Positions 1-64,000 of a stretch of 64,000 nt of DNA are shown piece by piece. The notes under the pieces were generated by a model, which had not been told where the DNA came from, searched no databases, and worked only from the letters and a program-made list of their open reading frames with translations. This DNA comes from a virus. How positions within the stretch are numbered: the stretch's first letter is position 1; each line of letters opens with the position of its first letter. The translations under genes were made by a program, and so were the position numbers. The stretch spans positions 1-64,000 of IMG/VR virus record IMGVR_UViG_3300038465_000068. The stretch is one strand, 5' to 3'.

Positions 1-418
1 CGGCGGTCTGCCACAGCGGGTCCAGCCGCTCGTGGTGCAGCTTCATGCGGGCCGCGCGCAGGGCCTTCCCGGCTGGCGTGCCAAGCGGCTTGGTGGTGTC
101 AGGGTGACACCCGACATAGGCACCGCACGGATCGCAAATCCAGATCGGCTTTTCGTGCAGGTCGGGTCGGTTTGGGTAAATCTCGACGCCGTTGGTCAGG
201 CGGGCGGCGGCGTGGCACTGGGGGCAAACCGGCGCTGCTGGGTCAATCTCTGCCGGGCGGCGCGGATCATCGCGGAACCCGTGCCACCATTCCTTGCAGA
301 ACGGGCTGTCGAAGTAGGCGGCTGGCCCGATGAAGTTGACCACCACGCGGGGTTTGAATATAAGATTGCCCTCGCGGTGCTCGTACCAATAGCCGGGCTC
401 GTGTGGGTCGTGAGGCAT
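1..418 (-). CDS. Zinc-finger protein, DUF3268-like, C-terminus beyond window
   Basis: The frame is open from an ATG at 418 to the window edge (139 codons). It has two Cys pairs, CPQC about residue 65 and CDPC about residue 96, then a segment reading YVGCHP, LGTPAG and RLDPLW. This arrangement is that of the small phage zinc-finger family DUF3268. Nucleic-acid binding is inferred only. The gene continues off the left end, so the C-terminus is unseen. Confidence 0.75.
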   Translation of the reverse strand, partial: MPHDPHEPGYWYEHREGNLIFKPRVVVNFIGPAAYFDSPFCKEWWHGFRDDPRRPAEIDPAAPVCPQCHAAARLTNGVEIYPNRPDLHEKPIWICDPCGAYVGCHPDTTKPLGTPAGKALRAARMKLHHERLDPLWQTA

Positions 419-448
419 CAGATGTCCGACCGTTTCATGTGAAACATT

Positions 449-778
449 CTAAAATAACCCGAACAATTTCTTACGCTTACGCACGTTGTCCACAGGCTGT
501 AATGTTGGCGTGGGGATAACTCCGGCGATTGCGCTGATGGTGCGCGCCTGATCCTCGACCAGCACGAACGTCCGGTCCAGCGTCCCGGCCAGCGCCTCTA
601 TGGTCTCGGCATTACGGGAAAGCTGCAAAGCGATTTCGTCGACTTCGGCCGGTGTGAACCCAACGGTCGCGCTGGAGCCCACAGCAGCATGCACAGCGGC
701 GCGCTGGCGCAGGACGGACGCAGCGCCGCGCAGGTTGCAGGCGACCAGCGCAGCGTCTCTGGAAGCCCTCTGTGTCAC
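449..778 (-). CDS. Hypothetical protein, helical
   Basis: This 109-residue protein is Ala-rich and mostly helical by composition, with a basic tail (RKRKKLFGLF). Its start overlaps the end of the next gene upstream by 4 bases, so it belongs to the same leftward operon. I do not recognise a family. Confidence 0.7.
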   Translation of the reverse strand: MTQRASRDAALVACNLRGAASVLRQRAAVHAAVGSSATVGFTPAEVDEIALQLSRNAETIEALAGTLDRTFVLVEDQARTISAIAGVIPTPTLQPVDNVRKRKKLFGLF

Positions 779-1176
779 GTTTGCCTCGACTTGCGCTGGG
801 CCTTCTGCCCGTTGAGATAGTCCGGTTCCTTGGATGACACCCGGCCGATCACCGCCTTGGCGAAATTGGGAATGGAACCCTTCATGCGGAACTGGGCGGC
901 GAATTGCTCGCGCACCGGGGCGTTGGTTTCACCATCAAGGAACTCGGCGGCTTTCAGCAGGAAAAAATGCCGGTCGCAGAACGTCACCGCCATCAGGCTG
1001 GAGACATCGTCGATCTGCTTGATCGCCAGCGGTGAGCACGGGACGTAGACCCGTGGCATGCAGGTGGCGGGCTGGCCGCACCGGATGCAGTTCGCAGGCT
1101 CCGGCTTCTCCACCGGCTTGCTTCGGTCTTTGACGTAGTGGATGCCGGTTTCGTCCTCCCATGCGCGGTCGACCAT
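775..1176 (-). CDS. Hypothetical protein with one Cys pair
   Basis: A 133-residue protein with a CIRCGQ motif near residue 30 and further Cys and His residues (FCDRHFF) near residue 67, which together could bind one zinc. It is rich in charged residues at the C-terminus. Start and stop overlap both neighbours (ATGA type), showing translational coupling. No family is recognised. Confidence 0.7.
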   Translation of the reverse strand: MVDRAWEDETGIHYVKDRSKPVEKPEPANCIRCGQPATCMPRVYVPCSPLAIKQIDDVSSLMAVTFCDRHFFLLKAAEFLDGETNAPVREQFAAQFRMKGSIPNFAKAVIGRVSSKEPDYLNGQKAQRKSRQT

Positions 1177-1448
1177 CAGCCCACCTTTTCAATGTCGCCG
1201 ATGCGGCGCGATTTCAGCATCTTGAGCCCGCAATCCCCGGTGTCTTGGATTTCGCTGTCCCAGTTCCACATGGCGCAGCCAGCGCCGAGGCAGGCGGCCT
1301 CGCCGGGCACCGTCAGCGGCTTGCCGGACTTGGCGATACGGTTATAGGCCACCGCACCGCCAGCCACCAGTTCGCCGAGCGCGTTGGTCATCAGCACCGC
1401 CGAGAAGGGGCACCATGTCGCGTTGGCTTGCTCGGTCGTCTTTCCCAT
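1176..1448 (-). CDS. Hypothetical protein with conserved Cys residues
   Basis: This 90-residue protein starts at the ATG at 1448, which overlaps the stop of the upstream gene; a longer upstream reading frame is low-complexity and looks spurious. It carries Cys residues in WCPFS, CLGAGCAMW and DCGLK, which suggests a small metal site. The function is unknown. Confidence 0.65.
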   Translation of the reverse strand: MGKTTEQANATWCPFSAVLMTNALGELVAGGAVAYNRIAKSGKPLTVPGEAACLGAGCAMWNWDSEIQDTGDCGLKMLKSRRIGDIEKVG

Positions 1449-1750
1449 CAGATTGCCTCCCAGATGATTGTGTTGCGGCCGCTGGCGGTCTTTGCCCTGT
1501 GGCCAGTGTCGCGGACCTTGCCCTTTTCGTTCAGTTCTTTGCGCCGGGTGCGAGCGCCGGACGGCGACATCAGACCCGGCCGCATCAGCGCAAAGATTTT
1601 CTCGTCCGAGCACGGGCCGTAGCGATGGAGCACGTCGAGCACGGCCTGCTGCGTTTCCCTGATCCGGTCCACGCTGCGCGCGGCCTCGTGGCTCGTGCCG
1701 GGGTCGGTGCGGCGTGCGACGGCATGCTCGTCAAATAGATCACTGGGCAT
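1448..1750 (-). CDS. Small winged-helix-like protein
   Basis: A 100-residue protein. The segment from about residue 20 to 95 reads as helices followed by a Gly/Ser/Arg-rich turn (SPSGARTRRKEL) and a short hairpin ending in IIWEAI. This is the pattern of small phage winged-helix DNA-binding proteins that begin RRTDPGTSHEAA. Binding to DNA is inferred from that resemblance. Confidence 0.6.
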   Translation of the reverse strand: MPSDLFDEHAVARRTDPGTSHEAARSVDRIRETQQAVLDVLHRYGPCSDEKIFALMRPGLMSPSGARTRRKELNEKGKVRDTGHRAKTASGRNTIIWEAI

Positions 1751-1964
1751 TGCGCGCCACCAGCAGAGCCGTGCGGGCCCGATGCAGCCGCGACTTCACG
1801 GTGCCGATGTTGATGTTGAGCGCCGTCGCCATGGCGACGGCGTTGGCCTTGTGCGTATCGCTGGCGGCAAGGATTTCGCGATAGCTGAATTTCAGGCCCT
1901 CGATCATGGGCGTGTCGTCTGCGGTGATCTTGAAACCACGGTGCTTCATCACTCTCGTTTCCAT
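1740..1964 (-). CDS. Sigma-70 region 4-like HTH protein
   Basis: A 74-residue protein with a C-terminal helix-turn-helix ending GTVKSRLHRARTAL, the recognition-helix pattern of sigma-70 region 4 in ECF-type factors. There is no region 2, so it cannot be a complete sigma factor. It may be a promoter-binding accessory or an RNA-polymerase modulator. A good ribosome site (AGGAGA) precedes the ATG. Confidence 0.6.
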   Translation of the reverse strand: METRVMKHRGFKITADDTPMIEGLKFSYREILAASDTHKANAVAMATALNINIGTVKSRLHRARTALLVARNAQ

Positions 1965-1976
1965 TTTTCTCTCCTA

Positions 1977-2315
1977 CTACTGCATGAAATCCGGCACGGC
2001 GTCTTGCAGAACGCGATGCGCGCGATCCCACTCTCCGGTGTCGATCAGTTTGTTGGCGCGGTCGATGGCGTACAGCAGCTTGATCGCGATGCGCGCGGTG
2101 CCGCTCGGCGTGTTCTCGCCAGCCTTCCACGCGCGCATATGCTTCTGGTTATTCGACGTGATCTCGTAACCGATGGCCTCCAAAAACTGCAAATCCGACA
2201 GGTTCATACTGTGCTGAATAGCCGTGATCTGTTCGCCGCTGATGAATTGCGCAGCGGCAACAGTGTTTTTGGCTTCGGCCAGTTCACGCTTGTTCTTTGG
2301 TATGGTGGTCGTCAT
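1977..2315 (-). CDS. Putative transcriptional regulator
   Basis: I chose the ATG at 2315 because AGGA lies 9 bases before it; two in-frame ATGs lie upstream at 2324 and 2348. The 112-residue product has a segment around MRAWKAGENTPSG that resembles the turn and recognition helix of phage HTH proteins that bind beside a conserved Trp. It lies directly downstream of a terminator, so it may have its own promoter. Confidence 0.55.
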   Translation of the reverse strand: MTTTIPKNKRELAEAKNTVAAAQFISGEQITAIQHSMNLSDLQFLEAIGYEITSNNQKHMRAWKAGENTPSGTARIAIKLLYAIDRANKLIDTGEWDRAHRVLQDAVPDFMQ

Positions 2316-2336
2316 GTCAGTCATTCCTATGTGTGC

Positions 2337-2386
2337 AGAAAAACCCACGCGGTTAGGGGCTGGGGGGCTGTAACCTACCGCGTGGG
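2337..2386 (-). terminator. Rho-independent terminator, leftward
   Basis: A 10-bp perfect inverted repeat (CCCACGCGGT with ACCGCGTGGG) is followed on the minus strand by five T residues. It lies between the DUF932 gene and the next leftward gene. The 23-base loop holds a G-rich 14-mer that recurs near 60250. Confidence 0.7.
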
Positions 2387-2448
2387 CTTCCCTTGAAAAG
2401 TGGCACGGGCCGGAACAAATCCAAGCCGCCCGCCATCCACCCTAATGC

Positions 2449-3534
2449 CTAGGCCGCCTTGGGGGCAGCATAGGCAATTTGCTTCCAGTCGTTCGCGGGC
2501 AGCGCCAGCACCGCATAACCAGCGGCCTCCAGTTCTGTCGCGCGGTCGTAGCCTTCCGCGTCCTGCGCCGTCCGGGTGACGGCGTTGACCAGCCCATACC
2601 GGGACAGGTCGCCACCTTCGATCAGATGGGTCAGGATGCTTTTGCGCTCCGGCTCGGTGAACGTCAGCTTGTTGCCCAGCACTTCGATGGCGTCGGTCAC
2701 GCGACCGGCCTCGATCTGCTGTTGGGTGGCACCTTCAAGCTGCTGCACGAACTCGTCGAAGGCGGTCTCGTCAATCGCCTGCTTCAAGGCATCGCGGATA
2801 CGCAGCAGGTCAAACCTGTCACCGGCCGCAATCGTGTCGTCCTTGAGATAGCCGATCTCCTCGCCGCCGATGCGCGCCCCGACATGGGTGAAACGCTTGG
2901 CCTTGTTCACGACCATGCCGTTGGTGCAGACAAGGAAGTGGGCGAAGGGCTTGACCGACACCGCACCGAGACCGATTTCGCTGTTGGTCACGATGACACC
3001 AGCCTCGACAAAGTCGCCAACGCGGCGGCTCTTGATCTCGCGCTGCAAGCCCGGGAAAACGGCCTTGATGTAGAGGCGGCTTTCGGTCACTTCGCACGAC
3101 ACGACTTGCAGGTTTGTGTCGACAAAGGCCGCGAGCACCACCTGCGCGACGTCGATATTGTCGATGCGCTGGTAGCGGTCGGACAGGAACGCGCGGGCGT
3201 CACCATCCAGCGTGCGGATCAGTCGGCGAACCGGCTTCACATGCAGCAGGGTGTTGAAGTTTTGCACCAGAAGATTCGGCTGTTCGTCCTGCAATTTGCG
3301 GACGTATTTCAGCGGAATGTCGAGGTGCCCGGCGGTCTGGTCGATGGCGATGGTGCGTAGGGGAAAAGACCCTACGCCTTCGGCTACGAGGGCAAGGCGG
3401 CTGCGCCCTTCCTCGACAACCCCTTCGACAACCTCGACCGATAGCTTGCTGGTCGGGGCCGCAAAGTCACTCTTGCGAGTGGCTTGGCGATCCAGTTCGA
3501 TCACCAAGTCTTGTAACGATCTGCCTGATTTCAT
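2449..3534 (-). CDS. DUF932-family protein
   Basis: This 361-residue protein matches the layout of the DUF932 family found on phages and plasmids: a segment around FLSDRY near residue 120, then a beta-rich centre, then a conserved FDLLRIRDAL-type helix. The start at 3534 is set by AAGGAG 9 bases upstream; the frame is open further up but would run through the promoter. It is the first gene behind an operator-promoter at 3583-3611, so it is probably co-regulated with the other operator-bearing genes. Its molecular function is not established. Confidence 0.8.
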   Translation of the reverse strand: MKSGRSLQDLVIELDRQATRKSDFAAPTSKLSVEVVEGVVEEGRSRLALVAEGVGSFPLRTIAIDQTAGHLDIPLKYVRKLQDEQPNLLVQNFNTLLHVKPVRRLIRTLDGDARAFLSDRYQRIDNIDVAQVVLAAFVDTNLQVVSCEVTESRLYIKAVFPGLQREIKSRRVGDFVEAGVIVTNSEIGLGAVSVKPFAHFLVCTNGMVVNKAKRFTHVGARIGGEEIGYLKDDTIAAGDRFDLLRIRDALKQAIDETAFDEFVQQLEGATQQQIEAGRVTDAIEVLGNKLTFTEPERKSILTHLIEGGDLSRYGLVNAVTRTAQDAEGYDRATELEAAGYAVLALPANDWKQIAYAAPKAA

Positions 3535-3557
3535 TGAGACATTCTCCTTTTTGAGGC

Positions 3558-3611
3558 GGGCCAAAACGGCTCCGTCGCAAGAGATATAGGCCATTCTGTC
3601 CTATGGAACAA
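3558..3611 (-). promoter_or_regulatory. Operator-promoter and 5' hairpin (site 1)
   Basis: On the minus strand a -35 TTGTTC (3606-3611) and -10 TATATC (3583-3588) are separated by exactly 17 bases. The operator AGGAC-AGAAT-GGCCT fills the spacer (3588-3602). The predicted start near 3576 is followed within a few bases by a GAGCC-GTTTT-GGCCC hairpin (3558-3572). It drives the DUF932 gene. Confidence 0.75.
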
Positions 3612-4266
3612 GGGCTCCATAGTCGATTTCGTCCGCCGCCGCGTCGACCTGACCGGCATAGCCGACCTCCCGGGCTGTGGCCGCCTCGTTCTGTTGGTTC
3701 ACCAGCCACATGCTCAGGGCCTTTTCCTTGAGTGGTTCGCGGATAACCGATTCCCGGCCGGGGATCGCCAGACTAGGCACGGGCTGGTTGTCTTTGATTT
3801 TCCAATACAGCCGCTCGGCGCGCGCCCTGTCCTGCATCAGCCGGTTGAGGTCTATCGTCCCGGGCTGGAGGCCGGACAGAATTTGGCATTTCAGGGACCA
3901 CGCCACACCCTTCTGGGCCGCGTCCTTGGCGATGGGCAGGTTGCGCACCCTCTCCCAGTTTTTCCAGTTCTCGTTGGCTTTGCGGCCTTCTGTCGAGCCC
4001 TTGGTGATCCCTGCCGATGACATGCGCTCGTTTTTGTGCCGGGCCGCGAAGGTCACAAAAACGCCCGGCGATGGCCATGCCCGGCCTGTGTGGCTGTTGC
4101 GGGTCTGGGACCATGCGAACCGCAAGTCCTCGACCGAATAGCCGTCCAGCGCCTCGGCGTATTCCTTGAGGTTTTCCTTGACCAATTCCTCCGTGAACTG
4201 GCGCGGCGGCAGGTAAATCCCCTGCATCTTGGTCAGGATTTCGCGCTCGACGTCTTGCTGGCTCAT
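3601..4266 (-). CDS. Hypothetical protein, replication-associated by context
   Basis: A 221-residue soluble protein with a basic centre and no recognised motif. It overlaps the DUF1376 gene by 4 bases, so the two are co-translated. A partner of that putative replication protein is plausible by position (many phages pair such a gene with a helicase loader), but no Walker motif is visible. The downstream promoter overlaps its last codons. Confidence 0.7.
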   Translation of the reverse strand: MSQQDVEREILTKMQGIYLPPRQFTEELVKENLKEYAEALDGYSVEDLRFAWSQTRNSHTGRAWPSPGVFVTFAARHKNERMSSAGITKGSTEGRKANENWKNWERVRNLPIAKDAAQKGVAWSLKCQILSGLQPGTIDLNRLMQDRARAERLYWKIKDNQPVPSLAIPGRESVIREPLKEKALSMWLVNQQNEAATAREVGYAGQVDAAADEIDYGALVP

Positions 4267-5060
4267 TGGGATTGCTCACCTTCGGGGAAAAGTTTGACGA
4301 TCTTGCCGGTCTCGAATAGCGAGCCGCCGTTCGGCCTCACAGGCTTCGGCGCTGCCAGCGCCCCCACCGCGCCGCCGCCACGGCCGCCGCGATCCTGTTC
4401 CTTGGACAGCCAGCCGTTGATGAACCGAAGGATGCCGTTTTTCGTCTTGCGCAGCTTCGGGTTCGTGATCGACCACACCCGCATGCCGACCATCTGTTGC
4501 GTGACGTCGACCGCCGGATAGGCTGCGGCAAACTCTGCGATCAGGTGGTCTGTGACGTTGAAAAAAGAACCGTCCACGAGAGGAATGGCCACGATGACGA
4601 CAGGAGCGGGGGCCATAGGCGTGTCGGCAGAAAACAGTGAAGGAACTTCACTGTTTTGAGAGTCTGGTTCTGGTTCTAAAAGATGCTGTGGCAAAACGGT
4701 AGCATTTGCTACAGGCAGTTTGTTGCCTTTCAAAGCCTTAGCCTTACCTCCAGCACTTCCGGCGGCAGCACGAACCACAGATTTTTCGACAGCTTTTTGA
4801 TACTCGGAAGTGAGTCGCTTCTGGGAAAGCTGGCCGTCCTTGGCCTCGAAAAGCGGCATGATGTCGGGTGCGATTTTACGCCAGCGCGCGACCGACAGGC
4901 GGGTGATGCGGGCCAGCTTGGCCTCGTCGTTCGGGAGCACCCCGCCCAGCCGCCACATGGTCAGCAGCATCAGCAGGTAGGCCCCGTGCTGTTCGGTGGT
5001 GAGGTGCTGGGTGTCGCCCAGATAGTCGGCCACATAAAGCTGCATGAATGGCTGGCTCAA
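4263..5060 (-). CDS. DUF1376 protein, replication initiation type
   Basis: The N-terminal 90 residues, from PFMQLYVADYLGDT through MWRLGG to ITRLS, are a clear DUF1376 domain, a winged-helix family of phage and prophage replication regions. The C-terminal half has a linker and a segment IRVW-like to FINGW typical of DnaT/DnaD-like tails. I favour the TTG at 5060 (265 residues) because it keeps the whole domain; the first ATG (5045) would remove PF from its edge. An operator-like site lies upstream. Confidence 0.75.
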   Translation of the reverse strand: MSQPFMQLYVADYLGDTQHLTTEQHGAYLLMLLTMWRLGGVLPNDEAKLARITRLSVARWRKIAPDIMPLFEAKDGQLSQKRLTSEYQKAVEKSVVRAAAGSAGGKAKALKGNKLPVANATVLPQHLLEPEPDSQNSEVPSLFSADTPMAPAPVVIVAIPLVDGSFFNVTDHLIAEFAAAYPAVDVTQQMVGMRVWSITNPKLRKTKNGILRFINGWLSKEQDRGGRGGGAVGALAAPKPVRPNGGSLFETGKIVKLFPEGEQSQ

Positions 5061-5167
5061 GATGGTGCCCTGTCTGTTGGAGGAAATCGGCCGGGCCGAG
5101 GACAGGGCATGTGACCCGGTCCCGGCTCGATCCCTACGCATCAGCACCGTCGCGCTGACACCGTGAC

Positions 5168-5182
5168 AGGACACGGAGTCCT
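5168..5182. promoter_or_regulatory. Operator-like inverted repeat (site 2)
   Basis: AGGAC-ACGGA-GTCCT is a perfect match to the half-sites of the recurrent operator. It lies upstream of the DUF1376 gene. No good -10 is seen at the usual position, so this copy may act differently from the promoter-spacer copies. Confidence 0.5.
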
Positions 5183-5206
5183 AAAGCTGGACAAGCCGCT
5201 ACAGCT

Positions 5207-5230
5207 TGTGGTCGTTTAATTTAGACCACA
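5207..5230. repeat. 7-bp inverted repeat
   Basis: TGTGGTC and GACCACA flank an A/T-rich 10-base centre, just upstream of the DUF1376 gene. There is no T-run on either side, so it does not read as a terminator. It may be a binding site for a dimeric protein. Confidence 0.4.
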
Positions 5231-5253
5231 ATCATCCCGGCAAGTTGTTGGAA

Positions 5254-5637
5254 TTATTGGCTGCGGTCGTGCGCGCGCCGGATATGGCGGCGGAAAATAC
5301 GCTGGGCAATCGTGCCCATTTTCTCGACAAGCCTGTTGATCTTTCTGGCGATGCGCTGGGCCTTGTTCTTTGCCCGGTTGATCCGGCGCTGGCGGCGCTC
5401 CAGCCGGAGGACGGACGGGCTGCGGCTGCGATTTCCCAACGTCGGCCGCACCATGCGCTTGTAGGGCTCATTGGCCCATTCGGCGATCACGCAGGGGTGG
5501 ACGCGGCTTCCGTCGGTATGTTGGTGGGTCGCCAGCACCACGCGCACCTGTTCGGCCGCCTTGCGCGCCGAGGCTTCGGTGCCGTCATAGATGCGATTGA
5601 TGATCGGGGCGGCGATCCTGTTGGCTCTATTCGCCAT
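5254..5637 (-). CDS. Hypothetical basic protein
   Basis: A 127-residue protein whose second half is dense in Arg and Lys (RRQRRINRAKNK), consistent with nucleic-acid binding. Its start overlaps the end of the small HTH-like gene by 11 bases. No family is recognised. Confidence 0.65.
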   Translation of the reverse strand: MANRANRIAAPIINRIYDGTEASARKAAEQVRVVLATHQHTDGSRVHPCVIAEWANEPYKRMVRPTLGNRSRSPSVLRLERRQRRINRAKNKAQRIARKINRLVEKMGTIAQRIFRRHIRRAHDRSQ

Positions 5638-5797
5638 GTGCTTTCGGTCCTTTTTTCGCTTGTGGAAGGGTGATTTGGAGTTTGGTGGCGGCCTTGTAAA
5701 CGAACCCGCGCCCGCAGCCGATCACGCCCGCGATCCGCACCCCGGTCCAGTCCGGGTGCGCGCGGTGGACGGTGGCGATGTCCTGCGCGGTAATCAT
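5627..5797 (-). CDS. Small HTH-like protein, 56 residues
   Basis: Starts at an ATG that overlaps the methyltransferase stop. The sequence reads as two helices with a turn (MITAQDIATVH, then GVIGCGRGFVYKAA), which fits a compact DNA-binding helix-turn-helix. The frame, overlap and composition support a real gene. Confidence 0.6.
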   Translation of the reverse strand: MITAQDIATVHRAHPDWTGVRIAGVIGCGRGFVYKAATKLQITLPQAKKGPKAHGE

Positions 5798-6876
5798 TCG
5801 TCTTTCCCAAAAAGCGGGCCGTGATCCTCGGGCTTGTCGGCGTTCTTTGCCTTAGCCGATTCCCTCTTGCGCTCGCCAGCGCCGGACGTCAGCAGGCGCA
5901 CGCGGCGGTCGATGTCCTTGATGAATTTGGCCTCGCGCTCGATCAGGACCGAGTTGACGCCCTCGCGCCACGCGGCCTCGCCGGTCGTGCCGGTGCCCGC
6001 GAACGGGTCCAGCGTCGTCCCGCCCGGCGGCGTCACCAGCCGCACCAGATATTGCATCAGGTCCACAGGCTTGACGGTCGGATGGCCGGAGCCGAGTCGG
6101 TCATCAGCGTCGGCCTTGGCGGTGTAGAAAAACCGGGCCGCATCAGGAAAGGCCGCCTGCACTTCCTCGCTGCCATCATGGATTATATCGGCAGGCCAGC
6201 GCCCTTCCGGTCTCACAACCTGCTGCGCACCGCCGACAACGGTGGACATGCCCCACCCATCACCACCTTCGCGCCGGGACCGCTGCATCGTCCGCACCTG
6301 CGATGCGTCGGCAGACTCATCAATCGGGACGCGGCACCCCTCTATGTTGATCGCGCCCGTCCCGTGCTCGGCCAAGTTTTCCGCCACCGTGCCGATCAGA
6401 GGTTTGCGCGCCATACAGATTGGCTCCCATGCGGGCTTGAGCGCGGTGCCCCAGCCTTTCCAGTCGCCCTTTTGATTGTGAGATTTCGGGAAGCCGCTGC
6501 CGAAAGCCCACCCGATCTGGTCGCGGATTTCAAAGCCAGCGTCGTCAATCGCTATGGCCATGCGGTGATAGGTGCGCGTGCCGCTAAACGCCAGCAGGAA
6601 CGCGCCGGGCTTGAGCACGCGGTACACCTGCACCCAGAACAGTGGATCGAAGGCGGTGTCGCCATTGTCCCACTTTTCCCCCATGAAGCCGCGCGACAGG
6701 CGGGAGTATTGATGATTTTTTGGTTTCTCTTTCGCAGCGTCGGTGTTGCCGAACCGCTTGAGCGTGCTGACCAGCGCGTAGGGCGGATCGGTGACGCAGG
6801 AGTCCAGCGAATTTTCGGCGATGGTCTTGAGCGCGTCTCGGCTGTCGGCGTGGATGACTTTGATGTCGGCGGTCAC
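5794..6876 (-). CDS. DNA N6-adenine or N4-cytosine methyltransferase
   Basis: A 360-residue protein with the catalytic motif TDPPY at residues 29-33 and the AdoMet-binding motif LDPFAGTGTT near residue 300. This order (catalytic motif first) is that of beta-group amino-methyltransferases. It would methylate an exocyclic amino group in phage or host DNA. No restriction endonuclease gene is adjacent, so it looks like an orphan enzyme protecting phage DNA or setting a regulatory mark. It overlaps the RuvC-like gene by 4 bases. Confidence 0.85.
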   Translation of the reverse strand: MTADIKVIHADSRDALKTIAENSLDSCVTDPPYALVSTLKRFGNTDAAKEKPKNHQYSRLSRGFMGEKWDNGDTAFDPLFWVQVYRVLKPGAFLLAFSGTRTYHRMAIAIDDAGFEIRDQIGWAFGSGFPKSHNQKGDWKGWGTALKPAWEPICMARKPLIGTVAENLAEHGTGAINIEGCRVPIDESADASQVRTMQRSRREGGDGWGMSTVVGGAQQVVRPEGRWPADIIHDGSEEVQAAFPDAARFFYTAKADADDRLGSGHPTVKPVDLMQYLVRLVTPPGGTTLDPFAGTGTTGEAAWREGVNSVLIEREAKFIKDIDRRVRLLTSGAGERKRESAKAKNADKPEDHGPLFGKDE

Positions 6877-7469
6877 GCGGCTTTCTTTCTGGCGCGGCGG
6901 CGCGGCTTGGTGGCAAACAGCAACGGCTGCACCACGGCCAGCAGCAGCTTCCCAAGTTGGTAGGCACCGGCCAGCATGGCGTCACCAGCATGGTCATCGC
7001 AGACATACCAGTGGCGCGAGGTGCAGGCCAACATAACGCTGTCTTTCAAGGCTTTCCTGCGCTTTTCCTTGTCCTTGATCTTGCGGTCCACCTTGATGCC
7101 GAACTCGGCACGCACCGTCGGCTCATAGACCTCATAGACCGGGATATTGGCCGCGTGCGCCACCGCCATGGCCATACCGAACAGGCCGAACAGTAGCTTG
7201 ATCGGATTGATGTCGGGTGTGACGCGGCCGAGCCCCGTCTTTGTCTTGAAGGCGAACGTGCCGATGAAAGGCGTGCAGAGCACGATGCCAGTCGGCTTGT
7301 GTTCCTCGATCAGGTCTTTGAGAAAATGGCCGAGGTGGTGGCAGGTCAGGCCCAACTCCTCGACGCTACCGGGTAATTGCTTCGACCCGGTGATGGGTGC
7401 CTTCCCACGCTCCACGACGGAAAAACCTGTAGTAAATCCGAGGTCTAACGTGAGAAGGCGCTCGTCCAT
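6873..7469 (-). CDS. RuvC-like Holliday-junction resolvase
   Basis: A 198-residue RNase H-fold protein. The first catalytic strand reads LTLDLGFTTGF (Asp9), and the C-terminal acidic motif reads DDHAGDA (Asp158, Asp159, Asp163) followed by LAGAYQL. This is the phage RuvC-like pattern for cutting branched DNA before packaging. The second strand reads IVLCTPF, where a Glu is expected, so either the metal site is altered or another acid replaces it. The tail is Arg/Lys-rich. Confidence 0.75.
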   Translation of the reverse strand: MDERLLTLDLGFTTGFSVVERGKAPITGSKQLPGSVEELGLTCHHLGHFLKDLIEEHKPTGIVLCTPFIGTFAFKTKTGLGRVTPDINPIKLLFGLFGMAMAVAHAANIPVYEVYEPTVRAEFGIKVDRKIKDKEKRRKALKDSVMLACTSRHWYVCDDHAGDAMLAGAYQLGKLLLAVVQPLLFATKPRRRARKKAA

Positions 7470-8071
7470 CAGTGCGTGGTCTTGTTTTCGCCGCCGTCAG
7501 CAGCGATAGCATCGGCCGCCGCCTGCGCAACGGTTTTAATCGGAACGACCTTGTTGTCGGTGACGATCTCGGCGGTGGGCGCATCCTCCTCGACGGTGAT
7601 GTCGCCCTGCGCGATGCACCACGCGCCGAACGGGGTGTCGGAGCCGAACGATTGGCCAGCCGCGATCAGCCGGTCCATGTCGTCCTTTTCCTTTTTCTCG
7701 AACTCGGCCATCTGATCGGCCAGAGATTCCTGCGACTTGGCGATGCCGTAGAACATGCGGCTGATCTTGCGCGAGACGCCGAACTTGGCCGCCATTTCGC
7801 CATAGATGCCCTTGATGTCGGACATGAAAGCGGCGTTCTTTTCCGCCTTCTCCTCGTGCAGCTTGTCCAGCCTGACCATGAAGCCGGACAGGTCTTTCTT
7901 GCTGGGGATTTTCGTGTTGTGGCCGATGCCGACATTGTCGCCCGTGACCTCGCCGCCCTTGGCCTCGGCCGCCACCTTGCCCTTCGCCGCCTTGGCGTCT
8001 TTCTTGAGCGGCTTTTTCTTTTTGCCCGCCGCTGCCACGGCCTTCTCGGCCCCCGTTTTCTTCGCTGCCAT
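7469..8071 (-). CDS. Lys-rich DNA-binding-type protein, GapR/DUF2312-like
   Basis: The ATG at 8071 follows AGAGGA at proper spacing and gives 200 residues. The first 40 are Lys/Ala-rich. A GIGHNT motif comes next, then a helical segment (SGFMVRLDKLHEEK, then SDIKGIYGEMAAKFG) that resembles the coiled-coil of GapR/DUF2312 chromatin proteins of alphaproteobacteria. An architectural DNA role is inferred. It is divergent from the exonuclease gene across a 71-bp gap that holds an operator copy. Confidence 0.55.
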   Translation of the reverse strand: MAAKKTGAEKAVAAAGKKKKPLKKDAKAAKGKVAAEAKGGEVTGDNVGIGHNTKIPSKKDLSGFMVRLDKLHEEKAEKNAAFMSDIKGIYGEMAAKFGVSRKISRMFYGIAKSQESLADQMAEFEKKEKDDMDRLIAAGQSFGSDTPFGAWCIAQGDITVEEDAPTAEIVTDNKVVPIKTVAQAAADAIAADGGENKTTH

Positions 8072-8104
8072 GTGATCCTCTGAATATAGGTTGAGTCCCG
8101 AAAG

Positions 8105-8119
8105 CGGACATGCTGTCCT
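8105..8119. promoter_or_regulatory. Operator copy in divergent intergenic region (site 3)
   Basis: CGGAC-ATGCT-GTCCT matches 9 of 10 half-site bases. It lies between the leftward Lys-rich protein gene and the rightward exonuclease gene, so one bound dimer could affect both. A leftward -10 TATATT is seen near 8083-8088. Confidence 0.6.
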
Positions 8120-8142
8120 ATCCCAGATAAGAGGATTTTCAA

Positions 8143-9453
8143 ATGGCCCCGGCCCACCTTTTGCTGATCGACTCGTCGGGCTTCGCTTATCGCGCATATC
8201 ACGGCGGGTCGAAATTTCCCCGCTACCGGCAGTCGGACGGTGCCCCCACCGGCACCGTGATCGCCTTCCTCGAAATGATCCACAGGCTTATGAACGACGC
8301 GGCCAAAGACCCGGTCAGCCATGTCGCCGCCGTTTTCGACAATCGGGAAGCGCCCACCTTCCGGCACAAGATTTACCCGGCATACAAGGGCAACCGGACC
8401 CAGCGCGATCCCGAACTGTCGGTCCAGCTTCCGGTGATGCGTGACGCGGCGCGGGCGCTGGGCATCACCCCGGTCGAGGCTGTCGGCTATGAGGCTGACG
8501 ACGTCATGGCCACGCTGGCCCGCTGGGGTGTCGAGGCTGGGCTGCGGGTGACAATCGTGAGTTCGGACAAGGATATGGGCCAGCTTGTCGAGGACGACCG
8601 GATCGAGATTGTGGACGACCGCAAGGGCATCCGGGTGCTGGCCGCCGACGTCGAGGCCAAGTTCGGCGTGCCGCCCCATCTGGTCGCCGACGTGCAGGCA
8701 CTCTCCGGCGACATGGTCGACAATATCCCGGGCGTGCCGGGCGTGGGCTCTGGCATGGCGGGCAAGCTGATTCGCAAGCTGGGCGACTTGGACGCGGTGC
8801 TGCGCGAGGCGGCGAAATCCACCGGCTACCGCATGACGGCAGGCGCAAAGCTGTCCATCAACAACCACCGGAAAGAGATCAAGATTTACAGGAAGTTGAC
8901 CGGGCTGGCTGATGACGTGGCCTTGGGCGTCACGCTGGACGGCCTCGCTGCCGTGCCCATGAACCCGGTGCACCTCAAGGAATTGCTGCTGGCGCTGGAG
9001 GCCCCGGACGCGCTGCGCCGGATCATGTCGGGCGGCAAGATCGGCGGCACCTATGAGGCGGTGGCCCGGATCGACGTCGAGGACAGGCTGGAGTGGCACA
9101 CAAAGGCGCTGGCCGAGTATCAGGCCAAGCTGGCCCGGCCATCCCACAAGATCACCCTGCCCGCCCCGGCCGAGCCCCAGTGCGGCTGGTACAAGCGCAA
9201 GCTGGTGCAGGACGGGCCGTGGGTGCCAGCCCGCATCTGGCGGGAGGGCTTCGGCGACAAGGATGCGCTGCTGTGCTCGGTCGGTGACACCCCGCGCAAT
9301 CCGGCCGACCAGTGGGGCCGCCTGCTGTCATACCCCATCAGCGAAGTGGACTATGAGACCATGATGGCCCGGCGGGCGGCGGTGGCGAACATGCCGCTGG
9401 AGCCTGAGGCCAACCCGGGCGAGCCGATAAATTATCGGACCATCCCAGTTTAA
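8143..9453 (+). CDS. 5'-3' exonuclease, FEN/PolA N-terminal family
   Basis: A 436-residue protein. The first 290 residues carry the family motifs in order: LIDSSGFAYRAY (Asp10), AVFDNREAPTFRH with YPAYKGNR, GYEADDVMATLA, VSSDKDMGQL and ALSGDMVDNIPGVPGVG, the last being the helix-hairpin-helix region. It should degrade 5' ends and flaps in phage replication and recombination, and its product fits the RecT downstream. About 130 residues beyond the domain have no recognised motif. AAGAGGA precedes the ATG. Confidence 0.88.
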   Translation: MAPAHLLLIDSSGFAYRAYHGGSKFPRYRQSDGAPTGTVIAFLEMIHRLMNDAAKDPVSHVAAVFDNREAPTFRHKIYPAYKGNRTQRDPELSVQLPVMRDAARALGITPVEAVGYEADDVMATLARWGVEAGLRVTIVSSDKDMGQLVEDDRIEIVDDRKGIRVLAADVEAKFGVPPHLVADVQALSGDMVDNIPGVPGVGSGMAGKLIRKLGDLDAVLREAAKSTGYRMTAGAKLSINNHRKEIKIYRKLTGLADDVALGVTLDGLAAVPMNPVHLKELLLALEAPDALRRIMSGGKIGGTYEAVARIDVEDRLEWHTKALAEYQAKLARPSHKITLPAPAEPQCGWYKRKLVQDGPWVPARIWREGFGDKDALLCSVGDTPRNPADQWGRLLSYPISEVDYETMMARRAAVANMPLEPEANPGEPINYRTIPV

Positions 9454-9492
9454 TTCTTGCATCTGGTGCAGTACTGTCCATATTCACCCTAT

Positions 9493-9507
9493 AGGACAAT
9501 TCGTCCT
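9493..9507. promoter_or_regulatory. Operator copy upstream of recombination genes (site 4)
   Basis: AGGAC-AATTC-GTCCT has perfect half-sites, flanked by TAT on the left. It lies 16 bases before the start of the coiled-coil gene that precedes recT. No convincing -35/-10 pair is positioned around it, so it could block translation or elongation or serve another role. Confidence 0.6.
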
Positions 9508-9522
9508 CAAGGATAGGCCAGC

Positions 9523-10434
9523 ATGTCAGACCCCTCCCCACCCATCGGGCACAATAGCGGCGATCCCGACGCCCTCCCGATCCTGCGTCAAGCGCCGGAC
9601 CTTGAGACGCATCTGGCCGCCGTCTATGCGCCGATGCTCAAGCGCACCAAGGAATTGCTGGATAAGGGCCCGGCCAAGGCCAAGGTCTTTGATGACGAGG
9701 CGGACGGCAACGCCACCGAATTTCTGCTGGCGATCCGCGCCGAAATGGATGCGGTCAAGGTCGGCAAGAAAGACGAGAAGGCCCCATACGACACCCTAAT
9801 CGAGATCATCGACGGGTTTTTCAACACGAATGTCTGGGAGCCGTTGAAGGCGCTGGGTCTCAAGGTCAACGAGGCCAGCACCGATTACAAGGTCGGCGTG
9901 ATGCGCGCCGCCCAGATCACCACCGACATCAACGTCCGCGCCGCCCAGAAAATCAAGGATGAAGCCGCCAAAAAGGCCCGCGAGGACAAAGAGGAGGCCG
10001 ACCGCCTCGCACTCGCCGCCGCGCGCGCGCGCAAGCCGGAGAATGTCGAGCGCCTGACCGCCGCCGCCGAGGAAGCGCGCAACACCGCCAACGTCGCGCA
10101 AGCCGGGGCGATTGCCGTGGCCGTCGATCATGCCGAGGCCGTGAGCGAGGCGTCCACGTCGGCCGCCGACCTGACCCGGACGCATGGCAAGCGCGTCGGC
10201 GTTTCGTCCCTGCGCACCGCCGTCAAGGTGCTGGACCTGATCGACCGCAAGGCGCTGACCGGCGGTTACAATCTGCTGGGGCCCTACTTCACCGACGCCG
10301 CCATCCTCGCGGCCGCGCGCAAGTACGAGTCGGCCAACAAGGCCACGGTCGGCGAACACCTCGACAAAGGCACGCAGCCCATCGCCGGGCTGACCTTCGC
10401 AGAGGACTATTCCAACGTCGCCCGCAAGACATAA
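9523..10434 (+). CDS. Coiled-coil protein preceding RecT
   Basis: A 303-residue protein that begins with an IGHNSG motif near residue 8. Residues 120-220 are Ala/Glu/Lys/Arg-rich and look like a long coiled coil; the last 80 residues are a small mixed domain. It ends 8 bases before recT, and similar proteins accompany RecT in other phages, so a role with the annealing protein is inferred. The same IGHN motif occurs in the divergent gene at 7469-8071. Confidence 0.7.
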   Translation: MSDPSPPIGHNSGDPDALPILRQAPDLETHLAAVYAPMLKRTKELLDKGPAKAKVFDDEADGNATEFLLAIRAEMDAVKVGKKDEKAPYDTLIEIIDGFFNTNVWEPLKALGLKVNEASTDYKVGVMRAAQITTDINVRAAQKIKDEAAKKAREDKEEADRLALAAARARKPENVERLTAAAEEARNTANVAQAGAIAVAVDHAEAVSEASTSAADLTRTHGKRVGVSSLRTAVKVLDLIDRKALTGGYNLLGPYFTDAAILAAARKYESANKATVGEHLDKGTQPIAGLTFAEDYSNVARKT

Positions 10435-10442
10435 GGATTCCC

Positions 10443-11636
10443 ATGACCACCGAAACCACCGTCGACGACCGCCCGCAGGCTCCGCTGGAGGGTGAGGCCC
10501 AGACCGGCACCGCCGAGACACTGGCGCAGGAAGCCGCGCCCGCCCAGCCGCCAGTTTCCGCCGCGAAGGTGGCCAAGGAAAAATGGGACGCTTTTGAGGG
10601 TGAAATCCAGAGCCGGGCCGACAACCTCGCTTCGATGCTGCCGTCCACCGTCACCCGCGACAGGTTCATCAATTCCACCATCGCGGCGGTGAAGCAGAAC
10701 CCCGATCTTCTGTTCCTCAATCCGCGCACACTTTTCACCGCCATCGTCAAGAGCGCGCAGGATGGTCTCGTCCCCGATGGCAAGGAAGGCTACATCGGCG
10801 TCTATAACACCAAGGTATCGAAGCGCGGAGAGCCTGACCGCTACGAGGACATCGCCCAGTGGAATCCGATGGTGCACGGTATCCGCAAGCGCGCGCGCGA
10901 GTGCGGCGGCATCCTGATCGACGCGCAGGTCGTCTACATGCAGGACCAATTTTTGTGGGAGCAAGGGGATAATCCCCGGATCGAGCATGCGCCAGCCAAG
11001 CTGGGAACGCCGCGCGGCACACCAATCGGTGCTTATGCCATTTTCAAGCTGGAGGACGGCACCATTTTGGGCCGCGAAGTGATGGACGCCGAAGCGATCA
11101 ACGACGTCAAATCACAGTCGCGGGCGCAGCATAGCCTCATGTGGACGAAGTTCTGGACCGAGGGCTGGCGCAAATCGGTGATCCGGCGCGGTATCAAGGC
11201 GGTGCCAAGCATCGACCCCAAGCTGGCGCAGGTCATCATGCGCGAGGACGACAATTTCGATTTCGGCGAACCGGCCCCGGCCCGCTTCATCGAGCACCAG
11301 CCGCCGGAATCCCGCCAGCAGCCCCAGACGCGGGGCAAGGCTTTCGAGCGCCGCCCGTCCGCCGCCGCCAAGTCAGAGCCCAAACCCGCCTCCAGCCTGC
11401 CACAGGACGTCCAGCAGACCGGTTCCGCCGCCCCGGCGGTACAGGACGCCGAATTTGAGGTCGAGCCGCCCATGGAGCGCGGCAAGCGCCTGCTGGTTGC
11501 CTGTTCCAATGTGAACGACGTGGCCGACCTGCGGCAGAGTATCGCCGAGGAACTGGCCAAGGACGAGGTCATGCTGGGGGCGTGGAGCGCCGCCTGCGAC
11601 TTCCGGTCCCGGGAACTGACCGGGAGCGGCAAATGA
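10443..11636 (+). CDS. recT: RecT-family single-strand annealing protein
   Basis: A 397-residue protein with the RecT core at about residues 60-290: the signature AQDGLVPDGKEGY, then NPMVHGIRKRAREC, a central beta region and RRGIKAVPS. RecT anneals complementary single strands exposed by an exonuclease; the FEN-type exonuclease two genes upstream may supply them, although the usual RecE/YqaJ partner is absent. The C-terminal 120 residues are Pro/Ala-rich and variable. Confidence 0.9.
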   Translation: MTTETTVDDRPQAPLEGEAQTGTAETLAQEAAPAQPPVSAAKVAKEKWDAFEGEIQSRADNLASMLPSTVTRDRFINSTIAAVKQNPDLLFLNPRTLFTAIVKSAQDGLVPDGKEGYIGVYNTKVSKRGEPDRYEDIAQWNPMVHGIRKRARECGGILIDAQVVYMQDQFLWEQGDNPRIEHAPAKLGTPRGTPIGAYAIFKLEDGTILGREVMDAEAINDVKSQSRAQHSLMWTKFWTEGWRKSVIRRGIKAVPSIDPKLAQVIMREDDNFDFGEPAPARFIEHQPPESRQQPQTRGKAFERRPSAAAKSEPKPASSLPQDVQQTGSAAPAVQDAEFEVEPPMERGKRLLVACSNVNDVADLRQSIAEELAKDEVMLGAWSAACDFRSRELTGSGK

Positions 11637-11878
11637 GCCCTCCCATTGTCCGGGCCAGCCGCCCCGAGTCGGAACAGCGGTTTAACGAATGGGTCGGCGA
11701 GACGCTGAAAGCCCGGCGCGAGTCGTTGAAGCTGTCACGCGCCTTTGTCGGGAACGCTATCGCCATCGACGAGACCACCCTGCTGCGCAACGAGGAGGGC
11801 ACCGTGCCACTGACCTGCGCGCGCGCCGCCATGCTTTGTCGCCTCTACAACATGGACATGCGGGAGTTGTTTTCGTAA
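11633..11878 (+). CDS. XRE-like HTH regulator
   Basis: An 81-residue protein started by an ATG that overlaps the recT stop. Residues 15-70 (LKARRESLKLSRAFVGNAI, then LLRNEEGTVPLT) follow the layout of the XRE/Cro helix-turn-helix, and the end MDMRELF is typical of the family. It may control the recombination operon that contains it. Confidence 0.7.
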   Translation: MSPPIVRASRPESEQRFNEWVGETLKARRESLKLSRAFVGNAIAIDETTLLRNEEGTVPLTCARAAMLCRLYNMDMRELFS

Positions 11879-12291
11879 TGACGTCACGAAACGAAAGGTT
11901 GCGGCCCAAACTCTACTACGCTTGGAGGGCTATGAAGGCCCGGTGCCATAGCCCCAACGCGACCGGCTATCATAATTATGGCGGGCGCGGCATTTCGGTT
12001 TTCCCGGAGTGGATAAAATCGTTTGAAGCATTTGCTCGTGATGTTGGGCCGCCGCCATCGAAGGCTCACTCCCTCGACCGCTTTCCTGATACAAATGGAA
12101 ACTACCAGCCGGGAAACGTGCGCTGGGCGACCAAAAAAGAGCAGTTGAGAAACCAGCGCAAAAACATATCTGTCACCGTTGACGGCAGAAAAATGTCACT
12201 CGCCGAAGCTGTTGAACTCAAGGGGCTTAAATACAACACGGTTCTGTATCGAATCAGGCGTGGAAAAACACCGGCCGAGGCGCTGGCATGA
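11878..12291 (+). CDS. HNH/AP2-type homing-nuclease-like protein
   Basis: A 137-residue protein of a common phage family: LYYAWRAMKARC, then NYGGRGI, W-x-x-SF-x-x-F, SLDRFPDTNGNY and PGNVRWATKKEQ, followed by a short DNA-binding tail. Such genes are usually mobile HNH-type endonucleases or their DNA-binding relatives. The DNA here is visibly A/T-richer than its neighbours, which suggests recent acquisition. Its ATG overlaps the previous stop (TAATG). Confidence 0.65.
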   Translation: MTSRNERLRPKLYYAWRAMKARCHSPNATGYHNYGGRGISVFPEWIKSFEAFARDVGPPPSKAHSLDRFPDTNGNYQPGNVRWATKKEQLRNQRKNISVTVDGRKMSLAEAVELKGLKYNTVLYRIRRGKTPAEALA

Positions 12292-12653
12292 GGCGGAAAC
12301 GGTTTTCTGAATCTCAGGTGATAGAGACGCTGCACCATTGCGGCATCGACGTGCTTTGCTATCGCTGCAAACTCAAGCTGGAACCGGGACAAAAGATCGA
12401 GCGCGAGCACCTAACAGAGATCGCTATGGGTGGCGCTGACGAACCAAAAAACTGTGCTTACTGCCACAAGGCTTGCCACGCCGTCGTCACTAACGGAACC
12501 AAGGCTACTAGCGCGGGAAGTTCAAAAAGCCGACTCGCCAAGATCGACCGCATCACTGGCGTCACAAAGACCAAGGCTCCGGCAAAGATTGCTGGGCGCG
12601 GATTTCAGAAGGGCCACCGGCCAGTGGGAAATCGCCATGCCACTAAGCGGTGA
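12288..12653 (+). CDS. HNH endonuclease-like protein
   Basis: A 121-residue basic protein. CYRC (about residue 24) and CAYCHKACH (about residue 56) flank a REHLTEIAMGG segment, the order of a zinc-braced HNH nuclease. The rest is Lys-rich. It overlaps the preceding gene by 4 bases. A homing or packaging-linked nicking role is possible. Confidence 0.65.
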   Translation: MRRKRFSESQVIETLHHCGIDVLCYRCKLKLEPGQKIEREHLTEIAMGGADEPKNCAYCHKACHAVVTNGTKATSAGSSKSRLAKIDRITGVTKTKAPAKIAGRGFQKGHRPVGNRHATKR

Positions 12654-12855
12654 CGAGAAATATGTGATGGTGCAAGGCACGCTTAGAGGCCGCACGGCGC
12701 GCGGCGTCGAAATCGAGACGGTGTTCGGCACCGGCTGGGTCGGCCGCTCGTGCCTGCACTTCATCACAGATCAGGCCGTCGACAAGATGGACATTGGCGA
12801 CGAGGGCGAGTTTCGGATCATGGAATGGGTCGCAACAAAGAACGGATTCATCTGA
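12637..12855 (+). CDS. Hypothetical small beta-rich protein
   Basis: A 72-residue protein that reads as a small all-beta fold (YVMVQGTLRGRT, then WVGRSCLHF). It overlaps the end of the HNH gene by 17 bases and the start of the next gene by 1. No family is recognised. Confidence 0.6.
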   Translation: MPLSGDEKYVMVQGTLRGRTARGVEIETVFGTGWVGRSCLHFITDQAVDKMDIGDEGEFRIMEWVATKNGFI

Positions 12856-13295
12856 TGGCCTTCGCAGAAAAAACTAAGGTCTCTGTCGACCAGAGCCGGG
12901 CCGAGGTCGAAAAGACCTTGCTGCGGTACGGCGCAAAGAGTTTCGCCTATTTCACCGAGACGCGCTCCGGCGCTGGCGATGCTGGCGAACTGGCCGTCAT
13001 CATGTTTGAGGCTGGAGACCGCCGCATCCGTTTCGACCTGACCATGCCGATGCCGTCCGGCAGCAAGGACCGCGACGCGCAAGTCCGCCGCCAACGGTGG
13101 CGCGCGCTGCTGCTATGCATCAAGGCGAAGCTGGAAAGCGTCGCCAGCAAGATCGAGACTTTCGAGGAGGCTTTTCTAGCGCATGTCGTCATGCCGGACG
13201 GATCGACCGTCGGCGCGCACACCAAGAACATCATCGCCCGGTCCTATGAGGACGGCTCGATGCAGCCACTCCTGCCAGCGCCGAGCAAGCCATGA
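12855..13295 (+). CDS. Conserved phage hypothetical protein
   Basis: A 146-residue protein with the opening MAFAEKTKVSVDQS and a following RYGAKSFAYF segment. This opening is typical of a widespread phage family encoded next to recombination and HNH genes; the function is not known. It overlaps both neighbours (ATGA type). Confidence 0.7.
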   Translation: MAFAEKTKVSVDQSRAEVEKTLLRYGAKSFAYFTETRSGAGDAGELAVIMFEAGDRRIRFDLTMPMPSGSKDRDAQVRRQRWRALLLCIKAKLESVASKIETFEEAFLAHVVMPDGSTVGAHTKNIIARSYEDGSMQPLLPAPSKP

Positions 13296-13462
13296 ACGCG
13301 CTGGCTGGGCTTGACTTCAAGAACCCGAACAATTCCTGCCAGTCACTCCGGCTGCTGGCAGAACTTGTGCGCCAGGGTGAGGTGGTGCTGATCGAGCCGC
13401 CGCTGATGCGCGACGGCGTGCGCCACGAATACCTCACCATCAACATGGAAAAGCGGAAATAG
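13292..13462 (+). CDS. Small hypothetical protein, 56 residues
   Basis: Starts at an ATG overlapping the preceding stop. It reads as one helix pair (SLRLLAELVRQGE) and a short hairpin (HEYLTI), which resembles a truncated winged-helix. The frame and coupling support a real gene. Confidence 0.6.
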   Translation: MNALAGLDFKNPNNSCQSLRLLAELVRQGEVVLIEPPLMRDGVRHEYLTINMEKRK

Positions 13463-13465
13463 CCG

Positions 13466-13813
13466 ATGCCCATTCGGCCGGAGAACGCAAAGCGGTATCC
13501 GAAATCATGGCGCGACATGGTCAGTCAGGCGCGCGAGCGCAGCGGAAATCGGTGCGAGTGCAAGGGGCAGTGCGGCTTTCTGCACCCAGGCGTCAGGTGC
13601 AACGCGGAAAACGGCAAGCCGCATCCCATCACCGGATCAAAGGTCGTTCTGACGCTGGCGCACGAGCATGGCGTCCCGCTGGAGGAAACAAGCATCGACC
13701 GCATGTTCCATGCCTGCCAGCGGTGCCATCTGGTCTATGACAAGCACATACACCGCAAAAATCGCGAGGAGACCTTGCGCAAGCGAAAAGGCAATGGGGA
13801 ATTATTCGAGTGA
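13466..13813 (+). CDS. HNH-type endonuclease-like protein
   Basis: A 115-residue protein with CECKGQCG, then RCNAENG, VLTLAHEH and CQRCHLVYD followed by a His/Arg/Lys-rich end. This is the zinc-bound HNH layout seen in many phage genomes (Cys pairs bracketing a His-containing loop). It is the third HNH-like gene within 2 kb. Confidence 0.7.
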   Translation: MPIRPENAKRYPKSWRDMVSQARERSGNRCECKGQCGFLHPGVRCNAENGKPHPITGSKVVLTLAHEHGVPLEETSIDRMFHACQRCHLVYDKHIHRKNREETLRKRKGNGELFE

Positions 13814-14031
13814 AGCCGCGCGCGAACTGGACAGTCATTGGCCCTGGTGAGGCTTTCGCGATCCGCAGCGATGGCGTGCGCGCCGCCTATCTTTTCCCAG
13901 ATCACCCGAAACCGTATGCCGTGAAGCGCAAGGACGGGTCGTGGCTGCGGCGCTGGGCTGTCAACCAGCCCCGCCTCTATAAGACGCTGGAACTGGCGAT
14001 GATCGCCGCCGACGAGAATTGGCCCCTGTAA
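13810..14031 (+). CDS. Hypothetical protein, 73 residues
   Basis: Starts at a GTG that overlaps the previous stop. It reads as a small beta-rich domain (WTVIGPGEAF, then YAVKRKDGSWL). No family is recognised. Confidence 0.6.
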   Translation: MKPRANWTVIGPGEAFAIRSDGVRAAYLFPDHPKPYAVKRKDGSWLRRWAVNQPRLYKTLELAMIAADENWPL

Positions 14032-14046
14032 TTTATTTTCAGGCCC

Positions 14047-14232
14047 GTGGTGAAGCGTGGATGGCTGGAGGTGGCGCAACCCAAGGCGCGTGAGCCGAAG
14101 GCAAAGCCGGACATCAAAGCCATCCGTCACCAGCGCGTGCTGGCGGCGATCAAGCGGTGGGAGACAAAGATGAAGCGGGCCGAGACCGCGCTGCGCAAAC
14201 TGCGTCGTCAGAAGGCGCGCTATGAAAAGTGA
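14047..14232 (+). CDS. Small basic coiled-coil protein
   Basis: A 61-residue, very basic protein starting at GTG, with a helical second half (RWETKMKRAETALRKL). It is the last gene before the terminator of the rightward recombination operon. The function is unknown. Confidence 0.55.
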   Translation: MVKRGWLEVAQPKAREPKAKPDIKAIRHQRVLAAIKRWETKMKRAETALRKLRRQKARYEK

Positions 14233-14238
14233 GACCTG

Positions 14239-14267
14239 CCCCCGCCGGGAAACTGGCGGGGGTTTTT
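14239..14267 (+). terminator. Rho-independent terminator, rightward
   Basis: A perfect 8-bp stem (CCCCCGCC with GGCGGGGG) with an 8-base loop, followed by five T residues. It ends the rightward recombination operon where it meets the leftward late genes. Confidence 0.92.
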
Positions 14268-14269
14268 CT

Positions 14270-14431
14270 TTACCCGACCAGCACTAGGTCGACGGTGGCG
14301 ATCAGCGCGATGCTGGTCAGCGCCACGGCGGCTGCGCGGCGGACCCAGAGCGGCAGCGGCAGAAGCCATACAACAGCCAGCGCCAGAGCGCAGATCACGG
14401 TGACTAGGATCACTTTGGCCAAGGTGTGCAT
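14270..14431 (-). CDS. Small two-helix membrane protein, 53 residues
   Basis: Two hydrophobic segments (VILVTVICALALAVVW and AAVALTSIALIATVDLVLV) separated by a basic turn (VRR). It lies at the end of the lysis cassette, so a holin or antiholin role is possible. Confidence 0.6.
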   Translation of the reverse strand: MHTLAKVILVTVICALALAVVWLLPLPLWVRRAAAVALTSIALIATVDLVLVG

Positions 14432-14456
14432 GTTGGAATAATGGCCGTGCGCCGTG

Positions 14457-14864
14457 TTAGTTCCCGTCCGGGGATTTGTTGATCTGGCGGGACAGGGCCC
14501 GGATGCAGTCTTTTGCCTCGTCTAGTGATTCTTGCGCGATGTCAGAATGTGGGCTGCTTCTCACGTCGGCCGAGGCCGTCAACCGATCCTTCTGGCAGGC
14601 CCTAAGCTGGATTTGCAGAACAGTGACGCTTTCTGCGTTGAGTACGGTAAGCATCGAATCGGCCCGCTTGTTGATGCGTTCATGGGCGGCATCATCATCG
14701 GCCTGCACCTTTTCGACTCGGCTGATGTTGGCGAGAGGCGGCGCATCGGACCCAGTCAGGGCGTAAACACCCGTTCCTGCGGCAAGAATTGCGCTGACAG
14801 CCAAACCATAAGCACCCCAACGCAGCAACGGATTGCGCGGAAGTTCGCTCGGAATATCCGACAT
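14457..14864 (-). CDS. Membrane-anchored helical protein of the lysis cassette
   Basis: I use the ATG at 14864 (135 residues); TTG and ATG starts exist up to 20 codons upstream. One hydrophobic segment (residues 14-35) precedes a long charged helical domain with three Cys. The topology is that of an inner-membrane spanin subunit, but a better spanin pair lies just upstream, so the role is uncertain. Confidence 0.6.
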   Translation of the reverse strand: MSDIPSELPRNPLLRWGAYGLAVSAILAAGTGVYALTGSDAPPLANISRVEKVQADDDAAHERINKRADSMLTVLNAESVTVLQIQLRACQKDRLTASADVRSSPHSDIAQESLDEAKDCIRALSRQINKSPDGN

Positions 14865-14926
14865 CGCCGTCTCACAGCCCCATAACCCTGTCGCCAATCT
14901 GCCGAAAGCGGCCATCTGGCGCAAGA

Positions 14927-14941
14927 AGGCTGAACTGTCCT
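14927..14941. promoter_or_regulatory. Weak operator-like site (site 5)
   Basis: AGGCT-GAACT-GTCCT matches 8 of 10 half-site bases. It overlaps the stop of the lipoprotein gene and shows no promoter elements, so it may be chance. Confidence 0.25.
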
Positions 14942-15230
14942 ACTTCGGTACGGTGCCGCACCCGGTCAGCGCCGCCTCAACCACCGGGGTCCATCCGATA
15001 TAGGCGAGAAGCTGTTCGGTGACGATCTTGACCTTGTCATCGAAGTTGATCGCAGCGGCGGTCGCGGCGGCGAGATCATCTTTGGTCATCAGCTTCGGGC
15101 GCGACGGCAGCTTCGGAGAGCACGGCGTTGCCACGGCTACATACGCCGTCTTGGTGACGATCTGTGGCTGGACATCACGGCTCGCGCAGGATGCCAGCAG
15201 CAGGCAGGTGGCGATGATGGCAATTCTCAT
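14940..15230 (-). CDS. Lipoprotein, outer-membrane spanin (Rz1-like)
   Basis: The ATG at 15230 overlaps the stop of the upstream gene and gives 96 residues. It begins with a lipoprotein signal ending in LLASC (Cys15), then a Pro-containing mature part. A short lipoprotein directly following a membrane-anchored helical protein, beside an endolysin, is the arrangement of an Rz/Rz1 spanin pair, which fuses inner and outer membranes at lysis. Confidence 0.7.
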   Translation of the reverse strand: MRIAIIATCLLLASCASRDVQPQIVTKTAYVAVATPCSPKLPSRPKLMTKDDLAAATAAAINFDDKVKIVTEQLLAYIGWTPVVEAALTGCGTVPK

Positions 15231-15631
15231 TGGAAAGCCCTTTTGATGATGCTGTCGGCAACAGCGCATTTTTCATCGCCAGTTTTCATCTTGCTGACGG
15301 CGGCGATGTTGTCAGCGATGGACTTCTGCCCATTGGCGGCTTGATCGACAAGGCCCTGCGCCGCGCCGGTCAGCTTCTTTGTAGCATCGCCAAGCGCGTT
15401 GACCGAGGCGTTGCACTGGTTGAGGCCGCTGTTGAGGGACGCCACGCTGGATCGCAGCGGAGCCATGTTGCGCTCGTCGGCGAGGTACAGCGGCTTGTAG
15501 CCGTCGATGGCATACCAGCCGAAGAAGGATACGCCGTTGATCCTCACAGTCTGGACACCGGCCGCGACGGCGAACAGCACCATCAGCACCGCGAAGGCGA
15601 TGGCAAGAACCTTATCTGCAATCCCGAACAT
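15227..15631 (-). CDS. Inner-membrane spanin (Rz-like)
   Basis: A 134-residue protein with an N-terminal membrane segment (VLAIAFAVLMVLFAVAAGV) followed by a periplasmic helical domain rich in Ala, Ser and Gln. Its stop overlaps the start of the lipoprotein gene by 4 bases, as in spanin pairs. Confidence 0.65.
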   Translation of the reverse strand: MFGIADKVLAIAFAVLMVLFAVAAGVQTVRINGVSFFGWYAIDGYKPLYLADERNMAPLRSSVASLNSGLNQCNASVNALGDATKKLTGAAQGLVDQAANGQKSIADNIAAVSKMKTGDEKCAVADSIIKRAFQ

Positions 15632-15640
15632 GGTGTCCCC

Positions 15641-15886
15641 TTACGGCGCGTCCGCGCCCAGCTTGGATTTGATGCCGATGCCGCCAGCCACCGTTCCGAT
15701 GATGGCGGCGGCCCCGGTGGCGAACCCGATATAGTCGAAAACGCCGTGGCTGATGACGTGATAGGCGGACAGGCCGAGATAGCTGCCGAACCCACCAGCG
15801 CCGAATACGCGCACCGGACAATAGACCGAGTTGTTGGAATCCTCGGTCATCAGGTCACGCCAGAATTTCCCCAGCCCGGCAAGCAC
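15641..15886 (-). CDS. Small membrane protein, holin-like
   Basis: An 81-residue protein with two weakly hydrophobic, Gly-rich segments (GAGGFGSYLGLSAYHVI and FATGAAAIIGTVAGGIGI). The size, the paired segments and the position between spanins and endolysin suggest a holin. Confidence 0.55.
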   Translation of the reverse strand: MLAGLGKFWRDLMTEDSNNSVYCPVRVFGAGGFGSYLGLSAYHVISHGVFDYIGFATGAAAIIGTVAGGIGIKSKLGADAP

Positions 15887-15889
15887 AGC

Positions 15890-16024
15890 TTACAGAACCC
15901 ACTTCACCACAGCGCCAGCGACGAACGACAGGCCGCAGGCGATAAAGGGGTGCAAGGCGACGAACGAGCGCACGATGCCCCATTCGGCCGTGATGCGGGT
16001 TTCGAGATTTGACAGCGATGCCAT
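15890..16024 (-). CDS. Small membrane protein, 44 residues
   Basis: Started by the ATG at 16024 with AGGAG 7 bases before it; longer in-frame starts have no ribosome site. It has one C-terminal hydrophobic segment (FIACGLSFVAGAVVKWVL). Likely a holin partner or antiholin. Confidence 0.6.
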   Translation of the reverse strand: MASLSNLETRITAEWGIVRSFVALHPFIACGLSFVAGAVVKWVL

Positions 16025-16034
16025 GACTTTCTCC

Positions 16035-16679
16035 TCAGGTGAAAATGGTCGCGGCGCGCAGCCGCAGGGTTTTACGGTCGGCGAGCCCGTCCATTGCTGG
16101 CCCGTTGATCTTGCGAGTGACCCAAGCCACGTCATCGGCATCGGCCCCGTCGTTGCAGCCCAGCGAGTTCCAGAAGGCTATAGCGAGTCGCACCGCGCTG
16201 TCAGGTGCGGCGGCAAGGTCCGGGCGCGTGAAAATGTCCATCCCGGTAAGGGTGGCATAGTGGGTGTAATTCCACCGGCCGGTGATCTGGATAAGGCCGC
16301 GACCACGGTAAAGCCAGCCATTGCCGTTGCCTTCCGCGCCATTGCCGAGCGGATCATGCGTCACCCCCGCCGTGTCGACATAGGAGGCATAAGCCGCGTT
16401 GGCCAGCGCCTCCGGGTTGTTGACGAGGCTGTCGGCCCGGCTGGCCAGACGTGGCCATGCCGCAGCGATGGCGCTGGCATGGCTGTAATTCAGGTTCTCG
16501 ATCAGGCGGCGAAAGAAGCCGCTTTCGTAACAAATCTGCGCGAGGAAGTGCCAGCACCGCAGCGGCGTGTTGATGCTGCTGTTGAGGAGGAAGCTGTTGA
16601 GCGGGTTTGCAATTCCGGTCATCACCGTGCGGTCGCCTTCCAGCGCCAGCGCGGTCAGGCGGTCGTATGTGATCTGCAT
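16035..16679 (-). CDS. GH19 endolysin
   Basis: From the ATG at 16679 (214 residues) the protein shows the GH19 lysozyme/chitinase signature: AQICYESGFF (Glu52), LIENLNYS (Glu61) and YRGRGLIQITGRWNY. The two Glu residues nine apart are the expected acid and base. It has no signal peptide, so it needs the holin to reach peptidoglycan. It lies next to holin-like and spanin genes. Confidence 0.85.
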   Translation of the reverse strand: MQITYDRLTALALEGDRTVMTGIANPLNSFLLNSSINTPLRCWHFLAQICYESGFFRRLIENLNYSHASAIAAAWPRLASRADSLVNNPEALANAAYASYVDTAGVTHDPLGNGAEGNGNGWLYRGRGLIQITGRWNYTHYATLTGMDIFTRPDLAAAPDSAVRLAIAFWNSLGCNDGADADDVAWVTRKINGPAMDGLADRKTLRLRAATIFT

Positions 16680-16683
16680 GCCC

Positions 16684-17091
16684 CTACCCCCAGACGATAG
16701 CGTCCAACCCCGCAGCATCAGAAGCAGAGTCCACGGCAGAGAGCAAGCCTGCATACTTTGACAGGGTGAAGGCCCGAAATGCCATCCAGTCATCGACGGC
16801 CGTATCCACCATCGCGGCCTGCAATGTCGCCCGGCAGGCTTGCTCCAGCGCGCCACGCTTTTTCTCTTTGGCCGCCACAGGATCAAACGGCGTCGGCGGC
16901 TTGATTATCAGCCTTTTTGTGACGGGATGGATGGCGTGCCTTTCTGGATGCGGGGCTGGATGCTGGTCGGTGATGTCCACATAGTCGTGGTCCGGGAAAG
17001 CCTGATGCTGCCGATCCGCGTCGATCTCTCGGCACGTTACGATCTGGCGGATAATGCCGGTGTCTTTGTGGAATACTGCAACCTTCATCAT
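16684..17091 (-). CDS. Hypothetical protein, possible tail-fibre assembly type
   Basis: A 135-residue protein. The N-terminal half is beta-like, the centre is Pro-rich (IIKPPTPFDP) and the end is helical (AVDSASDAAGLDAIVWG). Short proteins of this shape directly after a tip or fibre gene are often fibre chaperones, but the match is only by position and shape. Confidence 0.55.
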   Translation of the reverse strand: MMKVAVFHKDTGIIRQIVTCREIDADRQHQAFPDHDYVDITDQHPAPHPERHAIHPVTKRLIIKPPTPFDPVAAKEKKRGALEQACRATLQAAMVDTAVDDWMAFRAFTLSKYAGLLSAVDSASDAAGLDAIVWG

Positions 17092-17095
17092 CCGA

Positions 17096-20000
17096 TCACC
17101 TCAACAGTTCCGTCACGCGCAAAGTGTTGGAGTTCGTAGTGACGGTAGCACCGATCATCTTGCCTTGTAGCGCATAGACATGACTGCCAGCGGACACGCC
17201 TGTATCAAGGCCGCCGCCAGACATATTGATCGCCAAAGGCACAGAACTTCCGCCGCCACCCTCCATCGGGAACAAGACGTTTCCGTCGCGCGTGACCTGA
17301 TAGTTGACTTCCGGCCCGGTGCCGCTGCCGCTCCATGTCGCGAAACTGTAGAAGTCCACCATGACGTCGCCGCCGCTGGTCGTGACCGTGATAGTCGCGA
17401 TGTTAGCGAACGAGGTGGTAAGCGTCGTCGTGCTGCCCTGCACCTCGTTAGGGACCGTGATGCTGTTGGCGACGATATGGCCGGTGACGATGATGTTGTT
17501 GACGATGATGTTTCCGGCATTGACCGCGCCAACAGCGATAGCACCGGCAATGATGGCGTTGGCGGCGATCAGGCCAGAGGTCAGCGTAGCGGCGGCGATG
17601 TTCGTGCCGAGAATGGTCGCCGCTGCGATCTGTGTTGCGGTGATAGTCGCCGCTGCGATGTTTCCAGCAAGGATGGTGCCAGCGACGATATTGCCGCCAG
17701 TGATGGTCGCGGACGCGATCTGTGTGCCGGTGATGGTGGAGGAGGCGATATTTCCGGCAACGATGGTGCCCGCCGCGATGGCGGCAGAGTCAACCGCACC
17801 GGCCGACAGCAGCGGCGTGGTGATGCTGCTGTTGCTGATCTGTGTGGTGACGATCTGCCCGGTAAGCTGGGCGGCCGTGATGGACGCGATCTGCGCAGCG
17901 GTTAGCTGTCCCGTGACCTTGGCTGCGGCGATGGCGGAAAGCTGGGCGTCGGTCAGTTGCCCAGTGATGGCGACAGCCGGGACTTCCAAAGACCATTGCG
18001 TGCCATCCCAGCGGTACAGAACGCCCGTGGTGGTGAGCACCACGACCTGCCCGACATAAGCGCCAGAACTGGGCAGGGACGAATACTGAAAGATCGGGGC
18101 GATGCCAGCCGCGAAGGCACCGTCATCCAGCGTACCGGGCGCGATGTCAGCGCCGGAAATATCGCCCGTCACGGTCGACTGTGCCGATGCAGCGGCGGCG
18201 GAATAGACGCCGCTGCTGTTGAGGGCTTTGACGAGGAAATAGAATGTCCCGGCCGGGACTTTGTTGGTGGTATAGGCACCAGCAAAGCCGCCGCTGCCAT
18301 TGGGGATCGCCGCCGCCTGCCCAATCACCGTCGCGCCGCTCCAGCTATTGCTGGCGTTATAGCGGTACTCGTAACAGACAAGGTCGGTGTCGGTGATCGG
18401 CGAGCCTTGCAGGTTCACCGTCATGCCGTTCTCTGACACCGCGATGGAGGCGATGTTGCTCGGGGCGTTGGTTTTGCCCAAGACCGTATAGCTGTCGACC
18501 TCGGCCTGCCACGGATGCACGCCGGTTATATCGGACACCGAGCCGATGGCGTTTCGCGAGCGAATGGCGACGTCATAGGAGCCGCCGATAGTGGCGTTTT
18601 CGATATATCCGATGGTCTGGTCGCCCGGCACTGTCGAGGCTGATTGCCAGTTATTCGAGCCCGAGACCTGATAGGTGATTTCGATGAAGCCGCCATCCAG
18701 CACAAACTCGTCGACCGGCGACTCCCACGAGACCTCGATGCGCGAGACGAGCGTGCCATCCGGCTGCTGGACAATCAGCGATCCGCCAGACTGGAGAGTC
18801 AGGCTTGACGGCGGTGCGACCACGAACGGGTTAGGCAGGTTCGTGTTGCTCTGGCGCTTTGCGGCCGCTTCCTCGGCAGCGGTGTAGGCATAGACGGCTG
18901 GATCGGTCTGGCGCGCGGTGATGTCGACGTCGAGGGTCTGGTTTTCCTTCTGGTTGTTGATGCTGAATTGCCACGACTGGACCTCGAAGGATTCCCCAAC
19001 CCAGCCCCACATGGCATTGTTGACGAGGATGGTGTCGGGCGAGCCGACCTGAAACGCCGTCAGCTTTAGCGCCATGGACAGCGTCAGTTCGCGCCGGATG
19101 CGCTCCAGTTCAATCTTGGCGAGGCGCTGCGCCATCGACGAGGAATTGGTGAACGCCAGCGTGAGATCGCGCCAGACCACCTCAAACTGGTCTTGCTCGA
19201 TGTAGGTCGTGTTTTGAAGCTGCGGATAGTCGGTCGGCTGGCCGCGATTGAAGGGATCAACAAACGTACCCTTCACCGAGTTGAAGGAGGCGTCGCCGCT
19301 TTGCAGCGCCACCACCTTGATCGGGCCGCGCAGGTCGCCCTCGTCCAGCGTGACGGTGGGGGTGAGATACTGGGCCGGGTAGACATTGAGCAAGATGCCG
19401 GACGGCACCAGATAGCCGCCCATGCTGGTGAGCATTTTCTGGATGACGGACTGGCGCGATTCCGAGGTGTCGACCACGCCGTTGCAGGTGTAGCGAGGCT
19501 CGGCCTCAACGGCGACAAAGCTATTGCCGCTGCCATTATTGCTGAAGCCGACCGCATTGTGTTCGCGCGCATTCTCCAGCGTGGTGGCGACTTTTATCAC
19601 GGTGTCAGAAATAAAGATGGCGTAATAGCTGACACCGGCCGACAGCCCCAAAGGCAGCGCGCCGCCGCTGTTGGACAGCGTCACCTCGGTGCCCGTCGTG
19701 ATGCGAAGGGCATTGTTGTAGACGTTAAGCTGGCTCGTGGTGAAGTCAGGCGTCAGCCCTTCCACGATGGTCATGGTCACGATGCCGGTTCCGGCGCTGC
19801 CGATAGTGATGCACGCGGGCGGCTGCTTGGCGGCGTCAACCGACGATAGCGACAGGCCGCCGGTCGGGCCGCCACCGATCTGCGCCCAGAAGTACGGGAA
19901 ATTTGCCGTCATGCCAGACGGCATCGTCCCCGTGGTGGTGAACATGACCTGACAGAGGGCGGGCACCGCGCCCGCCGCCTGATTTTCGACATAAGTGATC

Positions 20001-21109
20001 TGGCTGTCGGCCGGGTTGACGGTGCAGGTGGTGCTGGGAATGACGCGCGGCGAGATTTCGTCGCAGAGGTTCGCGCCAGCTACCATCAGGCCGAGGTCGA
20101 CCTCGGTGTCGAAAACCACGCCCATGCCGTGAACCGGCTCGACCAGATAGTCGTTCGCCACGAGGACTGAATTGTCCGACCACGTCATCTTGGTCACGGT
20201 GCCGCCGGAGCCGCCGACCGCCAGCGTCAGAATGTTGTGGCCGATGTCGTAAAGCTGGAACGTGTCCGTGCCGACGTTGGCGACCTCATATTCCTGCGCC
20301 ACGGTGTTCTGCTGCGCCTGCGGCCAGAACGGCTGCGGCTTGGCAGGCTTCGCGCCAGAATGGTCCCTGATGAACACCATATCGCCAGCCACCAGAGGGT
20401 GAGGCGCATAGGTGGTGAACGTGCCGTCCGTCGTGCTGCCTGAGATCAGAATGGCATTGTTGCGTGGATCGAGCACGCGGCGGCCGCTGACCACGCATGC
20501 GATGTTCGGCACGCCGGTCGATCCGAACAGATTATCGTTCCAGCCGAGTCGCACATAGATTTTGGCGCGGCTGTATTGAAAGAAGTTCGGCCCCCACTTC
20601 GGGCTTTGCGCCTGCAATGCGGTGATAAGCCCAGCATCGCCAGCCACCGTGCCGAGGCCCATATAGGCTTGCAGATAGTTCGTGTAATTGGTCGGCGCGG
20701 TGCCGTCCGGCCAGTCGATAGGCTTTTCAGCCCAGCCCGCCGAGGTGAGCGGCACATAGGTGTCGTTGACATACAGCGCGTCGATGGACTCGACCGGGTG
20801 GCCCGCCAACGTGATGACGAGGAAAAGCGATTTGTTGTCCGACGTGGTGTCGATGAACGTCACCGCGCCGCCGACCTTCATCTGACCATAGATCAGCTTG
20901 TGGGAGGCGATGGGGTCGCGCACCGAGAAGGTGCGCTTTTGCGCTGTAGCGATCAGCCAGTCGCCCAGCGCCATGACGCCGGATGCCGCCAAGCTGCCAA
21001 TGGCCGCCGCCGCCGGGAGGCCGATGAATGGCGTCAGCACGAGGGTGACGACAATATCGACCGCCACCGCCGCGACGGTTACGCCAATTTGCTCGACCGC
21101 CTTACTCAT
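17096..21109 (-). CDS. Tail tip / central fibre protein
   Basis: A 1,337-residue protein. The start has hydrophobic stretches and then LIYGQMKVGGAVTF, as in tip-attachment proteins of siphoviruses. The middle is beta-rich, with fibronectin-like segments around residues 760-920. The last 300 residues hold many repeats of the type ATI-x4-IAA-ATI, then a small beta domain. It follows the DUF6950/NlpC-like and distal tail genes, the normal place for the receptor-contacting tip protein. Host recognition is inferred. Confidence 0.8.
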   Translation of the reverse strand: MSKAVEQIGVTVAAVAVDIVVTLVLTPFIGLPAAAAIGSLAASGVMALGDWLIATAQKRTFSVRDPIASHKLIYGQMKVGGAVTFIDTTSDNKSLFLVITLAGHPVESIDALYVNDTYVPLTSAGWAEKPIDWPDGTAPTNYTNYLQAYMGLGTVAGDAGLITALQAQSPKWGPNFFQYSRAKIYVRLGWNDNLFGSTGVPNIACVVSGRRVLDPRNNAILISGSTTDGTFTTYAPHPLVAGDMVFIRDHSGAKPAKPQPFWPQAQQNTVAQEYEVANVGTDTFQLYDIGHNILTLAVGGSGGTVTKMTWSDNSVLVANDYLVEPVHGMGVVFDTEVDLGLMVAGANLCDEISPRVIPSTTCTVNPADSQITYVENQAAGAVPALCQVMFTTTGTMPSGMTANFPYFWAQIGGGPTGGLSLSSVDAAKQPPACITIGSAGTGIVTMTIVEGLTPDFTTSQLNVYNNALRITTGTEVTLSNSGGALPLGLSAGVSYYAIFISDTVIKVATTLENAREHNAVGFSNNGSGNSFVAVEAEPRYTCNGVVDTSESRQSVIQKMLTSMGGYLVPSGILLNVYPAQYLTPTVTLDEGDLRGPIKVVALQSGDASFNSVKGTFVDPFNRGQPTDYPQLQNTTYIEQDQFEVVWRDLTLAFTNSSSMAQRLAKIELERIRRELTLSMALKLTAFQVGSPDTILVNNAMWGWVGESFEVQSWQFSINNQKENQTLDVDITARQTDPAVYAYTAAEEAAAKRQSNTNLPNPFVVAPPSSLTLQSGGSLIVQQPDGTLVSRIEVSWESPVDEFVLDGGFIEITYQVSGSNNWQSASTVPGDQTIGYIENATIGGSYDVAIRSRNAIGSVSDITGVHPWQAEVDSYTVLGKTNAPSNIASIAVSENGMTVNLQGSPITDTDLVCYEYRYNASNSWSGATVIGQAAAIPNGSGGFAGAYTTNKVPAGTFYFLVKALNSSGVYSAAAASAQSTVTGDISGADIAPGTLDDGAFAAGIAPIFQYSSLPSSGAYVGQVVVLTTTGVLYRWDGTQWSLEVPAVAITGQLTDAQLSAIAAAKVTGQLTAAQIASITAAQLTGQIVTTQISNSSITTPLLSAGAVDSAAIAAGTIVAGNIASSTITGTQIASATITGGNIVAGTILAGNIAAATITATQIAAATILGTNIAAATLTSGLIAANAIIAGAIAVGAVNAGNIIVNNIIVTGHIVANSITVPNEVQGSTTTLTTSFANIATITVTTSGGDVMVDFYSFATWSGSGTGPEVNYQVTRDGNVLFPMEGGGGSSVPLAINMSGGGLDTGVSAGSHVYALQGKMIGATVTTNSNTLRVTELLR
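17455..17975 (-). repeat. Imperfect repeats coding for TI/IAA beta-type motif
   Basis: Degenerate 15-30-bp units encode repeating hydrophobic and small residues (for example TITGTQIASATI, then LAGNIAAATI), which suggests a beta-solenoid shaft in the tip protein. The edges are approximate. Confidence 0.6.
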
Positions 21110-21589
21110 TTAGTCGCGCGCCGCCTTGATGCGCCAGCCGCAAAGGACGTTCGCGGGCAAGCCCGGCGTCTCGATGGTGCTAACCCCAATAAGCCCCTTG
21201 TCGCCGACGAACAGCGAGATTGTCCCGGCGCAGATGCCGACCGTGGCCTCCAGCCCGTGATCGCCACCCAGAACCGCCGGGCTACCGAGCACCACGTCAC
21301 CGCGCTGGAGGCGCAGGACATTGTCGACCTTCTGCCAGCCGTGGGCTTCGGCGATCTTGTCCATGGTCGCGATCAGGCCAGCCCCGGCGTAATTGCGCAG
21401 CGCCAGCGCCGCCGTGGATGCGCTGTTGTACCGCTCGCGGAAGGCGGCCGCCGGATCGGTGCCCGTCATCGCCACCACGCAATCGGCTGCGAACATGCAG
21501 CAGTCGAAGCTGCCCCACGCAAACGGCTGGTGGCGGACGCTCTGGAGATAGGTGGCCATCAGGACTGGCCAATGTTCCTTTTTTTTCAT
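21110..21589 (-). CDS. DUF6950 / NlpC-P60-like tail protein
   Basis: From the ATG at 21589 (159 residues). FAWGSFDCCMFAADCV holds a Cys in the position of an NlpC/P60 nucleophile, and a GGDHG segment could supply the His. This is the DUF6950 family, the counterpart of the lambda tail protein K or the GTA gp14 peptidase, which may open peptidoglycan during DNA entry. Confidence 0.75.
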   Translation of the reverse strand: MKKKEHWPVLMATYLQSVRHQPFAWGSFDCCMFAADCVVAMTGTDPAAAFRERYNSASTAALALRNYAGAGLIATMDKIAEAHGWQKVDNVLRLQRGDVVLGSPAVLGGDHGLEATVGICAGTISLFVGDKGLIGVSTIETPGLPANVLCGWRIKAARD

Positions 21590-21593
21590 GCCC

Positions 21594-22151
21594 CTACCCG
21601 TGCCAGTTGATCGAGGCGTCTTGGATGGTGTCGACGAACGAGAAGCCGCCGTCACCGGGATGCTCAAGGCGCTGGTCGAGATCGGTATACCGGCGGGCGC
21701 GCGGGAAGCGCATGGCGACGAGGCGGCTTTCGGCCGTCACCGTGATGGTCGCGGTCTTTCCGGTTTGTGTGATGTCTGCGGTGTCGACGCGCCCGTTGAG
21801 GAACTGATACGGGGCGTTAATCAGGTTGAAGTTTTCGTCGATGGCACCGATCCACAGCCGCGCTGGCAGATACCGCTCCAAATCCTCCAGCGCCGCAGCG
21901 ACGAGCGCGATGTCGACGCCGGACAGCGACAGCGCGCAGCCGGTGGCCATCACCTTGTTCTGTTCGGTGACGGAGCCGATCTCGACGAGATTGCCGCCGC
22001 CGATCCAGACTTGGCCATTCCACGAGAAATTCCCGTAGCCATTCCACATATAGATATTGCCCGCTGCGGTGTCGATTTCGCAAAAAATGACCGGGCAGAT
22101 CACGGCGGCCTGCGTCGCCGCCAGCATCCCTGATGTGAGGCTATGGGCCAT
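21594..22151 (-). CDS. Tail hub-associated protein (lambda L or DUF2163-like position)
   Basis: A 185-residue protein that reads as a beta-rich adapter (GNIYMWNGYGNFSW, then LPARLWIGAID). It sits between the distal tail protein and the peptidase-like gene, where siphoviruses and GTAs encode a hub protein. The assignment is by position and shape. Confidence 0.6.
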   Translation of the reverse strand: MAHSLTSGMLAATQAAVICPVIFCEIDTAAGNIYMWNGYGNFSWNGQVWIGGGNLVEIGSVTEQNKVMATGCALSLSGVDIALVAAALEDLERYLPARLWIGAIDENFNLINAPYQFLNGRVDTADITQTGKTATITVTAESRLVAMRFPRARRYTDLDQRLEHPGDGGFSFVDTIQDASINWHG

Positions 22152-22777
22152 TAGAGAAATTCCGTCACGCTGAACATGATCTCGTAGGCGCTCACCTCGT
22201 TGGCATCCCAGCCGAACGCCGCGTCGAGACGAAACTGCGACATCGCGCTGTTCACGGTGATCGGCGTACCGAGCGCGGGGGAATAGCGCAGCGTCGGCCA
22301 GAAGGTCAGCGTGGCATTTCCAGCGCCATCAGAGTTGGTATCAAACAGCAGCTTGTGCATGCGCGCCGTCGAGCCGCTGCCGATCTGGAAATAGTCGCCA
22401 GCCTTGAGGATGCCGTTGATGCCGATGGCCCAGCCGGTCGTGGCCAGCGTGTTGCCGGTCTGGCCTGCGCCGCTGACGATAGGCGTGCCGCGACCGTCGC
22501 CGCGCGGTTTCTTTGCGTCGGGATCGCCCAGCAAGAAAGACCCGGCGCGGCCGTTAAGCTGCGCCATTACCGCAAGCCAGACCTCGGCCTGCTGACGGTT
22601 CATCGTCGGCATCGTGACGACGCCTTTCCACCGCTGGCCTTGCCACTGGTATGCCTGCTGTTCAAACGAGAATGGCGACTCCGAAATCGCCACGGCGTTG
22701 TCCATTGTCCACTTGACCTTTTTGACGCCGGGCACAGTCGGCAGGGACAGCGGATATGACGGAGTGAACACGCCCAT
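22151..22777 (-). CDS. Distal tail protein-like
   Basis: About 208 residues from the ATG at 22777; a second ATG at 22795 overlaps the tape-measure stop. It has a split-barrel feel (VKWTMDNAVAISESPFSF, then QWQGQRWKG) and is the first gene after the tape measure, the usual slot of the distal tail protein. Confidence 0.6.
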   Translation of the reverse strand: MGVFTPSYPLSLPTVPGVKKVKWTMDNAVAISESPFSFEQQAYQWQGQRWKGVVTMPTMNRQQAEVWLAVMAQLNGRAGSFLLGDPDAKKPRGDGRGTPIVSGAGQTGNTLATTGWAIGINGILKAGDYFQIGSGSTARMHKLLFDTNSDGAGNATLTFWPTLRYSPALGTPITVNSAMSQFRLDAAFGWDANEVSAYEIMFSVTEFL

Positions 22778-22778
22778 T

Positions 22779-25055
22779 TTAGCCCATTCCCCCAAGCTGG
22801 AAGCCGCGCTTGACCGCGACGTTGAGCGCCTGCATCGCGCTGGACTGGATCGTCGGCATGGCCTTCACGATTTCGCCGCGCGCAATAGCCGACACGTCCG
22901 GGTGGACGCTAATCATCTGGGTGACGTGGGTTGGGCCGCTGGCCTGTCCGCCACCCTTGACCTTGCTGCCCGCCGCCACAGAGCCATCGGCCGCGCTGCC
23001 GTCGCCGAACAGATCATCGAAAAAGCCCGCGATGCCGCCGCCACTGCCTTTCTTGCTGCCAGCCGCACCCTTGGGCGCGCTGCCGGACAGGATGCTAAAT
23101 AGGTTCCCGGCGCTGGCGAAGGTCGGCAGCTTGTCCTTGGTGCCCGTGACGGAGCCGGTCAGCGCGTTTTCCAGCGGGTTGAGGATGGCCAGCTTCTCAA
23201 ACATTTTCAGCAAGGACTGCTGGAGGTCGGGCAGCAGGGTCTTGAGACCCTTCGCGCCCTCGTTGGCGTGATCGAAAATCGAGCCGATCATGCCGGTGTA
23301 TTCCTTGCCCACCGACAGTTCGCGCTGCTGTTCGTCGGTGATGTCGCGCTTAGACTTGGCGAGCGAGGCCGCCTGCGCAGCGTTGGCCATGCCCTGCTGA
23401 TATTCTTTGTCGGTGGCGGTGAAGCCTTTTTCCTTCAATTCAAGTTCTTCGCGCATCAGGGCGACGCGGCGGTCACGGATGCTTTCGTCGGTGCGCAGCA
23501 GGGATACCTCCAGCGCCAGCACGGCGTTGGAATCGGAGGCTTTCAGGTTTTCCTTGATCTGCGCTTCGGTGCGCTCTGCCTCGGCGCTTTTCAGCAGCGC
23601 GTCGCGATAGGCGTTGATGTTGTTGATCGCGCCCTTGCGGTATTCGGCCTCGGCCTTGATCTGCGCGCCCATAGCCAGCCCGGCCGACGTGCTGGTGCGA
23701 TAGGCTTCGGCGATCCTCTCCTGCCCCGCTGCCTCCTGCTGGACGACGGACAGGGCTTCCTTGCGGTCGGTGTTCTGCTTGGCCTGCGCCGCGCCGATGG
23801 TGGCGCTGCGGATTGCCCCGGCGCGCGGGGCCATGCCCGGCTCGTCGCTGTTGCTGTTGAGGGTGAACTGGCGGTTCGCCTCCAGCCGGGCCCGCAGCAT
23901 TTCGCGGTCGCGCGGGCTGGCGCTGTTGACGCGCGCCTCGTCCCGGTACTTTTGCAGTTCCATGGCGGCGGGCGAGCGGGAGTCGGCCGACAGGTCATCT
24001 TTCTTTTTCGCTGCCTCGGCCGCCTGAGCCGCGCGCTGGCCAGCGCCGACCTGCCAGTGCAGATCGCCAGCCTTCTTTTCGGCCGCCTCGACCATGGCCG
24101 GGGTGACGCCCTTCGCATGCTGACCAAGGGCCCAGCGCATGCGCTGGGCTTCATCGTTGGCCTGCGTGGCGCGCTGTTCCAGCGGCGCAGCACCGGAGAT
24201 CGTCGAGCCGGTCTTGAACCACAGGTTTGAAATCCATGTGCCGAAGCCGTCGAAAGCCTTGGACAGCCACCACATGCTGTCCTCGACCTGCTTCCAGCGA
24301 TCCGTCAGGGCCTTAAAGATGGCCATTTCCTGCGCGGCGCGATCCTTCATCTGCTTGATGTCGCGGACCTGCGCGTCCGTCAGCAGGTTGAAATTGTCGT
24401 GCAAATCCTGCGCGGCCTTGGCAGGATTTTTCATCATTTCCTCAAGGCCCTCGGCGGCCTTGTCGAGGCCGAGCCCGGACATCTTGGAATAGCCGTAGGT
24501 GGCCTTGACGCCCTCCTGCATGTCCTCGCCGGGGACGCGGCCGTGCGCCTGCAGCTTGGACTGCACGTCCATCGCGCCGCGCATCGAAATATCGGACCCG
24601 CCGCCAGCAAGGTTCTGGGCGATGCCATATGCCTGCCCCTTGGTCAGGCCAGCCGCGCTGCCGGTGGCGGCGATGGCCCGGCCGACGCGGTCGATGGCCA
24701 TTTCCGCCTGATAGGCGCTGACGGCCATGGCGGCGAACGGGGCAAGCACCGCGCCGCCCATGAGGATGCCTTTGGACGTCAGGCCGGAGAGGTGGGTGCC
24801 GATCAGCAGCAGGGTGGACGGCAGGCGGGCAAGGTCGCCCGTCATCGCCTCGCGGCCGAAATACAGCAGTTCGCGCCGGTTGATCTCGATGCCGCGATGC
24901 AGTTCCTCGGCACCGGCCGCCGCGCGCTTGAAGTGGCTGGAGATATTGTCGCCAGCGGTCTTGGAAACGCCGTCAAGCTGCTTCGCCTTGGCCATGGCAG
25001 GGCCGAGGTCGTAATCGACCGTGTAATACAGGCGGTCCAGTTCCGTGCCAGCCAT
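22779..25055 (-). CDS. Tail tape measure protein
   Basis: A 758-residue, helix-dominated protein with a hydrophobic stretch at about residues 75-115 (LLLIGTHLSG, then AVLAPFAAMAVSA) and long Ala/Glu/Lys/Gln coiled-coil stretches. It lies between the tail chaperone and the distal tail genes. By the usual relation of tape length to tail length, it predicts a tail a little over 100 nm. Confidence 0.85.
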   Translation of the reverse strand: MAGTELDRLYYTVDYDLGPAMAKAKQLDGVSKTAGDNISSHFKRAAAGAEELHRGIEINRRELLYFGREAMTGDLARLPSTLLLIGTHLSGLTSKGILMGGAVLAPFAAMAVSAYQAEMAIDRVGRAIAATGSAAGLTKGQAYGIAQNLAGGGSDISMRGAMDVQSKLQAHGRVPGEDMQEGVKATYGYSKMSGLGLDKAAEGLEEMMKNPAKAAQDLHDNFNLLTDAQVRDIKQMKDRAAQEMAIFKALTDRWKQVEDSMWWLSKAFDGFGTWISNLWFKTGSTISGAAPLEQRATQANDEAQRMRWALGQHAKGVTPAMVEAAEKKAGDLHWQVGAGQRAAQAAEAAKKKDDLSADSRSPAAMELQKYRDEARVNSASPRDREMLRARLEANRQFTLNSNSDEPGMAPRAGAIRSATIGAAQAKQNTDRKEALSVVQQEAAGQERIAEAYRTSTSAGLAMGAQIKAEAEYRKGAINNINAYRDALLKSAEAERTEAQIKENLKASDSNAVLALEVSLLRTDESIRDRRVALMREELELKEKGFTATDKEYQQGMANAAQAASLAKSKRDITDEQQRELSVGKEYTGMIGSIFDHANEGAKGLKTLLPDLQQSLLKMFEKLAILNPLENALTGSVTGTKDKLPTFASAGNLFSILSGSAPKGAAGSKKGSGGGIAGFFDDLFGDGSAADGSVAAGSKVKGGGQASGPTHVTQMISVHPDVSAIARGEIVKAMPTIQSSAMQALNVAVKRGFQLGGMG

Positions 25056-25291
25056 CAGACGTCACCCGGCTTTGTGTCGGGAAAACGCTGCTTCATTTCT
25101 TCGATGGCCAGCACATCATCCTCCGACCACTGGTACTTGTCGTCCAGAGAGCCCTTGTCCCGCAGGTGCCCGATGTACCCGCACGACACTTCGTAGAAGG
25201 TCGATTTCCAGAAATCCTCCGGCGACCAATGCAACACACCGAGCGCGAAGGTTGCCCATTTCTCGACGTCTAGCTTGCTTGGGGCGGCGCG
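25055..25291 (-). CDS. Tail chaperone extension, probably made by -1 frameshift
   Basis: This open frame lies in the -1 frame relative to the upstream chaperone gene and runs to 25055, overlapping its end. The readable part (WATFALGVLHWSPEDFW, then STFYEV) matches the small tail-assembly chaperones of alphaproteobacterial phages and GTAs. There is no ATG or ribosome site; the only likely internal start is a weak GTG. A G/GT-type frameshift is therefore the best explanation, but no canonical slippery heptamer is seen. The 5' edge given is approximate. Confidence 0.6.
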   Translation of the reverse strand, partial: RAAPSKLDVEKWATFALGVLHWSPEDFWKSTFYEVSCGYIGHLRDKGSLDDKYQWSEDDVLAIEEMKQRFPDTKPGDV

Positions 25292-25692
25292 TCGGCCGCC
25301 ACGGGAGGGGTCGAGTCGGCGGTCGCGCCAGCCTCCTCGATCTCTTTCATGGCGGCGTTGACATGCTCGGTATTGCCTTTGATGGCGCGCGAGCACAGCA
25401 GGCCGAGGGGTTTCCAGAACGGGCCGCAGCCGTCGTTCATCAGAACCTCGCCGACCTTGGCCGGTGTCAGCTTGTCGCCCATGCTGGGCCGCAGCGCCCA
25501 ATACAGGACGGTGCCGGTCTCAGAGAGAGACGCATAATTGCGGGGATCGTCGTCGAGAAATTTCCACGCCAGCGCGGCGCATGCCTGACCTGTGTTGGCC
25601 TCGATGGCGGAAATGACCTCGAAGGTCGGTCGGACGGAATACGACTTTCCGTCGAAGATGATGTCGATTTCTTGGCGGGCCGCATTAGCCAT
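25270..25692 (-). CDS. Tail assembly chaperone (GTA gp10-like)
   Basis: A 140-residue protein whose opening (QEIDIIFDGKSYSVRPTFEVI, AIEANTG) is the pattern of the GTA-gp10/tail chaperone family. It lies between the tube and tape-measure genes. The C-terminus is Pro/Ala-rich, where the frameshift to the extension is expected. Confidence 0.75.
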   Translation of the reverse strand: MANAARQEIDIIFDGKSYSVRPTFEVISAIEANTGQACAALAWKFLDDDPRNYASLSETGTVLYWALRPSMGDKLTPAKVGEVLMNDGCGPFWKPLGLLCSRAIKGNTEHVNAAMKEIEEAGATADSTPPVAADAPPQAS

Positions 25693-25722
25693 GCATGGCC
25701 TCCTCTATGGTGGTGGGTGGTT

Positions 25723-26145
25723 TTAACCCCCGGCGTTGAACACGATGGTGCCGGAGGATGCGAAGCTGAAATCGTAGGTTTCAGCGCCGTCATAGTTGCC
25801 GGTGCGCTTGAGGGTCACAACGACCCAGTTGCCGGTATAGGTGTCGCCATTGTCGAAAATCAGTTGGCCGCTGAACTGACTCTGCGGCGGGTTGGCGGCG
25901 AGGATCAGCGAGTCAAGCTGCGGGCCGTCGTCGAAAAGGCCCTGCGCGGTCACGTCGTACTTGGTGACGCCCGCACCGGGCAGCATAGTCTGGAAGCCGC
26001 CGCTGTCCTTGTTGGTGACGTCGACCGGGCTCGCGCTGATCGTCATTTCGCAGTTTCGCAGGCCGCCCATGGCCGTATAGGATTCCGGGCTGGTCTGACT
26101 GCCGTACTTGAATAGGACCGTGCGGCCCTTGCGATACGTCGGCAT
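25723..26145 (-). CDS. Major tail tube protein
   Basis: A 140-residue, beta-rich acidic protein (CEMTISASPVDVTNKDSGGF, then FDNGDTYTGNW) resembling TP901-1/GTA-type tail tube proteins. The position directly before the chaperone supports this. Confidence 0.8.
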   Translation of the reverse strand: MPTYRKGRTVLFKYGSQTSPESYTAMGGLRNCEMTISASPVDVTNKDSGGFQTMLPGAGVTKYDVTAQGLFDDGPQLDSLILAANPPQSQFSGQLIFDNGDTYTGNWVVVTLKRTGNYDGAETYDFSFASSGTIVFNAGG

Positions 26146-26203
26146 GGAAAACCCCCTTGGCCCAGTTCAGGCGCAAACTATTGCCCCACAAGGTCAGCCG
26201 CGT

Positions 26204-26818
26204 CTAGGCGGACAAGGCGTCCTCTGGTTTGCACATAGGCCAAACTGTCAGGGCTGAGTTCGGCGAGCCGTTGATGACGGTGACGCCCTTGGCCGCAAGG
26301 ATCGGCGCAAGCGTGGAAAATGAGGCTTTCCAGCGTTCCATGGTCTCGGCTGGCGGCGGCGCGGTGTCATACCCGCTGTGGAAGTTGCGGTTCGCTTTGG
26401 TGCCGTCGTGCGTCAGGTCCACGCCCAGCAGGACGATGCGCTTCGCCCCCAGATGGACGGCAAGGTGAGTCGCGGCATAGGCGCTATTCCAGCCGTGGCG
26501 CAAGTGTTCCGGGTGCTCGTCGAAGCCGTCCGGGCCGGTGAAAAGATACTGGGTCACTTCGGCCGGGAGTTCGTGCCGGTGATATTCGACGTTGCCCGTG
26601 GCCTTGAATGGCGCGGCGTGCGCCTGCAATGTCAGGCTGGCCCGCCGCCAGTAGCGCGCATCGGTCCACCACAGCACGTCGGCATCCGGCAGATATTCGT
26701 GGGCGCGGTTTATGGCGATGACGCGGCGGCCGCGCAGCAGGCCGAAATCGAAGCCCTTGAGGCTCGATCCACCGGCACAAATGATCGCCGTGTCGCCCTC
26801 GAAAATGCGCGGGATCAT
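26204..26818 (-). CDS. DUF115-like / 'norphogenetic' phage enzyme
   Basis: From the ATG at 26818 (204 residues). Motifs are IICAGGSSLKGFD near residue 10, GRRVIAINRA, a PDADVLWWTD segment and KRIVLLGVDLT about residue 130. This is the nucleotide-binding pattern of MptE/DUF115-like proteins found in phage structural regions, sometimes annotated as norphogenetic protein. A sugar-nucleotide or pterin-type transfer reaction is possible, but the phage substrate is unknown. Its start overlaps the next gene upstream by 4 bases. Confidence 0.65.
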   Translation of the reverse strand: MIPRIFEGDTAIICAGGSSLKGFDFGLLRGRRVIAINRAHEYLPDADVLWWTDARYWRRASLTLQAHAAPFKATGNVEYHRHELPAEVTQYLFTGPDGFDEHPEHLRHGWNSAYAATHLAVHLGAKRIVLLGVDLTHDGTKANRNFHSGYDTAPPPAETMERWKASFSTLAPILAAKGVTVINGSPNSALTVWPMCKPEDALSA

Positions 26819-27219
26819 GCCGGGCTGCGCATCAGCTTGTAGTTTCTCGCTAGATTTGAACGGCGGTTCTCGTCCTGACCGAGCGACATCGGGGCCGACT
26901 GCTGGGCATAGCAATAGACATAATCGCCGCCGAACTGGATTTGCGCATTGCCCGCGTGCAGGAAGGCAAAAATTGCGGCCTCCTTTTCCTGCACCGCGTT
27001 GAAGTCGTTAGCCTGTCCCCGCACCCTGACCTGCACCTTGGGGTAGCCGACCGGGATAGCGGTCTCCGGCGGTGCGCCGCCCGCAAAATAGATGCAGATG
27101 GAGCGGTCTGGCGCTTCCTGCAAATAGCCGACGCGGATCATCCAGTCGGCGGACTCCGTGGTGTCCTGCCCCAGTTCGGCCGTCACCAGCGCGGCGGCGA
27201 TGTCATCCAGCACGCTCAT
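26815..27219 (-). CDS. Tail terminator-like protein
   Basis: A 134-residue protein with the compact alpha/beta opening and repeated beta strands (VQVRVRG, YCYAQQ) of tail terminators. It sits between the HK97-gp10-like and tube genes. The assignment is mostly by order. Confidence 0.6.
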   Translation of the reverse strand: MSVLDDIAAALVTAELGQDTTESADWMIRVGYLQEAPDRSICIYFAGGAPPETAIPVGYPKVQVRVRGQANDFNAVQEKEAAIFAFLHAGNAQIQFGGDYVYCYAQQSAPMSLGQDENRRSNLARNYKLMRSPA

Positions 27220-27668
27220 TCCACGTCTCCCGCGCCGCCGCTTTCGTCCTGCGTCGGCGCGCTGTCGGTTTTCATGCGCGCCGCGATCTTGGACCCGAAG
27301 TTCTGGGTGTGCTCGTCAAACGGAACTTCCAGATATTTGGCTTGGCCAACCTCGTGGTGCGCCTCAAGATTTTCATGGACCGCCAGCGCATAGGCCGTGG
27401 TCGGCTCCAGTGTCTTGGGATTGATCTTGGTGGCCACGCCGCCGTACCCGACCTCGTCGATGACGTGATCGTCCTCCATCCACGGCTCGGCGACATAGCC
27501 CGACCCGCGCAGCGCGCCGGTATCCACCGGCACCAGCGGCAGGCTGTCCTTGAGCACGTCCTCCAATTCGGCGTAGGTGGCCTTCATCAGGCCGGGCGCG
27601 GCCACCCCGGTGATGTGATCCGAGAGTGTCGCCGTCATGGTCTTGCCGCTGGCGGTGCGCATGGCCAT
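27216..27668 (-). CDS. HK97 gp10-like neck protein
   Basis: A 150-residue protein with PVDTGALRGSGYV near residue 45, the signature phrase of HK97 gp10/minor capsid neck proteins, followed by TTAYALAVHENL. It would join head completion to the tail. Confidence 0.75.
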   Translation of the reverse strand: MAMRTASGKTMTATLSDHITGVAAPGLMKATYAELEDVLKDSLPLVPVDTGALRGSGYVAEPWMEDDHVIDEVGYGGVATKINPKTLEPTTAYALAVHENLEAHHEVGQAKYLEVPFDEHTQNFGSKIAARMKTDSAPTQDESGGAGDVE

Positions 27669-28000
27669 CAGCCGAAATCCACACGGGTAAATTGCTGCAC
27701 GCCAGTCTCGTCCTCGGCACCGTTGACGGCAAGGATCGGCGGCGTGCTGCCGTCAGGCATCGTCACGCGCGAGGTTGGCGGGAACGGGGTCTGGCAGTTC
27801 AGCCATGCCGTGCCCTTTGTGGCGATCAGTTCGCCCTGCGGCCCGCGAATATACCCAGCCTTGTTGGAAACATGGCCCTTGTACGGCACGTCGGTGCCAT
27901 AGGTGACGGCACCATATTTGTCGCTGTTGAGGCGCGGCGCGACCTTCACGACGCTGGGCATCATGTCGGCAAAGTCAGCGATGAAGCTGTCGGCCATCAC
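27668..28000 (-). CDS. Minor capsid / head-closure protein
   Basis: A 110-residue beta-rich protein (YKGHVSNKAGYI, then STPPILAVNGAEDETG) that ends like small head-closure proteins. It overlaps both neck genes. The assignment is by order and shape. Confidence 0.6.
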   Translation of the reverse strand: MMADSFIADFADMMPSVVKVAPRLNSDKYGAVTYGTDVPYKGHVSNKAGYIRGPQGELIATKGTAWLNCQTPFPPTSRVTMPDGSTPPILAVNGAEDETGVQQFTRVDFG

Positions 28001-28815
28001 GCGCTGTCCTCCGGCACATTGTTGTTCTGGAAGCCGCCATAGCTGCCGCCGCGATTGTCGAAAGCCTTGATGGTGGTGAACGCGCCGATGGCGTCGCGGT
28101 TGAAGCGCGGCGAATAGCTATGGCGATCCGACTTGCTGATGCCTGCGGTGTACATGCCGCCGCCGTGCATGTCGGCCTGCGCCTGATAGTCGGCCGCCGC
28201 GTTGAAGAAGTTTTTGGAGATTTCGCCATAGTTGATCGACAGATCGCCGAGGCGCTTGGTCGCCTTCCCGGCATACTTCTGGCCAAGCATGCGGCAGACC
28301 TGCGCCGCGACGTACAGTGGGCCACCAAAATTTGCTGCCAGCCCGTCATAGACCTGATCGGTATAGGTAGGGTTGTCCATGTCGGTATCGCCGACCAGCG
28401 CGCGGATCAGATCGCGGGTGCTGGTGCTGGGATCGCCGGAATATGTCGCCATCGGCTTGGGCTTCACCGTCCACTGGCCATCGCCGACCGTGCTCGGATT
28501 GCCGGACTGATCGGTGATGACGGCCTTGTGATAATAGGCTTCTGTCAGCGCGGCCGTGTCGCCCGCAGTCACGCTGATGGCAAATATGCCGGTAGAGCCG
28601 TCACCGACAATGGTGATCTCAGACCGCGACAGCTTTTTGGTCAGAACGATGGGCGAGCCGGCGTCGAGATTGCGCTGTACCGTCCACACAATCTCGGTGA
28701 CGTTGCCGCCGCCGATAGGCAGCGGGATGGTGCTGGCCTTATCGGAAAAGCACTGGAACGAGACAAGGCCGCCGTCTCCGGCGTACATGGTGAAATCTTG
28801 GTTCGTCGTGCTCAT
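27997..28815 (-). CDS. Head-tail connector with N-terminal Ig/BppU-like domain
   Basis: A 272-residue protein in two parts. Residues 1-125 are beta-rich, as in BppU/Ig-like phage modules. Residues 130-230 (TRDLIRALVGDTD, then YVAAQVCRMLGQKYAG) match HK97 gp6-type connector proteins. The fusion is unusual and may put a decoration on the neck. Confidence 0.65.
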   Translation of the reverse strand: MSTTNQDFTMYAGDGGLVSFQCFSDKASTIPLPIGGGNVTEIVWTVQRNLDAGSPIVLTKKLSRSEITIVGDGSTGIFAISVTAGDTAALTEAYYHKAVITDQSGNPSTVGDGQWTVKPKPMATYSGDPSTSTRDLIRALVGDTDMDNPTYTDQVYDGLAANFGGPLYVAAQVCRMLGQKYAGKATKRLGDLSINYGEISKNFFNAAADYQAQADMHGGGMYTAGISKSDRHSYSPRFNRDAIGAFTTIKAFDNRGGSYGGFQNNNVPEDSA

Positions 28816-30668
28816 TTGATCTGCCCCACGAGAAGGATTTGCACCTTCGACCCCTCAAGATCGACCGCGACCTTGGACCCCTCAAGCTGTACCGCGACTT
28901 TGGACCCCTGCAAAGTGACCTGCGGAACCAGCGCATAACCGTAGAAAGCGATGGGCTCGCCCTCGTCACGGTGGACGTCCATCGTGATTTCGATTCTGGC
29001 CGCCGTGGCGTCCAGCAGCAGCTTGGCCGCCCGCTCGGCAGGAACCGGCAGATCAACCAGCAGCGCGCCGGTCCATTCCGCCGGGCCAGTGGCGTCGGCG
29101 TGCATAAGCTGTCCAACACGCTCAACAGCCACGGCCGCAGCAGCCGCCACGGCGGCCAGCACCTCGGCCGGTACTGAGCGGTCGACCGCCAGCGTGGCGC
29201 TGTAGGACGCTCCCAAGCCCGTCAGGCCGTAAACCGTACCGGCCGCCTCCATTGGAACTGTCTGATCCTGCCTGATGGCCGCCAGCGCCTCGGCCAGAGC
29301 CGGGGTGCTTTGGGCCAGCCATGTGCGGAACTCGGTCGGAAACGCGCCGTCGACCGCCATGGTTCCGCGCCACTCTGCCGGGCTCGGCTCGGTCGTGCTG
29401 ACGCCGCCGCCAACCTCAACAGGCGCAAAGGACTGGCTTGGCGCGACCACGCCAGTCGTATCGCTCGGTGACTGGCTGTCGCGTTCCACCGTGGCCTTCT
29501 GGTCGCCATTGACTGGCATATCGGCAGCGAGCCCGCCAAGGCGCTCGGCCACAGCCGACGCGGCCGCGCTGACGCCCAGCAGCCGCTCGACCGCTGCAAG
29601 GCTATCGACCAGCAGCAGGCCGGTCGCGCCAATGGGGAAGGTCGCGGTGTCGAATCGCAGATCGGTGGTGAACTGGATCGGCACAGCGAACATCGGCTTC
29701 ACGTCAAATGTCTTTTCCAGTGGGACCGAGGCCAACGCCTTGACGTCCATGGTGATCTCGACCGGCGCGGCGGTCTGCACCGGCACGTCAACGGTATGCT
29801 CGGCGGCCAGCGGTGCGTCACGTTGCTCGGTGCCAATGTGCTCAAACGGCCCGGCGGCTGATTCTCCGATGCCGGAGCCGATGATCTCCATGGGAACCGA
29901 GGAATGGGCCCGGACCTCCATTGTCTCCTCGACCGGCTGCGCGCTGTCCCGGCCCTCGGCCGTCAGATGCTCGGCACCGGATTGACCGTCCTGCTGTAGC
30001 GTCGCCCGCCATTCGGTCAGGACGCCAAACAGGTTGATGACCTGCACAGCGAGGTCGATCAGCCATGCGGCGCTGTCGGCGTGAACGTCGTTGGTGATCT
30101 CGATTGGTGCGGTGGCGCTATCGACCCGCACCAGCGCAAAATCCTCAAACGGGATCATCCATGCGAAAGACGGCGCGGCTGACAAGATTTCCAGAGGCGA
30201 ATATGTCAGAGGCTTTACGTCAACCGTGTGCTCCAGCGGCATGTCGTGGGAATCGTCGACATAGATCGAGCCGCCAGTGTCAACGTTGGACTGGCTGTCT
30301 GCCAGTAGCCGACCCTTGAAGCCGAACGGGTCAATGGAAAGCACGAGGTCTGTTCCCAAGATTTCGGCCACGATTACCGGGCCGAAACTGACAGCGACAC
30401 CGATCTCTGTCGGCGCAATAGTGTTTGACCGGACATCGTTCGTGATCTCGACGTTGGAACTGCTGTCGCGCAGCACTGGCACAAAAAACTCAACCGGCTT
30501 CGGACTGTCTCGCAGTAGCAGGTTGATCCAGCCCGGCAACATCGGATTGTCGCCACCGACACCGCCGCCGACGATTAGCGGTGATGCGGAGTCACAAAAG
30601 ATTGTCGAGCCACCAGCGCCCGGCAACTCGTTAAGTGCAGTTTCATTGAGCGCATCAAAGCCCAGCAT
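28812..30668 (-). CDS. Repetitive structural protein with D-x-x-x-P-x-E repeats
   Basis: A 618-residue protein made of about 25-30 imperfect units of roughly 18-22 residues, each holding an Asp and a P-x-E motif (for example DSQSP, APVEV, PVEETMEV). It ends in three copies of an EGSKV unit. It lies between connector and fibre-like genes, so a neck or whisker fibre is likely. I know no established function. Confidence 0.65.
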   Translation of the reverse strand: MLGFDALNETALNELPGAGGSTIFCDSASPLIVGGGVGGDNPMLPGWINLLLRDSPKPVEFFVPVLRDSSSNVEITNDVRSNTIAPTEIGVAVSFGPVIVAEILGTDLVLSIDPFGFKGRLLADSQSNVDTGGSIYVDDSHDMPLEHTVDVKPLTYSPLEILSAAPSFAWMIPFEDFALVRVDSATAPIEITNDVHADSAAWLIDLAVQVINLFGVLTEWRATLQQDGQSGAEHLTAEGRDSAQPVEETMEVRAHSSVPMEIIGSGIGESAAGPFEHIGTEQRDAPLAAEHTVDVPVQTAAPVEITMDVKALASVPLEKTFDVKPMFAVPIQFTTDLRFDTATFPIGATGLLLVDSLAAVERLLGVSAAASAVAERLGGLAADMPVNGDQKATVERDSQSPSDTTGVVAPSQSFAPVEVGGGVSTTEPSPAEWRGTMAVDGAFPTEFRTWLAQSTPALAEALAAIRQDQTVPMEAAGTVYGLTGLGASYSATLAVDRSVPAEVLAAVAAAAAVAVERVGQLMHADATGPAEWTGALLVDLPVPAERAAKLLLDATAARIEITMDVHRDEGEPIAFYGYALVPQVTLQGSKVAVQLEGSKVAVDLEGSKVQILLVGQIK

Positions 30669-30680
30669 GGCGAAACCTTT

Positions 30681-31421
30681 TTAAACCGGGACAAATACAC
30701 CCGACCATGCGGTGCCAGCGTACATGGTGGTGGTGGTGGTGACGGCGGCGTTGATGCTGGCATCGTTGGCCTGTACCGTTTCGCTCGCCGCCAGCAAAAT
30801 GGAATATGGCCTAAACATATTTATGTTGTTGATGGTGCTGTTCGGGGTAAGACCACTTTCCAAATAAACAGTGCCCTGCACGCTTCCGTCCAGCGCGCAT
30901 CTGATAAGATCCCAAGGCCCCGACGCATACATTTGGATGCCCAACATTCCCGAAAGAATACCGGCGCACGGTGCCTTAAATAAATTGGTGCTGAGATTGA
31001 AGTAGCCGCCGACGTTCTGTTGCGCCTGATTGAACGGTATAGCTTTCGTAGCGCCGGTGCCGTTGAAATTAGTTTGGTCGCCGGTCATGTTCACGAGGAA
31101 CGCCGCCAACGGCACGCACTGGGCAGCTTGGGCGAGAAGGTCGCCCCACATCGTTATAGAGCCACTGAAATTGACCGCGCTGCCGCTGTTGCTGGAACCA
31201 AGAACTGTGGTTCTTGACAGCTTGTTGCCGCTGCTGACGTAAGTGCCGATCCCGACTTCCCAGTTACCGCTGGTGTCGTTGATGGTGTAGGACGGTGTGT
31301 CGCCGTTGGAGCAAACGGCGCTGAAAGCCTGAAACCCTGTGACCGCGCCGCCAAGCGTGATCTGCCCCGTGCCCGGTGCGGCGGCGGTCTCCTTTACGCG
31401 CGGTTTAAGAATGAACGCCAT
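30681..31421 (-). CDS. Fibre-like protein, possible C1q-like C-terminus
   Basis: A 246-residue protein. The N-terminal 90 residues (VKETAAAPGTGQI, then NWEVGIGTYVSSGNKLSR) are a common phage head/fibre adaptor. The C-terminal 130 residues are a Thr/Ala/Ser-rich beta domain resembling C1q/TNF-type trimer knobs. Surface binding is inferred. Confidence 0.65.
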   Translation of the reverse strand: MAFILKPRVKETAAAPGTGQITLGGAVTGFQAFSAVCSNGDTPSYTINDTSGNWEVGIGTYVSSGNKLSRTTVLGSSNSGSAVNFSGSITMWGDLLAQAAQCVPLAAFLVNMTGDQTNFNGTGATKAIPFNQAQQNVGGYFNLSTNLFKAPCAGILSGMLGIQMYASGPWDLIRCALDGSVQGTVYLESGLTPNSTINNINMFRPYSILLAASETVQANDASINAAVTTTTTMYAGTAWSGVFVPV

Positions 31422-31445
31422 CTGGTCCCCTTAGAGTAGCGGACC

Positions 31446-32723
31446 TTAGACGGTGGTGCCGTACTCGCGCAGCGTGAAACTGGTCTTGGCCGGAGCCAAG
31501 CCCGGCGTCAAGTGCAGATGCAGCCACACGCCCTGAGCGCCAGCCGCGTTCGGCGCAGCGCCGGACGGCAAGTTCTGCGGAGACGGCACGTTGATGGTCT
31601 GCGGCGCAGCACCATTGCTGATGTACTGGGTAACGGCCGTGCCATTGGTGTGCGTGGCGGCGGTCGAGCCGCACTGTCCACGCGCAACGGTCCAAGAGTT
31701 CGTGCCAGCGCCAGCCGTGACAAACAGTATTTCGCTGTCGATCTGGATGAAAAATCCGCCGTTCACGATGGTCTGCGGGAAGGCCGCGTTGGCCGTCATG
31801 GTCAGCGAGGTCGCGGTCGTGGTGGTGATCGCCGCGCCAAGTGTGTTGGCGGCAAGGCCGTTGAGCCCGGTGGTGGGGCCGGTCTGGCGCGCGGCGACGG
31901 TGCCGGTGTCGTTGAGCGCGGAGGTCAGCGCAAGGTCCAGCACGCCGGACGACGGATCGACCTGCTTGCTGATCTGCACCGCCGTCAGGGCGATGGTGGT
32001 GTTGTTGTTGACCGCAAAGATTTTCTCGAAATAGTCCTTGTTCACGCCGCCAGCGATGTCGGCCGAGGCATTGTAGAACGGGCGGCGGACCTGCGTGACC
32101 TGATTGGGCGCGAGGTTGAACAGCATGCCCTGATTGACGTCATAGGTCGTCGAGGACGACGGCACGGTCGACCAGTCGGAGTCCACGGCGACATAATCGG
32201 TGCCATAGCCGGTGACGGCGATGATTTCCTTAAGAAGGTACTGCACGCCGCTCGGCGTGTTGTTGGTGATGCGGATAATGTCGCCGATGGCGCACGAGGC
32301 AGCATCGCCAGATTGAAGCTGGATCAGCGCCGGGGTGATGCCGGTCGAGTTGGCGGCCGCCTGCGCGGTGTGCGCGCTGATAAGGGCAGTATGGCTCAAG
32401 ACGGCGATGACGCCGACGGCGGTGGTGCCACCCGCCACGGCCTTCAACAGGCGCTCGAAAGACTGCGAGCCCGTGACCTTGGTGGTGCCGTTGAGGGTCT
32501 TGGTCTCGGGCTGGATCGCGCCAGTGCTGTCGCGGCCGGTGGCGGTGATGGTGGTCGCGGTGTCCGACGAGGACGATGAGACATAGTCCACCGTGCCGGT
32601 CGGAGAGACGTCGACAAAGGTGATTTTCTTGGTCGTATCCAGCGCGCCGCCCGTGGTTGCGCCGTCGCCGTCCGGCATGTTGGCCGAACCATAGAAGCGA
32701 ATGTCGCCCGGTTTCACGCTCAT
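31446..32723 (-). CDS. Structural protein, beta-rich
   Basis: A 425-residue, Thr/Ala/Ser/Gly-rich protein with repeated short beta strands (TLREYGTTV at the end). No family is recognised. The position between capsid and tail genes points to a virion component. Confidence 0.65.
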   Translation of the reverse strand: MSVKPGDIRFYGSANMPDGDGATTGGALDTTKKITFVDVSPTGTVDYVSSSSSDTATTITATGRDSTGAIQPETKTLNGTTKVTGSQSFERLLKAVAGGTTAVGVIAVLSHTALISAHTAQAAANSTGITPALIQLQSGDAASCAIGDIIRITNNTPSGVQYLLKEIIAVTGYGTDYVAVDSDWSTVPSSSTTYDVNQGMLFNLAPNQVTQVRRPFYNASADIAGGVNKDYFEKIFAVNNNTTIALTAVQISKQVDPSSGVLDLALTSALNDTGTVAARQTGPTTGLNGLAANTLGAAITTTTATSLTMTANAAFPQTIVNGGFFIQIDSEILFVTAGAGTNSWTVARGQCGSTAATHTNGTAVTQYISNGAAPQTINVPSPQNLPSGAAPNAAGAQGVWLHLHLTPGLAPAKTSFTLREYGTTV

Positions 32724-32735
32724 TTCAGACCCCCA

Positions 32736-33155
32736 TTAAGGCGCGCGCAGGCGCGCTCCCGCAGCATAGATACCAAGAGACGTGGCCCCCGCATAGGTGC
32801 CGACCGTCGTGTATTTCACGCGAAGCTGTCCGCCGATGATGCCGTCAACCGCCGTGTTGGCGGACAGCACGCCATCGCCCGGCGTCGCCTGCGATGTGAT
32901 TGGGGTGGCGGACGACAGGTTGAACAGCTTTTTCAACGCCGACGTGGTGAAGTGGAAATTTGCAATGTCGATCCATGTGGCACCCTGATCCACTGTGGTC
33001 TGGACCCAAGCGTCGACCGACGTTCCGCTGGAGCCATAAGCAAACACGGCCTCCAGCAATAGATCGCGGTTGGGGCCCGGCTCAAGATCGAAAACGCTCC
33101 CGACGAGCGCCGTCATGGCAGTCGTGATCGGGTTTAGGGAGAGGATCAGCGGCAT
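32736..33155 (-). CDS. Structural protein, 139 residues
   Basis: Starts at the ATG at 33155; a longer in-frame reading is Arg/His-rich and looks spurious. The product is beta-rich (LLLEAVFAYGSSGTSVDAWV, then QLRVKYTTVG). Small virion protein by position. Confidence 0.65.
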   Translation of the reverse strand: MPLILSLNPITTAMTALVGSVFDLEPGPNRDLLLEAVFAYGSSGTSVDAWVQTTVDQGATWIDIANFHFTTSALKKLFNLSSATPITSQATPGDGVLSANTAVDGIIGGQLRVKYTTVGTYAGATSLGIYAAGARLRAP

Positions 33156-33172
33156 TGCGCTCGCGCCTCCCC

Positions 33173-34183
33173 TTAGCCGACTTCGACGGCGGTGATGTCC
33201 ACGTTGGCGAGGCCGACATGCGAGGCGTTGGCAACCGACTTGGCGGCCAAGTCCAGCCACAGGGCCACGCCGAGAGTGACGGCCGAAGCGGGCACAAGGA
33301 ACGTCATGCTGAATGGCACGTTGATGTCGGCCGCCGTGACGGTCGCCGGATTGGTGTATTCCTGCACCGCGCCGACCTGTGTGCCAGCCAGCGCAGCGGC
33401 ATTGGCCGGAGCCGCGCCCGTGCCATAGCTGCCCTGCAACAGGATGCCATCGCCCGCCGTGGTGGACGAGCCGATCATGTTGCCGCGAACCGTGACGAGG
33501 GCGTTGCCGTACTTTTTCGGGGTGATCGCACCCGCGAGGCCCTGCATGAAATAGGTCGAGGTATTGGCGGGGGCGGTCGGGTTGGACGGCTGCGATTCCG
33601 TCGCCGAGCCCAAGATGCCGCCGATGATGCCGCCATACCACTTGCCCGCGACCGTCGAATAGAACAGGGCCGTCGCGCCATCAGGCAGATAAAAGGCGGT
33701 CGTGGTGAGGACATCGTTGATGGTGTCCGAGCCTGCGCCGTACAGGTCTGCGCCGTGCGCGCCGCCGTTGGTAACGACCACAAAGCCGCCAGCCGCAGAG
33801 GCGGGCAGCAACGCGCTGTCCAGTTCGGCGGCCACGGTCGAGAAGCGGTTGACCTGCTTGGACAGCGCCAGCGCCGAGGTCTTGCCGCCGCCGGAGTGTG
33901 CCGTCAGCGCGTCGGCCGAGGAGAAGGTCACGGCACCGCCGGTCGACTCCAGCGTCGCCCAGACGGTCGCAGCCAGCGTGCCGGTGTTGATGTAGACCGC
34001 GCCGAGGACATGGTCGATGGCGATGGAGCCCGTACCGGCATAGCCGTTGCCGTCGCCGTTGGCAGGCTTGGTGTCGGTGTTCAGCAGCCAGACGTCATGC
34101 GCCGGGTCGATCAGCGCGTTCTTGAAGGCAGCGGCCCCCTGCGTGGTCTGGTTCGGCTGCGGCGAGTTGGCGGGAATGGTCAT
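33173..34183 (-). CDS. Structural protein, beta-rich
   Basis: A 336-residue Ala/Gly/Thr/Ser-rich protein, acidic overall, with many short strands. It resembles phage decoration or fibre-base proteins only in composition. It is followed at once by another struct gene in the same operon. Confidence 0.65.
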   Translation of the reverse strand: MTIPANSPQPNQTTQGAAAFKNALIDPAHDVWLLNTDTKPANGDGNGYAGTGSIAIDHVLGAVYINTGTLAATVWATLESTGGAVTFSSADALTAHSGGGKTSALALSKQVNRFSTVAAELDSALLPASAAGGFVVVTNGGAHGADLYGAGSDTINDVLTTTAFYLPDGATALFYSTVAGKWYGGIIGGILGSATESQPSNPTAPANTSTYFMQGLAGAITPKKYGNALVTVRGNMIGSSTTAGDGILLQGSYGTGAAPANAAALAGTQVGAVQEYTNPATVTAADINVPFSMTFLVPASAVTLGVALWLDLAAKSVANASHVGLANVDITAVEVG

Positions 34184-34197
34184 CGGCTACTGCCCCT

Positions 34198-34506
34198 TTA
34201 CTTGCGCTTTTTCGCGGCAGGCTTGCCGCCGAGCGCCACGTCCAGCTTGTCGTGAAGCGCGGCCATGTCTTTCGCATAGCCCTCGCGGAAGCGGTCGAAA
34301 CTGCCGAGCATCTGGCCGATCAGTTCCTTGGTCGCGGCATCGACGCCAGCCGGAGCGCCCATGCCTTCGATTTCCATGATGCCATTCGACACCAAGGCGT
34401 CCAAGGTCTGCCGGGTGCAATGCCCCAGTTCATCGTCGTTGATGATGTCACCCGGCTTGCGATCCTTCCCGAGGAAGGGGCCCGCCACTTTCATCTTGCC
34501 CGCCAT
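34198..34506 (-). CDS. Hypothetical protein in capsid operon
   Basis: A 102-residue protein with a small N-terminal domain (GKDRKPGDIINDDELG) and a helical Lys-rich tail. It resembles short capsid-linked phage proteins with a PGDII motif. Function unknown. Confidence 0.65.
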   Translation of the reverse strand: MAGKMKVAGPFLGKDRKPGDIINDDELGHCTRQTLDALVSNGIMEIEGMGAPAGVDAATKELIGQMLGSFDRFREGYAKDMAALHDKLDVALGGKPAAKKRK

Positions 34507-34560
34507 GCTTCACACCTTCATTGGGCACCTAGCCGGTCCCCGATGGCGACGCTACCCAGA

Positions 34561-35538
34561 TTAGTGGGTGGCGTCCTTGAACAGATAGCCGAGATCGGAG
34601 CCGGAAATCACCATGGCGAAGGCGAACTCGCCGCGCACCACGTCCTGCTTCTTTTTCTCGTCGTAATACTGGTCGATGCGGACGCCCGCGTCGTTCATGC
34701 CGGTCAGCTTCGACCAGCAGAAAATCGTCGCGGCGGTCGGCGACATCAGCGTCGGCGCACCTTCCTTGTAGGTCAGCAGCGCGTTGGCCGGGATCGCGAA
34801 AGCCTGCGTCTTGGTGACGGCACCTTCATTGGTGGACGAATAGGCCGCCTTGGAGACGTGGTACTCGTCCAGTTCAAAGAACTTGGCGATCAGCGCAGCG
34901 GTGATCGACTCCTGCGACGTGTACTTGATGCGGTCCTTGATGATCGGGTGACGCTTGAGCGCCTGATGCACCGAATAGGCCACGGACAGCACGTTGCCCT
35001 CAAACCCGGTCGTCTTGACCATGTAGTTCTTGGCGTCGTCCATGTTCTTTTCCGGGTCCGATGCATAATCGTCCCACGAGGTAAAGTCGGAGCCGCCGCC
35101 AGCACTGCCGTTCTTGGTGGTCGCCCAGCCGGAGGTCGACAGCATGAAGTTGGTGGCGAACAGGCGCTCGCGACGGATCAACATGCGCTGCGTCACAAGC
35201 TGCGCGGCCGCCTTGTCCAGCGCCACACCCGGATCGGCGTTTGCCGTCACCATCTGGGACAGCGGCACGGCGGTCCACCACGGGGTCGCGTTGTAGGACT
35301 GCTTGGAGAGCGTAAAGCCGGACTGCGGGGCTTCCTCGTTCTCGGCGCGAACCTTCACCGCGTCATCGCGCATCCAGTCGTCCTTGTTGAACACGAAATA
35401 CAGGTCGGACTTGTGCTCAACCGGGAAGGTCGGGATGGCGTTGCCGCCGATGAAACTCGCGTTGTCCTGAATGTAGGCCAGCGAGAAATCGGTCAGCGCC
35501 GCATCGGCGTGGACGTCGGAACTGGTAGGTTGCGCCAT
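34561..35538 (-). CDS. Major capsid protein
   Basis: A 325-residue protein with a mixed alpha/beta sequence typical of HK97-fold capsid proteins: LSLAYIQDNASFIGGNAIP at the start, a WTAVPLSQM segment, and an end with NDAGVRIDQYYDEKKKQDVVRGEF. The place behind protease, scaffold and decoration genes fits. Confidence 0.85.
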   Translation of the reverse strand: MAQPTSSDVHADAALTDFSLAYIQDNASFIGGNAIPTFPVEHKSDLYFVFNKDDWMRDDAVKVRAENEEAPQSGFTLSKQSYNATPWWTAVPLSQMVTANADPGVALDKAAAQLVTQRMLIRRERLFATNFMLSTSGWATTKNGSAGGGSDFTSWDDYASDPEKNMDDAKNYMVKTTGFEGNVLSVAYSVHQALKRHPIIKDRIKYTSQESITAALIAKFFELDEYHVSKAAYSSTNEGAVTKTQAFAIPANALLTYKEGAPTLMSPTAATIFCWSKLTGMNDAGVRIDQYYDEKKKQDVVRGEFAFAMVISGSDLGYLFKDATH

Positions 35539-35597
35539 GGCGATACTTCCCTTTCAAAAAGGGGCCCCCAGCCCCAGTAAAAAACTGTGCAGACCGA

Positions 35598-36041
35598 TTA
35601 AGCCTGCAAATAGAACGGCGACAACAGCAGCACCGTCAGCAGTTCGCCGACCGCGCCACCCTGCAAACATTCCGCAGCAACCCAGTGCGTCGCGTCACCG
35701 CCGCCTGACGTCACAACGCGAACCGCGCCTCGACCATTGGCGTCCGGGCCGAGCATCTGCCCGAAGGTCGTGGTCGCGGCCGCAACCAGCTTGGACACGC
35801 CAAGCTGACGGACTTCGACGCCGACGTTGGTGTAGCCGGTGGCCCACTTCGGATTCGTCTGGATGACGCCGATGGGATTGTCGGTCAGGGCCGCGCACGG
35901 CTCGATTACCAATTCCGCCGTGTATTTGGCGAAAAGGAACTGGCCCGTCGAGTTATAGCCCTCGGTCGTTCCGGTCGTGCCCGACAGATCGACGTCGGTG
36001 GTAAGACCCGGAATGTCGAATAGCTGTTTTTCCCATGCCAT
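35598..36041 (-). CDS. Capsid decoration protein, DUF2190-like
   Basis: From the ATG at 36041 (147 residues). It is beta-rich with a central Gly/Ala segment (LVAAATTTFGQMLG) and ends in a hydrophobic strand (LLTVLLLSPFYLQA). Directly before the major capsid gene it fits a small decoration protein. Confidence 0.6.
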   Translation of the reverse strand: MAWEKQLFDIPGLTTDVDLSGTTGTTEGYNSTGQFLFAKYTAELVIEPCAALTDNPIGVIQTNPKWATGYTNVGVEVRQLGVSKLVAAATTTFGQMLGPDANGRGAVRVVTSGGGDATHWVAAECLQGGAVGELLTVLLLSPFYLQA

Positions 36042-36098
36042 GACGGCAACCCCCACTAAAAACGCCGGTTCGATACCCGGCAAAAAGCCCTGCCGCTG

Positions 36099-37595
36099 TT
36101 AGGCGGCCCTACGCGCCTCGCGCGCTTCGATTTCTTCCTGCTTCGCCAGTTCCGGGTTCTGGTCGCGTGCCATCACGCGAGCCTTTGCCAGAGTCAGCTT
36201 GGCGTCCTTCTGCATCAGAACATTGGCGGCGGCGTTGATGCCTTCGATGGCCTTGGAGAAGCCGCCGTTGCCGCCGTTGCCGCCGATTTCCTTCAACAGG
36301 ACGTCGGACTTTCCGATCAGCGTGTTGGCGCTGACCAGCACCTTTTCGATAGCGTCGGCATCGGCCTTTGTGGCCTTACCGATGCTCACGCGATAGAGGA
36401 TGGCGGCAGTCTCGTCGGCCTTGCCGATCAGCAGCTTGAGCGGCGAGACGCGCTTCTCGATCACGCCGATGGCGGTCTCGCGCTCGGCCTTCTGGATGGC
36501 GGCCTGCTGGGACTTCACGACGGAAAACATGCTGTCGCCGACCGACTTGCGCAGAACCTTGACGCCGTCGACCTTGATGCAATTCTTCTGCGCACCGTCG
36601 CTGTCGTCCTCGTCCTCGTCCTCGTCTTTCTCCTTGGCGGCCTTCTCGATGGGGTTCTTTTCCATGTGCTTGTCGCGCTGGTCGGCGGACATATCGGCAA
36701 AGGCTTCCTTGCCGCCTTCCGGCATCTTGGCCTTCTCGTTGGCCATGAACGCGGAGTGCTTGCCGGACATTTTCAGGATTGCATCGGCCCGCTTGGCCAG
36801 AACGGCCTGCGCGTCAAGAGCCTTCTGGACCTCGGCCTCGGTGGCCGTCTCGGCCAGACCCAGCGACTTTGCGATGACTTTCTGCATGTCAGCATCCCCA
36901 TGTTCGGCACCGTGCGGCGCGAGCCCTACGATGTGATCTTTGTACTCGCTGAAAGTTTTGCGCAAGAGTGACGGCTTGTCCTCCCCGGACGTACTGTCCG
37001 CGATGCTCCATGCGGAGGAGATCAGCGCCGCCTTTGCGACACGCAGACCGTGCTGCTTTTGCTTGCGGATTTTGGGGTCCGCCAGCTTGGCAATCTCGTC
37101 CTCAATTTCCTCGGCTTTTGTGACGTTTTCCAGCAAGTCCGGCAGGGCGCGCGGGGCCACCCGCATGATCTCCATAACTAGGTCGCCGCCGATGCTTTTT
37201 CCAGCCTTCCATTCGGCAGGCAACAGGCTCGTCGCATCGAGCGAACGGGCCCGCGCGGTGATGTGAGATTTGGCCTTGGCCGGGTCTTTTGCGCGGCCAT
37301 GTGCGCGAATCGCGTTCTCAAGATCGGTGCGGTCCTTGATCGGAAAGCTGCCGTCCGGCATCGCTGCACCTGACGCCGCGTCCTCTTTGCGCTGGTCAGC
37401 CGTGAACGTCCGCTTGAGATACGCCTCGACAGCGGCGGGCAGGTCAGTCGCCCCGGCCGCCTTGGCCAGATACAGGTCAAGGTCGCCCGTGCCAGCGTCG
37501 CGCTTGGCGATCAAGGCGAGCGCGCCCTTCTGGGCTGGCTTGTCCACACCGGAAATCTCGTTCATCTTGAAGCTGCGCATGATTTTCTTGGCCAT
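36099..37595 (-). CDS. Scaffold-like capsid assembly protein with DUF6582-like domain
   Basis: A 498-residue protein. The opening (KMNEISGVDKPAQKGALAL) is common in phage prohead operons. Residues 85-130 (FPIKDRTDLENAIRAHGRA) match DUF6582. The rest is charged and helical, with an acidic run at about 315-330 coded by GTC-CTC repeats. The position between protease and capsid suggests a scaffold. Confidence 0.7.
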   Translation of the reverse strand: MAKKIMRSFKMNEISGVDKPAQKGALALIAKRDAGTGDLDLYLAKAAGATDLPAAVEAYLKRTFTADQRKEDAASGAAMPDGSFPIKDRTDLENAIRAHGRAKDPAKAKSHITARARSLDATSLLPAEWKAGKSIGGDLVMEIMRVAPRALPDLLENVTKAEEIEDEIAKLADPKIRKQKQHGLRVAKAALISSAWSIADSTSGEDKPSLLRKTFSEYKDHIVGLAPHGAEHGDADMQKVIAKSLGLAETATEAEVQKALDAQAVLAKRADAILKMSGKHSAFMANEKAKMPEGGKEAFADMSADQRDKHMEKNPIEKAAKEKDEDEDEDDSDGAQKNCIKVDGVKVLRKSVGDSMFSVVKSQQAAIQKAERETAIGVIEKRVSPLKLLIGKADETAAILYRVSIGKATKADADAIEKVLVSANTLIGKSDVLLKEIGGNGGNGGFSKAIEGINAAANVLMQKDAKLTLAKARVMARDQNPELAKQEEIEAREARRAA

Positions 37596-37597
37596 GG

Positions 37598-38278
37598 TTA
37601 TGCGACCTCCTCGTCCTCACCGCGTTCCCCGCCGATGGAGAATCCGGTGTATTCGCCAGAAACGAACTTTGCCAGCATGTCGGGCGGCGGGGCATAGCCC
37701 AGCAGAAGCCCGGTTTTCTCGGTCTTGATCCCGAGCGCCTTGGCGATCTCGGTGGTCAGCGGGAACATGAAAACATGCTGCCCGACGTCGGAACCGGAGT
37801 GCATGTCCTTGCCCGGTCGTGCGCCCTTGGCGAAGTCGGCCGCAGCCGAAAGCATTGATTCCTCGGGGATATGGTCGCCCTGCACGTCGAAATAGTCCTT
37901 GCCGTCCTCTTTGCAGACGATGCCGTAGCCGAACACGATGCCGTGGCTGATGCCCTCGACCTTGGCGAACTTGCGCGTTTCTGTCGTCACGACATCACCC
38001 CCGACCTTGGTTTTGGTCTTTTGCTGCCCGGCAGGAGCGCCGGGCTTTTTGCCTTCACCGTCCACGCCAAGCGTGGCATCGGCGACAATCTCGCTAAAAT
38101 CCTGATGTGGCGTGGCATTTCCACCGCCGGTCGTGTGGACGTCCGCGCCGCCGAAGCGGTCGCCATCGTCGTTCTCGTCGCCGAACCCGACGGCCAGTTC
38201 GCCGATCTGACGTTGCGCGCCTGCGCCATTGGCCATTCTGGCCTTGGCGGCAGCGACGGCATCGGAATATGCGGTCAT
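37598..38278 (-). CDS. XkdF-like prohead serine protease
   Basis: From the ATG at 38278 (226 residues). The C-terminal half (VEGISHGIVFGYG, then DMHSGSDVGQHVFMFPL and YTGFSIGG) is the pattern of the XkdF/prohead protease family that matures phage heads. Ser and His candidates are in the DMHSGSDVG and FSIGG segments, but the catalytic set needs a structure check. It immediately precedes the scaffold-like gene. Confidence 0.75.
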   Translation of the reverse strand: MTAYSDAVAAAKARMANGAGAQRQIGELAVGFGDENDDGDRFGGADVHTTGGGNATPHQDFSEIVADATLGVDGEGKKPGAPAGQQKTKTKVGGDVVTTETRKFAKVEGISHGIVFGYGIVCKEDGKDYFDVQGDHIPEESMLSAAADFAKGARPGKDMHSGSDVGQHVFMFPLTTEIAKALGIKTEKTGLLLGYAPPPDMLAKFVSGEYTGFSIGGERGEDEEVA

Positions 38279-38325
38279 GGCGACTCCCCAGCTTTTGCCG
38301 TTGTACGGCCAAACGGGGGCGCGAC

Positions 38326-38532
38326 TCAAGGTTTGAACAGGTCTCCGGTATCCGGGCAGCGCGGCGGCAGCTTCTCGGCCGGGCCGTACAATTCCTCAAG
38401 GCAGTCGGCGCAGGGCTCGCAATCCTCGACGAGGCTATGGCAGGACGGCTCGCCCATGTCACCGCAGCGGCCGGTGCAGGCGGCTTTCAGCGCCTCGGTC
38501 CAGCCCCGCTTTTGGTTTGGACCGTGCACCAT
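38326..38532 (-). CDS. Cys-rich small protein
   Basis: A 68-residue protein started by an ATG overlapping the previous stop. It contains seven Cys (CTGRCG, DCEPCADC, RCPDTG), likely binding zinc. Confidence 0.65.
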   Translation of the reverse strand: MVHGPNQKRGWTEALKAACTGRCGDMGEPSCHSLVEDCEPCADCLEELYGPAEKLPPRCPDTGDLFKP

Positions 38533-39107
38533 CAATTCATTTCCTTCGGCAGGGCGGCTGGCGGGATAGCGATAGTCTGGTCGCCAAGGATGATCTTGGT
38601 GCCGCTGTCCCAGCCCGCCTTGAGCATGTTGGTGCCCCACCGCTCGGCCCACCATTTGATGTAATCGGTATCAGGGTTGAGTTTGCCGTCGACGATGTCC
38701 TCGGCTGTTTTCAGCACGCGGTCGCGCGCCATGCCGTCACTGGCGGCGATGAACTGGGCACCGAAATTTTTTGGCGTCAGATATTGCATGTTGCCGCTGA
38801 TGATCTGCGGCTGGCGCGGCTTGTCGGGGGCGAGCGCCATCAGCCAAAGTTCATGCGTCGCGGACTCCAGATAGAATTTTGTCTCCAGCGGCTTGCCGTC
38901 TCTGATGATCGGCCGCAGGTGCGTGCAGAATAGCCAATAGCTGTGCCAGATCGGATGGGCGTAAGGCGCTTCGACCAAGATGCTGGTGACGGTGCCGTCC
39001 TGATCGCGCTGGCCCCCGATATGGGCAATCGCCCTCTCGACGTCGACCTCCCAGAATTTCCCATGCGGGCCGGTGCCCGTCGGGTGAATGTCTATCTTGT
39101 CGATCAT
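38532..39107 (-). CDS. Conserved phage hypothetical protein
   Basis: A 191-residue protein with an AGGAGTGG ribosome site. It reads alpha/beta, with WHSYWLFCTHLRP and YIKWWAERWG segments. I do not recognise a function. It heads the transition from virion genes to the accessory cluster. Confidence 0.65.
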   Translation of the reverse strand: MIDKIDIHPTGTGPHGKFWEVDVERAIAHIGGQRDQDGTVTSILVEAPYAHPIWHSYWLFCTHLRPIIRDGKPLETKFYLESATHELWLMALAPDKPRQPQIISGNMQYLTPKNFGAQFIAASDGMARDRVLKTAEDIVDGKLNPDTDYIKWWAERWGTNMLKAGWDSGTKIILGDQTIAIPPAALPKEMN

Positions 39108-39120
39108 TTTGGGCCACTCC

Positions 39121-39270
39121 TTACAGGGATTTTAAGCCGCGCTCGCGCGCCAGCTTCACGGCCCGTTCCAGCGCAGCGCCGGTCAGTGGCTTCATGTTTA
39201 ATTTTCGCGTGTCGATCTTGTGGATCGCGCGGCGCTTCTGCTTTGCGGGCTTGTGGGTTTTTCTGGGCAT
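39121..39270 (-). CDS. Small basic protein, 49 residues
   Basis: Starts at the ATG at 39270 with AAGGAG just before it. The N-terminus is Lys/Arg/His-rich (RKTHKPAKQKRRA), suggesting nucleic-acid contact. A competing longer frame on the same strand lacks a ribosome site. Confidence 0.65.
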   Translation of the reverse strand: MPRKTHKPAKQKRRAIHKIDTRKLNMKPLTGAALERAVKLARERGLKSL

Positions 39271-39278
39271 AACGCTCC

Positions 39279-39506
39279 TTATCGTGAAAGTGAAATGCGG
39301 CGCTTGTTGCCATTATCGCGTTCCCACGCATCCGTTCGCAACTCCTGCACCGCGTCGGTCATGGCCTTGAAATCTCCGATGGTCGTCACCCAGCCGCGCT
39401 CTGCCAGCAACTTGTCAGCGAAGGCGCGCATGTTTGCCGGGCGACTATCGGGATCGGCAATCATCCGCTTGACATTCTGTAATTGTTCCTCGCGTCGTGT
39501 CAGCAT
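39279..39506 (-). CDS. Hypothetical protein, 75 residues
   Basis: A helical protein (LQNVKRMIADPDSR, then DAVQELRTDAW) with AAAGGAG before the ATG. No family is recognised. Confidence 0.6.
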   Translation of the reverse strand: MLTRREEQLQNVKRMIADPDSRPANMRAFADKLLAERGWVTTIGDFKAMTDAVQELRTDAWERDNGNKRRISLSR

Positions 39507-39589
39507 TGCGGCTCCTTTACAGGCTCATTGTTTCTGGAAAGTTTTTGTATTCGACGCCATCTGTTGGTCGCGCTCCACTTCTTAGTCAT
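39500..39589 (-). CDS. Possible 29-residue peptide
   Basis: A short basic frame starting at an ATG behind TAGGGGA and overlapping the start of the next gene by 7 bases. It may be a real peptide or a leader that couples translation. Confidence 0.35.
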   Translation of the reverse strand: MTKKWSATNRWRRIQKLSRNNEPVKEPQC

Positions 39590-39597
39590 AGCGTCCC

Positions 39598-39843
39598 CTA
39601 GAAGTCGAGTTGGCGACAGCGACGGGCGCTGGCGCGAAAGAAACCGGCATTGGTGTATGGCCCATCGCTTTCGGTGATCGACGCCAAATCCTCAAAACGA
39701 TCAGCGGCCATACGAAGGCACTTGGCCTGTTTGTCCAGAGTGTCGGCGGCGTTGATAAGCAGCACTCGCAAATCCGGGTCGCCGTCGCGCCCATTGAAAT
39801 GTTCGGCCCGCTCTCTCAGTAAATCGGCGTAGGTCTTATCCAT
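39598..39843 (-). CDS. Hypothetical protein, 81 residues
   Basis: A helical, charged protein (LINAADTLDKQAKCLRMAA) with GAGGAG before the ATG. No family is recognised. Confidence 0.6.
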   Translation of the reverse strand: MDKTYADLLRERAEHFNGRDGDPDLRVLLINAADTLDKQAKCLRMAADRFEDLASITESDGPYTNAGFFRASARRCRQLDF

Positions 39844-39855
39844 TTCTGCGGCTCC

Positions 39856-40047
39856 TCAGGTTTCGTAAATTGCAATGATGTCATTAAGCAGCTTCATCCG
39901 GTACTCGACTGTCTCCATCTCAGCTTCAAGGGCCGCCTTCGCTTGTCGCACCACCGTAATGAAGTCTGGTGCGGGCGCGCGGCGCGGCTTCTCGCGCGCA
40001 TAGCATGGCGCGTTAGGGTCAAGAGCTATGCGCGGATACCGTTTCAC
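39856..40047 (-). CDS. Hypothetical helical protein, 63 residues
   Basis: A basic N-terminal part followed by a single helix (RQAKAALEAEMETVEYRMKL). No family is recognised. Confidence 0.55.
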   Translation of the reverse strand: MKRYPRIALDPNAPCYAREKPRRAPAPDFITVVRQAKAALEAEMETVEYRMKLLNDIIAIYET

Positions 40048-40059
40048 CTACCGCTCCAT

Positions 40060-40350
40060 TTAATCCAGTTGCTTTGTGGCGAAGCGGTACAACTCGGCGG
40101 CAACCGCTTCTCCGGTTGAAGGAATGTGAGCGGCGGCCTGTGGCCCTACGGTCGTGCCGTTCCTAATGGTGCTGGGGGCCTCGCGAGCCGTACCAGACCG
40201 CTCTGGGGTATTCTGTAAGAACCTGCCCGCATCGCGGTGGCAGGACATGCACTGATAGGTTTCGTCATAGCCGTCACCCACCAGTGCCAGCGTGTGCTTG
40301 CCGCAGAACGGACAGTCGCGGGTATTTTCAGTATGGCGATAATTGTCCAT
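40060..40350 (-). CDS. Zinc-ribbon protein
   Basis: A 96-residue protein with DCPFCGKHTLALVG and YQCMSCHRDAG, two CxxC knuckles about 22 residues apart, a clear zinc ribbon. It resembles small phage proteins of the Lar/DUF family. DNA or protein binding is inferred. Confidence 0.7.
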   Translation of the reverse strand: MDNYRHTENTRDCPFCGKHTLALVGDGYDETYQCMSCHRDAGRFLQNTPERSGTAREAPSTIRNGTTVGPQAAAHIPSTGEAVAAELYRFATKQLD

Positions 40351-40364
40351 TCAGGCGCTCGCTT

Positions 40365-40655
40365 TCAGTTAGTCGCTGCAATGGCAGCATCTAGTTTTTC
40401 AATGGCGGCTATCGCGCCGTCGCGGGCGGCTACCATGTCCTCGCGGTATGCGGCGGCTGGCGCAGCCGTGACCTCGCCCCAGCTTTCGGCGGCATAGGCT
40501 TTGGCTTCGTCCTTCGGCCAGAACCCGGCCTCCGCGATGTACGCGGTGTAGCCTTGGTTGTTTGGCCGATAGAACATGCCGCGCTTCCGCTTTACCCACG
40601 GGCCGGGCATGGCATCCCACTTGGCTTGCAGTTCGGCGTCTGTCCTTGGTGCCAT
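40365..40655 (-). CDS. Hypothetical protein, 96 residues
   Basis: An Ala-rich protein with a Trp-containing small domain (WVKRKRGMFYRPNNQGY) and a helical end. No family is recognised. Confidence 0.6.
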   Translation of the reverse strand: MAPRTDAELQAKWDAMPGPWVKRKRGMFYRPNNQGYTAYIAEAGFWPKDEAKAYAAESWGEVTAAPAAAYREDMVAARDGAIAAIEKLDAAIAATN

Positions 40656-40695
40656 CAGATGCTCCCCTCTTAGTCAGTTTCAGGTTGTAGAACAT

Positions 40696-40818
40696 TCACC
40701 ACTTCGGCAAGGCAATGAGACCAACAACAATCCAGATAATAAGCAGGATGCAGCCGACCTTGAAGCGGTGTATCGCCCATGCCGCTTCGCTGATATGTTC
40801 TGACCGCTTCTTCGTCAT
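40696..40818 (-). CDS. Small membrane protein, 40 residues
   Basis: An N-terminal charged segment (MTKKRSEHISEAAW) is followed by one hydrophobic helix (VGCILLIIWIVVGLIALP). The ATG overlaps the upstream stop. It is too short for most gene callers but has all signs of a real gene. Confidence 0.65.
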   Translation of the reverse strand: MTKKRSEHISEAAWAIHRFKVGCILLIIWIVVGLIALPKW

Positions 40819-41072
40819 GACTTGAAATCTCCCTTTGTGCGGACCCAGCCCCACTTGCCATCGCGGTTGACCCAGCAGGCTTGCCCCTTACGCTCTAAGA
40901 CCTTGAGGATGCGGCTGGCCGCCGCGCCAGCGCCCTGCGCCTTCATCTGGTGATCGGGCCAGATAAACCCGGCGATGTGCGAAGCCGGGTTCGGTGTCAC
41001 GCGGGACAGCACAGCGAAGGCGCGACTTTCCGCCGTCGCCATGTCCAATCGGTGTCCGCGTTCCAGCTTCAA
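40815..41072 (-). CDS. Winged-helix-like protein
   Basis: An 85-residue protein with ASRILKVLERKG and WVNRDGKWGWVRT, the recognition helix and wing pattern of small winged-helix proteins. It may be a regulator. Confidence 0.55.
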   Translation of the reverse strand: MKLERGHRLDMATAESRAFAVLSRVTPNPASHIAGFIWPDHQMKAQGAGAAASRILKVLERKGQACWVNRDGKWGWVRTKGDFKS

Positions 41073-41081
41073 AACAGGCTC

Positions 41082-41252
41082 CTAAATATCTTCGCCGTGA
41101 ACTGGGCAGTTTGCGGGACCGGGGCATTGGCCGGGCCAATCAGGATAACCGCATAGGCAGGTATTGCGCCGACGCGCCTGCTTCGCTTCCCACGCCTCGC
41201 GGCGCTCATCGTCATCAGGCTCACGCCGTCCGTATTCATCGCGGTCACTCAT
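41082..41252 (-). CDS. Cys-rich small protein, 56 residues
   Basis: Starts at the ATG at 41252 behind AGGAGA. It has an acidic/basic N-terminus and a Cys-rich end (CLCGYPDWPGQCPG, NCPVHG), likely one zinc. Confidence 0.6.
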   Translation of the reverse strand: MSDRDEYGRREPDDDERREAWEAKQARRRNTCLCGYPDWPGQCPGPANCPVHGEDI

Positions 41253-41262
41253 GCTCAGTCTC

Positions 41263-41493
41263 CTAAACGCCGCCGGGTTCTTCCAAGATTGCCGCTTCGT
41301 GTGCAGCCTTCTTAGAACCTTCGCCCCAGCGGCAAAGATAGTATGTTTCTCTGACGCTGAACCTATCGAGCAGGGACAAAAAATAGGTGTGCGCCCCTCC
41401 GTCGCTGGGAAACTCGCGTTCTTCCTCATGGTGAGCAACGCCGATGTATTGCCCGTTGGGCCTGTCGTAGGCGATGTCGAAATAGAATTGCAT
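41263..41493 (-). CDS. Hypothetical protein, 76 residues
   Basis: From the ATG at 41493. It is alpha/beta (MQFYFDIAYDRPNGQY, then THYF-like strand and WGEGSKKAAHEA). No family is recognised. Confidence 0.55.
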   Translation of the reverse strand: MQFYFDIAYDRPNGQYIGVAHHEEEREFPSDGGAHTYFLSLLDRFSVRETYYLCRWGEGSKKAAHEAAILEEPGGV

Positions 41494-41504
41494 CAGGCGC
41501 TCGC

Positions 41505-41792
41505 TTATTTTTCTGGTTTCTGTTGGCAGGCTTCCGCGTAGCGCATCTTCCATTCCGCTTTTGGGAATGACCGCGCGTAGAGGAACGGGACAATCTCGCC
41601 CAAGCTGAACCCGCCGCGACAACCGCGCCCGGCTAGATCGACCATTGCCGGTTGCGCGCTCCAAACGTGGGCATAGACCTCATAGGCGCGGCGCGTCACG
41701 GCGTCGGGCATGGGCGACAGTTTATCCGCGCCATGGGTCTGTACCGGGTGAAACTCACCGCGCGGGATCAGGTCTTTGGGATCAGCGTCCAT
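41505..41792 (-). CDS. Hypothetical protein, 95 residues
   Basis: A helical protein (RRAYEVYAHVWSAQ, then WKMRYAEACQQ) behind a TAGGGGAG ribosome site. This end is seen in several phage small-protein clusters; function unknown. Confidence 0.55.
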   Translation of the reverse strand: MDADPKDLIPRGEFHPVQTHGADKLSPMPDAVTRRAYEVYAHVWSAQPAMVDLAGRGCRGGFSLGEIVPFLYARSFPKAEWKMRYAEACQQKPEK

Positions 41793-41808
41793 AGGGCTCC
41801 CCTATTGT

Positions 41809-41955
41809 TTAAGAACTTTGCGGATTGTTCCAGCACATTCGCCAGTGCAAATTGTTCTCCGTCCATTCCAACACGTCGCGCATCCTCGCCACTTCGATAC
41901 GCGCGTCGTCTCGTTCCTTCATCGCCTTGCGGCACTCAAACATCCAATCAATCAC
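41809..41955 (-). CDS. Small helical protein, 48 residues
   Basis: A GTG start overlaps the stop of a 19-codon upstream frame (41952-42011), so it could be coupled to it; an ATG is available four codons in. It is helical and charged (RKAMKERDDARIEVARM). Confidence 0.45.
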   Translation of the reverse strand: MIDWMFECRKAMKERDDARIEVARMRDVLEWTENNLHWRMCWNNPQSS

Positions 41956-42039
41956 CGGCTCATCTCCAGCGCCGTAGACACTTCATACAGCGGGACCGGC
42001 TCATAGGACATCAGAGCGTTGTCTCCAGAAGCGCGCCAT

Positions 42040-42186
42040 TCATCCGCCTTGGGCTTTAGTCCTAAAGGTCAGTCCATTTATCGGCACGCCACGCGGCTGC
42101 TCTACCCAATAGCAAACAAGAGCAGCCGCACCCGCACGCTCGTCCTGCTGCCGGGACATTTCTGAAACGTCATCGCGTAATGTCAT
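42040..42186 (-). CDS. Small protein, 48 residues
   Basis: From the ATG at 42186 behind AGGAGAG. It contains DERAGAAALVCYWVEQP, a recurring phrase in small phage proteins of this type. Function unknown. Confidence 0.5.
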   Translation of the reverse strand: MTLRDDVSEMSRQQDERAGAAALVCYWVEQPRGVPINGLTFRTKAQGG

Positions 42187-42308
42187 TGGTTTGTCTCTCC
42201 TAGCATCCACGCAAGTTCGCGTTTCCAAATGTTGCTGTGCTTTGCCTTATGCCTGACCCATTCGAGGTAGGTAACTCGGCCAAGTAAAAGCCTGATGGTG
42301 AACCACAT
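42183..42308 (-). CDS. Small basic protein, 41 residues
   Basis: From the ATG at 42308 with GGAG 10 bases before it; a longer frame upstream has no ribosome site. It has a hydrophobic start (MWFTIRLLLG) and a basic end, perhaps membrane-associated. Confidence 0.5.
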   Translation of the reverse strand: MWFTIRLLLGRVTYLEWVRHKAKHSNIWKRELAWMLGETNQ

Positions 42309-42330
42309 TGAAATTCGCTCCAAAATTGGG

Positions 42331-42352
42331 GGCGGGGCTTTGACACCCCGCC
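42331..42352 (-). terminator. Weak terminator-like hairpin
   Basis: A 7-bp stem (GGCGGGG with CCCCGCC) with an 8-base loop, followed after five bases by TTTT on the minus strand. It lies between two small genes and may attenuate the operon. Confidence 0.45.
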
Positions 42353-42358
42353 ACCCGG

Positions 42359-42508
42359 TTACTTCTGCTGTCCGATTGTCTCGGACGACTTCACGGCGCA
42401 CATGGCGTTCGCCACGTTGCACGCCGCCTGAGAGAACTTCATCGAATCGTCGGCCTTATCGGCTTTCGCTGCTTTGTCGTTCAGGGTTTTGACGTTCTCA
42501 GCACTCAT
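42359..42508 (-). CDS. Small helical protein, 49 residues
   Basis: From the ATG at 42508 behind GGAG. A single amphipathic helix (VKTLNDKAAKADKADD) is followed by a second Ala-rich helix. This short family recurs in phages; function unknown. Confidence 0.6.
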   Translation of the reverse strand: MSAENVKTLNDKAAKADKADDSMKFSQAACNVANAMCAVKSSETIGQQK

Positions 42509-42562
42509 CGGGTTCTATCTCCGATTAAAAAGCCGGGAACCGCCCGGCGCGGTAAAACGCTC

Positions 42563-43567
42563 CTATTCCTGTTCGACCGGCTGACCGTCAGCGCCCAGCA
42601 CATACCAAACTTCCGGCTTGATGCCGTTCTGCCCGACAATGCCAGCCCACACATGAATAATCGGGCCGTTCCAAACTTCGTGATAGATCAGGAACAGCGC
42701 GCAGCCTTCTTTGCCCATTGCGCGGCCCCTGTAGCCCGTCGCGCTGGCTGCGCCACTGGTGCCCGTCGCGCTGGCTGCGCCCCTGTAGCCCGTCGCGCTG
42801 GCTGCGCCACTGGTGCCCGTCGCGCTGGCTGCGCCACTGGTGCCCGTCGCGCTGGCTGCGCCACTGTCGCCCGTCGCGCTGGCTGCGCCACTGGTGCCCG
42901 TCGCGCTGGCTGCGCCCCTGTAGCCCGTCGCGCTGGCTGCGCCACTGTCGCCCGTCGCGCTGGCTGCGCCCCTGTAGCCCGTCGCGCTGGCTGCGCCACT
43001 GTCGCCCGTCGCGCTGGCTGCGCCACTGTAGCCCGTCGCGCTGGCTGCGCCACTGGTGCCCGTCGCGCTGGCTGCGCCACTGTCGCTCGTCGCGCTGGCT
43101 GCGCCCCTGTAGCCCGTCGCGCTGGCTGCGCCACTGTAGCCCGTCGCGCTGGCTGCGCCACTGGTGCCAACGGCGTGTGAACTTGTGCCTTCCGGCTTTG
43201 CGCGATCAAAGACCCATTTGACCGCAGCGGCGATGATTTCCGGCAATTTGATTTCAGCCTCAATGGTGATCTTGCCGGATGCGATCTTGGTATCGCCTTC
43301 GTGGCGAGACAGTTCACCAGACTGGACTACGCGCGCAAAGCGGCTTTCCGCTGGCGCATAGTAATTGAAAATATCCAGCGGGTGTTCGCAAGCATGGAAG
43401 CCGCTTTCGCAGGCGACAACCGGACCTTCGTGGGTGTAAGAGCCGCCAATCTCAAACTTGAAGCCGCGACAGGAAAAATCCTTGTCGAAGCCCTTGTAGC
43501 TGATGACCTGTTCGCTGGCGCTTTCCAGCAACTTTGCCTTCTGGCTGCGGTTCGGGTGGTTAATCAT
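42563..43567 (-). CDS. DUF7666-type protein with 16 tandem 9-residue repeats
   Basis: A 334-residue protein. The N-terminal 125 residues (KGFDKDFSCRGFKFEIG, then CESGFHACEHPLDIFNYY) are the DUF7666 pattern of phage and plasmid proteins. Residues 136-279 are sixteen copies of a 9-residue unit reading S/R-GAASATG-Y/D/T. A 55-residue capping segment follows. The repeats probably form a beta-solenoid. An AGGAG site precedes the ATG. The role is unknown; exchange of repeat units could vary its length or surface. Confidence 0.75.
   Translation of the reverse strand: MINHPNRSQKAKLLESASEQVISYKGFDKDFSCRGFKFEIGGSYTHEGPVVACESGFHACEHPLDIFNYYAPAESRFARVVQSGELSRHEGDTKIASGKITIEAEIKLPEIIAAAVKWVFDRAKPEGTSSHAVGTSGAASATGYSGAASATGYRGAASATSDSGAASATGTSGAASATGYSGAASATGDSGAASATGYRGAASATGDSGAASATGYRGAASATGTSGAASATGDSGAASATGTSGAASATGTSGAASATGYRGAASATGTSGAASATGYRGRAMGKEGCALFLIYHEVWNGPIIHVWAGIVGQNGIKPEVWYVLGADGQPVEQE
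42731..43162 (-). repeat. Sixteen 27-bp tandem repeats
   Basis: Near-identical units of 27 bp within the DUF7666-type gene. They vary almost only in two codons: one for Tyr, Asp or Thr, and the next for Ser or Arg. Copies of each variant are scattered, as expected from recombination or slippage between units. Since 27 is a multiple of 3 and the unit lacks stops, both strands are open in several frames here. Confidence 0.95.
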
Positions 43568-43621
43568 CGTCTTTACTCCTGCCCCAGAAAACCGCCGAGG
43601 CGCGCGGTGAGCAAACGCTCC

Positions 43622-43699
43622 TCACTTAAATAGTCTAGCTGCTAGAAAGCAGCCGATAGCACTTCCAAACAAAACACTTACAATCCAACTGAGCGTCAT
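43622..43699 (-). CDS. Possible 25-residue membrane peptide
   Basis: One hydrophobic helix (LSWIVSVLFGSAIGCFLAA) ending RLFK, started by an ATG overlapping the upstream stop. The coupling and clean composition support it, but the length leaves doubt. Confidence 0.5.
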   Translation of the reverse strand: MTLSWIVSVLFGSAIGCFLAARLFK

Positions 43700-43914
43700 C
43701 TGTTGATCCTGCAAATGCTGTCCATGACGTTTTCGTGTTCAACTTTCAGTTCGTGAAAGGCCAGGGCGTGATCGAGCGTCACCACAAGTTCATCGCGCAA
43801 TCTGGTAGGCGGCTGGTCTAACCCATGCTTCTCGAACAAGTTGACGATGCGAAGCCACAGGGGGTGTTCCGTCGCCGTCAGGGCGGTGTGCATCGTGGCA
43901 ATGGGCTCTCGCAT
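43696..43914 (-). CDS. Hypothetical protein, 72 residues
   Basis: A helical protein (WLRIVNLFEKHGLDQP, then RDELVVTLDHALAFHEL). No family is recognised. Confidence 0.6.
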   Translation of the reverse strand: MREPIATMHTALTATEHPLWLRIVNLFEKHGLDQPPTRLRDELVVTLDHALAFHELKVEHENVMDSICRINR

Positions 43915-43926
43915 GGTCGCTCCAAT

Positions 43927-44061
43927 CTATTTCGGTTTTGCTTTGAGACGGCGCAGTTCTTGCTCCACACACAGGTCGAAGGCAGGAACATCGCTCGACC
44001 CGCGCACCCGCAGTACCGTGTCGTATGCCTGTTCACGCAATGTCTTTTTCTTCTTAGGCAT
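43927..44061 (-). CDS. Small basic protein, 44 residues
   Basis: From the ATG at 44061. It begins MPKKKKTLREQAYD and ends RRLKAKPK, a basic helical protein likely to touch nucleic acid. A ribosome site AGGAGCG precedes it. Confidence 0.6.
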   Translation of the reverse strand: MPKKKKTLREQAYDTVLRVRGSSDVPAFDLCVEQELRRLKAKPK

Positions 44062-44068
44062 GGCGCTC

Positions 44069-44317
44069 CTATGATCCCAGCAGGGTGCAGAGACGGTAGT
44101 GGGGGTCCGACTTGTCGGCCTTCTCGATCACCGTCAGGCGCTGGGTGTCGGAAATAGTCAGCCGCATACCTTCCGGGCCGATCAGTTCGCGGGCAGCCGC
44201 CTCGATCTTGCGAAGGCGCACGATCTCATCGACCATGACATTGGCCTCGCCGCGAGACAGCACCAAGCATTCCCGCTTAGCGTCCCTGATGATGCGATCT
44301 ATGCTGGGCTTCGTCAT
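44069..44317 (-). CDS. Hypothetical protein, 82 residues
   Basis: Helical (SIDRIIRDAKRECLVLSR, then VDEIVRLRKIEAAAREL). No family is recognised. Confidence 0.6.
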   Translation of the reverse strand: MTKPSIDRIIRDAKRECLVLSRGEANVMVDEIVRLRKIEAAARELIGPEGMRLTISDTQRLTVIEKADKSDPHYRLCTLLGS

Positions 44318-44326
44318 TGGGGCTCG

Positions 44327-44707
44327 CTATTTGTTGGGGGTTGAATTGATGGTGATAACTTTCGCATGGGCCGGGATACCGTCCATCGGGTGCATGGCTG
44401 TCAGGCCACTTCCATGACGGATGCGCTGTACCGGGCCGACTTCGGCCTCAATCCCCGCCAGCTTGGCGAGGTAATTGTCCTTGGTGCAGCCTTCAATCTC
44501 TGTCGGCATACCGGGACACTGTTCCAAGATCGCCGCCTGCATCTGGGCCGATAGCGCCTTGTCTGAAAAGTGGTGCGTCCAGATTGGATGCCCCATGAGA
44601 TACTCAGCAGCTTCGTGCATCTTGCCGAACTCACAAAGCAGGACGCCTGTTGAGATAGAGGCGATGACGGCGGTGGGAAATACGCGGGTATCGGTGGTCA
44701 TGTTCAT
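44327..44707 (-). CDS. DUF7736-like protein
   Basis: From the ATG at 44707 (126 residues). The segment ASISTGVLLCEFGKMHEAAEYLMGHP is typical of a small phage family (DUF7736). The longer frame upstream is Cys/Arg-rich and spurious. Function unknown. Confidence 0.6.
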   Translation of the reverse strand: MNMTTDTRVFPTAVIASISTGVLLCEFGKMHEAAEYLMGHPIWTHHFSDKALSAQMQAAILEQCPGMPTEIEGCTKDNYLAKLAGIEAEVGPVQRIRHGSGLTAMHPMDGIPAHAKVITINSTPNK

Positions 44708-44715
44708 GGGCTCCC

Positions 44716-44937
44716 CTACGCTGCATCTTGTTTTGATGCTTCGACAATTCCGATAGCCGGATTTTGCCCAACAAAGTCCGCACCAGAAAACGCGCGGACA
44801 AGCTCTTTGAACTCTTCGCCTTTCCTCACGACAAAATCTCCACACTTGCCAAACGGCAAGCCTCGCGTAGGCGTGACATAGAGCGTGCAGTAAACATGCG
44901 CACCCTCGATCTGAAATCTAATTCTGAATTGGCTCAT
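44716..44937 (-). CDS. Hypothetical protein, 73 residues
   Basis: A small beta-rich protein (FRIRFQIEGAHVYCTLYV) with a helical end. No family is recognised. Confidence 0.55.
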   Translation of the reverse strand: MSQFRIRFQIEGAHVYCTLYVTPTRGLPFGKCGDFVVRKGEEFKELVRAFSGADFVGQNPAIGIVEASKQDAA

Positions 44938-44949
44938 GAAATTCGCTCC

Positions 44950-45141
44950 TTAGTTTCTAGGCCGTCCGCGACGGCCCCGCTTCAGTTCTGCTTCCACCAA
45001 TGCGCGTTCTTCCACAATAGCCGCTATGGCCTTATCTAGCTGAGCAAGTTCTCTCCGCATCCTCGTAGCCCGATCCTGCAACCGTGTGAGAGCTACGCCG
45101 TAAGATTGAAATAGCGAGAATGCGGTCTGCTTTTTCACCAA
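44950..45141 (-). CDS. Small coiled-coil protein, 63 residues
   Basis: A charged coiled coil (TRMRRELAQLDKAIAAI) with an Arg-rich end (GRRGRPRN). AGGGGAG precedes the start. Likely nucleic-acid or protein binding. Confidence 0.55.
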   Translation of the reverse strand: MVKKQTAFSLFQSYGVALTRLQDRATRMRRELAQLDKAIAAIVEERALVEAELKRGRRGRPRN

Positions 45142-45181
45142 AAGATTACGCTCCCCTACAATCTCGGTTTAATCTCAAGTT

Positions 45182-45328
45182 TCATATTCCCTGCTCCCGC
45201 AGCGTCCTTGCGTACTGTTCTGCAATGGTTTTGTTTCGGAAGTCCTCGACGCACTTGCCGTCGCGCATGACTTTCCACCAGCCGTCGTCCCGCTCGTAGT
45301 ATTGAACCGTGATTTTTGGTTTAGGCAT
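45182..45328 (-). CDS. DUF2188-like small protein, 48 residues
   Basis: From the ATG at 45328. The pattern KITVQYYERDDGWWKVM, then RNKTIAEQYARTL, is that of DUF2188, a short alpha/beta family of unknown function that sometimes accompanies stress genes. Confidence 0.6.
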   Translation of the reverse strand: MPKPKITVQYYERDDGWWKVMRDGKCVEDFRNKTIAEQYARTLREQGI

Positions 45329-45342
45329 AATCCGCTCCAATC

Positions 45343-45546
45343 CTATTCGTTGTCCGCAATGATGCGCTCTGCATCGTCGCGGCGTTGCTGGTATGGCGCG
45401 CTGGGCTTGCGCGCGAGATCATCACGCCCACTTTGAAAGCCATGCCGATACGCCTTCGATCTGTTGGCGTTAGGCTCCGGGTTGTTGGCGTCGCGCCCGT
45501 CTCTATAGCCCTCGACCATTTCATCATCGGCTCGATTCGTCATTTC
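45343..45546 (-). CDS. Small charged protein, RMF-like pattern
   Basis: From the ATG at 45546 (67 residues). The motif GYRDGRDANNPEPN, then SKAYRHGFQSGRDD, resembles ribosome modulation factor-like phage proteins, which are found in stationary-type responses. The match is weak and the role is inferred. Confidence 0.5.
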   Translation of the reverse strand, partial: EMTNRADDEMVEGYRDGRDANNPEPNANRSKAYRHGFQSGRDDLARKPSAPYQQRRDDAERIIADNE

Positions 45547-45586
45547 AATACCAATTGCCTGTCGGCGTGCCCGACGCTTTTGACAA

Positions 45587-47053
45587 TCATAGCCGATATT
45601 CCTTGTCGATAAAGCCGAGGTCGGGATCACCGCGAAAATGCCATTTGATCCAGACCTTGCGGTTTGTGTAATGCCGCCAGTGGCCGCGAACCGCGTGCAG
45701 GCGGCGGTGCCGGCGCTCGTCCTCGATGTCACCGGGCGCGACGGGCACGGGCGCGTACCGCTTGCGGTGGGCGAGGTCGACGACGTGATATTCATAGATC
45801 GGCAGCTTGCCATGGCGCTCTCTCTTGGAGTTCAGCTTGTGCGGCGCTGCGACCACCGACGTCGTGGCAACCTCGGCCTCCAGCGAAATGCAGACCGCGC
45901 GCACCTGCTTCCAGCACAGGTCGGTGATGAGTCTCTGCGTAACTAGCTTGACGTCATAAGGCGCGTTTTTCGCGTGGACAAGGTCGCCGTTCACAACCTC
46001 GTATCCGGCGAACATCACCCAGCCATCGGACTTGGTCTCGATGTAGACGATGCAGTTTGACTCGATAATGCCGTTCTCGCCGCGTGCGCCAATGGTCAGG
46101 ATGACGCGATGGCCGGAGACGCGAAATTCAAAGACGGTATTCGGATACGGGGTGTGCCATTCGCCGCCCTCGAAGTCGGTGGCGTTTTTCATGGCCGCAG
46201 CCCAATCGTGCTGCACCACAAAGATGCCGGGGTCATGGCGGCCGAGCATCACTTCGCGCACGGTGTCCAGAATTTCCGGGTTGATCGCGCCCGGCACCAC
46301 AATGCTTTCATCGGCGAACGCCTCGACCAGCTTATGATAGCCGGTCTCGGTGAGACGCTGGAGGCGCGGGTCATCACCCATCGTTGCAATCTCCAGCGCA
46401 ATGCGGTCGGCCTTCTGCTCCAGCTTTAGATATTCCTCCTCCTCGACAAGGCGACGGCGCTCGCCCTTGATTTCGCCACGGCGCTTGTCGATGCCGGTCA
46501 GCACCTCGCGCGCCATCTGGAGAAGTTCTGGCGGCGCGTGGCCGCTCTGGCTGTAGGCTTTGGCGAAACGCTGTTGCTGGTGCGGCTTCAATCCGCCGAG
46601 CACCTGTAGCCGGGTCGCCTCGCTGGCCTGCATTTCAGGCGGCAGTTCCTTCATGTACGCATTGGCGGCATCCATGGTCAGCGCGCCGTGTGACATCGCG
46701 TTGACGAGACCGCGCTTGCTTTCTAGCGACAGGCCGTCCAGCGCCGCGTCCATGCTCTTTGCAGCATCGGCCTCCATGCTGGACGGCCATCTTGCCGGGA
46801 GGGCACCGAAGTCGTTGGCGTCGAGCGCGGCGGCCGTCTGTTCGGCTACCTCGTGCGGTGGGGCTGCGGTTGCGCTATGCGGTAGCGCGGTGTCAGCCTT
46901 CTCGGCAAACGGATAGATGGCGTCGGTCTCTGCTTGCTTGGTCCCAAAGCTGGTAGCGAAGGGTGCGCCTTTCTTGGCGTGGACAGAATCGCGCGACGCC
47001 TTTGCGCCAGCTATCTCACCGCGCAACTTTCCAATGGCTTTGTCCTTTCCCAC
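45587..47053 (-). CDS. Large hypothetical protein, 488 residues
   Basis: Residues 1-230 are Ala/Glu-rich and helical. Residues 250-420 are a mixed domain. The end (RRLHAVRGHWRHYTNRKVWIKWHF) has the phrase of a small domain seen in many phage proteins with paired His and Trp. No catalytic motif is evident. It is the largest gene of the accessory cluster. Confidence 0.7.
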   Translation of the reverse strand: MGKDKAIGKLRGEIAGAKASRDSVHAKKGAPFATSFGTKQAETDAIYPFAEKADTALPHSATAAPPHEVAEQTAAALDANDFGALPARWPSSMEADAAKSMDAALDGLSLESKRGLVNAMSHGALTMDAANAYMKELPPEMQASEATRLQVLGGLKPHQQQRFAKAYSQSGHAPPELLQMAREVLTGIDKRRGEIKGERRRLVEEEEYLKLEQKADRIALEIATMGDDPRLQRLTETGYHKLVEAFADESIVVPGAINPEILDTVREVMLGRHDPGIFVVQHDWAAAMKNATDFEGGEWHTPYPNTVFEFRVSGHRVILTIGARGENGIIESNCIVYIETKSDGWVMFAGYEVVNGDLVHAKNAPYDVKLVTQRLITDLCWKQVRAVCISLEAEVATTSVVAAPHKLNSKRERHGKLPIYEYHVVDLAHRKRYAPVPVAPGDIEDERRHRRLHAVRGHWRHYTNRKVWIKWHFRGDPDLGFIDKEYRL

Positions 47054-47056
47054 CGA

Positions 47057-47599
47057 TCACCGCGCCAGCACGAGCCCAACGCCGAGCACAAAACCGCCGC
47101 TGGCATGGCCAGCGAAATTCGTTGACCTGTAGCCGCCGTCAGCGCGGATCGCCAGCGGGCCCCAGATCGACACCGATGATCCAAGTCCAGCGCCCCAGTC
47201 ATTGCTGGAGCCGTGGAAAAGCAGGCTGGCTGGCTGCGGGAAATTGTTGACCGCGATGGCGCTGTAGGCCGAGCGGCCGCCGTCGATCTGGGCAAAGGTG
47301 TCGATGCCCGGGATCAGCGTGACGTGATAGGAGGCGGTGATGGCGTACCGGGTGTCGGACAGGCTGTTTCCGTTCTGGTTGGCCGAGGTGCTGGCGAACT
47401 GGCCGCCAAGCGCGACAGGGCCGAACTGCCAGCCGGTGTCCAGCGCGATGCCGGTCAGGTCGTGCGGCACCCGGTTTGCGGTCGCGGTGTCGAGGCTGAC
47501 CGACTGAAACGCGCCGTCGACGCCAAGATAGGGCCCGGCGGCTGCGGGCGATGCGATGGCCAATAGCCCGGCCGCCAAGGCGATTTTAAGACTTTTCAT
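47057..47599 (-). CDS. Secreted outer-membrane beta-barrel protein
   Basis: A 180-residue protein. Residues 1-21 are a Sec signal peptide (LKIALAAGLLAIASPAAA, cleaved before GPY). The mature part alternates polar and aromatic residues in about eight strands (GWQFGPVALGGQF, YAITASYHV) and ends in a final strand ending VLAR. It resembles small OmpA/Lom-type porins that some prophages place in the host outer membrane. A role in blocking superinfection or phage adsorption is inferred. Its promoter is an operator-spacer type (47627-47655). Confidence 0.75.
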   Translation of the reverse strand: MKSLKIALAAGLLAIASPAAAGPYLGVDGAFQSVSLDTATANRVPHDLTGIALDTGWQFGPVALGGQFASTSANQNGNSLSDTRYAITASYHVTLIPGIDTFAQIDGGRSAYSAIAVNNFPQPASLLFHGSSNDWGAGLGSSVSIWGPLAIRADGGYRSTNFAGHASGGFVLGVGLVLAR

Positions 47600-47626
47600 G
47601 GTGATTCCTTCCGTTGTTCATTGTGA

Positions 47627-47655
47627 GATATAGGACGGCCTGTCCTATTTGTCAT
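47627..47655 (-). promoter_or_regulatory. Operator-promoter for the beta-barrel gene (site 6)
   Basis: -35 ATGACA (47650-47655) and -10 TATATC (47627-47632) are 17 bases apart, and AGGAC-AGGCC-GTCCT fills the spacer (47632-47646). No 5' hairpin follows, unlike some other sites. Confidence 0.75.
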
Positions 47656-47695
47656 CAGGCGGGTCGGCCTCGGTGGTCAGGTTGAACTTGGCCAT
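47645..47695 (-). CDS. Possible 16-residue peptide
   Basis: A tiny frame from an ATG overlapping the upstream stop; it ends inside the operator. It may be chance. Confidence 0.2.
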   Translation of the reverse strand: MAKFNLTTEADPPDDK

Positions 47696-47907
47696 CAGGC
47701 ACCGCCTTTCAGCACGTCGTCCAGCGTCGAGGTCACATAGACCGTCTCGCTGGCGATGACGTGATAGTGCCGGTCGGGCTGGCCGTTCGCCACGGCGGCG
47801 GCGCGCAGGTCATCTGCCGCCGCCTTGGCTTGGGAAAAGTGCAAGTTTCTCGAAACATGCGGGATCGCGGTGCCGTCCGCTTGGATAACTGTGTGGGTCT
47901 TGTTCAT
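47695..47907 (-). CDS. Hypothetical protein, 70 residues
   Basis: Alpha/beta (VIQADGTAIPHVSRNLHF, then YHVIASETVYVTSTLDD). AGGAGAGA precedes the ATG. It is the gene directly behind site 7, with no recognised family. Confidence 0.6.
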   Translation of the reverse strand: MNKTHTVIQADGTAIPHVSRNLHFSQAKAAADDLRAAAVANGQPDRHYHVIASETVYVTSTLDDVLKGGA

Positions 47908-47925
47908 TCGTCTCTCCTCGGTGGC

Positions 47926-47975
47926 GGCCCAACACGGGCCAAGGTGGATATAGGACAGAATGTCCTACGGTTCAA
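47926..47975 (-). promoter_or_regulatory. Operator-promoter and 5' hairpin (site 7)
   Basis: -35 TTGAAC (47970-47975) and -10 TATATC (47947-47952) flank a 17-base spacer holding AGGAC-ATTCT-GTCCT (47952-47966). A GGCCC-GTGTT-GGGCC hairpin (47926-47940) starts at the predicted transcript start. Confidence 0.8.
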
Positions 47976-48217
47976 GCCATGCCCAGCAACTCGCGCAGGG
48001 CGTCATAGATCGGGTCTCCGGTCGTGTGGACCTTGGTGGCGGCGCATTGCCGGGCGTTTTCCTCGGCCCGGGCGAAGCTATCCTCGCCAACGCCGCACCC
48101 CGGGCAGACATGCGCGGCGTCGACGGTTTCGGCCGTGATGTCGCGCCCGTCATGGCTCCAGATATGCCAGCACTCCGGGCAAACGTGGTGGTGGAAGCCA
48201 TCGCGCAGGCTGCTCAT
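47972..48217 (-). CDS. Zinc-ribbon protein
   Basis: An 81-residue protein with CPECWHIWSHDG and CPGCGVGEDSF, two CxxC knuckles about 26 residues apart. It is a small zinc-ribbon protein, probably DNA or RNA binding. Confidence 0.65.
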   Translation of the reverse strand: MSSLRDGFHHHVCPECWHIWSHDGRDITAETVDAAHVCPGCGVGEDSFARAEENARQCAATKVHTTGDPIYDALRELLGMA

Positions 48218-48218
48218 A

Positions 48219-48395
48219 TCAGCACCCCGTCACGGAATCATACGTCACCTGACGCTCGGTCTTGGCGCGCGCATAGGCGGCAACCTTTTCGGCCAGCGGC
48301 AGGTTTTTGGCGCGGGCGCGGGCGCGGGCATACCGTCTATCGGCGGCGCGCAGGATCGCGGCAGCATCAGGGTCGTTTGTCAGCCAGCCGATCAC
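48219..48395 (-). CDS. Small basic protein, 58 residues
   Basis: A GTG start overlaps the stop of the upstream membrane peptide (GTGA), and this is preferred over a longer frame that would run through the promoter. It is helical and basic (RRYARARARAKNL). Confidence 0.6.
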   Translation of the reverse strand: MIGWLTNDPDAAAILRAADRRYARARARAKNLPLAEKVAAYARAKTERQVTYDSVTGC

Positions 48396-48487
48396 AGGTG
48401 GCCTCCAGCGATGATCCCCGCCACGATGAACGTGGCGGCGGCGGCGAAGTGAAGCGCCAGGATGGGGAAGGTGGCTGTTTTCGACAT
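48392..48487 (-). CDS. Membrane peptide, 31 residues
   Basis: Starts at an ATG behind GGAGAGAC, the first gene after the site 8 promoter and hairpin. It has one hydrophobic helix (LALHFAAAATFIVAGIIAGG). Likely an inner-membrane small protein of host-takeover type. Confidence 0.65.
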   Translation of the reverse strand: MSKTATFPILALHFAAAATFIVAGIIAGGHL

Positions 48488-48506
48488 TTTGTCTCTCCGG
48501 TTGAGC

Positions 48507-48561
48507 GGGCCAAAACGGCCCTTGACCCAACTGATATAGGACAGTCCGTCCTATCCTTCAA
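48507..48561 (-). promoter_or_regulatory. Operator-promoter and 5' hairpin (site 8)
   Basis: -35 TTGAAG (48556-48561) and -10 TATATC (48533-48538) flank a 17-base spacer with AGGAC-GGACT-GTCCT. The hairpin GGGCC-GTTTT-GGCCC (48507-48521) lies just after the predicted start. It is divergent from site 9. Confidence 0.85.
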
Positions 48562-48620
48562 TGGCTATTTTTACGAAATGTTAGTGCCGTTTTTGGCGGA
48601 ATACCGCCTTTTCTTGGCTC

Positions 48621-48676
48621 TTGAATAGGACGGCCTGTCCTACTATATTTGACCTGTAAGAGGCCCGTTCTGGGCC
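48621..48676 (+). promoter_or_regulatory. Operator-promoter and 5' hairpin, rightward (site 9)
   Basis: -35 TTGAAT (48621-48626) and -10 TATATT (48644-48649) are exactly 17 bases apart, and AGGAC-GGCCT-GTCCT (48627-48641) fills the spacer. The hairpin GGCCC-GTTCT-GGGCC (48662-48676) starts about 6 bases after the predicted transcript start. It drives the rightward operon to 50545. Confidence 0.85.
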
Positions 48677-48695
48677 GCCACTTTGGAGAGAGAAA

Positions 48696-49100
48696 ATGTC
48701 AGCCTTCCTAGTTTCCAACGAGACCATGCAGCGTGCCGTCGAGGCGATCTTTGTCGCCGAGGCCGGTTACGGTGACGTGGTCGAAGTCAATCCCAAGGCC
48801 GCCACCGAACTTGGCCAGCAGCTTTTCGAGATCAATCAGGCCGCGCTGGCGGCGCGCTACGGCGACAATGACGAGCCGCCGAAGTTTGTCGGCAAGGGCT
48901 TCACGGCCCGGATCAAGGCCGGTCCCGCGCAAGTCCTGAATGTCCAGCGACTCAAGTCGCTGCAATGCCTGACCTACCAGTGCGCCGAGGGCGACGTGCC
49001 CGAGACCGCGCTGTTCAAGCGGGCCGAGGCGGCCGAGGGCAAGCTGGCGCAAAAGATTGTCGCCCAGACCCCGGAATACGAGAAAGCGGCATGGAGTTGA
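48696..49100 (+). CDS. Hypothetical protein, 134 residues
   Basis: First gene of the rightward operon behind site 9, with GGAGAGAG before the ATG. It is alpha/beta and acidic (FLVSNETMQRAVEAIFVAEA). No family is recognised. Confidence 0.65.
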   Translation: MSAFLVSNETMQRAVEAIFVAEAGYGDVVEVNPKAATELGQQLFEINQAALAARYGDNDEPPKFVGKGFTARIKAGPAQVLNVQRLKSLQCLTYQCAEGDVPETALFKRAEAAEGKLAQKIVAQTPEYEKAAWS

Positions 49101-49102
49101 AC

Positions 49103-49282
49103 ATGACCCAGTTTCGCGTGCTGATCGGCGTGGGCAACGCCGCGTTTGATCCCGAGCCCGGCTATGAGATCGCCCGCATCCTGCGGGAGGTCGCAGACAA
49201 GATCGAGGGCGGCCAGACCGACGGCGGCGCGCTCGACATCAACGGCAACAGCGTCGGCAAGTTTGGATTCAGGAGCGAGTGA
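49103..49282 (+). CDS. Hypothetical protein, 59 residues
   Basis: From the ATG at 49103 with GGAG just before it. It opens TQFRVLIGVGNAAF and includes a short helix ending ADKIEGG. Function unknown. Confidence 0.6.
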   Translation: MTQFRVLIGVGNAAFDPEPGYEIARILREVADKIEGGQTDGGALDINGNSVGKFGFRSE

Positions 49283-49283
49283 C

Positions 49284-49550
49284 ATGAAGATCGAGCATAT
49301 TCAGGTTTACGGATCGGCTGGCGGCGTCGAGCGCAAAGGCGACATCACCGCGCACCTCGTACTGTCCCAGTGTGACACGGTCGAGGCCGTTCGCCAGCAG
49401 CTTGCGGCGTCCGATGATTTGGTCGAGGCGCTGCTGACCGCGCTACCGTTCGTCGAGGATGCCGGGGCTGATCCGGCGTACAAGCCGCGCTCGGTTTCCG
49501 AGGCTATCAGGAAAATCAGGGCGGCGCTGTCGAAGGCTGGGGCAATCTGA
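49284..49550 (+). CDS. Hypothetical protein, 88 residues
   Basis: From the ATG at 49284 behind AGGAG. A helical protein (VEAVRQQLAASDDLVEALL). No family is recognised. Confidence 0.6.
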   Translation: MKIEHIQVYGSAGGVERKGDITAHLVLSQCDTVEAVRQQLAASDDLVEALLTALPFVEDAGADPAYKPRSVSEAIRKIRAALSKAGAI

Positions 49551-49774
49551 TGCCTAAATCCTACCAGCAGATCATCGAGCAATTCCTGTACGCCACCCTG
49601 ACGCCAGAACAGGCTGGGTGCGCGGCGCTGCTGGCCACGCTGGGGCCGACCGAGATATTCCAGTGGGGCGTGAACGCTGCGAAGCAACGCCTGCAAGACA
49701 TCGCAACCGAAAACGGCAAAGATACCGGCGGCGTCCCGCCCGCCGCACCGCCAGCACCAGAGGAGTTAGCATGA
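49550..49774 (+). CDS. Hypothetical protein, 74 residues
   Basis: Helical (QQIIEQFLYATLTPEQAG) with a Pro-rich end. It overlaps its neighbours by 1-4 bases. Confidence 0.6.
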   Translation: MPKSYQQIIEQFLYATLTPEQAGCAALLATLGPTEIFQWGVNAAKQRLQDIATENGKDTGGVPPAAPPAPEELA

Positions 49775-50016
49775 TGGACAAGATGGAATTGAGACGGCCG
49801 CAGCAGGCCGCGCCGACCGAGCCCGGCTGGTATTATGGGCGCTTCCTGCTGGGCAATACCAGCAGATCAATCGAGCCGTACTGGGTCGGTGGACCGACGC
49901 TCGGCCCGGACCAATATCGCCTGTCCATCATGGTGGGCGACAGCGAGTATTTCCGTCCTGACTTCGACTGGTTCGGGCCAGTGCCGGAGTGCATCGAGGC
50001 GACGGTGCCAGCATGA
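49771..50016 (+). CDS. Hypothetical protein, 81 residues
   Basis: From the ATG at 49771 behind AGAGGAG. It reads as a compact beta protein (GWYYGRFLLGNTSR, then DWFGPVPECIE). Similar short proteins occur in many phages; function unknown. Confidence 0.6.
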   Translation: MMDKMELRRPQQAAPTEPGWYYGRFLLGNTSRSIEPYWVGGPTLGPDQYRLSIMVGDSEYFRPDFDWFGPVPECIEATVPA

Positions 50017-50384
50017 AAACCCGCGTCCTGCTGATCCCGCCGCTTGGCCAGCCCAGCATCACCGTGGTCGACCTGCCGGAGGAGCCGAACCACACCGCCA
50101 TCGCCAAACTTGTCATCCCGCTGATCGGGGGCGGAAAGCACGTCTACATGGAGCGCGTTCGCGTGCTGGCCGACTTCGACGGCGGCACCAATTACCAGCC
50201 GACCGACATGATCGTCGACGAGGATTTCCTACGGAAGCGCCTGCCGCGCAACGAATACGCCACCACCATTTATCGGCGGGCCACGATGCTCGGCCGGACA
50301 GGCGTGCCAGCGCCGAGCGATCCTGAAACTCTGCCTCCCATACTGGGCACGGCGGTGCTGTTTGATAGGAGGATTTGGTTTTGA
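50013..50384 (+). CDS. Hypothetical protein, 123 residues
   Basis: Overlaps the previous stop. It is mixed alpha/beta with strands ITVVDLPEE and VYMERVRVLADF, resembling small phage proteins that contain a DMIVDEDFL phrase. No function is known. Confidence 0.6.
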   Translation: MKTRVLLIPPLGQPSITVVDLPEEPNHTAIAKLVIPLIGGGKHVYMERVRVLADFDGGTNYQPTDMIVDEDFLRKRLPRNEYATTIYRRATMLGRTGVPAPSDPETLPPILGTAVLFDRRIWF

Positions 50385-50545
50385 GCAACACAAAGAAAAT
50401 ACGGTCGAAGGCGCAAAAGAAGCGCCACGCCACGCGACAGGTCCGTCGTGGCAAGCAGAGCAAGGTCAAGATCGGCGGCAACAGACGGCCGCGCGTGAAC
50501 CCGGAGTTCGACTATCTGGGCATCGGCGAAATTCTCGGCTTCTAG
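50381..50545 (+). CDS. Small basic protein, 54 residues
   Basis: Starts at a TTG behind AGGAGG and overlaps the previous stop (TTGA). It is strongly basic (KIRSKAQKKRHATRQVRR), likely nucleic-acid binding. Confidence 0.6.
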   Translation: MSNTKKIRSKAQKKRHATRQVRRGKQSKVKIGGNRRPRVNPEFDYLGIGEILGF

Positions 50546-50559
50546 TGCCAGCCAGACAT

Positions 50560-50603
50560 AGGACCACTAGACCTAGCGGACAGCCCGTCCCCCGTGCTAT
50601 ATG
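50560..50603 (+). promoter_or_regulatory. Tandem operators upstream of an HTH gene (site 10)
   Basis: Two operator copies lie 17 bp centre to centre: AGGAC-CACTA-GACCT (50560-50574) and CGGAC-AGCCC-GTCCC (50577-50591). A -10-like TATATG (50598-50603) follows. The layout fits autoregulation of the HTH gene that starts at 50629. Confidence 0.55.
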
Positions 50604-50628
50604 CGGACAAACGGGGAGTCCGAGCAAC

Positions 50629-50916
50629 ATGACCGACGACACACAGACCGATTTTTACCGCACCGCCATCACCAAGCTGAATCTGTCCCAGAAGCGGGCG
50701 GCCGAGTTCTTGGGGTTCTCGCACCGGCAGTCCCGCCGCGTGGCTGGCTCGCATGCCAAGCTGGACACTGGCGCGGAGAAGTTGCTGCGGGTGATGATGC
50801 ACCTCGGGCTAACCGTTGCGGCGGTGGACAAGATTTGCGGCACTACGCCAGCCGCCAAGATGGCCGCAGCGCCAGCCGTGAAAGCATCGGCCGCCAAAAA
50901 GAAAAAGGCCGCCTGA
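50629..50916 (+). CDS. Small HTH protein, candidate operator-binding regulator
   Basis: A 95-residue protein. Residues 15-40 (LNLSQKRAAEFLGFSHRQSRR) form a helix-turn-helix of the XRE/phage repressor type, followed by a helical dimer-like segment and an Ala/Lys-rich tail. It sits behind tandem copies of the genome-wide operator. Regulation of that operator set is inferred from position; other HTH genes in the window (11633, 1977) are alternatives. Confidence 0.6.
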   Translation: MTDDTQTDFYRTAITKLNLSQKRAAEFLGFSHRQSRRVAGSHAKLDTGAEKLLRVMMHLGLTVAAVDKICGTTPAAKMAAAPAVKASAAKKKKAA

Positions 50917-50965
50917 CCTATCAATACGGCCAGCCAGTTCCCATATCAGAACCGAGGAGGTTCTT

Positions 50966-51190
50966 CTGAGCCAGAAGTTGAGATACGCCTATTTGGACGA
51001 GGCCCCTGTCGTGTTCACGCTGAATGAGGCGTGGCATTTCGTCGGCGGGGAGTGGAAGTCGCTGCATCCGGCGGACGCGCACAGCAAGGCGCGGCTGCTA
51101 TCGAGGGCAGAGTTTGATGCCTATGCGGCCGCAGCCGGTGCCGGGAAGTTGCCCACCGCCGCTTTCCAGCCCGCCGACAGCGAGTCGTAG
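50966..51190 (+). CDS. Hypothetical protein with probable CTG start
   Basis: The frame has no ATG. An AGGAGG lies 6 bases before an in-frame CTG at 50966; the next in-frame start, TTG at 50978, is 18 bases away from it. The 74-residue product (YAYLDEAPVVFTLNEAWHF) resembles a short family of alphaproteobacterial phages. Its end overlaps the tail of the large leftward gene by 70 bp. Confidence 0.55.
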   Translation: MSQKLRYAYLDEAPVVFTLNEAWHFVGGEWKSLHPADAHSKARLLSRAEFDAYAAAAGAGKLPTAAFQPADSES

Positions 51191-54100
51191 GCCGGGCGAT
51201 ACACCGCCTGCTGGGCGGCGAACAATTCCGCAGCGCGCGGCGTCTTGGGATCAAGGCTTCGCCATTCCTTGTATAGATTATGCCCGCCGCCGCCCTTGGG
51301 GCTTTTCGCCTCGATCAGGGCAGGCGGTGCGATCAGCACCTCACCGATCTGGCCGTTCTTGAACTGGACGTTGACGGCGCGGTCGAAATATCCCTCGGCC
51401 TTCATCTTGTAGCCCTCGTCAGTTGCCGGGAATTTCTCGGCGAGCGCCTTGGCGACGGCATTGGCCTGTTCCAGCGTGTCGACGGCGAAGGTGCCGCGCA
51501 CGATGTCGGTCACACCAGCAGGCGCGCGACCGGCCGCCATCTTGCGCAGCGTGGCGTGAAAATCTTTCACCAGAACGCGGGGCATTTCCTTGACGCCTGC
51601 CGCGCGCCATTGCGTGCCGGTCTCGTCGGCGATCTTGCTGGCGGTCTCGTCCAGCGTCGCCTTGTTGGCCTCGGCTCCTGCATAGACTTGCTCGATGCTG
51701 TGGAGCGGGCTGTTCTTGATCCATATGTCCTTGACGTTGCGCGAGTCGAGCGGGCCCACACCCTTGTTGCCGGGATTGTTGAGGTGGTCGGCCATGCGCT
51801 CATAGGCGTCATCCTCGTCAAGGCTTTCGAGATACGTCGGGCCTTGGTGCGCGCCATCACCCCACGATTCTGATGAACCGGCGTTGTTGCCACCGCCGGT
51901 CCAGCGGCCATCCTCGTCACGCGGCTCGGTCTCGCTGTACTTGGCGAACTGCTTGGCGAAGGCGCGCGCCAGCATCTTGCGCAGGCCCTTCTCCTCGGCC
52001 CAGCCGTCGTTGATCGGCGCGTGCACCTCCGGCCCGAACACCAGCGGGAAAGCTGGCGGCGTGGTCCCGGTCAGGTCTTTGCCGCCGCTGTCATAGGACA
52101 GGGTGACGTGGGTGAGATATTGCGGCCAGTCGTGCGATGCGCCCGCCGCCATGGCTTCCTTGTGCCGGGCTTGCAGGTCATCGCTGTGGAAGTGCAGCAC
52201 GACCGCACCCTTGTCGCCCAGCCCCATGATACCGCGCCGACCGCCGACCGCCGACACGGTGTCATCGTTCGGCTCCAGCGCCACCGGCTTGCGGCTATAG
52301 ACCTGCGTGACGTGCATTTCGTGGGGCGGCACGAGATTTGGGATACCAGCGCGGGACGCCCATGCGTGCAGGCGCTCGGCATTGGCTAGTGGGCGATGGA
52401 CGTACAGGCTGTCTGGCACGGCCAGCTTGCGCACCGCAGCCAGCGCGCCGTCGAAGGTGATCGACTTGGTCATGTCCGGGTCGGTGGAGGAAAAACGGCC
52501 ATGCTCGTCATGGCTGGGGTTGAACTTCGCGACAGCGCCTAGCGCCTCGCCGAAGGTCAGCGCGCGCTTTTGCGCTTCAAGCTGGGAAGCCCACCGATCC
52601 CTAATCCCCCGCCATAGGTCTCCGGCGCTGCGTCCTTGATATTGGGATGGATCGGATGCAATGGCCGCTTCGTAAGCGGCGCGTCCTCGTGCCCGCTGGT
52701 CGGCGTCGGTTCCTGTCCCTTCGTGGTCTCCGATGAACTCTGCATGACCGGCGGTCCTTGTGGCGTCGACATTGTGGGCAGCGGCAAAATCACCGACAGC
52801 GTGCCCAAGGGAGCCGTCAGTGTCCACCACCAGAACGCGGGTGCCGGAGGTGCTGGGAACTAAGGTGTGGAACCCGATGCCTGCTTTCAAGAGGGCGGCA
52901 TGGGTTTCGGCAGGCTGGCCGGGCACCGTCAGGTCATACAGGGCGTGTGGCCCGTCCTGCGCCTTGTTGAACACAAGGACGGCCTTCTGGTTGGCGAGGT
53001 GGCCCTTCATCACCGTGGCCAGCCGCAAGGCTGCTGGGCTCGCTGTGTCGCTCTCCGTGAGGGTGGCGTTCTCTGCACCGTCCGACCATGCCCCGATCAC
53101 CCCGGCCTGCTGGCTGACCAGCCCCAGCCGGTTGTCGATGTCCCGGGACATTGCCTCAAAAACCTTCTGGCGCGGCCCGGACAGGTCGTGCACCGCGCCG
53201 CCGAAATCCTTGTCGTGGATGCTGGCGCTGGCGAACGCCATGCCTGTCCACTTCCCGTCCTCGTCGCGGGGCTGATCCGGGTCGAATTTCTCGATGTGCC
53301 CGTCCACCGGGATCACGATGTAGAACGTAAGCGGCGGCCCGACCTTGCCGAACAACAGCTTCTCGGCCTCCTTCGCTGACAGCGGCTTGATCCATTCCGG
53401 CTTAATCGGGCCAATGTGCCGCCACGCCGGATTTTCCCCAGTGAACGGATTGGGCTCAAACCTTTCGTCGGGTTTGACGTTGGGCGATTCCTCCGGCGGC
53501 AGGGTGACGCGCAGCAGCACAGGCTTCGTTCCGGTTTGCTCGGCCGCGTATTCGGCAAAGCGCGCTGCAACATCGGGGTACGGCGACATATAGACGGACA
53601 TCTTGCGGTCGCCTGCCATCATGGTCTCGCGGGGCATGCCGCGCTCAATTCCCCACTTGTCAGCACCTTCGCCCTTGTGCGGGATCAAGCCCTCTTTCTT
53701 GATCGCCGCCAGCGCAGCCTTCGCGGTGCCGTGATAGAACGTGCCGCCGCCAGCCCAGCGCCCATGGTCATCCCGCTCCTCGTCGGGGTTGAACTTGCGC
53801 ACGGCCGCCAGCGCAGTAGCGAAGTCCATGGCAGGCGTCGGGCTGGGCGGCGGCTTTGACAGCCAGTGCGGCAGCTTGTGCGCCATTTCCATTTCCAGCA
53901 CGTCGATATTCAATTTGCCGCCGCTCTCCCACACGCCGCCATCAGCCTTGGTGATCGGCGAACTTTTGAAGTCCGGCGCGGCATCCTTCCATGCGTCCCA
54001 CTTCTGCCAAGCCGTGCCCATCACCACAATCTCGCGCTCGCTCTGCACATTCTGGCCATAGACCGGGACGGACAGGATCGCGGTGCGCGGCACGCTGGCG

Positions 54101-56325
54101 CGCAGCACAACGCGGGTTTCATTGTCCGGGTGGAAGCCGACGCCACCCCAGCCGTTTGCCACGCTGCGGGTCGCTGTGGTGGACATCGCGCCGTTTCGCA
54201 TGACGTTGATCTCGGGCAGCTTGGTGAAGCCATCGACCCGGACCTTCGGTGTCGCAGCAATGTCTTTGCCAGACAGCATGACGCCGCGATAGACCTGCAC
54301 CACCGGCTTGTCGGCCTTGGCGAGGAGATACTGGGTGGTCTCCCACTTCGCGCGGACATAAGCCTTCACGCCGTCATAGCCGCCGACGTTGGCAAAGATG
54401 GAGTTGGCGTCGCTCTTGATCGAGTTGAGGTCATCGGTGTCGAAGTGCGCGACGTTCAACCGGCCGCCCATTTCCTCGGCGGCGGCGACTTGCAGGATGC
54501 GGCCGTTGGTGCCGCTCGACGATTCCTTCCAGCCGCCCCAGACCTTTTCGTCGGTGTTTTTGATGTCCTGCATCGTCGGCTCGTCATCGCTGGCCGACCC
54601 TGACAGCGCGATCTTTTTGATCCCGCGCGCGCGCATCAGTTCCTTCGTCCGGCTCTGCGACAGCGCCTCGGCGAGGTCATGGGTGCGGCTGTAATCCTCG
54701 GAGTCGACGCTGCCGTCCTCGCTGTCACCGCTGGATGATGTCAGATATTCGTCGGACAGATTGTTCTGGGCGAACTTGTATTTATCGTCGTCGTCCGTGC
54801 TGTCCCAGCTTTCTTGAATCGAGGACTTGGCGGCATCGGCAAGATAGTCTGGCGGGTCCATGTTACCGGCGCGCTTGTCGCGCTCGATGGCGAAGGCGTC
54901 TCTGATCTTGGTGTCGAGACCTTCGCGCATTTCCTGCGTCAGGCGGTCCTGCGGCTTCTCCGGCTCGACGCCAACAAAGTTCGGATCGGGGTCAAAGCCT
55001 TCCGGGCTGTCGAGGGAACTGCCGCCGAACTCCACGCCACTATGCTTGTCGAGCCTGTCGCCACTGGTATTGAGCGTGATGGCGTCGTCCAGTTGCTCGA
55101 CCGTGAACGGGATTTTCTTTTCGCCATCCTCCTCGCGGTCATCGAAGTGCTCTTGGATCGCATCGCGCAACCACTGGCGGCCCTTGTCGCCGCCGGTTTC
55201 GTTGTCGGCGATGTCGGTGGCCGCGTCCTCTGGCGCTTGGTTCTCGCGCCACTGGTTTTCCTGATAGTCCACCTCCTGCTGGAGATTGTTTTCGAGGTAC
55301 GCCTCCTCGGCCTTCGTCTGCGCATCACCTGTCAGGCCATCCCAGTCCGTCGCCTTGCCATCGCTATCGCCAACAGCGTCGCCGATGGGCTCGACGTGCT
55401 CCGGCATGTCGACGTGCAGCGTTTCCTTGCTGGGAAAGAACTCTGGAAATCGCTGGTCGACCTGCGCAAATTTCATGTCGTCAGAAAATGCGTCAAAGTG
55501 CACCCCAGCCTTCAACTCTGCCGCATCGGTGAAGTCTGGAACTTTCATGTTGAACACATTCTCGGCAGCGGCATGGTCAAAGGCGATTTTCGCCGCGCTC
55601 GCCAACGCAATGCGGTCATGCGGGTCCATGCCAGGATAGGCGTTAGGATCGAGTGTGATGTTGCCGGAAGTGTCGACCGATAGCGCGCTGCCGAGCGTTT
55701 TATAATCCGCCAGTTGTATATTGTTGCCGTTCGTAACAGTCAGCATATTCGCCCCGCCGCTGGACATGCCGGTGCCACCACCACGCGCAGCAGTCAGCGC
55801 GCGCATTTTCCAGTCATCAATCTGAAATTCTGCTCCCGGTACTACGCCTTGGAGCGTCTGCATCCTCGGGTTTTTCACGAGATCGGCGATAGCAACAGCC
55901 TTGCCTGGGCCGCGCTGCCAGTCGGCGTTCATTTGATATTGAAAGTCGGTTATGTTGCGGGCGATGTAGTTAATGCGGACAGCCGCCTTTTGCGGCGCGG
56001 TCAAATCGCCAAAACCTTTCGGGTCTTTGCTGAAATCGGCGGGTGCGGTAAGCCGCGCGGTCAGCTTTTCGAGGTCAGGTTTCACGCCCTGAAACTGGCG
56101 CTCCATGCGGACAGCGGCGTTCTTGTTCCACTCGTCGCCGCCGACGTCGGTGACGCGGGCATCCAGCGCAGGCTCGCCACCAAGGCCGGTGGCCGCCGCC
56201 ACGGCAGCACCGCCTGCGCCGCCGCCGCTGGCAAATTCGCCGCCCTGCGACGTCCCAGCAGGCTCGTGGTTCGGGTTATACTTGTGGAGAAGGGACGCGG
56301 CGGCCATGGCCTCGTCGAATGTCAT
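51121..56325 (-). CDS. Polyvalent protein: two ADP-ribosyltransferase-like domains, Acb1-like 2H phosphoesterase, RelA/SpoT-like domain
   Basis: About 1,734 residues from the ATG at 56325 (GTG at 56334 is an alternative; numbering below counts from it). Six copies of a short linker (ALAAVRKFNPD, then RDEHGRW) separate domains. Residues 650-775 are an R-S-E ADP-ribosyltransferase (YRG with Arg683, STT 718-720, E-x-E at 766-768). Residues 865-995 are a second, H-Y-type one (YHGT, VYMS). Residues 1035-1215 are an unknown domain. Residues 1304-1445 carry two HxT motifs (1341-1343 and 1409-1411) and match Acb1-like 2H phosphoesterases. Residues 1550-1695 resemble RelA/SpoT synthetases. Such multidomain phage proteins are known as polyvalent proteins and may be injected with the DNA to neutralise host defences. 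Injection is inferred. Confidence 0.85.
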   Translation of the reverse strand: MTFDEAMAAASLLHKYNPNHEPAGTSQGGEFASGGGAGGAAVAAATGLGGEPALDARVTDVGGDEWNKNAAVRMERQFQGVKPDLEKLTARLTAPADFSKDPKGFGDLTAPQKAAVRINYIARNITDFQYQMNADWQRGPGKAVAIADLVKNPRMQTLQGVVPGAEFQIDDWKMRALTAARGGGTGMSSGGANMLTVTNGNNIQLADYKTLGSALSVDTSGNITLDPNAYPGMDPHDRIALASAAKIAFDHAAAENVFNMKVPDFTDAAELKAGVHFDAFSDDMKFAQVDQRFPEFFPSKETLHVDMPEHVEPIGDAVGDSDGKATDWDGLTGDAQTKAEEAYLENNLQQEVDYQENQWRENQAPEDAATDIADNETGGDKGRQWLRDAIQEHFDDREEDGEKKIPFTVEQLDDAITLNTSGDRLDKHSGVEFGGSSLDSPEGFDPDPNFVGVEPEKPQDRLTQEMREGLDTKIRDAFAIERDKRAGNMDPPDYLADAAKSSIQESWDSTDDDDKYKFAQNNLSDEYLTSSSGDSEDGSVDSEDYSRTHDLAEALSQSRTKELMRARGIKKIALSGSASDDEPTMQDIKNTDEKVWGGWKESSSGTNGRILQVAAAEEMGGRLNVAHFDTDDLNSIKSDANSIFANVGGYDGVKAYVRAKWETTQYLLAKADKPVVQVYRGVMLSGKDIAATPKVRVDGFTKLPEINVMRNGAMSTTATRSVANGWGGVGFHPDNETRVVLRASVPRTAILSVPVYGQNVQSEREIVVMGTAWQKWDAWKDAAPDFKSSPITKADGGVWESGGKLNIDVLEMEMAHKLPHWLSKPPPSPTPAMDFATALAAVRKFNPDEERDDHGRWAGGGTFYHGTAKAALAAIKKEGLIPHKGEGADKWGIERGMPRETMMAGDRKMSVYMSPYPDVAARFAEYAAEQTGTKPVLLRVTLPPEESPNVKPDERFEPNPFTGENPAWRHIGPIKPEWIKPLSAKEAEKLLFGKVGPPLTFYIVIPVDGHIEKFDPDQPRDEDGKWTGMAFASASIHDKDFGGAVHDLSGPRQKVFEAMSRDIDNRLGLVSQQAGVIGAWSDGAENATLTESDTASPAALRLATVMKGHLANQKAVLVFNKAQDGPHALYDLTVPGQPAETHAALLKAGIGFHTLVPSTSGTRVLVVDTDGSLGHAVGDFAAAHNVDATRTAGHAEFIGDHEGTGTDADQRARGRAAYEAAIASDPSQYQGRSAGDLWRGIRDRWASQLEAQKRALTFGEALGAVAKFNPSHDEHGRFSSTDPDMTKSITFDGALAAVRKLAVPDSLYVHRPLANAERLHAWASRAGIPNLVPPHEMHVTQVYSRKPVALEPNDDTVSAVGGRRGIMGLGDKGAVVLHFHSDDLQARHKEAMAAGASHDWPQYLTHVTLSYDSGGKDLTGTTPPAFPLVFGPEVHAPINDGWAEEKGLRKMLARAFAKQFAKYSETEPRDEDGRWTGGGNNAGSSESWGDGAHQGPTYLESLDEDDAYERMADHLNNPGNKGVGPLDSRNVKDIWIKNSPLHSIEQVYAGAEANKATLDETASKIADETGTQWRAAGVKEMPRVLVKDFHATLRKMAAGRAPAGVTDIVRGTFAVDTLEQANAVAKALAEKFPATDEGYKMKAEGYFDRAVNVQFKNGQIGEVLIAPPALIEAKSPKGGGGHNLYKEWRSLDPKTPRAAELFAAQQAVYRPAYDSLSAGWKAAVGNFPAPAAAA

Positions 56326-56349
56326 CGCCCCCACCGCTAGTCTCCCCCC

Positions 56350-56625
56350 ATGGCCAACGATTCCCCGCTGGACAAGTTATGCGACGAGGACAGGGCGTTC
56401 GTCTATGCCATTGCCGGGATATGGCGGCGGATCGAGGCGCTCAAGCTGGTATTTGCGGAAGGTCCGAAACGGGTTGCTCTTGAGGTTGCGCTGGAGAACC
56501 TGACAGCCATCGTCCGGTCAACGGTCGTCGTGCCGGGTCGCGAAGGTCAGCAGGATCATCGGGATAGTACGTCCAATGCGTCCAGCCAGTCCGCTCGCCC
56601 CGCTCCACATACCCCCCACCCTTGA
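56350..56625 (+). CDS. Possible rightward gene, 91 residues
   Basis: The first 70 residues read as a plausible helical protein (DKLCDEDRAFVYAIAGIWRR, then ALEVALENLTAIV). There is no clear ribosome site, and it overlaps the leftward gene at 56441 by 185 bp. It starts 25 bp from the polyvalent gene start. Confidence 0.35.
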   Translation: MANDSPLDKLCDEDRAFVYAIAGIWRRIEALKLVFAEGPKRVALEVALENLTAIVRSTVVVPGREGQQDHRDSTSNASSQSARPAPHTPHP

Positions 56626-56797
56626 CGTGGACGCGGTCGCCGGGCTGGGCCCAGCGTATCCGGCGCTCGACAAAGGCCATCAGCACAACGTCGTTGCCCT
56701 TGAGCACCGGCCAGACGATGTCGCCGTCATAGCCGATGCTGGCCAAGAATTTGTCCATGGTCTCGTCCATGCGGCGCTTCACGTCGGCGTAATTCAC
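56441..56797 (-). CDS. Hypothetical protein, 118 residues
   Basis: A GTG start overlaps the upstream stop. The first 80 residues are a clear alpha/beta protein (TMDKFLASIGYDGDIVW, then RVHVKGGGYV); the Pro-rich end overlaps the possible rightward gene. Confidence 0.6.
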   Translation of the reverse strand: MNYADVKRRMDETMDKFLASIGYDGDIVWPVLKGNDVVLMAFVERRIRWAQPGDRVHVKGGGYVERGERTGWTHWTYYPDDPADLRDPARRPLTGRWLSGSPAQPQEQPVSDLPQIPA

Positions 56798-57024
56798 GTC
56801 TTTGGCTTCCTGATTTTGCGCGCGACCGCCAACTGCGCCGCCACCAGCTTGCCGCGCTCGGTCAGCGTGACGTGCACCTTGACCATGCCGCGCCCGGCCA
56901 GCGCGCGCAGGCTGATGTTGGGCGCTATGTCGGTGAAATCTGCCACCCGACCGCGCACCGCGCCGATCTTGGTCAGCGCATATCGCTGGGTCTCGCTAAG
57001 GCGCGGCTCGCCCCGGTGACTCAT
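56794..57024 (-). CDS. Winged-helix-like protein, 76 residues
   Basis: From the ATG at 57024, overlapping the upstream stop. LSETQRYALTKIGAVRG, then ISLRALAGRGMVKVHVTLTERG, is the helix and wing of a small winged-helix domain. Possible regulator. Confidence 0.6.
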   Translation of the reverse strand: MSHRGEPRLSETQRYALTKIGAVRGRVADFTDIAPNISLRALAGRGMVKVHVTLTERGKLVAAQLAVARKIRKPKT

Positions 57025-57383
57025 AAATCGGCCCGGATGCTTCCGGCGTGGATCGTATAATCTTTTGGCGGCGGCTCGATCCATTCAACATAGGCTGAAT
57101 TGTTGCGCATCGCGGCGGTGTGCTGCGGCTCGGCCTTCGCCACCGACATCACGACAAAGCCGTCCTTGAGGCCCTGCGGGTTGTCCTCCGGCCGGGCGAT
57201 ATAGGTGATGGTGCGGCCGAGACTGTCGCCGGTCAGCGCGCCGGTCGCGTGGTCAAATTCCTGCAACAGCAGCAAGTCGCCGGGCTGGAAATCCCGGTCG
57301 GCCTTGCGCAGTTCGTGGACCTTGAGACCAGACCGCGCGGCGGCGAATTGATCGGGCCAGATTTTCAGGCGGTGTGCGCGCAT
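57021..57383 (-). CDS. DUF3850 (ASCH-like) protein
   Basis: A 120-residue protein: HRLKIWPDQFAAARSG, then HELRKADRDFQPGDLLLLQEFD and DGFVVMSV. This is the DUF3850/ASCH-like pattern, a PUA-like fold that may bind RNA or modified nucleotides. Direct activity is not established. Confidence 0.75.
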   Translation of the reverse strand: MRAHRLKIWPDQFAAARSGLKVHELRKADRDFQPGDLLLLQEFDHATGALTGDSLGRTITYIARPEDNPQGLKDGFVVMSVAKAEPQHTAAMRNNSAYVEWIEPPPKDYTIHAGSIRADL

Positions 57384-57913
57384 CAGGTTCCTACCTTGTG
57401 GATTTCTTGGCCATCGTTTTCCAACCAGATGAAATCACCATCCTCACCAATCGGGAAGTGCTTGCAGCAGGTGGAACAGAATGTGCCTTGGTAAAAGAAC
57501 GGATCGCGGGCGATTGTCTCGCACAGCGCACGGCTCATGGTGGTGACAGCACCGCACTTGCCATGCCTGTAGGCGCTGCGCACAGGCCGCACAAAACCCT
57601 TGGCGCGCTCCTCGGCCGACAGCACGACATAATCCTGCTGCTGGCCATTGGGCTTGAGTTCTTTGTGCTTGGGGTCGTTGGGATCGCCGCCGCCGATCAG
57701 TTCGCGCGCGTTGCGGTCGACTGGGATGCTGGCGTTCTGCTTCATGCGCCACGCCTCGATGGCGCTTGTGGCACGGGTCACGCGCCTCACGGCTGAATCG
57801 TACAGGTCTTTGGCCTTCGTCAGTTCGCGCGACGCGGCGGCGACATTCTCCTGCGCATCAGACCATTCGTTGTGAAGGTCGTACTCCTCGTCCGAAACGG
57901 AATCCTCTGGCAT
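57383..57913 (-). CDS. Hypothetical protein with Cys pair
   Basis: From the ATG at 57913 (176 residues). A helical first half (ELTKAKDLYDSAVRRV) is followed by a domain with CSTCCKHFP near the end and other Cys, so it may bind zinc. The upstream extension is spurious. Confidence 0.6.
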   Translation of the reverse strand: MPEDSVSDEEYDLHNEWSDAQENVAAASRELTKAKDLYDSAVRRVTRATSAIEAWRMKQNASIPVDRNARELIGGGDPNDPKHKELKPNGQQQDYVVLSAEERAKGFVRPVRSAYRHGKCGAVTTMSRALCETIARDPFFYQGTFCSTCCKHFPIGEDGDFIWLENDGQEIHKVGT

Positions 57914-58083
57914 CAGCGTTTGGCCTTTTTCTTTTTCGACCCGGCGCTGGCGGCCTTGGCCGTGATCTCGGTGATGTTGAGCGGGCCCATGCAGCGGTGA
58001 TTCCATTCTGCCGTGCCGCAATGTCGGCACTTCGGCGCGGCGCACGCCTTGGTCCGCTTTTCTTGTGGTTCGGGCTTGCCCAT
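57913..58083 (-). CDS. Small zinc-finger-like protein, 56 residues
   Basis: From the ATG at 58083. ACAAPKCRHCGTAEW, then HRC, could bind one zinc; the end is Lys-rich. The start overlaps the upstream stop. Confidence 0.6.
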   Translation of the reverse strand: MGKPEPQEKRTKACAAPKCRHCGTAEWNHRCMGPLNITEITAKAASAGSKKKKAKR

Positions 58084-58253
58084 CAGCCTATTGGTCCTTC
58101 GTATTGCGCCAGCCGCGCCTCTGCGGCCAGCGCCCGTTTGAGATAGTAGCACGCGAGGCCGCGCCAGAAGTCATTGACCTTGGCAAAAGCCTTGGCCGCC
58201 ATTTCCTCCCGCGTCGGGGCATAAGCGTAGTTTTTCCGACCCTTCGGCGTCAC
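58083..58253 (-). CDS. Small helical protein, 56 residues
   Basis: A GTG start 5 bases after the KTSC stop; the ribosome site is weak. Its sequence is coherent (AFAKVNDFWRGLACYYL, then RALAAEARLAQY), and the stop overlaps the next start. Confidence 0.5.
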   Translation of the reverse strand: MTPKGRKNYAYAPTREEMAAKAFAKVNDFWRGLACYYLKRALAAEARLAQYEGPIG

Positions 58254-58258
58254 GCGAG

Positions 58259-58570
58259 TTAGCCCTGCGTGATGGTGGCAGGCTCAAGGCTGGCCAGCAG
58301 CGCGGCAAAGTCCTTGGCCTGCTGTTCCAGCGTGGCGGGCTGCACGCGCTTGTCGAAATCGAATATGCCCTTGATTTGGCGGCCGACGAACGAACCGAGG
58401 CTGGGCGCTTCCAACATCGCGGCCCATACCTCTGGCGGCACGTTGAGATAGGCATAGAGGCAAGGCGACGAGGCGTATTTGAAAACGACGCGCAATTCCC
58501 GGCTCTCGGGGAAATAGACCGCGCTGGAAAGCTGGCTGCTGGCCTCGATGCGCTTGGCGAAGGTGTCCAT
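58259..58570 (-). CDS. KTSC-domain protein
   Basis: From the ATG at 58570 (103 residues). LSSAVYFPESRELRVVFK, then CLYAYLNVPPEVWAAML, matches the short KTSC domain that has a beta hairpin and is linked to RNA-related proteins. It is the first gene behind the leftward promoter of site 11. Confidence 0.7.
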   Translation of the reverse strand: MDTFAKRIEASSQLSSAVYFPESRELRVVFKYASSPCLYAYLNVPPEVWAAMLEAPSLGSFVGRQIKGIFDFDKRVQPATLEQQAKDFAALLASLEPATITQG

Positions 58571-58595
58571 GGTATTGTCCTGTTCGGGTTGGCCG

Positions 58596-58628
58596 ATTGC
58601 ATATAGGCCAATCCGTCCTATATGACAA
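58596..58628. promoter_or_regulatory. Bidirectional operator-promoter (site 11)
   Basis: AGGCC-AATCC-GTCCT (58605-58619). Leftward: -35 TTGTCA (58623-58628) and -10 TATATG (58600-58605), 17 apart. Rightward: -10 TATATG (58619-58624) with ATTGCA or TTGCAT as -35. One operator lies in both spacers and would control the KTSC gene and the 58650 gene together. Confidence 0.75.
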
Positions 58629-58649
58629 GGAACCGCAGAGGAGAAAACG

Positions 58650-58814
58650 ATGACCGACTTCGAGAAAATCCGCCAGCGCCGCGAAATTATCAAGCAGCAA
58701 ATACAGGCCCTCAAGGCCGAGGATCACGACCTCGGATGCGCCGAGGAGACCCTGAGACGACTCAGCCATACCGAGGTGGCCGTGCGCGCGCCGCTGGCCG
58801 TCGCCAAGGGATAG
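58650..58814 (+). CDS. Small helical protein, 54 residues
   Basis: Rightward gene with AGAGGAG before the ATG and a strong terminator after it. It is a charged helix pair (KIRQRREIIKQQIQALK). It is a one-gene operator-controlled unit, function unknown. Confidence 0.65.
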   Translation: MTDFEKIRQRREIIKQQIQALKAEDHDLGCAEETLRRLSHTEVAVRAPLAVAKG

Positions 58815-58882
58815 AATCAGCTTATAGGTGGAAACGGCACCCGGTCCCCTGATTGGTCGTGCCTCGCCAACGGCGATAACTT

Positions 58883-58908
58883 GGCCCGGAGCGATCCGGG
58901 CCTTTTTT
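58883..58908 (+). terminator. Rho-independent terminator, rightward
   Basis: A perfect 8-bp stem (GGCCCGGA with TCCGGGCC), loop GCGA, then six T residues. It ends the one-gene rightward unit. Confidence 0.92.
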
Positions 58909-58909
58909 C

Positions 58910-59086
58910 TTAGCCCGGGCCGCCGCTGAGATAGACAAGCCCGACGGCACAGCCGATTGCGATAGCGGTCGCGCCAGCAAAGCCAAAGATGGCCGACAGC
59001 ACCAAGCCAGCGCCCAGCATGTGCAGCGTGAACATAATAGCCAGCCAGATGGCCGCCCAGATCGCGACAGCTATCGCCTCGATCAT
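58910..59086 (-). CDS. Small membrane protein, 58 residues
   Basis: Two hydrophobic helices (AIAVAIWAAIWLAIMF and GATAIAIGCAVGLVYL) with a short loop. The ATG overlaps the upstream stop. Likely membrane protein of host takeover. Confidence 0.6.
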   Translation of the reverse strand: MIEAIAVAIWAAIWLAIMFTLHMLGAGLVLSAIFGFAGATAIAIGCAVGLVYLSGGPG

Positions 59087-59523
59087 GCCGTTTTCTCGGC
59101 AGCTTTATTTTTCTCGGCAACGCCTTCAAGCCGCGCCGCCTCGTGCCCGGCGCTGATGCGCGCCTGCTTCTCCAGTGCGAGACGGCTGGCCTCACTCTCG
59201 TCATGGAGTAGCTGCGCCTTCTCGACCAGCTTTTCCACATGCGGGCCTTGCGCGGCATGGCGTTCGTCAAGCTGACGCTCGGCCCACGCTTGCAGGCAAT
59301 CGAAGTCGCAAAAGTGGTGCTGGAGGATCACGTCATGCCGGTCATGGTGCGTAATGTCGATGTTGCCCAGCGTCGGGTGGGCGAGCACGTCCACGACCTC
59401 GGTGCCAGCCTTCACCGGGATGCGGACACCCTGCGCCATCAGGTGAAAGCTACGGCCTTCACCCTCGCTGATGTTCTTGCCGCAGTTCGGCGCGTCGCAG
59501 GTGATGACTTGTTCGCGTGCCAT
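59083..59523 (-). CDS. Zn-binding hypothetical protein, 146 residues
   Basis: From the ATG at 59523; the longer frame runs back into the RNA cluster. It has CDAPNCGKN at the start and HHFCDFDCLQAW later, so it may bind zinc, then a long charged coiled coil. It starts just after the non-coding block. Confidence 0.6.
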   Translation of the reverse strand: MAREQVITCDAPNCGKNISEGEGRSFHLMAQGVRIPVKAGTEVVDVLAHPTLGNIDITHHDRHDVILQHHFCDFDCLQAWAERQLDERHAAQGPHVEKLVEKAQLLHDESEASRLALEKQARISAGHEAARLEGVAEKNKAAEKTA

Positions 59524-59587
59524 TGGTGTCCCGCTCTGGAAAGTGATGCGGACAATCTGGCCTGATTTGGCTGGCCGAGCAAGTGGT

Positions 59588-59656
59588 GGACGGGCCGAGG
59601 AGTCGAACCTCGTTTCCCCGCGCCGATGGCGTGGGGCGCGTCCCGCCGCGCCCGCC
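59588..59656 (-). tRNA. tRNA-like element B, uncertain
   Basis: A perfect T-arm (CGAGG, loop TTCGACT, CCTCG) and a 7-bp acceptor (GGCGGGC with GCCCGTC, one G-U) are followed by C and an encoded ACCA. The D-loop is only 5 bases, the anticodon stem has a mismatch, and position 33 is not U. It may be a degenerate tRNA or the tRNA-like end of a longer RNA. It is not a normal tRNA by eye. Confidence 0.35.
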
Positions 59657-59880
59657 TTGAATTTCTGGTGCGGCGAACTTCGCCATTTCCACCCTGCGCG
59701 CGCTTCCGGCCGGATCATGCGCAAAGGCCCGCCTTGCGGCTGGCACCACCTCGTTGGTGGGCGCTCGACCATCTGCGCCTCCTCCGGTTTCCCGGCACCT
59801 GTTTGCCGCCTTCACGCAGCGGGTCTAAATCGGCGACACCAAACTGAAATAGTTGGCGGCTTTCTGTTGCCCGGAGGCCG
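59657..59880 (-). ncRNA. Structured non-coding segment downstream of tmRNA
   Basis: No credible gene lies here. Several hairpins can be read: CCACC-AACGA-GGTGG, GCC-GCAA-GGC, GGCGAA-G-TTCGCC. It links the tmRNA coding piece to tRNA-like element B. It may be processed RNA spacer or a separate structured RNA. Confidence 0.35.
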
Positions 59881-60155
59881 CCTGCACCGCGCATCAACGC
59901 CGTTAGGCGGCGATGCGGACTTCTTCGTTGTCGTTGACCTTTACGGTCCTGCTCGCCTTGGCTTGCGCCGTTTCGATCCGTATCCAGCCGTCGATCCTGT
60001 TTCGCCCCCGTGCGCCGCGCATAGGCATCGAACCTATCTCCCTGCCCAGCATGGCGGGGCCGCCTCACCTTGAGGCTTGTTCGCGGCTTGGTGGAGGCGG
60101 CGGGCATCGCATCCCGCGTCCGGTCAAGTCGTAATCGAAAACATCAGCTTGCAGT
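59881..60155 (-). ncRNA. ssrA: Two-piece, circularly permuted tmRNA
   Basis: The acceptor piece comes first (about 60155 to 60089) and ends in encoded A-CCA. The coding piece starts at 60009 with GGGGGCG. Its acceptor strand pairs with CGCCTCC (60093-60099), with a G-U at the third pair, the alanine identity element. GGATCGACGG follows as the conserved tmRNA box. The tag is at 59903-59938 and reads VNDNEEVRIAA, then a stop. The order (acceptor upstream of coding) is that of alphaproteobacterial permuted tmRNA. The T-loop of the acceptor piece is odd (8 bases). tmRNA rescues stalled ribosomes and tags the nascent protein for ClpXP-type proteolysis. The 3' edge is approximate. Confidence 0.8.
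60013..60087 (-). tRNA. tRNA-like element A within the tmRNA intervening segment
   Basis: This 75-base segment fills nearly the whole gap between the tmRNA pieces. It has a perfect T-arm (ATAGG, loop TTCGATG, CCTAT), a 6 of 7 bp acceptor (GCCGCGA with GCGCGGC) and a D-arm with GG in the loop. The anticodon loop would read GCCATGC, with CAT as anticodon, but position 33 is C, and no CCA follows. It is therefore tRNA-like rather than a proven tRNA. Confidence 0.4.
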
Positions 60156-60161
60156 TCGTGA

Positions 60162-60190
60162 GATATAGGACCGGATGGCCTATGCGTCAA
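60162..60190 (-). promoter_or_regulatory. Operator-promoter of the tmRNA (site 12)
   Basis: -35 TTGACG (60185-60190) and -10 TATATC (60162-60167), 17 bases apart, with AGGCC-ATCCG-GTCCT (60167-60181) in the spacer. The transcript would start near 60155, at the 5' end of the acceptor piece. It puts the tmRNA in the same regulon as the other operator genes. Confidence 0.8.
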
Positions 60191-60218
60191 TACCGAGGCT
60201 GGCGCGTTATACGCGGGT

Positions 60219-60282
60219 ACCTCGCTCGCCGGGCCGTTGTCATAAGCCCCCCAGCCCCTCGATGGCGGTGGACGAGCGAGGT
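60219..60282. repeat. 10-bp inverted repeat with G-rich loop
   Basis: ACCTCGCTCG (60219-60228) and CGAGCGAGGT (60273-60282) flank 44 bases that include a G-rich 14-mer (60245-60258, minus strand) also found in the hairpin loop near 2356. No convincing gene lies between 60191 and 60349. Confidence 0.6.
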
Positions 60283-60349
60283 TCATATCACCACAAATTC
60301 AAAGCCTTGGGATGACATGCACAAATCGGCATACGAAATATGCGCCGGA

Positions 60350-60421
60350 TTATGCGTCAGGCCGCTTTTGCCGACGGGTGCTGAATACCAGTAGCGCGAC
60401 GATGATCCAGAACGTGTGCAT
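60350..60421 (-). CDS. Possible 23-residue membrane peptide
   Basis: A short hydrophobic helix (HTFWIIVALLVFS) ending in a basic tail (RRQKR). The ribosome site is weak, so it is uncertain. Confidence 0.35.
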   Translation of the reverse strand: MHTFWIIVALLVFSTRRQKRPDA

Positions 60422-60475
60422 GACATTTCGCCCACCCAGAGGCCGTATAACGCGGGCCGGGCAGTTATCGGCACA

Positions 60476-60505
60476 AAGAAAAAGCCCGGCAGTTTCCCGC
60501 CGGGC
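60476..60505 (-). terminator. Rho-independent terminator, leftward
   Basis: A perfect 7-bp stem (GCCCGGC with GCCGGGC) with an 8-base loop, followed on the minus strand by TTTTTCTTT. It ends the head operon after the Ig-like gene. Confidence 0.9.
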
Positions 60506-60534
60506 CTTCTCTCCGATGTCCCACCCGCAAAAAC

Positions 60535-60837
60535 TTAGACGACGGTGATGGTGCCGGTCGTGTCCTCTGGATCGACGACAGCGCCAGCGAAATTGACGAC
60601 GTCGGCGTCGGTGTCGGGATAGGTGGTAGTCGCGGTCAGCGTGAAATCGCCGTCGGTCGTGCCAGCCACAAAAGCGCAGGTCATGCCGTCAGCGGCAGGC
60701 GACAGTGTCAAGGCGGCAGGCGGCGTGACCGACCAGACCGGCACAACGCCAGCAGGCAGCGGGCGCGAGACGCCATTAGCGTCGGCAAGAGCGAGGGTCG
60801 CCACATGGCTAGAGCCCTGAACGTAGTTATTCGTCAT
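60535..60837 (-). CDS. Ig-like (BIg2-type) small protein
   Basis: From the ATG at 60837 (100 residues). A beta sandwich pattern is seen (VWSVTPPAALTLSPA, then GDFTLTATTTYPD). BIg2-type domains decorate phage heads or tails; here it follows the head genes. Confidence 0.65.
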   Translation of the reverse strand: MTNNYVQGSSHVATLALADANGVSRPLPAGVVPVWSVTPPAALTLSPAADGMTCAFVAGTTDGDFTLTATTTYPDTDADVVNFAGAVVDPEDTTGTITVV

Positions 60838-60960
60838 GGTTATCATTCCCTGCCCGACGAAAATGAACCCAAAGCGGCGCGCGGGCGTCTCGCGACAAAG
60901 GGCTTTCAAAATCCTGCATAGGAAGCAGCGCATGGCGCGAACCTATGCCGAAAACCGGAT

Positions 60961-60975
60961 GGGACGCAATGTCCT
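60961..60975. promoter_or_regulatory. Operator copy (site 13)
   Basis: GGGAC-GCAAT-GTCCT, 9 of 10 half-site bases, upstream of the Ig-like gene and touching the stop of the gene before it. No strong promoter hexamers are positioned around it. Confidence 0.5.
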
Positions 60976-61198
60976 ATTCACCGCCTTCGCTGCCGTGGTT
61001 CTTGCAGCATGGCCCGCGCCACATGCCGCCAGTGATCCGGGCCCAGCCGCCCTTGGTGGCGTTGCTGCGCAGCACGATATAATCCGCGCCCTCGAATGTC
61101 TCCGTCACATGCCCACCGCACAGGTCGCAGGTCAGCACCATGCGAAGGTTCATCAGCGGCCCATCGGGATTGTAAATTGGACGGATGCTCTGGCCCAT
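60974..61198 (-). CDS. Zinc-binding small protein, 74 residues
   Basis: From the ATG at 61198 behind GGAGA. CDLCGGHV near residue 25 and CCKNHG at the end may bind zinc. Function unknown. Confidence 0.6.
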   Translation of the reverse strand: MGQSIRPIYNPDGPLMNLRMVLTCDLCGGHVTETFEGADYIVLRSNATKGGWARITGGMWRGPCCKNHGSEGGE

Positions 61199-61216
61199 CA
61201 GGCGGTCTCCGGCGAT

Positions 61217-61231
61217 AGGACAGCCCGTCCG
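61217..61231. promoter_or_regulatory. Operator copy (site 14)
   Basis: AGGAC-AGCCC-GTCCG, 9 of 10 half-site bases, 18 bp before the start of the zinc-protein gene and preceded by AT-rich -10-like TATCGC on the minus strand. Promoter strength looks weak. Confidence 0.5.
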
Positions 61232-61247
61232 GTTTTGCCCGGTCCCT

Positions 61248-62390
61248 TTATGACTGCTTTTGCTTCTCCCGCGCAATAGCGGCCTCGCGGTCGGTGATCT
61301 CCTCGTGCTGAATATCGTCGTCGTCGCCGATGTCATCCTCCTCCTCTTGGTCGATATAGGTGATGCAGCGGCAGTTCGGGTGCAGCGGCGGCGCGAGGAT
61401 GGGGCCAAAAGGCGTTTGGAAATAGCCGTCTAGCATGACGCCATCCGGGTTCATGTCGGGCACTTGCTCGCAGTATTCGCACAGCCTGTCGTCCGGCGTC
61501 ACCAGCCAGTAGCGCCGCGTGTCCTGCCCAGCCAGCAGGCCGTTATCCACAGCCTGTCGCCACGCAAGCTGCATCGCCGTGTTGGAGGCACGCATGGTCT
61601 CGGTGCGGGAGATTGTCTCGGCTCGATCCCTAATGGTGTTGTTGCGGTAGCGGTTGACCATGGTGGTGATCTGTTCGTCGGTCAGTTCGCGGTCGGCGTT
61701 GGGGCCAAGCGCGCGGTTGAGCGTCGGATCATGGCGGCGGTCGCGCCGAGCCCGGGTCAGCGCCGTGCGGTCCTTGTTCCGCAGCATGCGCTCGAAATTG
61801 TCCACAGCCGCAGCTTGGTTCTCGGTCAGGCCGAGGCTTTCGCGGATTTTGCGCGCTTGCTCATAGGGATGGCCGCCCATCTTGAAGGCGTCCTCGATCA
61901 CCCGGCGGATACCGTCGCGGGTGTCCTGCGAAACCTGTTGGATCAGGCCAAAGTCGTAATTGCGCAAGAATGTTGCGGCGTGGGGGTTTGTCAGGTTGAA
62001 GGACATACCAGCGCGCACGCCCAGAGTCCGTGCCGTGGTCTTGCGCCCGGCTTGGATAAACACGTCCTCCAGCGGCGTGGTCAGGCCCGGCTTGAGCGCA
62101 TCGGTCAGTTCGGCCTCGACGCCCAGCGCGCGCATCGCGCCAGCCACGTCGCCGCGCTCGATGGCGTCGCGCAGCATTTCCTCTTTGATGGTGTTGCGCA
62201 CGCGGCGCAGCGCCTCAAGGAAGGCAGCGGCAACGGTCGGCCCGGCCTTGTCGGCGATGGCCAGCAGCCAGTCTGGGTCCGGCGGCGGGGGTGGACCGTC
62301 CGCCTTGCTGATCGGCCGGTTCCAAGTTTGCCGGAGCGGCGCTGTCCCCAGCAGGCGTTGCCGGTGCTTACAGGCGCTAGGGACGATCAC
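61248..62390 (-). CDS. MuF-like minor head protein
   Basis: A 380-residue protein started by a GTG overlapping the portal stop. The C-terminal region (RYWLVTPDDRLCEYCEQ near residue 300, then HPNCRC about 340) is the Cys/His signature of the phage Mu gpF family, which is attached inside the head and needed for head completion. The end is acidic. Confidence 0.88.
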   Translation of the reverse strand: MIVPSACKHRQRLLGTAPLRQTWNRPISKADGPPPPPDPDWLLAIADKAGPTVAAAFLEALRRVRNTIKEEMLRDAIERGDVAGAMRALGVEAELTDALKPGLTTPLEDVFIQAGRKTTARTLGVRAGMSFNLTNPHAATFLRNYDFGLIQQVSQDTRDGIRRVIEDAFKMGGHPYEQARKIRESLGLTENQAAAVDNFERMLRNKDRTALTRARRDRRHDPTLNRALGPNADRELTDEQITTMVNRYRNNTIRDRAETISRTETMRASNTAMQLAWRQAVDNGLLAGQDTRRYWLVTPDDRLCEYCEQVPDMNPDGVMLDGYFQTPFGPILAPPLHPNCRCITYIDQEEEDDIGDDDDIQHEEITDREAAIAREKQKQS

Positions 62391-63871
62391 AGAGGCTTGC
62401 GCCTCCGGCGCTTGCCGACCGTGCCGCCCGCCGTGGAACCGCCGCCACCGCCTGCGGCTGTGCCACCAGAGGCCGGTTTCGCCCCGGGCATGCCGGGAGG
62501 CAGCTTTTCCTTGGCCTTGATCTCGGCCTCTTGGTTCTGCTGGTCCTGTTCCTGCCCGTCTGACACAGCGGTCGGATTGTCGGCGGCTGGCAGGCCAGCC
62601 TCCTCGCGCAGGTGGGCCTCCAGCGTATCGTCGGGAACCAGCGCGCCAGCGGTGGCGATGTCGGTGATGTACTGGCCAAGCTGCATCAGGTCCGACTTGG
62701 CGATGTCGCCGTGCGTGACCGTGACCTGCCCCTTCATGGCGTTGAGGCGCAGCAGTTCCGTCGCGCCGCGCTGGACCTCGCTGCTGATGATGTCGAGGTA
62801 GCCGATCACCGCGTTGTTGAACATTTCGGTCTTGTTCTGGGATTGCGCGCCGTGCCCGCCCATCCCGCCGCCACCGCCGTGCTGCTGACCCAGTGTGATG
62901 AAGTCGGCCATCATGCAGGCCGTCATGCCGTGGTCATAGCGTCCGATAATCTCGGTGGTGGCGAACTGGCGGCGGCCGCCGGTCGCCAGCAACTCGACCT
63001 TGAAAATGAGGTTCTTGTTGGCGTCATAGATCGCCGGGACGATCATGCCGCTTTGCTCGTTGTTGTTGACGAGATTGACCATTTCCTTGACGTAGGCCAG
63101 CGCGGCCTTGTCGTCCTCGCTGGCGTCTTTCTTGAACCACGCGGACGGCACCGTCACCACCGGCATGCCGCAGAGGTCGCGGCTCACGCCGATGGCCTCG
63201 ATCTGCTGCACGCGCTTTTTCAGATAATAATACTCGTACATCGACCGCAGGATGCTTCGGCCTTCCGGGTTGTTCTTGTACGGCGTGGTGCGGAAATGCA
63301 GGCACTTCGACAGCGGCACGTTCAACAGCGGGCCGCCGGTCGGCAATAGCTGCACCATGGAGATCGGATCGCCGTTTGGCTGAAACGTCCAGTGCAGCAG
63401 CGTCTCTTGCGCGCGCCCGGCGAACTTGCGCCAGCCCAGCTTGCCATCGGTGTACTGGGATCGCTGCGACGGGTCATCACCATCCGGCCCGCGCCGATAT
63501 TTGTAGACCACCTCGTAAACGCCAAAGCCGTATTGCAGGAACGACAGCGCGTCGGCCATGAAGTCGGCCCAGCTATGCTCCATGTCGGCAAAGCAGCTTT
63601 GAACGAAATCGGCGGCGTCCTCGTCCTCCTGCTTGCCATCGGTGACGGCCTTGACCCGGAACGGCACCGGGCGCAGCAGCATTTCGACAGCCATCAGGAT
63701 CGCGGAAATGATCGGGTCGTTGTCCCGCATTTCGCGCAGCATGAGCATGCCGCGACGGCCGATAAGGCTGCGCAGCCACTCCTCGCGGACATAGCCCGAG
63801 AATTGGCGCAGGCCGGTCGCGCCGAACTCCAGCACCGCGTCGCCGACTCCATACGGTTTCTTGCTGGCCAT
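62387..63871 (-). CDS. Portal protein, DUF935-like
   Basis: A 494-residue protein. MREMRDNDPIISAILMAVEMLL-type helices near residue 45, FLQYGFGVYEVVYKYR near 110 and HFRTTPYKNNPEGRSIL about 190 are the portal family pattern (DUF935/gp29-like). The C-terminus is Pro/Gly-rich. It forms the dodecameric DNA channel at the head vertex. It is followed directly by the MuF gene. Confidence 0.85.
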   Translation of the reverse strand: MASKKPYGVGDAVLEFGATGLRQFSGYVREEWLRSLIGRRGMLMLREMRDNDPIISAILMAVEMLLRPVPFRVKAVTDGKQEDEDAADFVQSCFADMEHSWADFMADALSFLQYGFGVYEVVYKYRRGPDGDDPSQRSQYTDGKLGWRKFAGRAQETLLHWTFQPNGDPISMVQLLPTGGPLLNVPLSKCLHFRTTPYKNNPEGRSILRSMYEYYYLKKRVQQIEAIGVSRDLCGMPVVTVPSAWFKKDASEDDKAALAYVKEMVNLVNNNEQSGMIVPAIYDANKNLIFKVELLATGGRRQFATTEIIGRYDHGMTACMMADFITLGQQHGGGGGMGGHGAQSQNKTEMFNNAVIGYLDIISSEVQRGATELLRLNAMKGQVTVTHGDIAKSDLMQLGQYITDIATAGALVPDDTLEAHLREEAGLPAADNPTAVSDGQEQDQQNQEAEIKAKEKLPPGMPGAKPASGGTAAGGGGGSTAGGTVGKRRRRKPL

Positions 63872-63900
63872 TTTACCCCTCGCCCCGATTCACCCGCACC

Positions 63901-64000
63901 CTACCGGATCACGAACGGATTGTCCTGTTGCAGGTCTTTGTTGGCCTTTCCGATCTCAAGCCCGGTGCCGTGGTCGACCGGCTCCTCGATGAAAGTCAGG
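63901..64000 (-). CDS. Terminase large subunit, C-terminal end (partial)
   Basis: The last 32 codons are in the window and end at 63901. They read acidic and end NPFVIR. The gene directly upstream of a portal is normally the terminase large subunit, so the name is by position; no motif is visible in this fragment. Confidence 0.5.
   Translation of the reverse strand, partial: LTFIEEPVDHGTGLEIGKANKDLQQDNPFVIR

What the first reader, a model, noticed from the sequence alone, without database searches (positions are those of the whole stretch)
3558..48676. Operator-driven transcripts share a 5'-terminal hairpin
At sites 1, 7, 8 and 9 a hairpin with stem G-G/A-GCC and loop GTTTT, GTGTT or GTTCT begins within a few bases of the predicted start, followed by a GGAG-type ribosome site. 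Such a leader can protect mRNA from 5'-dependent decay or be a regulator target.
Basis: partly seen in the sequence, partly recalled or inferred. Interest (0 to 1): 0.7.

Follow-up and report, generated by a model that had tools for sequence, protein, structure and literature searches.

The report
Shared phage mRNA leader hairpin
Several phage genes with operator-containing promoters begin their mRNAs with the same small GC-rich hairpin just before the ribosome-binding site, and the same leader occurs in other phages that carry different operator sequences, so it looks like a portable mRNA control element whose job still has to be tested.

Summary
Four promoters in this phage record (operator ATAGGNC-N5-GNCCTAT lying in the 17-nt spacer between -35 and -10) are followed by a 5-bp hairpin GGSCC-N5-GGSCC, then GCC, then GGAG 8-10 nt later. 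Site 1 has a one-nt bulge. The strict dyad occurs three times in 64 kb, each time at one of these promoters. A model built only from other phages ranks the four sites 1-4 in the window. Relative G001 keeps the hairpin at all four counterpart promoters although loops change. The middle base pair flips C-G/G-C between leaders while staying paired. The leader also occurs in five other phage groups with different spacer sequences, so it is separable from the operator. It was not found in 385 alphaproteobacterial genomes. Other operator promoters lack it; one of those reads a phage tmRNA. Predicted hairpin start is about +1 to +6, so 5'-end protection is possible but unproven; folding gives no support for a 'keeps the Shine-Dalgarno open' role. 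Best reading: an mRNA 5' leader stem-loop with a stabilising role; rivals are an RNA-binding-protein target, a DNA dyad, or a promoter-escape element.

The parts
3606..3611 (-). -35 TTGTTC, site 1 promoter
   Evidence: 17-nt spacing to TATATC
3586..3604 (.). operator, site 1, in the promoter spacer
   Evidence: exact match of ATAGGNC-N5-GNCCTAT
3583..3588 (-). -10 TATATC, site 1
3558..3573 (-). leader hairpin site 1, GG(A)GCC-GTTTT-GGCCC, one-nt bulge
   Evidence: fold -8.8 kcal/mol; kept in G001 with U bulge
3544..3547 (-). GGAG ribosome site, site 1; gene starts at 3534 (DUF932 / phrog_1362)
47970..47975 (-). -35 TTGAAC, site 7
47950..47968 (.). operator, site 7
   Evidence: one mismatch
47947..47952 (-). 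-10 TATATC, site 7
47926..47940 (-). leader hairpin site 7, GGCCC-GTGTT-GGGCC
   Evidence: fold -10.8 kcal/mol; model hits
47914..47917 (-). GGAG ribosome site, site 7; 70-aa gene starts at 47907
48556..48561 (-). -35 TTGAAG, site 8
48536..48554 (.). operator, site 8
   Evidence: exact match
48533..48538 (-). -10 TATATC, site 8
48507..48521 (-). leader hairpin site 8, GGGCC-GTTTT-GGCCC
   Evidence: fold -10.5 kcal/mol; model hits
48495..48498 (-). GGAG ribosome site, site 8; 31-aa gene starts at 48487
48621..48626 (+). -35 TTGAAT, site 9
48625..48643 (.). operator, site 9
   Evidence: one mismatch
48644..48649 (+). -10 TATATT, site 9
48662..48676 (+). leader hairpin site 9, GGCCC-GTTCT-GGGCC
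   Evidence: fold -10.5 kcal/mol; model hits
48685..48688 (+). GGAG ribosome site, site 9; 134-aa gene starts at 48696
47630..47648 (.). operator of a promoter (-) without hairpin, 180-aa gene at 47599
   Evidence: no hairpin here or in G001
58603..58621 (.). operator shared by two divergent promoters without the hairpin
60165..60183 (.). operator of a promoter (-) without hairpin that reads a phage tmRNA

Best explanation
A short mRNA leader module. A sigma70-type promoter with a repressor operator in its spacer starts a transcript whose first element is a 5-bp GC stem-loop, followed after 8-10 nt by a strong purine ribosome site. Shown by sequence: the anatomy, its recurrence at four promoters and in other phages, and conserved pairing. 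Inferred: that the palindrome is a repressor operator; that once it is free the transcript starts at or a few nt before the hairpin; and that the hairpin, together with the bound ribosome, slows 5'-end-dependent decay of these short mRNAs, whatever gene follows.
For: Hairpin at four promoters here and at the four counterpart promoters in G001. In G001 the reading frames after the site 8 and 9 counterparts differ in sequence and length from those here, so the leader goes with the promoter, not the gene. Same leader in L057 (two copies), L058, L095/L099, L097, L100, with various spacer sequences. Middle pair C-G in 5 and G-C in 4 of nine aligned leaders, always paired, 4 of 500 shuffles as good. 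Loops of 4-6 nt and a bulge tolerated; stems -8.8 to -12.6 kcal/mol. Hairpin-to-GGAG distance is narrow (7-11 nt, sd 1.0). One operator promoter without the hairpin reads a tmRNA, not an mRNA. Precedent: a hairpin at or near the 5' end, or a ribosome site, can stabilise long downstream regions in Bacillus, and a 5' hairpin is known to impede RppH in E. coli (review PMC3997798).
Against: Start sites are only predicted; at sites 8 and 9 about 5 unpaired nt would precede the stem, enough for RppH. Other operator promoters that drive protein genes (47630, both directions of 58603) lack the hairpin. The spacing to the -10 is looser (sd 1.7-2.6) than that to GGAG, which fits a ribosome-linked role as well. 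Predicted Shine-Dalgarno accessibility does not change when the 5' arm is removed (0.26 against 0.25). Only one of five base pairs varies, and some leaders are related copies.
Confidence: 0.42

Rival explanations
1. The hairpin is a binding site for a phage or host RNA-binding protein or small RNA that tunes translation of this gene set after the repressor is released.
For: Repeated, near-identical stem with a conserved GCC 3' flank and a fixed 8-10 nt distance to GGAG; only a subset of operator promoters has it.
Against: The loop, the usual recognition part, is not conserved (GTTTT, CCAT, TTCCT, ACGGA, ATTTC, AGACG); no candidate protein identified.
Confidence: 0.2
2. It is a DNA dyad: a second protein binds GGSCC-N5-GGSCC around +1 to +20 and controls transcription.
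For: An inverted repeat keeps complementarity at the DNA level too; in cluster K mycobacteriophages inverted repeats upstream of starts were judged more likely DNA sites (PMC3203893).
Against: Arm spacing varies 4-6 and one arm carries an inserted base, unfavourable for a fixed dimer; arms are GGGCC in some and GGCCC in other leaders of one genome, and a protein blind to the middle base gives no reason for it to stay complementary (12 of 12 leaders with 5-nt loops against 6 of 12 background dyads, P 0.014; but chance genome hits parsed with 4-6 nt loops were complementary in 17 of 21, so this argument is moderate).
Confidence: 0.13
3. It acts at transcription: the nascent hairpin behind RNA polymerase aids promoter escape, prevents pausing or serves an antitermination factor (nut/boxB-like).
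For: 5-bp stem with 5-nt loop at a roughly fixed place close to the start, like boxB in size.
Against: Loops are not GNRA-like and there is no room for a boxA between start and stem; one tmRNA promoter of the same set does without it.
Confidence: 0.1
4. It has no role of its own: copies of one ancestral promoter-leader cassette spread by recombination and decay slowly.
For: Sites 7, 8, 9 lie within 800 bp and share flanking GC and GGAGAGA; other promoters of the set did not receive it.
Against: Loops and spacers have diverged widely while stem pairing persisted, including paired flips between counterpart sites.
Confidence: 0.1

Closest known systems
5'-terminal stem-loop mRNA stabilisers (ompA, papA in E. 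coli; aprE in Bacillus; cited in review PMC3997798)
   Same: Stem-loop at or near the 5' end followed by a strong ribosome site.
   Different: Here one short GGSCC stem is reused at several operator promoters of a phage and in other phages; stabilisation not tested.
SAS/ESAS of cluster K mycobacteriophages (PMC3203893) and of cluster EF Microbacterium phages (PMC7302621)
   Same: Repeated start-associated element in phage intergenic regions, often with different genes in relatives, rare or absent in host genomes.
   Different: SAS overlaps the ribosome site itself; cluster K ESAS repeats do not support RNA pairing, whereas this stem does.
18-bp inverted repeats 14-22 bp upstream of starts in cluster EG Microbacterium phages (PMC7302621)
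   Same: Short inverted repeat before the start codon of several genes.
   Different: One fixed sequence (GATCAACCNNGGTTGATC) with a 2-nt centre; here loop and middle pair vary.
T7 late mRNA 5' hairpins and lambda boxB (from general knowledge)
   Same: Short stem-loop in the 5' part of a phage transcript; boxB has the same 5-bp/5-nt size.
   Different: T7 stems follow a phage polymerase promoter; boxB needs a GNRA-like loop and boxA, neither seen here.

Membership tests
5'-terminal stem-loop mRNA stabiliser | stable stem within about 0-4 nt of the mRNA 5' end | tested here: inconclusive
   predicted start 7 nt after the -10 puts the stem at about +1 (site 7) to +6 (site 9); L097 further; no mapped 5' ends
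5'-terminal stem-loop mRNA stabiliser | ribosome site closely downstream | tested here: met
   GGAG 7-11 nt after the stem in 14 of 14 leaders (most were found with patterns that require GGAG, the four window sites and G001 site 1 were not)
5'-terminal stem-loop mRNA stabiliser | longer mRNA half-life | not testable with these tools
   needs RNA measurements
SAS/ESAS element | 13-bp sequence GGGATAGGAGCCC (or EF variant GGGAAAGGACCCC) at the ribosome site | tested here: not met
   leader alignment shows no such 13-mer; GGAG with variable flanks
lambda nut site / boxB | 5-bp stem with GNRA-like pentaloop | tested here: not met
   loops GTTTT, GTGTT, GTTCT, TTCCT, ACGGA, ATTTC, AGACG
lambda nut site / boxB | boxA upstream of boxB in the transcript | tested here: not met
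   only about 0-6 nt (10 in L097) between predicted start and stem
operator-controlled sigma70 promoter (repressor regulon) | operator between -35 and -10 at several promoters | tested here: met
   17-nt spacers occupied by the operator at sites 1, 7, 8, 9, 47630, 58603(-), 60165
operator-controlled sigma70 promoter (repressor regulon) | a cognate repressor | not tested
   no repressor gene was identified among the proteins scanned; not searched exhaustively
described Rfam family | match at gathering score | tested here: not met
   no Rfam match at the leaders

The most novel reading that the evidence does not exclude
A phage RNA regulon: one hairpin, carried by several phages with different operator systems, is recognised by a shared host or phage RNA-binding factor that switches a set of mRNAs on or off after transcription, so that operator and leader evolve as interchangeable modules.
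Probability: 0.15. Interest if true: 0.72.

Novelty: new variant of a known kind. Interest (0 to 1): 0.45.

Why it matters
It defines a compact leader motif that recurs in several phage groups, separable from the operator, with a clear prediction that paired mutations can test. If it stabilises mRNA it is a portable 5' element for GC-rich bacteria; if it is a target, it marks a post-transcriptional layer on top of a phage repressor regulon.

Tried and rejected
Close DNA relatives of the first 25 kb in GenBank phages: none. Relatives of the site 9 protein in viral contigs: none. First exact operator-plus-hairpin viral scan: none, pattern too strict. Genome-wide pattern scan of 84,980 species: 21 hits, none judged to have this promoter-leader layout, many apparently inside coding sequence. 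385 alphaproteobacterial genomes: 2 hits, against 8 for the reversed control pattern. Distant DUF932 relatives (39-49% identity) show no such leader upstream. 'Hairpin keeps the Shine-Dalgarno open': folding shows no difference. boxB/nut: loop and boxA fail. Hits L096/L098, L109/L113, L110, L111 rejected (unpaired arms, no promoter-to-start layout); L107 left open. RNA-model search in large genomes scores only 150 of about 1300-2500 candidates, so its zeros there are weak.

Full report
What was claimed. Four operator-driven promoters were said to share a hairpin at the start of their transcripts, followed by a GGAG ribosome site.

The window is 64 kb of a 67,052-base virus record. The operator ATAGGNC-N5-GNCCTAT has five exact copies and four with one mismatch. 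At sites 3586(-), 47630(-), 47950(-), 48536(-), 48625(+), 58603(-) and 60165(-) it occupies a 17-nt spacer between a TTG-type -35 (ATGACA at 47630) and a TATAT -10; 58603 also has a promoter-like layout with a 16-nt spacer in the other direction. Downstream of four of these, at 6-12 nt after the -10, lies GGSCC-N5-GGSCC, then GCC (GCT at site 8), then GGAG 8-10 nt after the stem and ATG 6-9 nt after that. Site 1 carries an extra unpaired A in the 5' arm; the stem still has five or six pairs.

More than chance. The dyad occurs three times in the whole window, each at one of these promoters; a random position meets it in the same offset range with probability 0.0006. A scan for -35, -10, any GC-only stem, ribosome site and start over the window and the fetched loci returned the three unbulged sites in the window, the counterpart sites in G001, L057 and L058, and three other hits (L012, L070, L082) with unrelated stems. 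A covariance model trained only on other phages' leaders ranks the four window sites 1 to 4, although site 1 on its own is not significant (E 0.48).

Relatives. G001 (IMGVR_UViG_3300029911_000024, 80% identical in the site 1 protein) keeps the hairpin at all four counterpart promoters. The loops differ: GTTTT/ATTCT, GTGTT/CGATCT, GTTTT/CCAT, GTTCT/TTCCT. The middle pair is C-G at sites 7 and 9 and G-C at their counterparts. The site 1 bulge is A here, U there. The 47630 and 58603 promoters, which have no hairpin here, lack it in G001 too.

Beyond close relatives. Pattern scans of viral contigs gave the same leader in L057 (two copies), L058, L095/L099, L097 and L100, each with a promoter-like layout, a ribosome site and a start codon; L097 has the weakest promoter match. 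Their spacers differ; L057 has a palindrome GATGCTGATCAGCATC at one of its two promoters and a related sequence at the other, in place of the operator. So hairpin and operator are separate modules. Scans of bacterial genomes gave only chance-like hits, so the element looks phage-specific within what was searched.

RNA or DNA. On nine equal-length leaders the middle pair is C-G five times and G-C four times, always paired. Loop lengths of 4-6 nt and the bulge fit an RNA stem better than a DNA dyad read by a dimer. This support is moderate: four pairs never vary, some leaders are related, and background dyads are often complementary too.

Function. Predicted starts put the stem at about +1 to +6. 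That is compatible with a 5'-end protecting hairpin, and the stem-plus-ribosome-site layout is that of known stabilisers (PMC3997798), but the unpaired tail at sites 8 and 9 could still be attacked. The tighter spacing is to GGAG, not to the -10, which also fits a ribosome- or protein-linked role. Removing the 5' arm in silico does not change predicted ribosome-site accessibility, so an insulating role has no support from folding. One operator promoter that lacks the hairpin reads a tmRNA, consistent with a role on mRNA, though the hairpin-less promoters at 47630 and 58603 drive protein genes.

Known things. Start-associated repeats of cluster K and EF phages and the inverted repeats of cluster EG are the nearest phage precedents; none has this sequence, and the cluster K ESAS repeats do not support RNA pairing. 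No Rfam family matches the leaders. Six literature searches that ran showed no description of this leader; the library held is partial.

Verdict. A real, conserved, portable leader hairpin, probably acting as RNA; mechanism open, mRNA stabilisation most likely.

Noticed in passing
window 59851-60194 (-): A phage-encoded permuted alphaproteobacterial tmRNA (RF01849 E 1.8e-18, RF04321 E 2e-11), with a tag ending NDNEEVRIAA, downstream of the operator promoter at 60165; also in G001 (L051 1151-1530, E 3.4e-22). ARAGORN did not report it. It points to an alphaproteobacterial host and suggests that the phage's trans-translation RNA is under the same operator control.
   Followed up: partly
window 58603-58621: One operator serves two back-to-back promoters (16- and 17-nt spacers) for two small divergent genes; same layout in G001.
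   Followed up: partly
window 9491-9531: Two operator-like sequences in tandem, the second overlapping the start codon of the gene at 9523; a similar pair in G001 (L048).
   Followed up: no
L057 1850-1888 and 2825-2861: GATGCTGATCAGCATC palindrome in the promoter spacer: possibly the operator of another phage repressor used with the same leader.
   Followed up: partly
window 42644-43264: 27-bp tandem repeats in a tail-fibre-like gene.
   Followed up: no
L107 3387-3430: Possible further leader (GGCCCACCACACAGGAG, close to L095) in a 105-kb contig without a clear -35.
   Followed up: no

What the first reader, a model, noticed from the sequence alone, without database searches (positions are those of the whole stretch)
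59881..60155. Phage-encoded, permuted two-piece tmRNA with its own operator-promoter
Seen: a 5' G run of the coding piece pairs with the 3' acceptor strand (7 bp, G-U at pair 3), A-CCA is encoded, the tmRNA box GGATCGACGG is present, and a short tag ends at a stop (59903-59938). Known: alphaproteobacterial tmRNA is permuted and two-piece, and AlaRS uses the G-U pair. Inferred: the phage adds its own ribosome-rescue tag and can regulate it, because an operator-promoter lies just upstream. The valine-like resume codon and IAA tag end differ from usual host tags.
Basis: partly seen in the sequence, partly recalled or inferred. Interest (0 to 1): 0.9.

Follow-up and report, generated by a model that had tools for sequence, protein, structure and literature searches.

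The report
Phage-encoded two-piece tmRNA, valine resume codon
This bacterial virus carries its own complete copy of the split RNA that frees stuck ribosomes; such viral copies were already known, but this one begins its tag with valine instead of alanine, a change found here in several alphaproteobacterial phages and in none of 106 bacterial copies checked.

Summary
Window 59851-60194 (- strand) is a full-length match to Rfam alpha_tmRNA (74.7 bits, E 1.8e-18) and to tmRNA_permuted (70 bits). The gene lies inside a 67 kb virus record, between portal/head-morphogenesis genes and the rest of the structural module. Two related phages keep it in the same place. Their mature pieces are 93-96% identical to the window's, against 67-77% for neighbouring genes and 42% for the intervening sequence, so it is under strong selection and not a passenger. 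Phage two-piece tmRNAs are already known (Melnitz; one annotated in Lacusarx), so the object is not new in kind. Two features are unusual. (1) The resume codon is GUC (Val). I also found this in an Aureimonas prophage and in Erythrobacter, Mesorhizobium and phiCbK-like Caulobacter phages, but in 0 of 106 distinct bacterial alphaproteobacterial tmRNAs. (2) The intervening sequence is expanded (79 nt; phage median 93.5, bacterial 30.5) and here folds as a tRNA-like cloverleaf. The promoter is ordinary, and an IAA tag end also occurs in bacteria. Best reading: a functional phage-owned ribosome-rescue RNA that depends on host SmpB, AlaRS, RNase P and ClpXP. The benefit to the phage is inferred.

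The parts
60162..60190 (-). promoter-like TTGACG-17-TATATC
   Evidence: TTGACG-17-TATCTC at the same place in relatives L130/L131; inside the RF01849 match; not picked by a strict E. coli-type scan
60089..60154 (-). tmRNA acceptor piece (tRNA-like 3' half: T-arm, 3' acceptor strand, encoded A-CCA); 5' end approximate
   Evidence: RF01849 and RF04321 alignments; 95.5% identical to relative
60010..60088 (-). intervening sequence removed on maturation (79 nt)
   Evidence: between CCA and coding 5' end; 42% identical (gaps counted) to the 119-nt one of the relative
60014..60087 (-). tRNA-like cloverleaf within the intervening sequence (74 nt, T-arm AUAGG-UUCGAUG-CCUAU)
   Evidence: MFE cloverleaf; 5 of 1000 dinucleotide shuffles give one; best but sub-threshold Rfam match is tRNA-Sec, 17.1 bits
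59903..60009 (-). tmRNA coding piece from 5' GGGGGCG to the tag stop codon
   Evidence: 93.5% identical to relative
59903..59938 (-). tag reading frame GUC...UAA = VNDNEEVRIAA*, resume codon Val
   Evidence: sequence; aligned with RF01849/RF04321 tag start and with relatives' VNDNEEVRLAA
59851..59902 (-). 3' part of the coding piece with the conserved CCGGGCAACAGAA hairpin
   Evidence: RF01849 model positions to 355

Best explanation
It is a functional, phage-owned, permuted two-piece tmRNA. One transcript from an ordinary promoter is cut by the host's tRNA-processing enzymes into an acceptor piece and a coding piece, held together by the 7-bp acceptor stem (G3-U70) and by inter-piece pairing. 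Host alanyl-tRNA synthetase charges it, host SmpB and EF-Tu carry it to ribosomes stalled on broken mRNAs, and translation resumes at GUC, adding A-VNDNEEVRIAA with a ClpX-type hydrophobic end. During infection this most likely adds rescue capacity and a phage-specified tag while host mRNA is being broken down. In this genome the intervening sequence folds as a tRNA-like cloverleaf that starts 1 nt after CCA, so RNase P could cut there and release the mature 3' end. Shown: the anatomy, phage location, conservation and Val codon. Inferred: processing, charging, rescue, tagging and benefit.
For: Full-length covariance matches. It is the only tmRNA found in the 67 kb virus record and is flanked by terminase, portal and head-morphogenesis genes on one side and major head and tail genes on the other. 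Two relatives carry it in synteny. Mature pieces are 95.5/93.5% identical, against 76.9% portal nt, 66.8% and 72.3% for the two flanking genes, and 42% for the IVS. No smpB in the phage, so host SmpB is needed. The Aureimonas genome shows that a prophage tmRNA with GUC coexists with a separate chromosomal tmRNA. GUC as a resume codon is reported as functional in E. coli tmRNA (cited in PMC2862035).
Against: No expression, processing or tagging data. The T-loop is 8 nt (AUGCGAUG) in the window against 7 nt (GGCGGUG) in the relative. The -1 base is G where most tmRNAs in the set have U. The cofold energy of the two pieces is not better than chance (45 of 300 shuffles as low), because the pieces are short, GC-rich and pseudoknotted. 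IVS cleavage at the cloverleaf is inference from one genome; the relative has no such cloverleaf.
Confidence: 0.82

Rival explanations
1. It is a decoy: it binds SmpB/AlaRS and competes with host tmRNA, lowering host tagging of phage proteins (as suggested for Lacusarx, and shown for the tag-less DS6A tRNA-like RNA when expressed in E. coli).
For: A tag-less phage tmRNA from DS6A inhibits endogenous tmRNA (PMC11915505; discussed in PMC4131195); Lacusarx authors propose counteracting host tagging (PMC5648845).
Against: A pure decoy needs no tag frame, yet resume region, tag codons and stop are conserved at 93.5% with a conservative I/L change in the tag.
Confidence: 0.1
2. It is a neutral passenger or attachment-site remnant captured from a host ssrA.
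For: Host ssrA genes are common integration sites (PMC11915505); phage-carried ssrA fragments have been reported (PMC9004378).
Against: Complete gene with promoter, in the middle of the structural module, kept in synteny and far better conserved than its neighbours; a 20-base stretch spanning its resume codon is absent from 84,980 bacterial and archaeal genomes; phage and bacterial tmRNAs separate on the tree by a single change (weakly supported branch, 54).
Confidence: 0.03
3. The tmRNA is real and functional, but the Val codon and cloverleaf IVS are neutral drift without functional meaning (compatible with the main explanation; it competes only with the novel reading).
For: H. pylori has GUA as resume codon, and GUC is functional in E. 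coli (PMC2862035). The IVS is discarded and unconserved between relatives. The tree needs only about 2-3 changes of state for Val, so it may be few events.
Against: GUC is kept across divergent phages of at least four host genera and in no sampled bacterial tmRNA.
Confidence: 0.45

Closest known systems
Alphaproteobacterial two-piece tmRNA (Caulobacter type, Rfam RF01849/RF04321)
   Same: Permuted order, two pieces, G3-U70 acceptor, encoded CCA, tmRNA box, tag ending in hydrophobic-AA, GGCAACAGAA element, matching promoter position
   Different: Phage-borne; resume GUC instead of GCN; long structured IVS; T-loop 8 nt
Phage two-piece tmRNAs: Melnitz and pelagiphages (PMC9004378), Sphingobium phage Lacusarx (PMC5648845)
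   Same: Permuted tmRNA inside an alphaproteobacterial-type phage genome
   Different: Melnitz is under a glutamine riboswitch; Lacusarx uses an Ala resume codon (GCC); neither paper discusses the IVS or the resume codon in the passages read
phiCbK-like Caulobacter phages, CcrColossus, Erythrobacter L02/XM05, Mesorhizobium Cp1R7A-A1, Aureimonas prophage
   Same: Permuted tmRNA with GUC resume codon and long IVS (found here)
   Different: Other tags (e.g. VAANDNDVVAFASAREAIAA) and other loci; most carry tRNA clusters; none of the isolate records fetched annotates the tmRNA
Permuted tmRNA with a tRNA-Ala gene in its IVS (GCA-2688965, PMC11915505)
   Same: A tRNA-like structure inside the IVS
   Different: There an intact high-scoring tRNA; here a degenerate cloverleaf, in a phage
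Helicobacter pylori tmRNA (resume GUA, Val)
   Same: Valine resume codon
   Different: One-piece, bacterial, unrelated lineage

Membership tests
alphaproteobacterial permuted two-piece tmRNA | covariance-model score over curated threshold, full length | tested here: met
   RF01849 74.7 bits (gathering 50), model 1-355; RF04321 70 bits (gathering 47), model 1-213
alphaproteobacterial permuted two-piece tmRNA | permuted order acceptor piece - IVS - coding piece | tested here: met
   60089-60154, 60010-60088, 59851-60009 on - strand
alphaproteobacterial permuted two-piece tmRNA | alanine identity: G3-U70 in a 7-bp acceptor stem, encoded CCA | tested here: met
   GGGGGCG / CGCCUCC-A-CCA in the sequence and in the CM alignment
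alphaproteobacterial permuted two-piece tmRNA | tag frame with stop and hydrophobic-Ala-Ala end | tested here: met
   VNDNEEVRIAA*; relative VNDNEEVRLAA*
alphaproteobacterial permuted two-piece tmRNA | alanine resume codon (usual in the group, not defining: H. pylori has Val) | tested here: not met
   GUC; all 106 distinct bacterial tmRNAs sampled have GCN
alphaproteobacterial permuted two-piece tmRNA | pieces held together by inter-piece helices beyond the acceptor stem | tested here: inconclusive
   UUUUCGAU/AUCGAAA pairing in cofolds of both genomes, but energy not better than shuffles
alphaproteobacterial permuted two-piece tmRNA | processing into two RNAs, SmpB binding, alanylation, tagging | not testable with these tools
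   needs infected-cell RNA, in vitro charging, proteomics
tRNA gene (IVS element 60014-60087) | passes tRNA models | tested here: not met
   ARAGORN none; best Rfam match tRNA-Sec 17.1 bits, gathering 47; called tRNA-like only
operator-controlled promoter | repeated or conserved palindromic operator upstream | tested here: not met
   single exact copy, near matches at chance level; no equivalent visible upstream in the relative

The most novel reading that the evidence does not exclude
Alphaproteobacterial phage tmRNAs form an old lineage apart from their hosts' tmRNAs. In one group the resume codon was changed to GUC to give phage-specified tags a different fate (for example poorer recognition by host adaptors that read the AANDN start), and the discarded intervening sequence became a place where phages keep structured RNAs or small genes: the tRNA-like cloverleaf here, protein ORFs in marine phages.
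Probability: 0.22. Interest if true: 0.75.

Novelty: new variant of a known kind. Interest (0 to 1): 0.5.

Why it matters
Why phages carry tmRNA is open: extra rescue, altered tagging, or sabotage of the host system. The comparison shows that permuted tmRNAs, most with a Val resume codon, sit unannotated in well-studied phages, including phiCbK of Caulobacter, where two-piece tmRNA and its proteolysis are best understood. That makes the question directly testable in a laboratory phage-host pair. It also shows that phage tmRNA genes differ systematically from host genes in the first tag residue and in the length of the intervening sequence.

Tried and rejected
Operator: no repeats or conservation. 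Whole region against isolated phages: no match at DNA level. A 14-mer from the downstream element over viral contigs gave mostly chance hits; longer patterns found only the two relatives and one third contig. Pattern TAANNGTCAACGACAAC over 385 alphaproteobacterial genomes gave one non-tmRNA hit, but its Ala control pattern also gave none, so it is uninformative and not used as evidence. Cofold energy as proof of inter-piece pairing: not significant. Attachment-site remnant: rejected on position, completeness and conservation. Host identification: not achieved beyond 'alphaproteobacterial type'; the record names no host.

Full report
What is there. On the - strand, 59851-60194 matches Rfam alpha_tmRNA over the whole model (74.7 bits, E 1.8e-18) and tmRNA_permuted (70 bits). 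The order is promoter-like TTGACG-17-TATATC (60162-60190), acceptor piece (60089-60154, encoded A-CCA), intervening sequence (60010-60088) and coding piece (59851-60009). The coding 5' end GGGGGCG pairs with CGCCUCC, with G-U at pair 3. The tag is VNDNEEVRIAA*. ARAGORN missed it.

It belongs to the phage. The window lies in a 67,052-base virus record in which this is the only tmRNA found. Terminase (record 63901-65715), portal (62387-63871) and head-morphogenesis (61248-62390) genes lie on one side, and the major head, tape-measure and tail-fibre genes on the other. Two related records (portal 74% identical) carry the same tmRNA between the same neighbours. The other 30 portal relatives searched lack it, many being short fragments.

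It is under selection. Between the window and the relative, the acceptor piece is 95.5% identical and the coding piece to the stop 93.5%. Portal nucleotides are 76.9% identical, the two flanking genes 66.8% and 72.3%, and the intervening sequence 42% with gaps counted. The phage has no smpB, so it must use the host's.

Resume codon. The codon at the resume position is GUC (Val). Alignment to the models, and to phage genes reading GUAAAU|GCA|AACGAC against the window's GUAAAG|GUC|AACGAC, places it there. Among 106 distinct alphaproteobacterial chromosomal tmRNAs all resume codons are Ala (90 GCC, 12 GCA, 4 GCU). GUC is found in the window group, the Aureimonas Leaf427 prophage (that genome also has its own separate tmRNA), Erythrobacter phages vB_EliS-L02 and XM05, Caulobacter phages CcrColossus, phiCbK, Karma, Rogue, BL10 and RB23, and Mesorhizobium phage Cp1R7A-A1. 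For phiCbK, Karma, RB23 and Cp1R7A-A1 the Val start is ARAGORN's call (V-AANDN and similar); for Rogue and BL10 it is by analogy, and for XM05 by analogy with L02. With six such cases assigned by hand the script gives 10 GUC of 40 phage sequences against 0 of 106 (Fisher p about 1e-6). It mislabelled XM05 as Ala and left out RB23, so the count is conservative. The sequences are related, so the p-value only describes clustering. RcRudolph, RcSimone-Hastad, Lacusarx and the marine contigs keep Ala. H. pylori uses GUA, and GUC is functional in E. coli tmRNA (PMC2862035).

Origin. On a short alignment (148 columns) phage and bacterial tmRNAs fall on two sides of one branch (1 change against 35.5 in shuffles; branch support only 54). 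The phage gene is therefore probably not a recent host capture. The bacterial sample was chosen by an exact 22-base core and by top scores, and does not represent SAR11-like hosts, so this is suggestive only. A 20-base stretch across the resume region is absent from 84,980 genomes.

Intervening sequence. Phage intervening sequences have a median of 93.5 nt (55-293), bacterial ones 30.5 nt (10-122) (same sampling caveat). Most phage ones form a long closing stem. The window's folds as a 74-nt cloverleaf with a canonical T-arm; only 5 of 1000 dinucleotide shuffles give a cloverleaf. No tRNA model accepts it, so it is tRNA-like only. One permuted tmRNA with an intact tRNA-Ala in its intervening sequence is published (PMC11915505). 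Because the cloverleaf starts one base after CCA, cutting by RNase P at its 5' end would nearly finish the acceptor piece; this is inference.

Known or new. Phage tmRNAs, including two-piece ones, are known: Melnitz and 53 predicted two-piece genes among 18,146 phage genomes (PMC9004378), and an annotated ssrA in Lacusarx (PMC5648845). The phiCbK paper reported no functional RNAs besides tRNAs (PMC3556154), yet tmRNA_permuted matches there at 71.4 bits. The 2022 survey may already count these phages; its tables could not be read. I found no paper that notes the phage GUC resume codon, within an open-access library only.

Verdict. A real, probably functional phage two-piece tmRNA, with an unusual but recurring valine resume codon and an expanded, here cloverleaf-shaped, intervening sequence. 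The operator claim is dropped.

Noticed in passing
window 59756-59839 (- strand); L130 ~1895-1975; L282 239-340: Conserved non-coding element just downstream of the tmRNA: invariant GTGTCGCCGATTTAGACC, a GNRA-capped stem whose sequence differs but still pairs, and hairpin GGYGC-AGATGGTCGA-GCRCC with a compensatory C-G to U-A change; a third, diverged copy lies upstream of terminase-like genes in an unrelated viral contig. No Rfam match.
   Followed up: partly
window 59584-59656 (- strand): Second tRNA-like cloverleaf followed by CCACCA (ARAGORN 'tRNA-Asp atc', 69 nt; 5-nt anticodon loop, odd D-loop); not found in the relatives.
   Followed up: partly
L085, L105, L095, L113, L119 (viral contigs): Marine phage permuted tmRNAs whose intervening sequence holds an ORF (45-97 aa); in L095, L113 and L119 the stop codon is the TAG of the tmRNA's own GGGGCGAAATAG. 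L085/L105 differ by 6 synonymous and 2 non-synonymous codons.
   Followed up: partly
L424-L427, L429 (Caulobacter phages phiCbK, Karma, Rogue, RB23, BL10), L423 (CcrColossus): Permuted tmRNAs over the gathering score (RF04321, 71-88 bits) not annotated in the records; the phiCbK-like group also has another conserved structured stretch (CTTTCGCAGGCGGGA...CTGTCGG...CGAAAG) downstream.
   Followed up: partly
L421, L422 (Erythrobacter phages L02, XM05): An HslV-family peptidase / proteasome-subunit gene lies just downstream of the phage tmRNA, suggesting a phage-encoded tag-plus-protease pair.
   Followed up: no
L418 2425-2760: Rhodobacter phage RcRudolph 'hypothetical protein' RCRUDOLPH_61 is drawn over the tmRNA gene and is probably spurious.
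   Followed up: yes
window 51121-56334 (- strand): 1737-aa protein with an anti-CBASS Acb1 domain at residues 1309-1447 (Pfam PF23474, E 1.7e-34).
   Followed up: partly
window 42563-43567 (- strand): 334-aa protein with a long run of SGAASATG-type 8-residue repeats (PHROG 4433).
   Followed up: no
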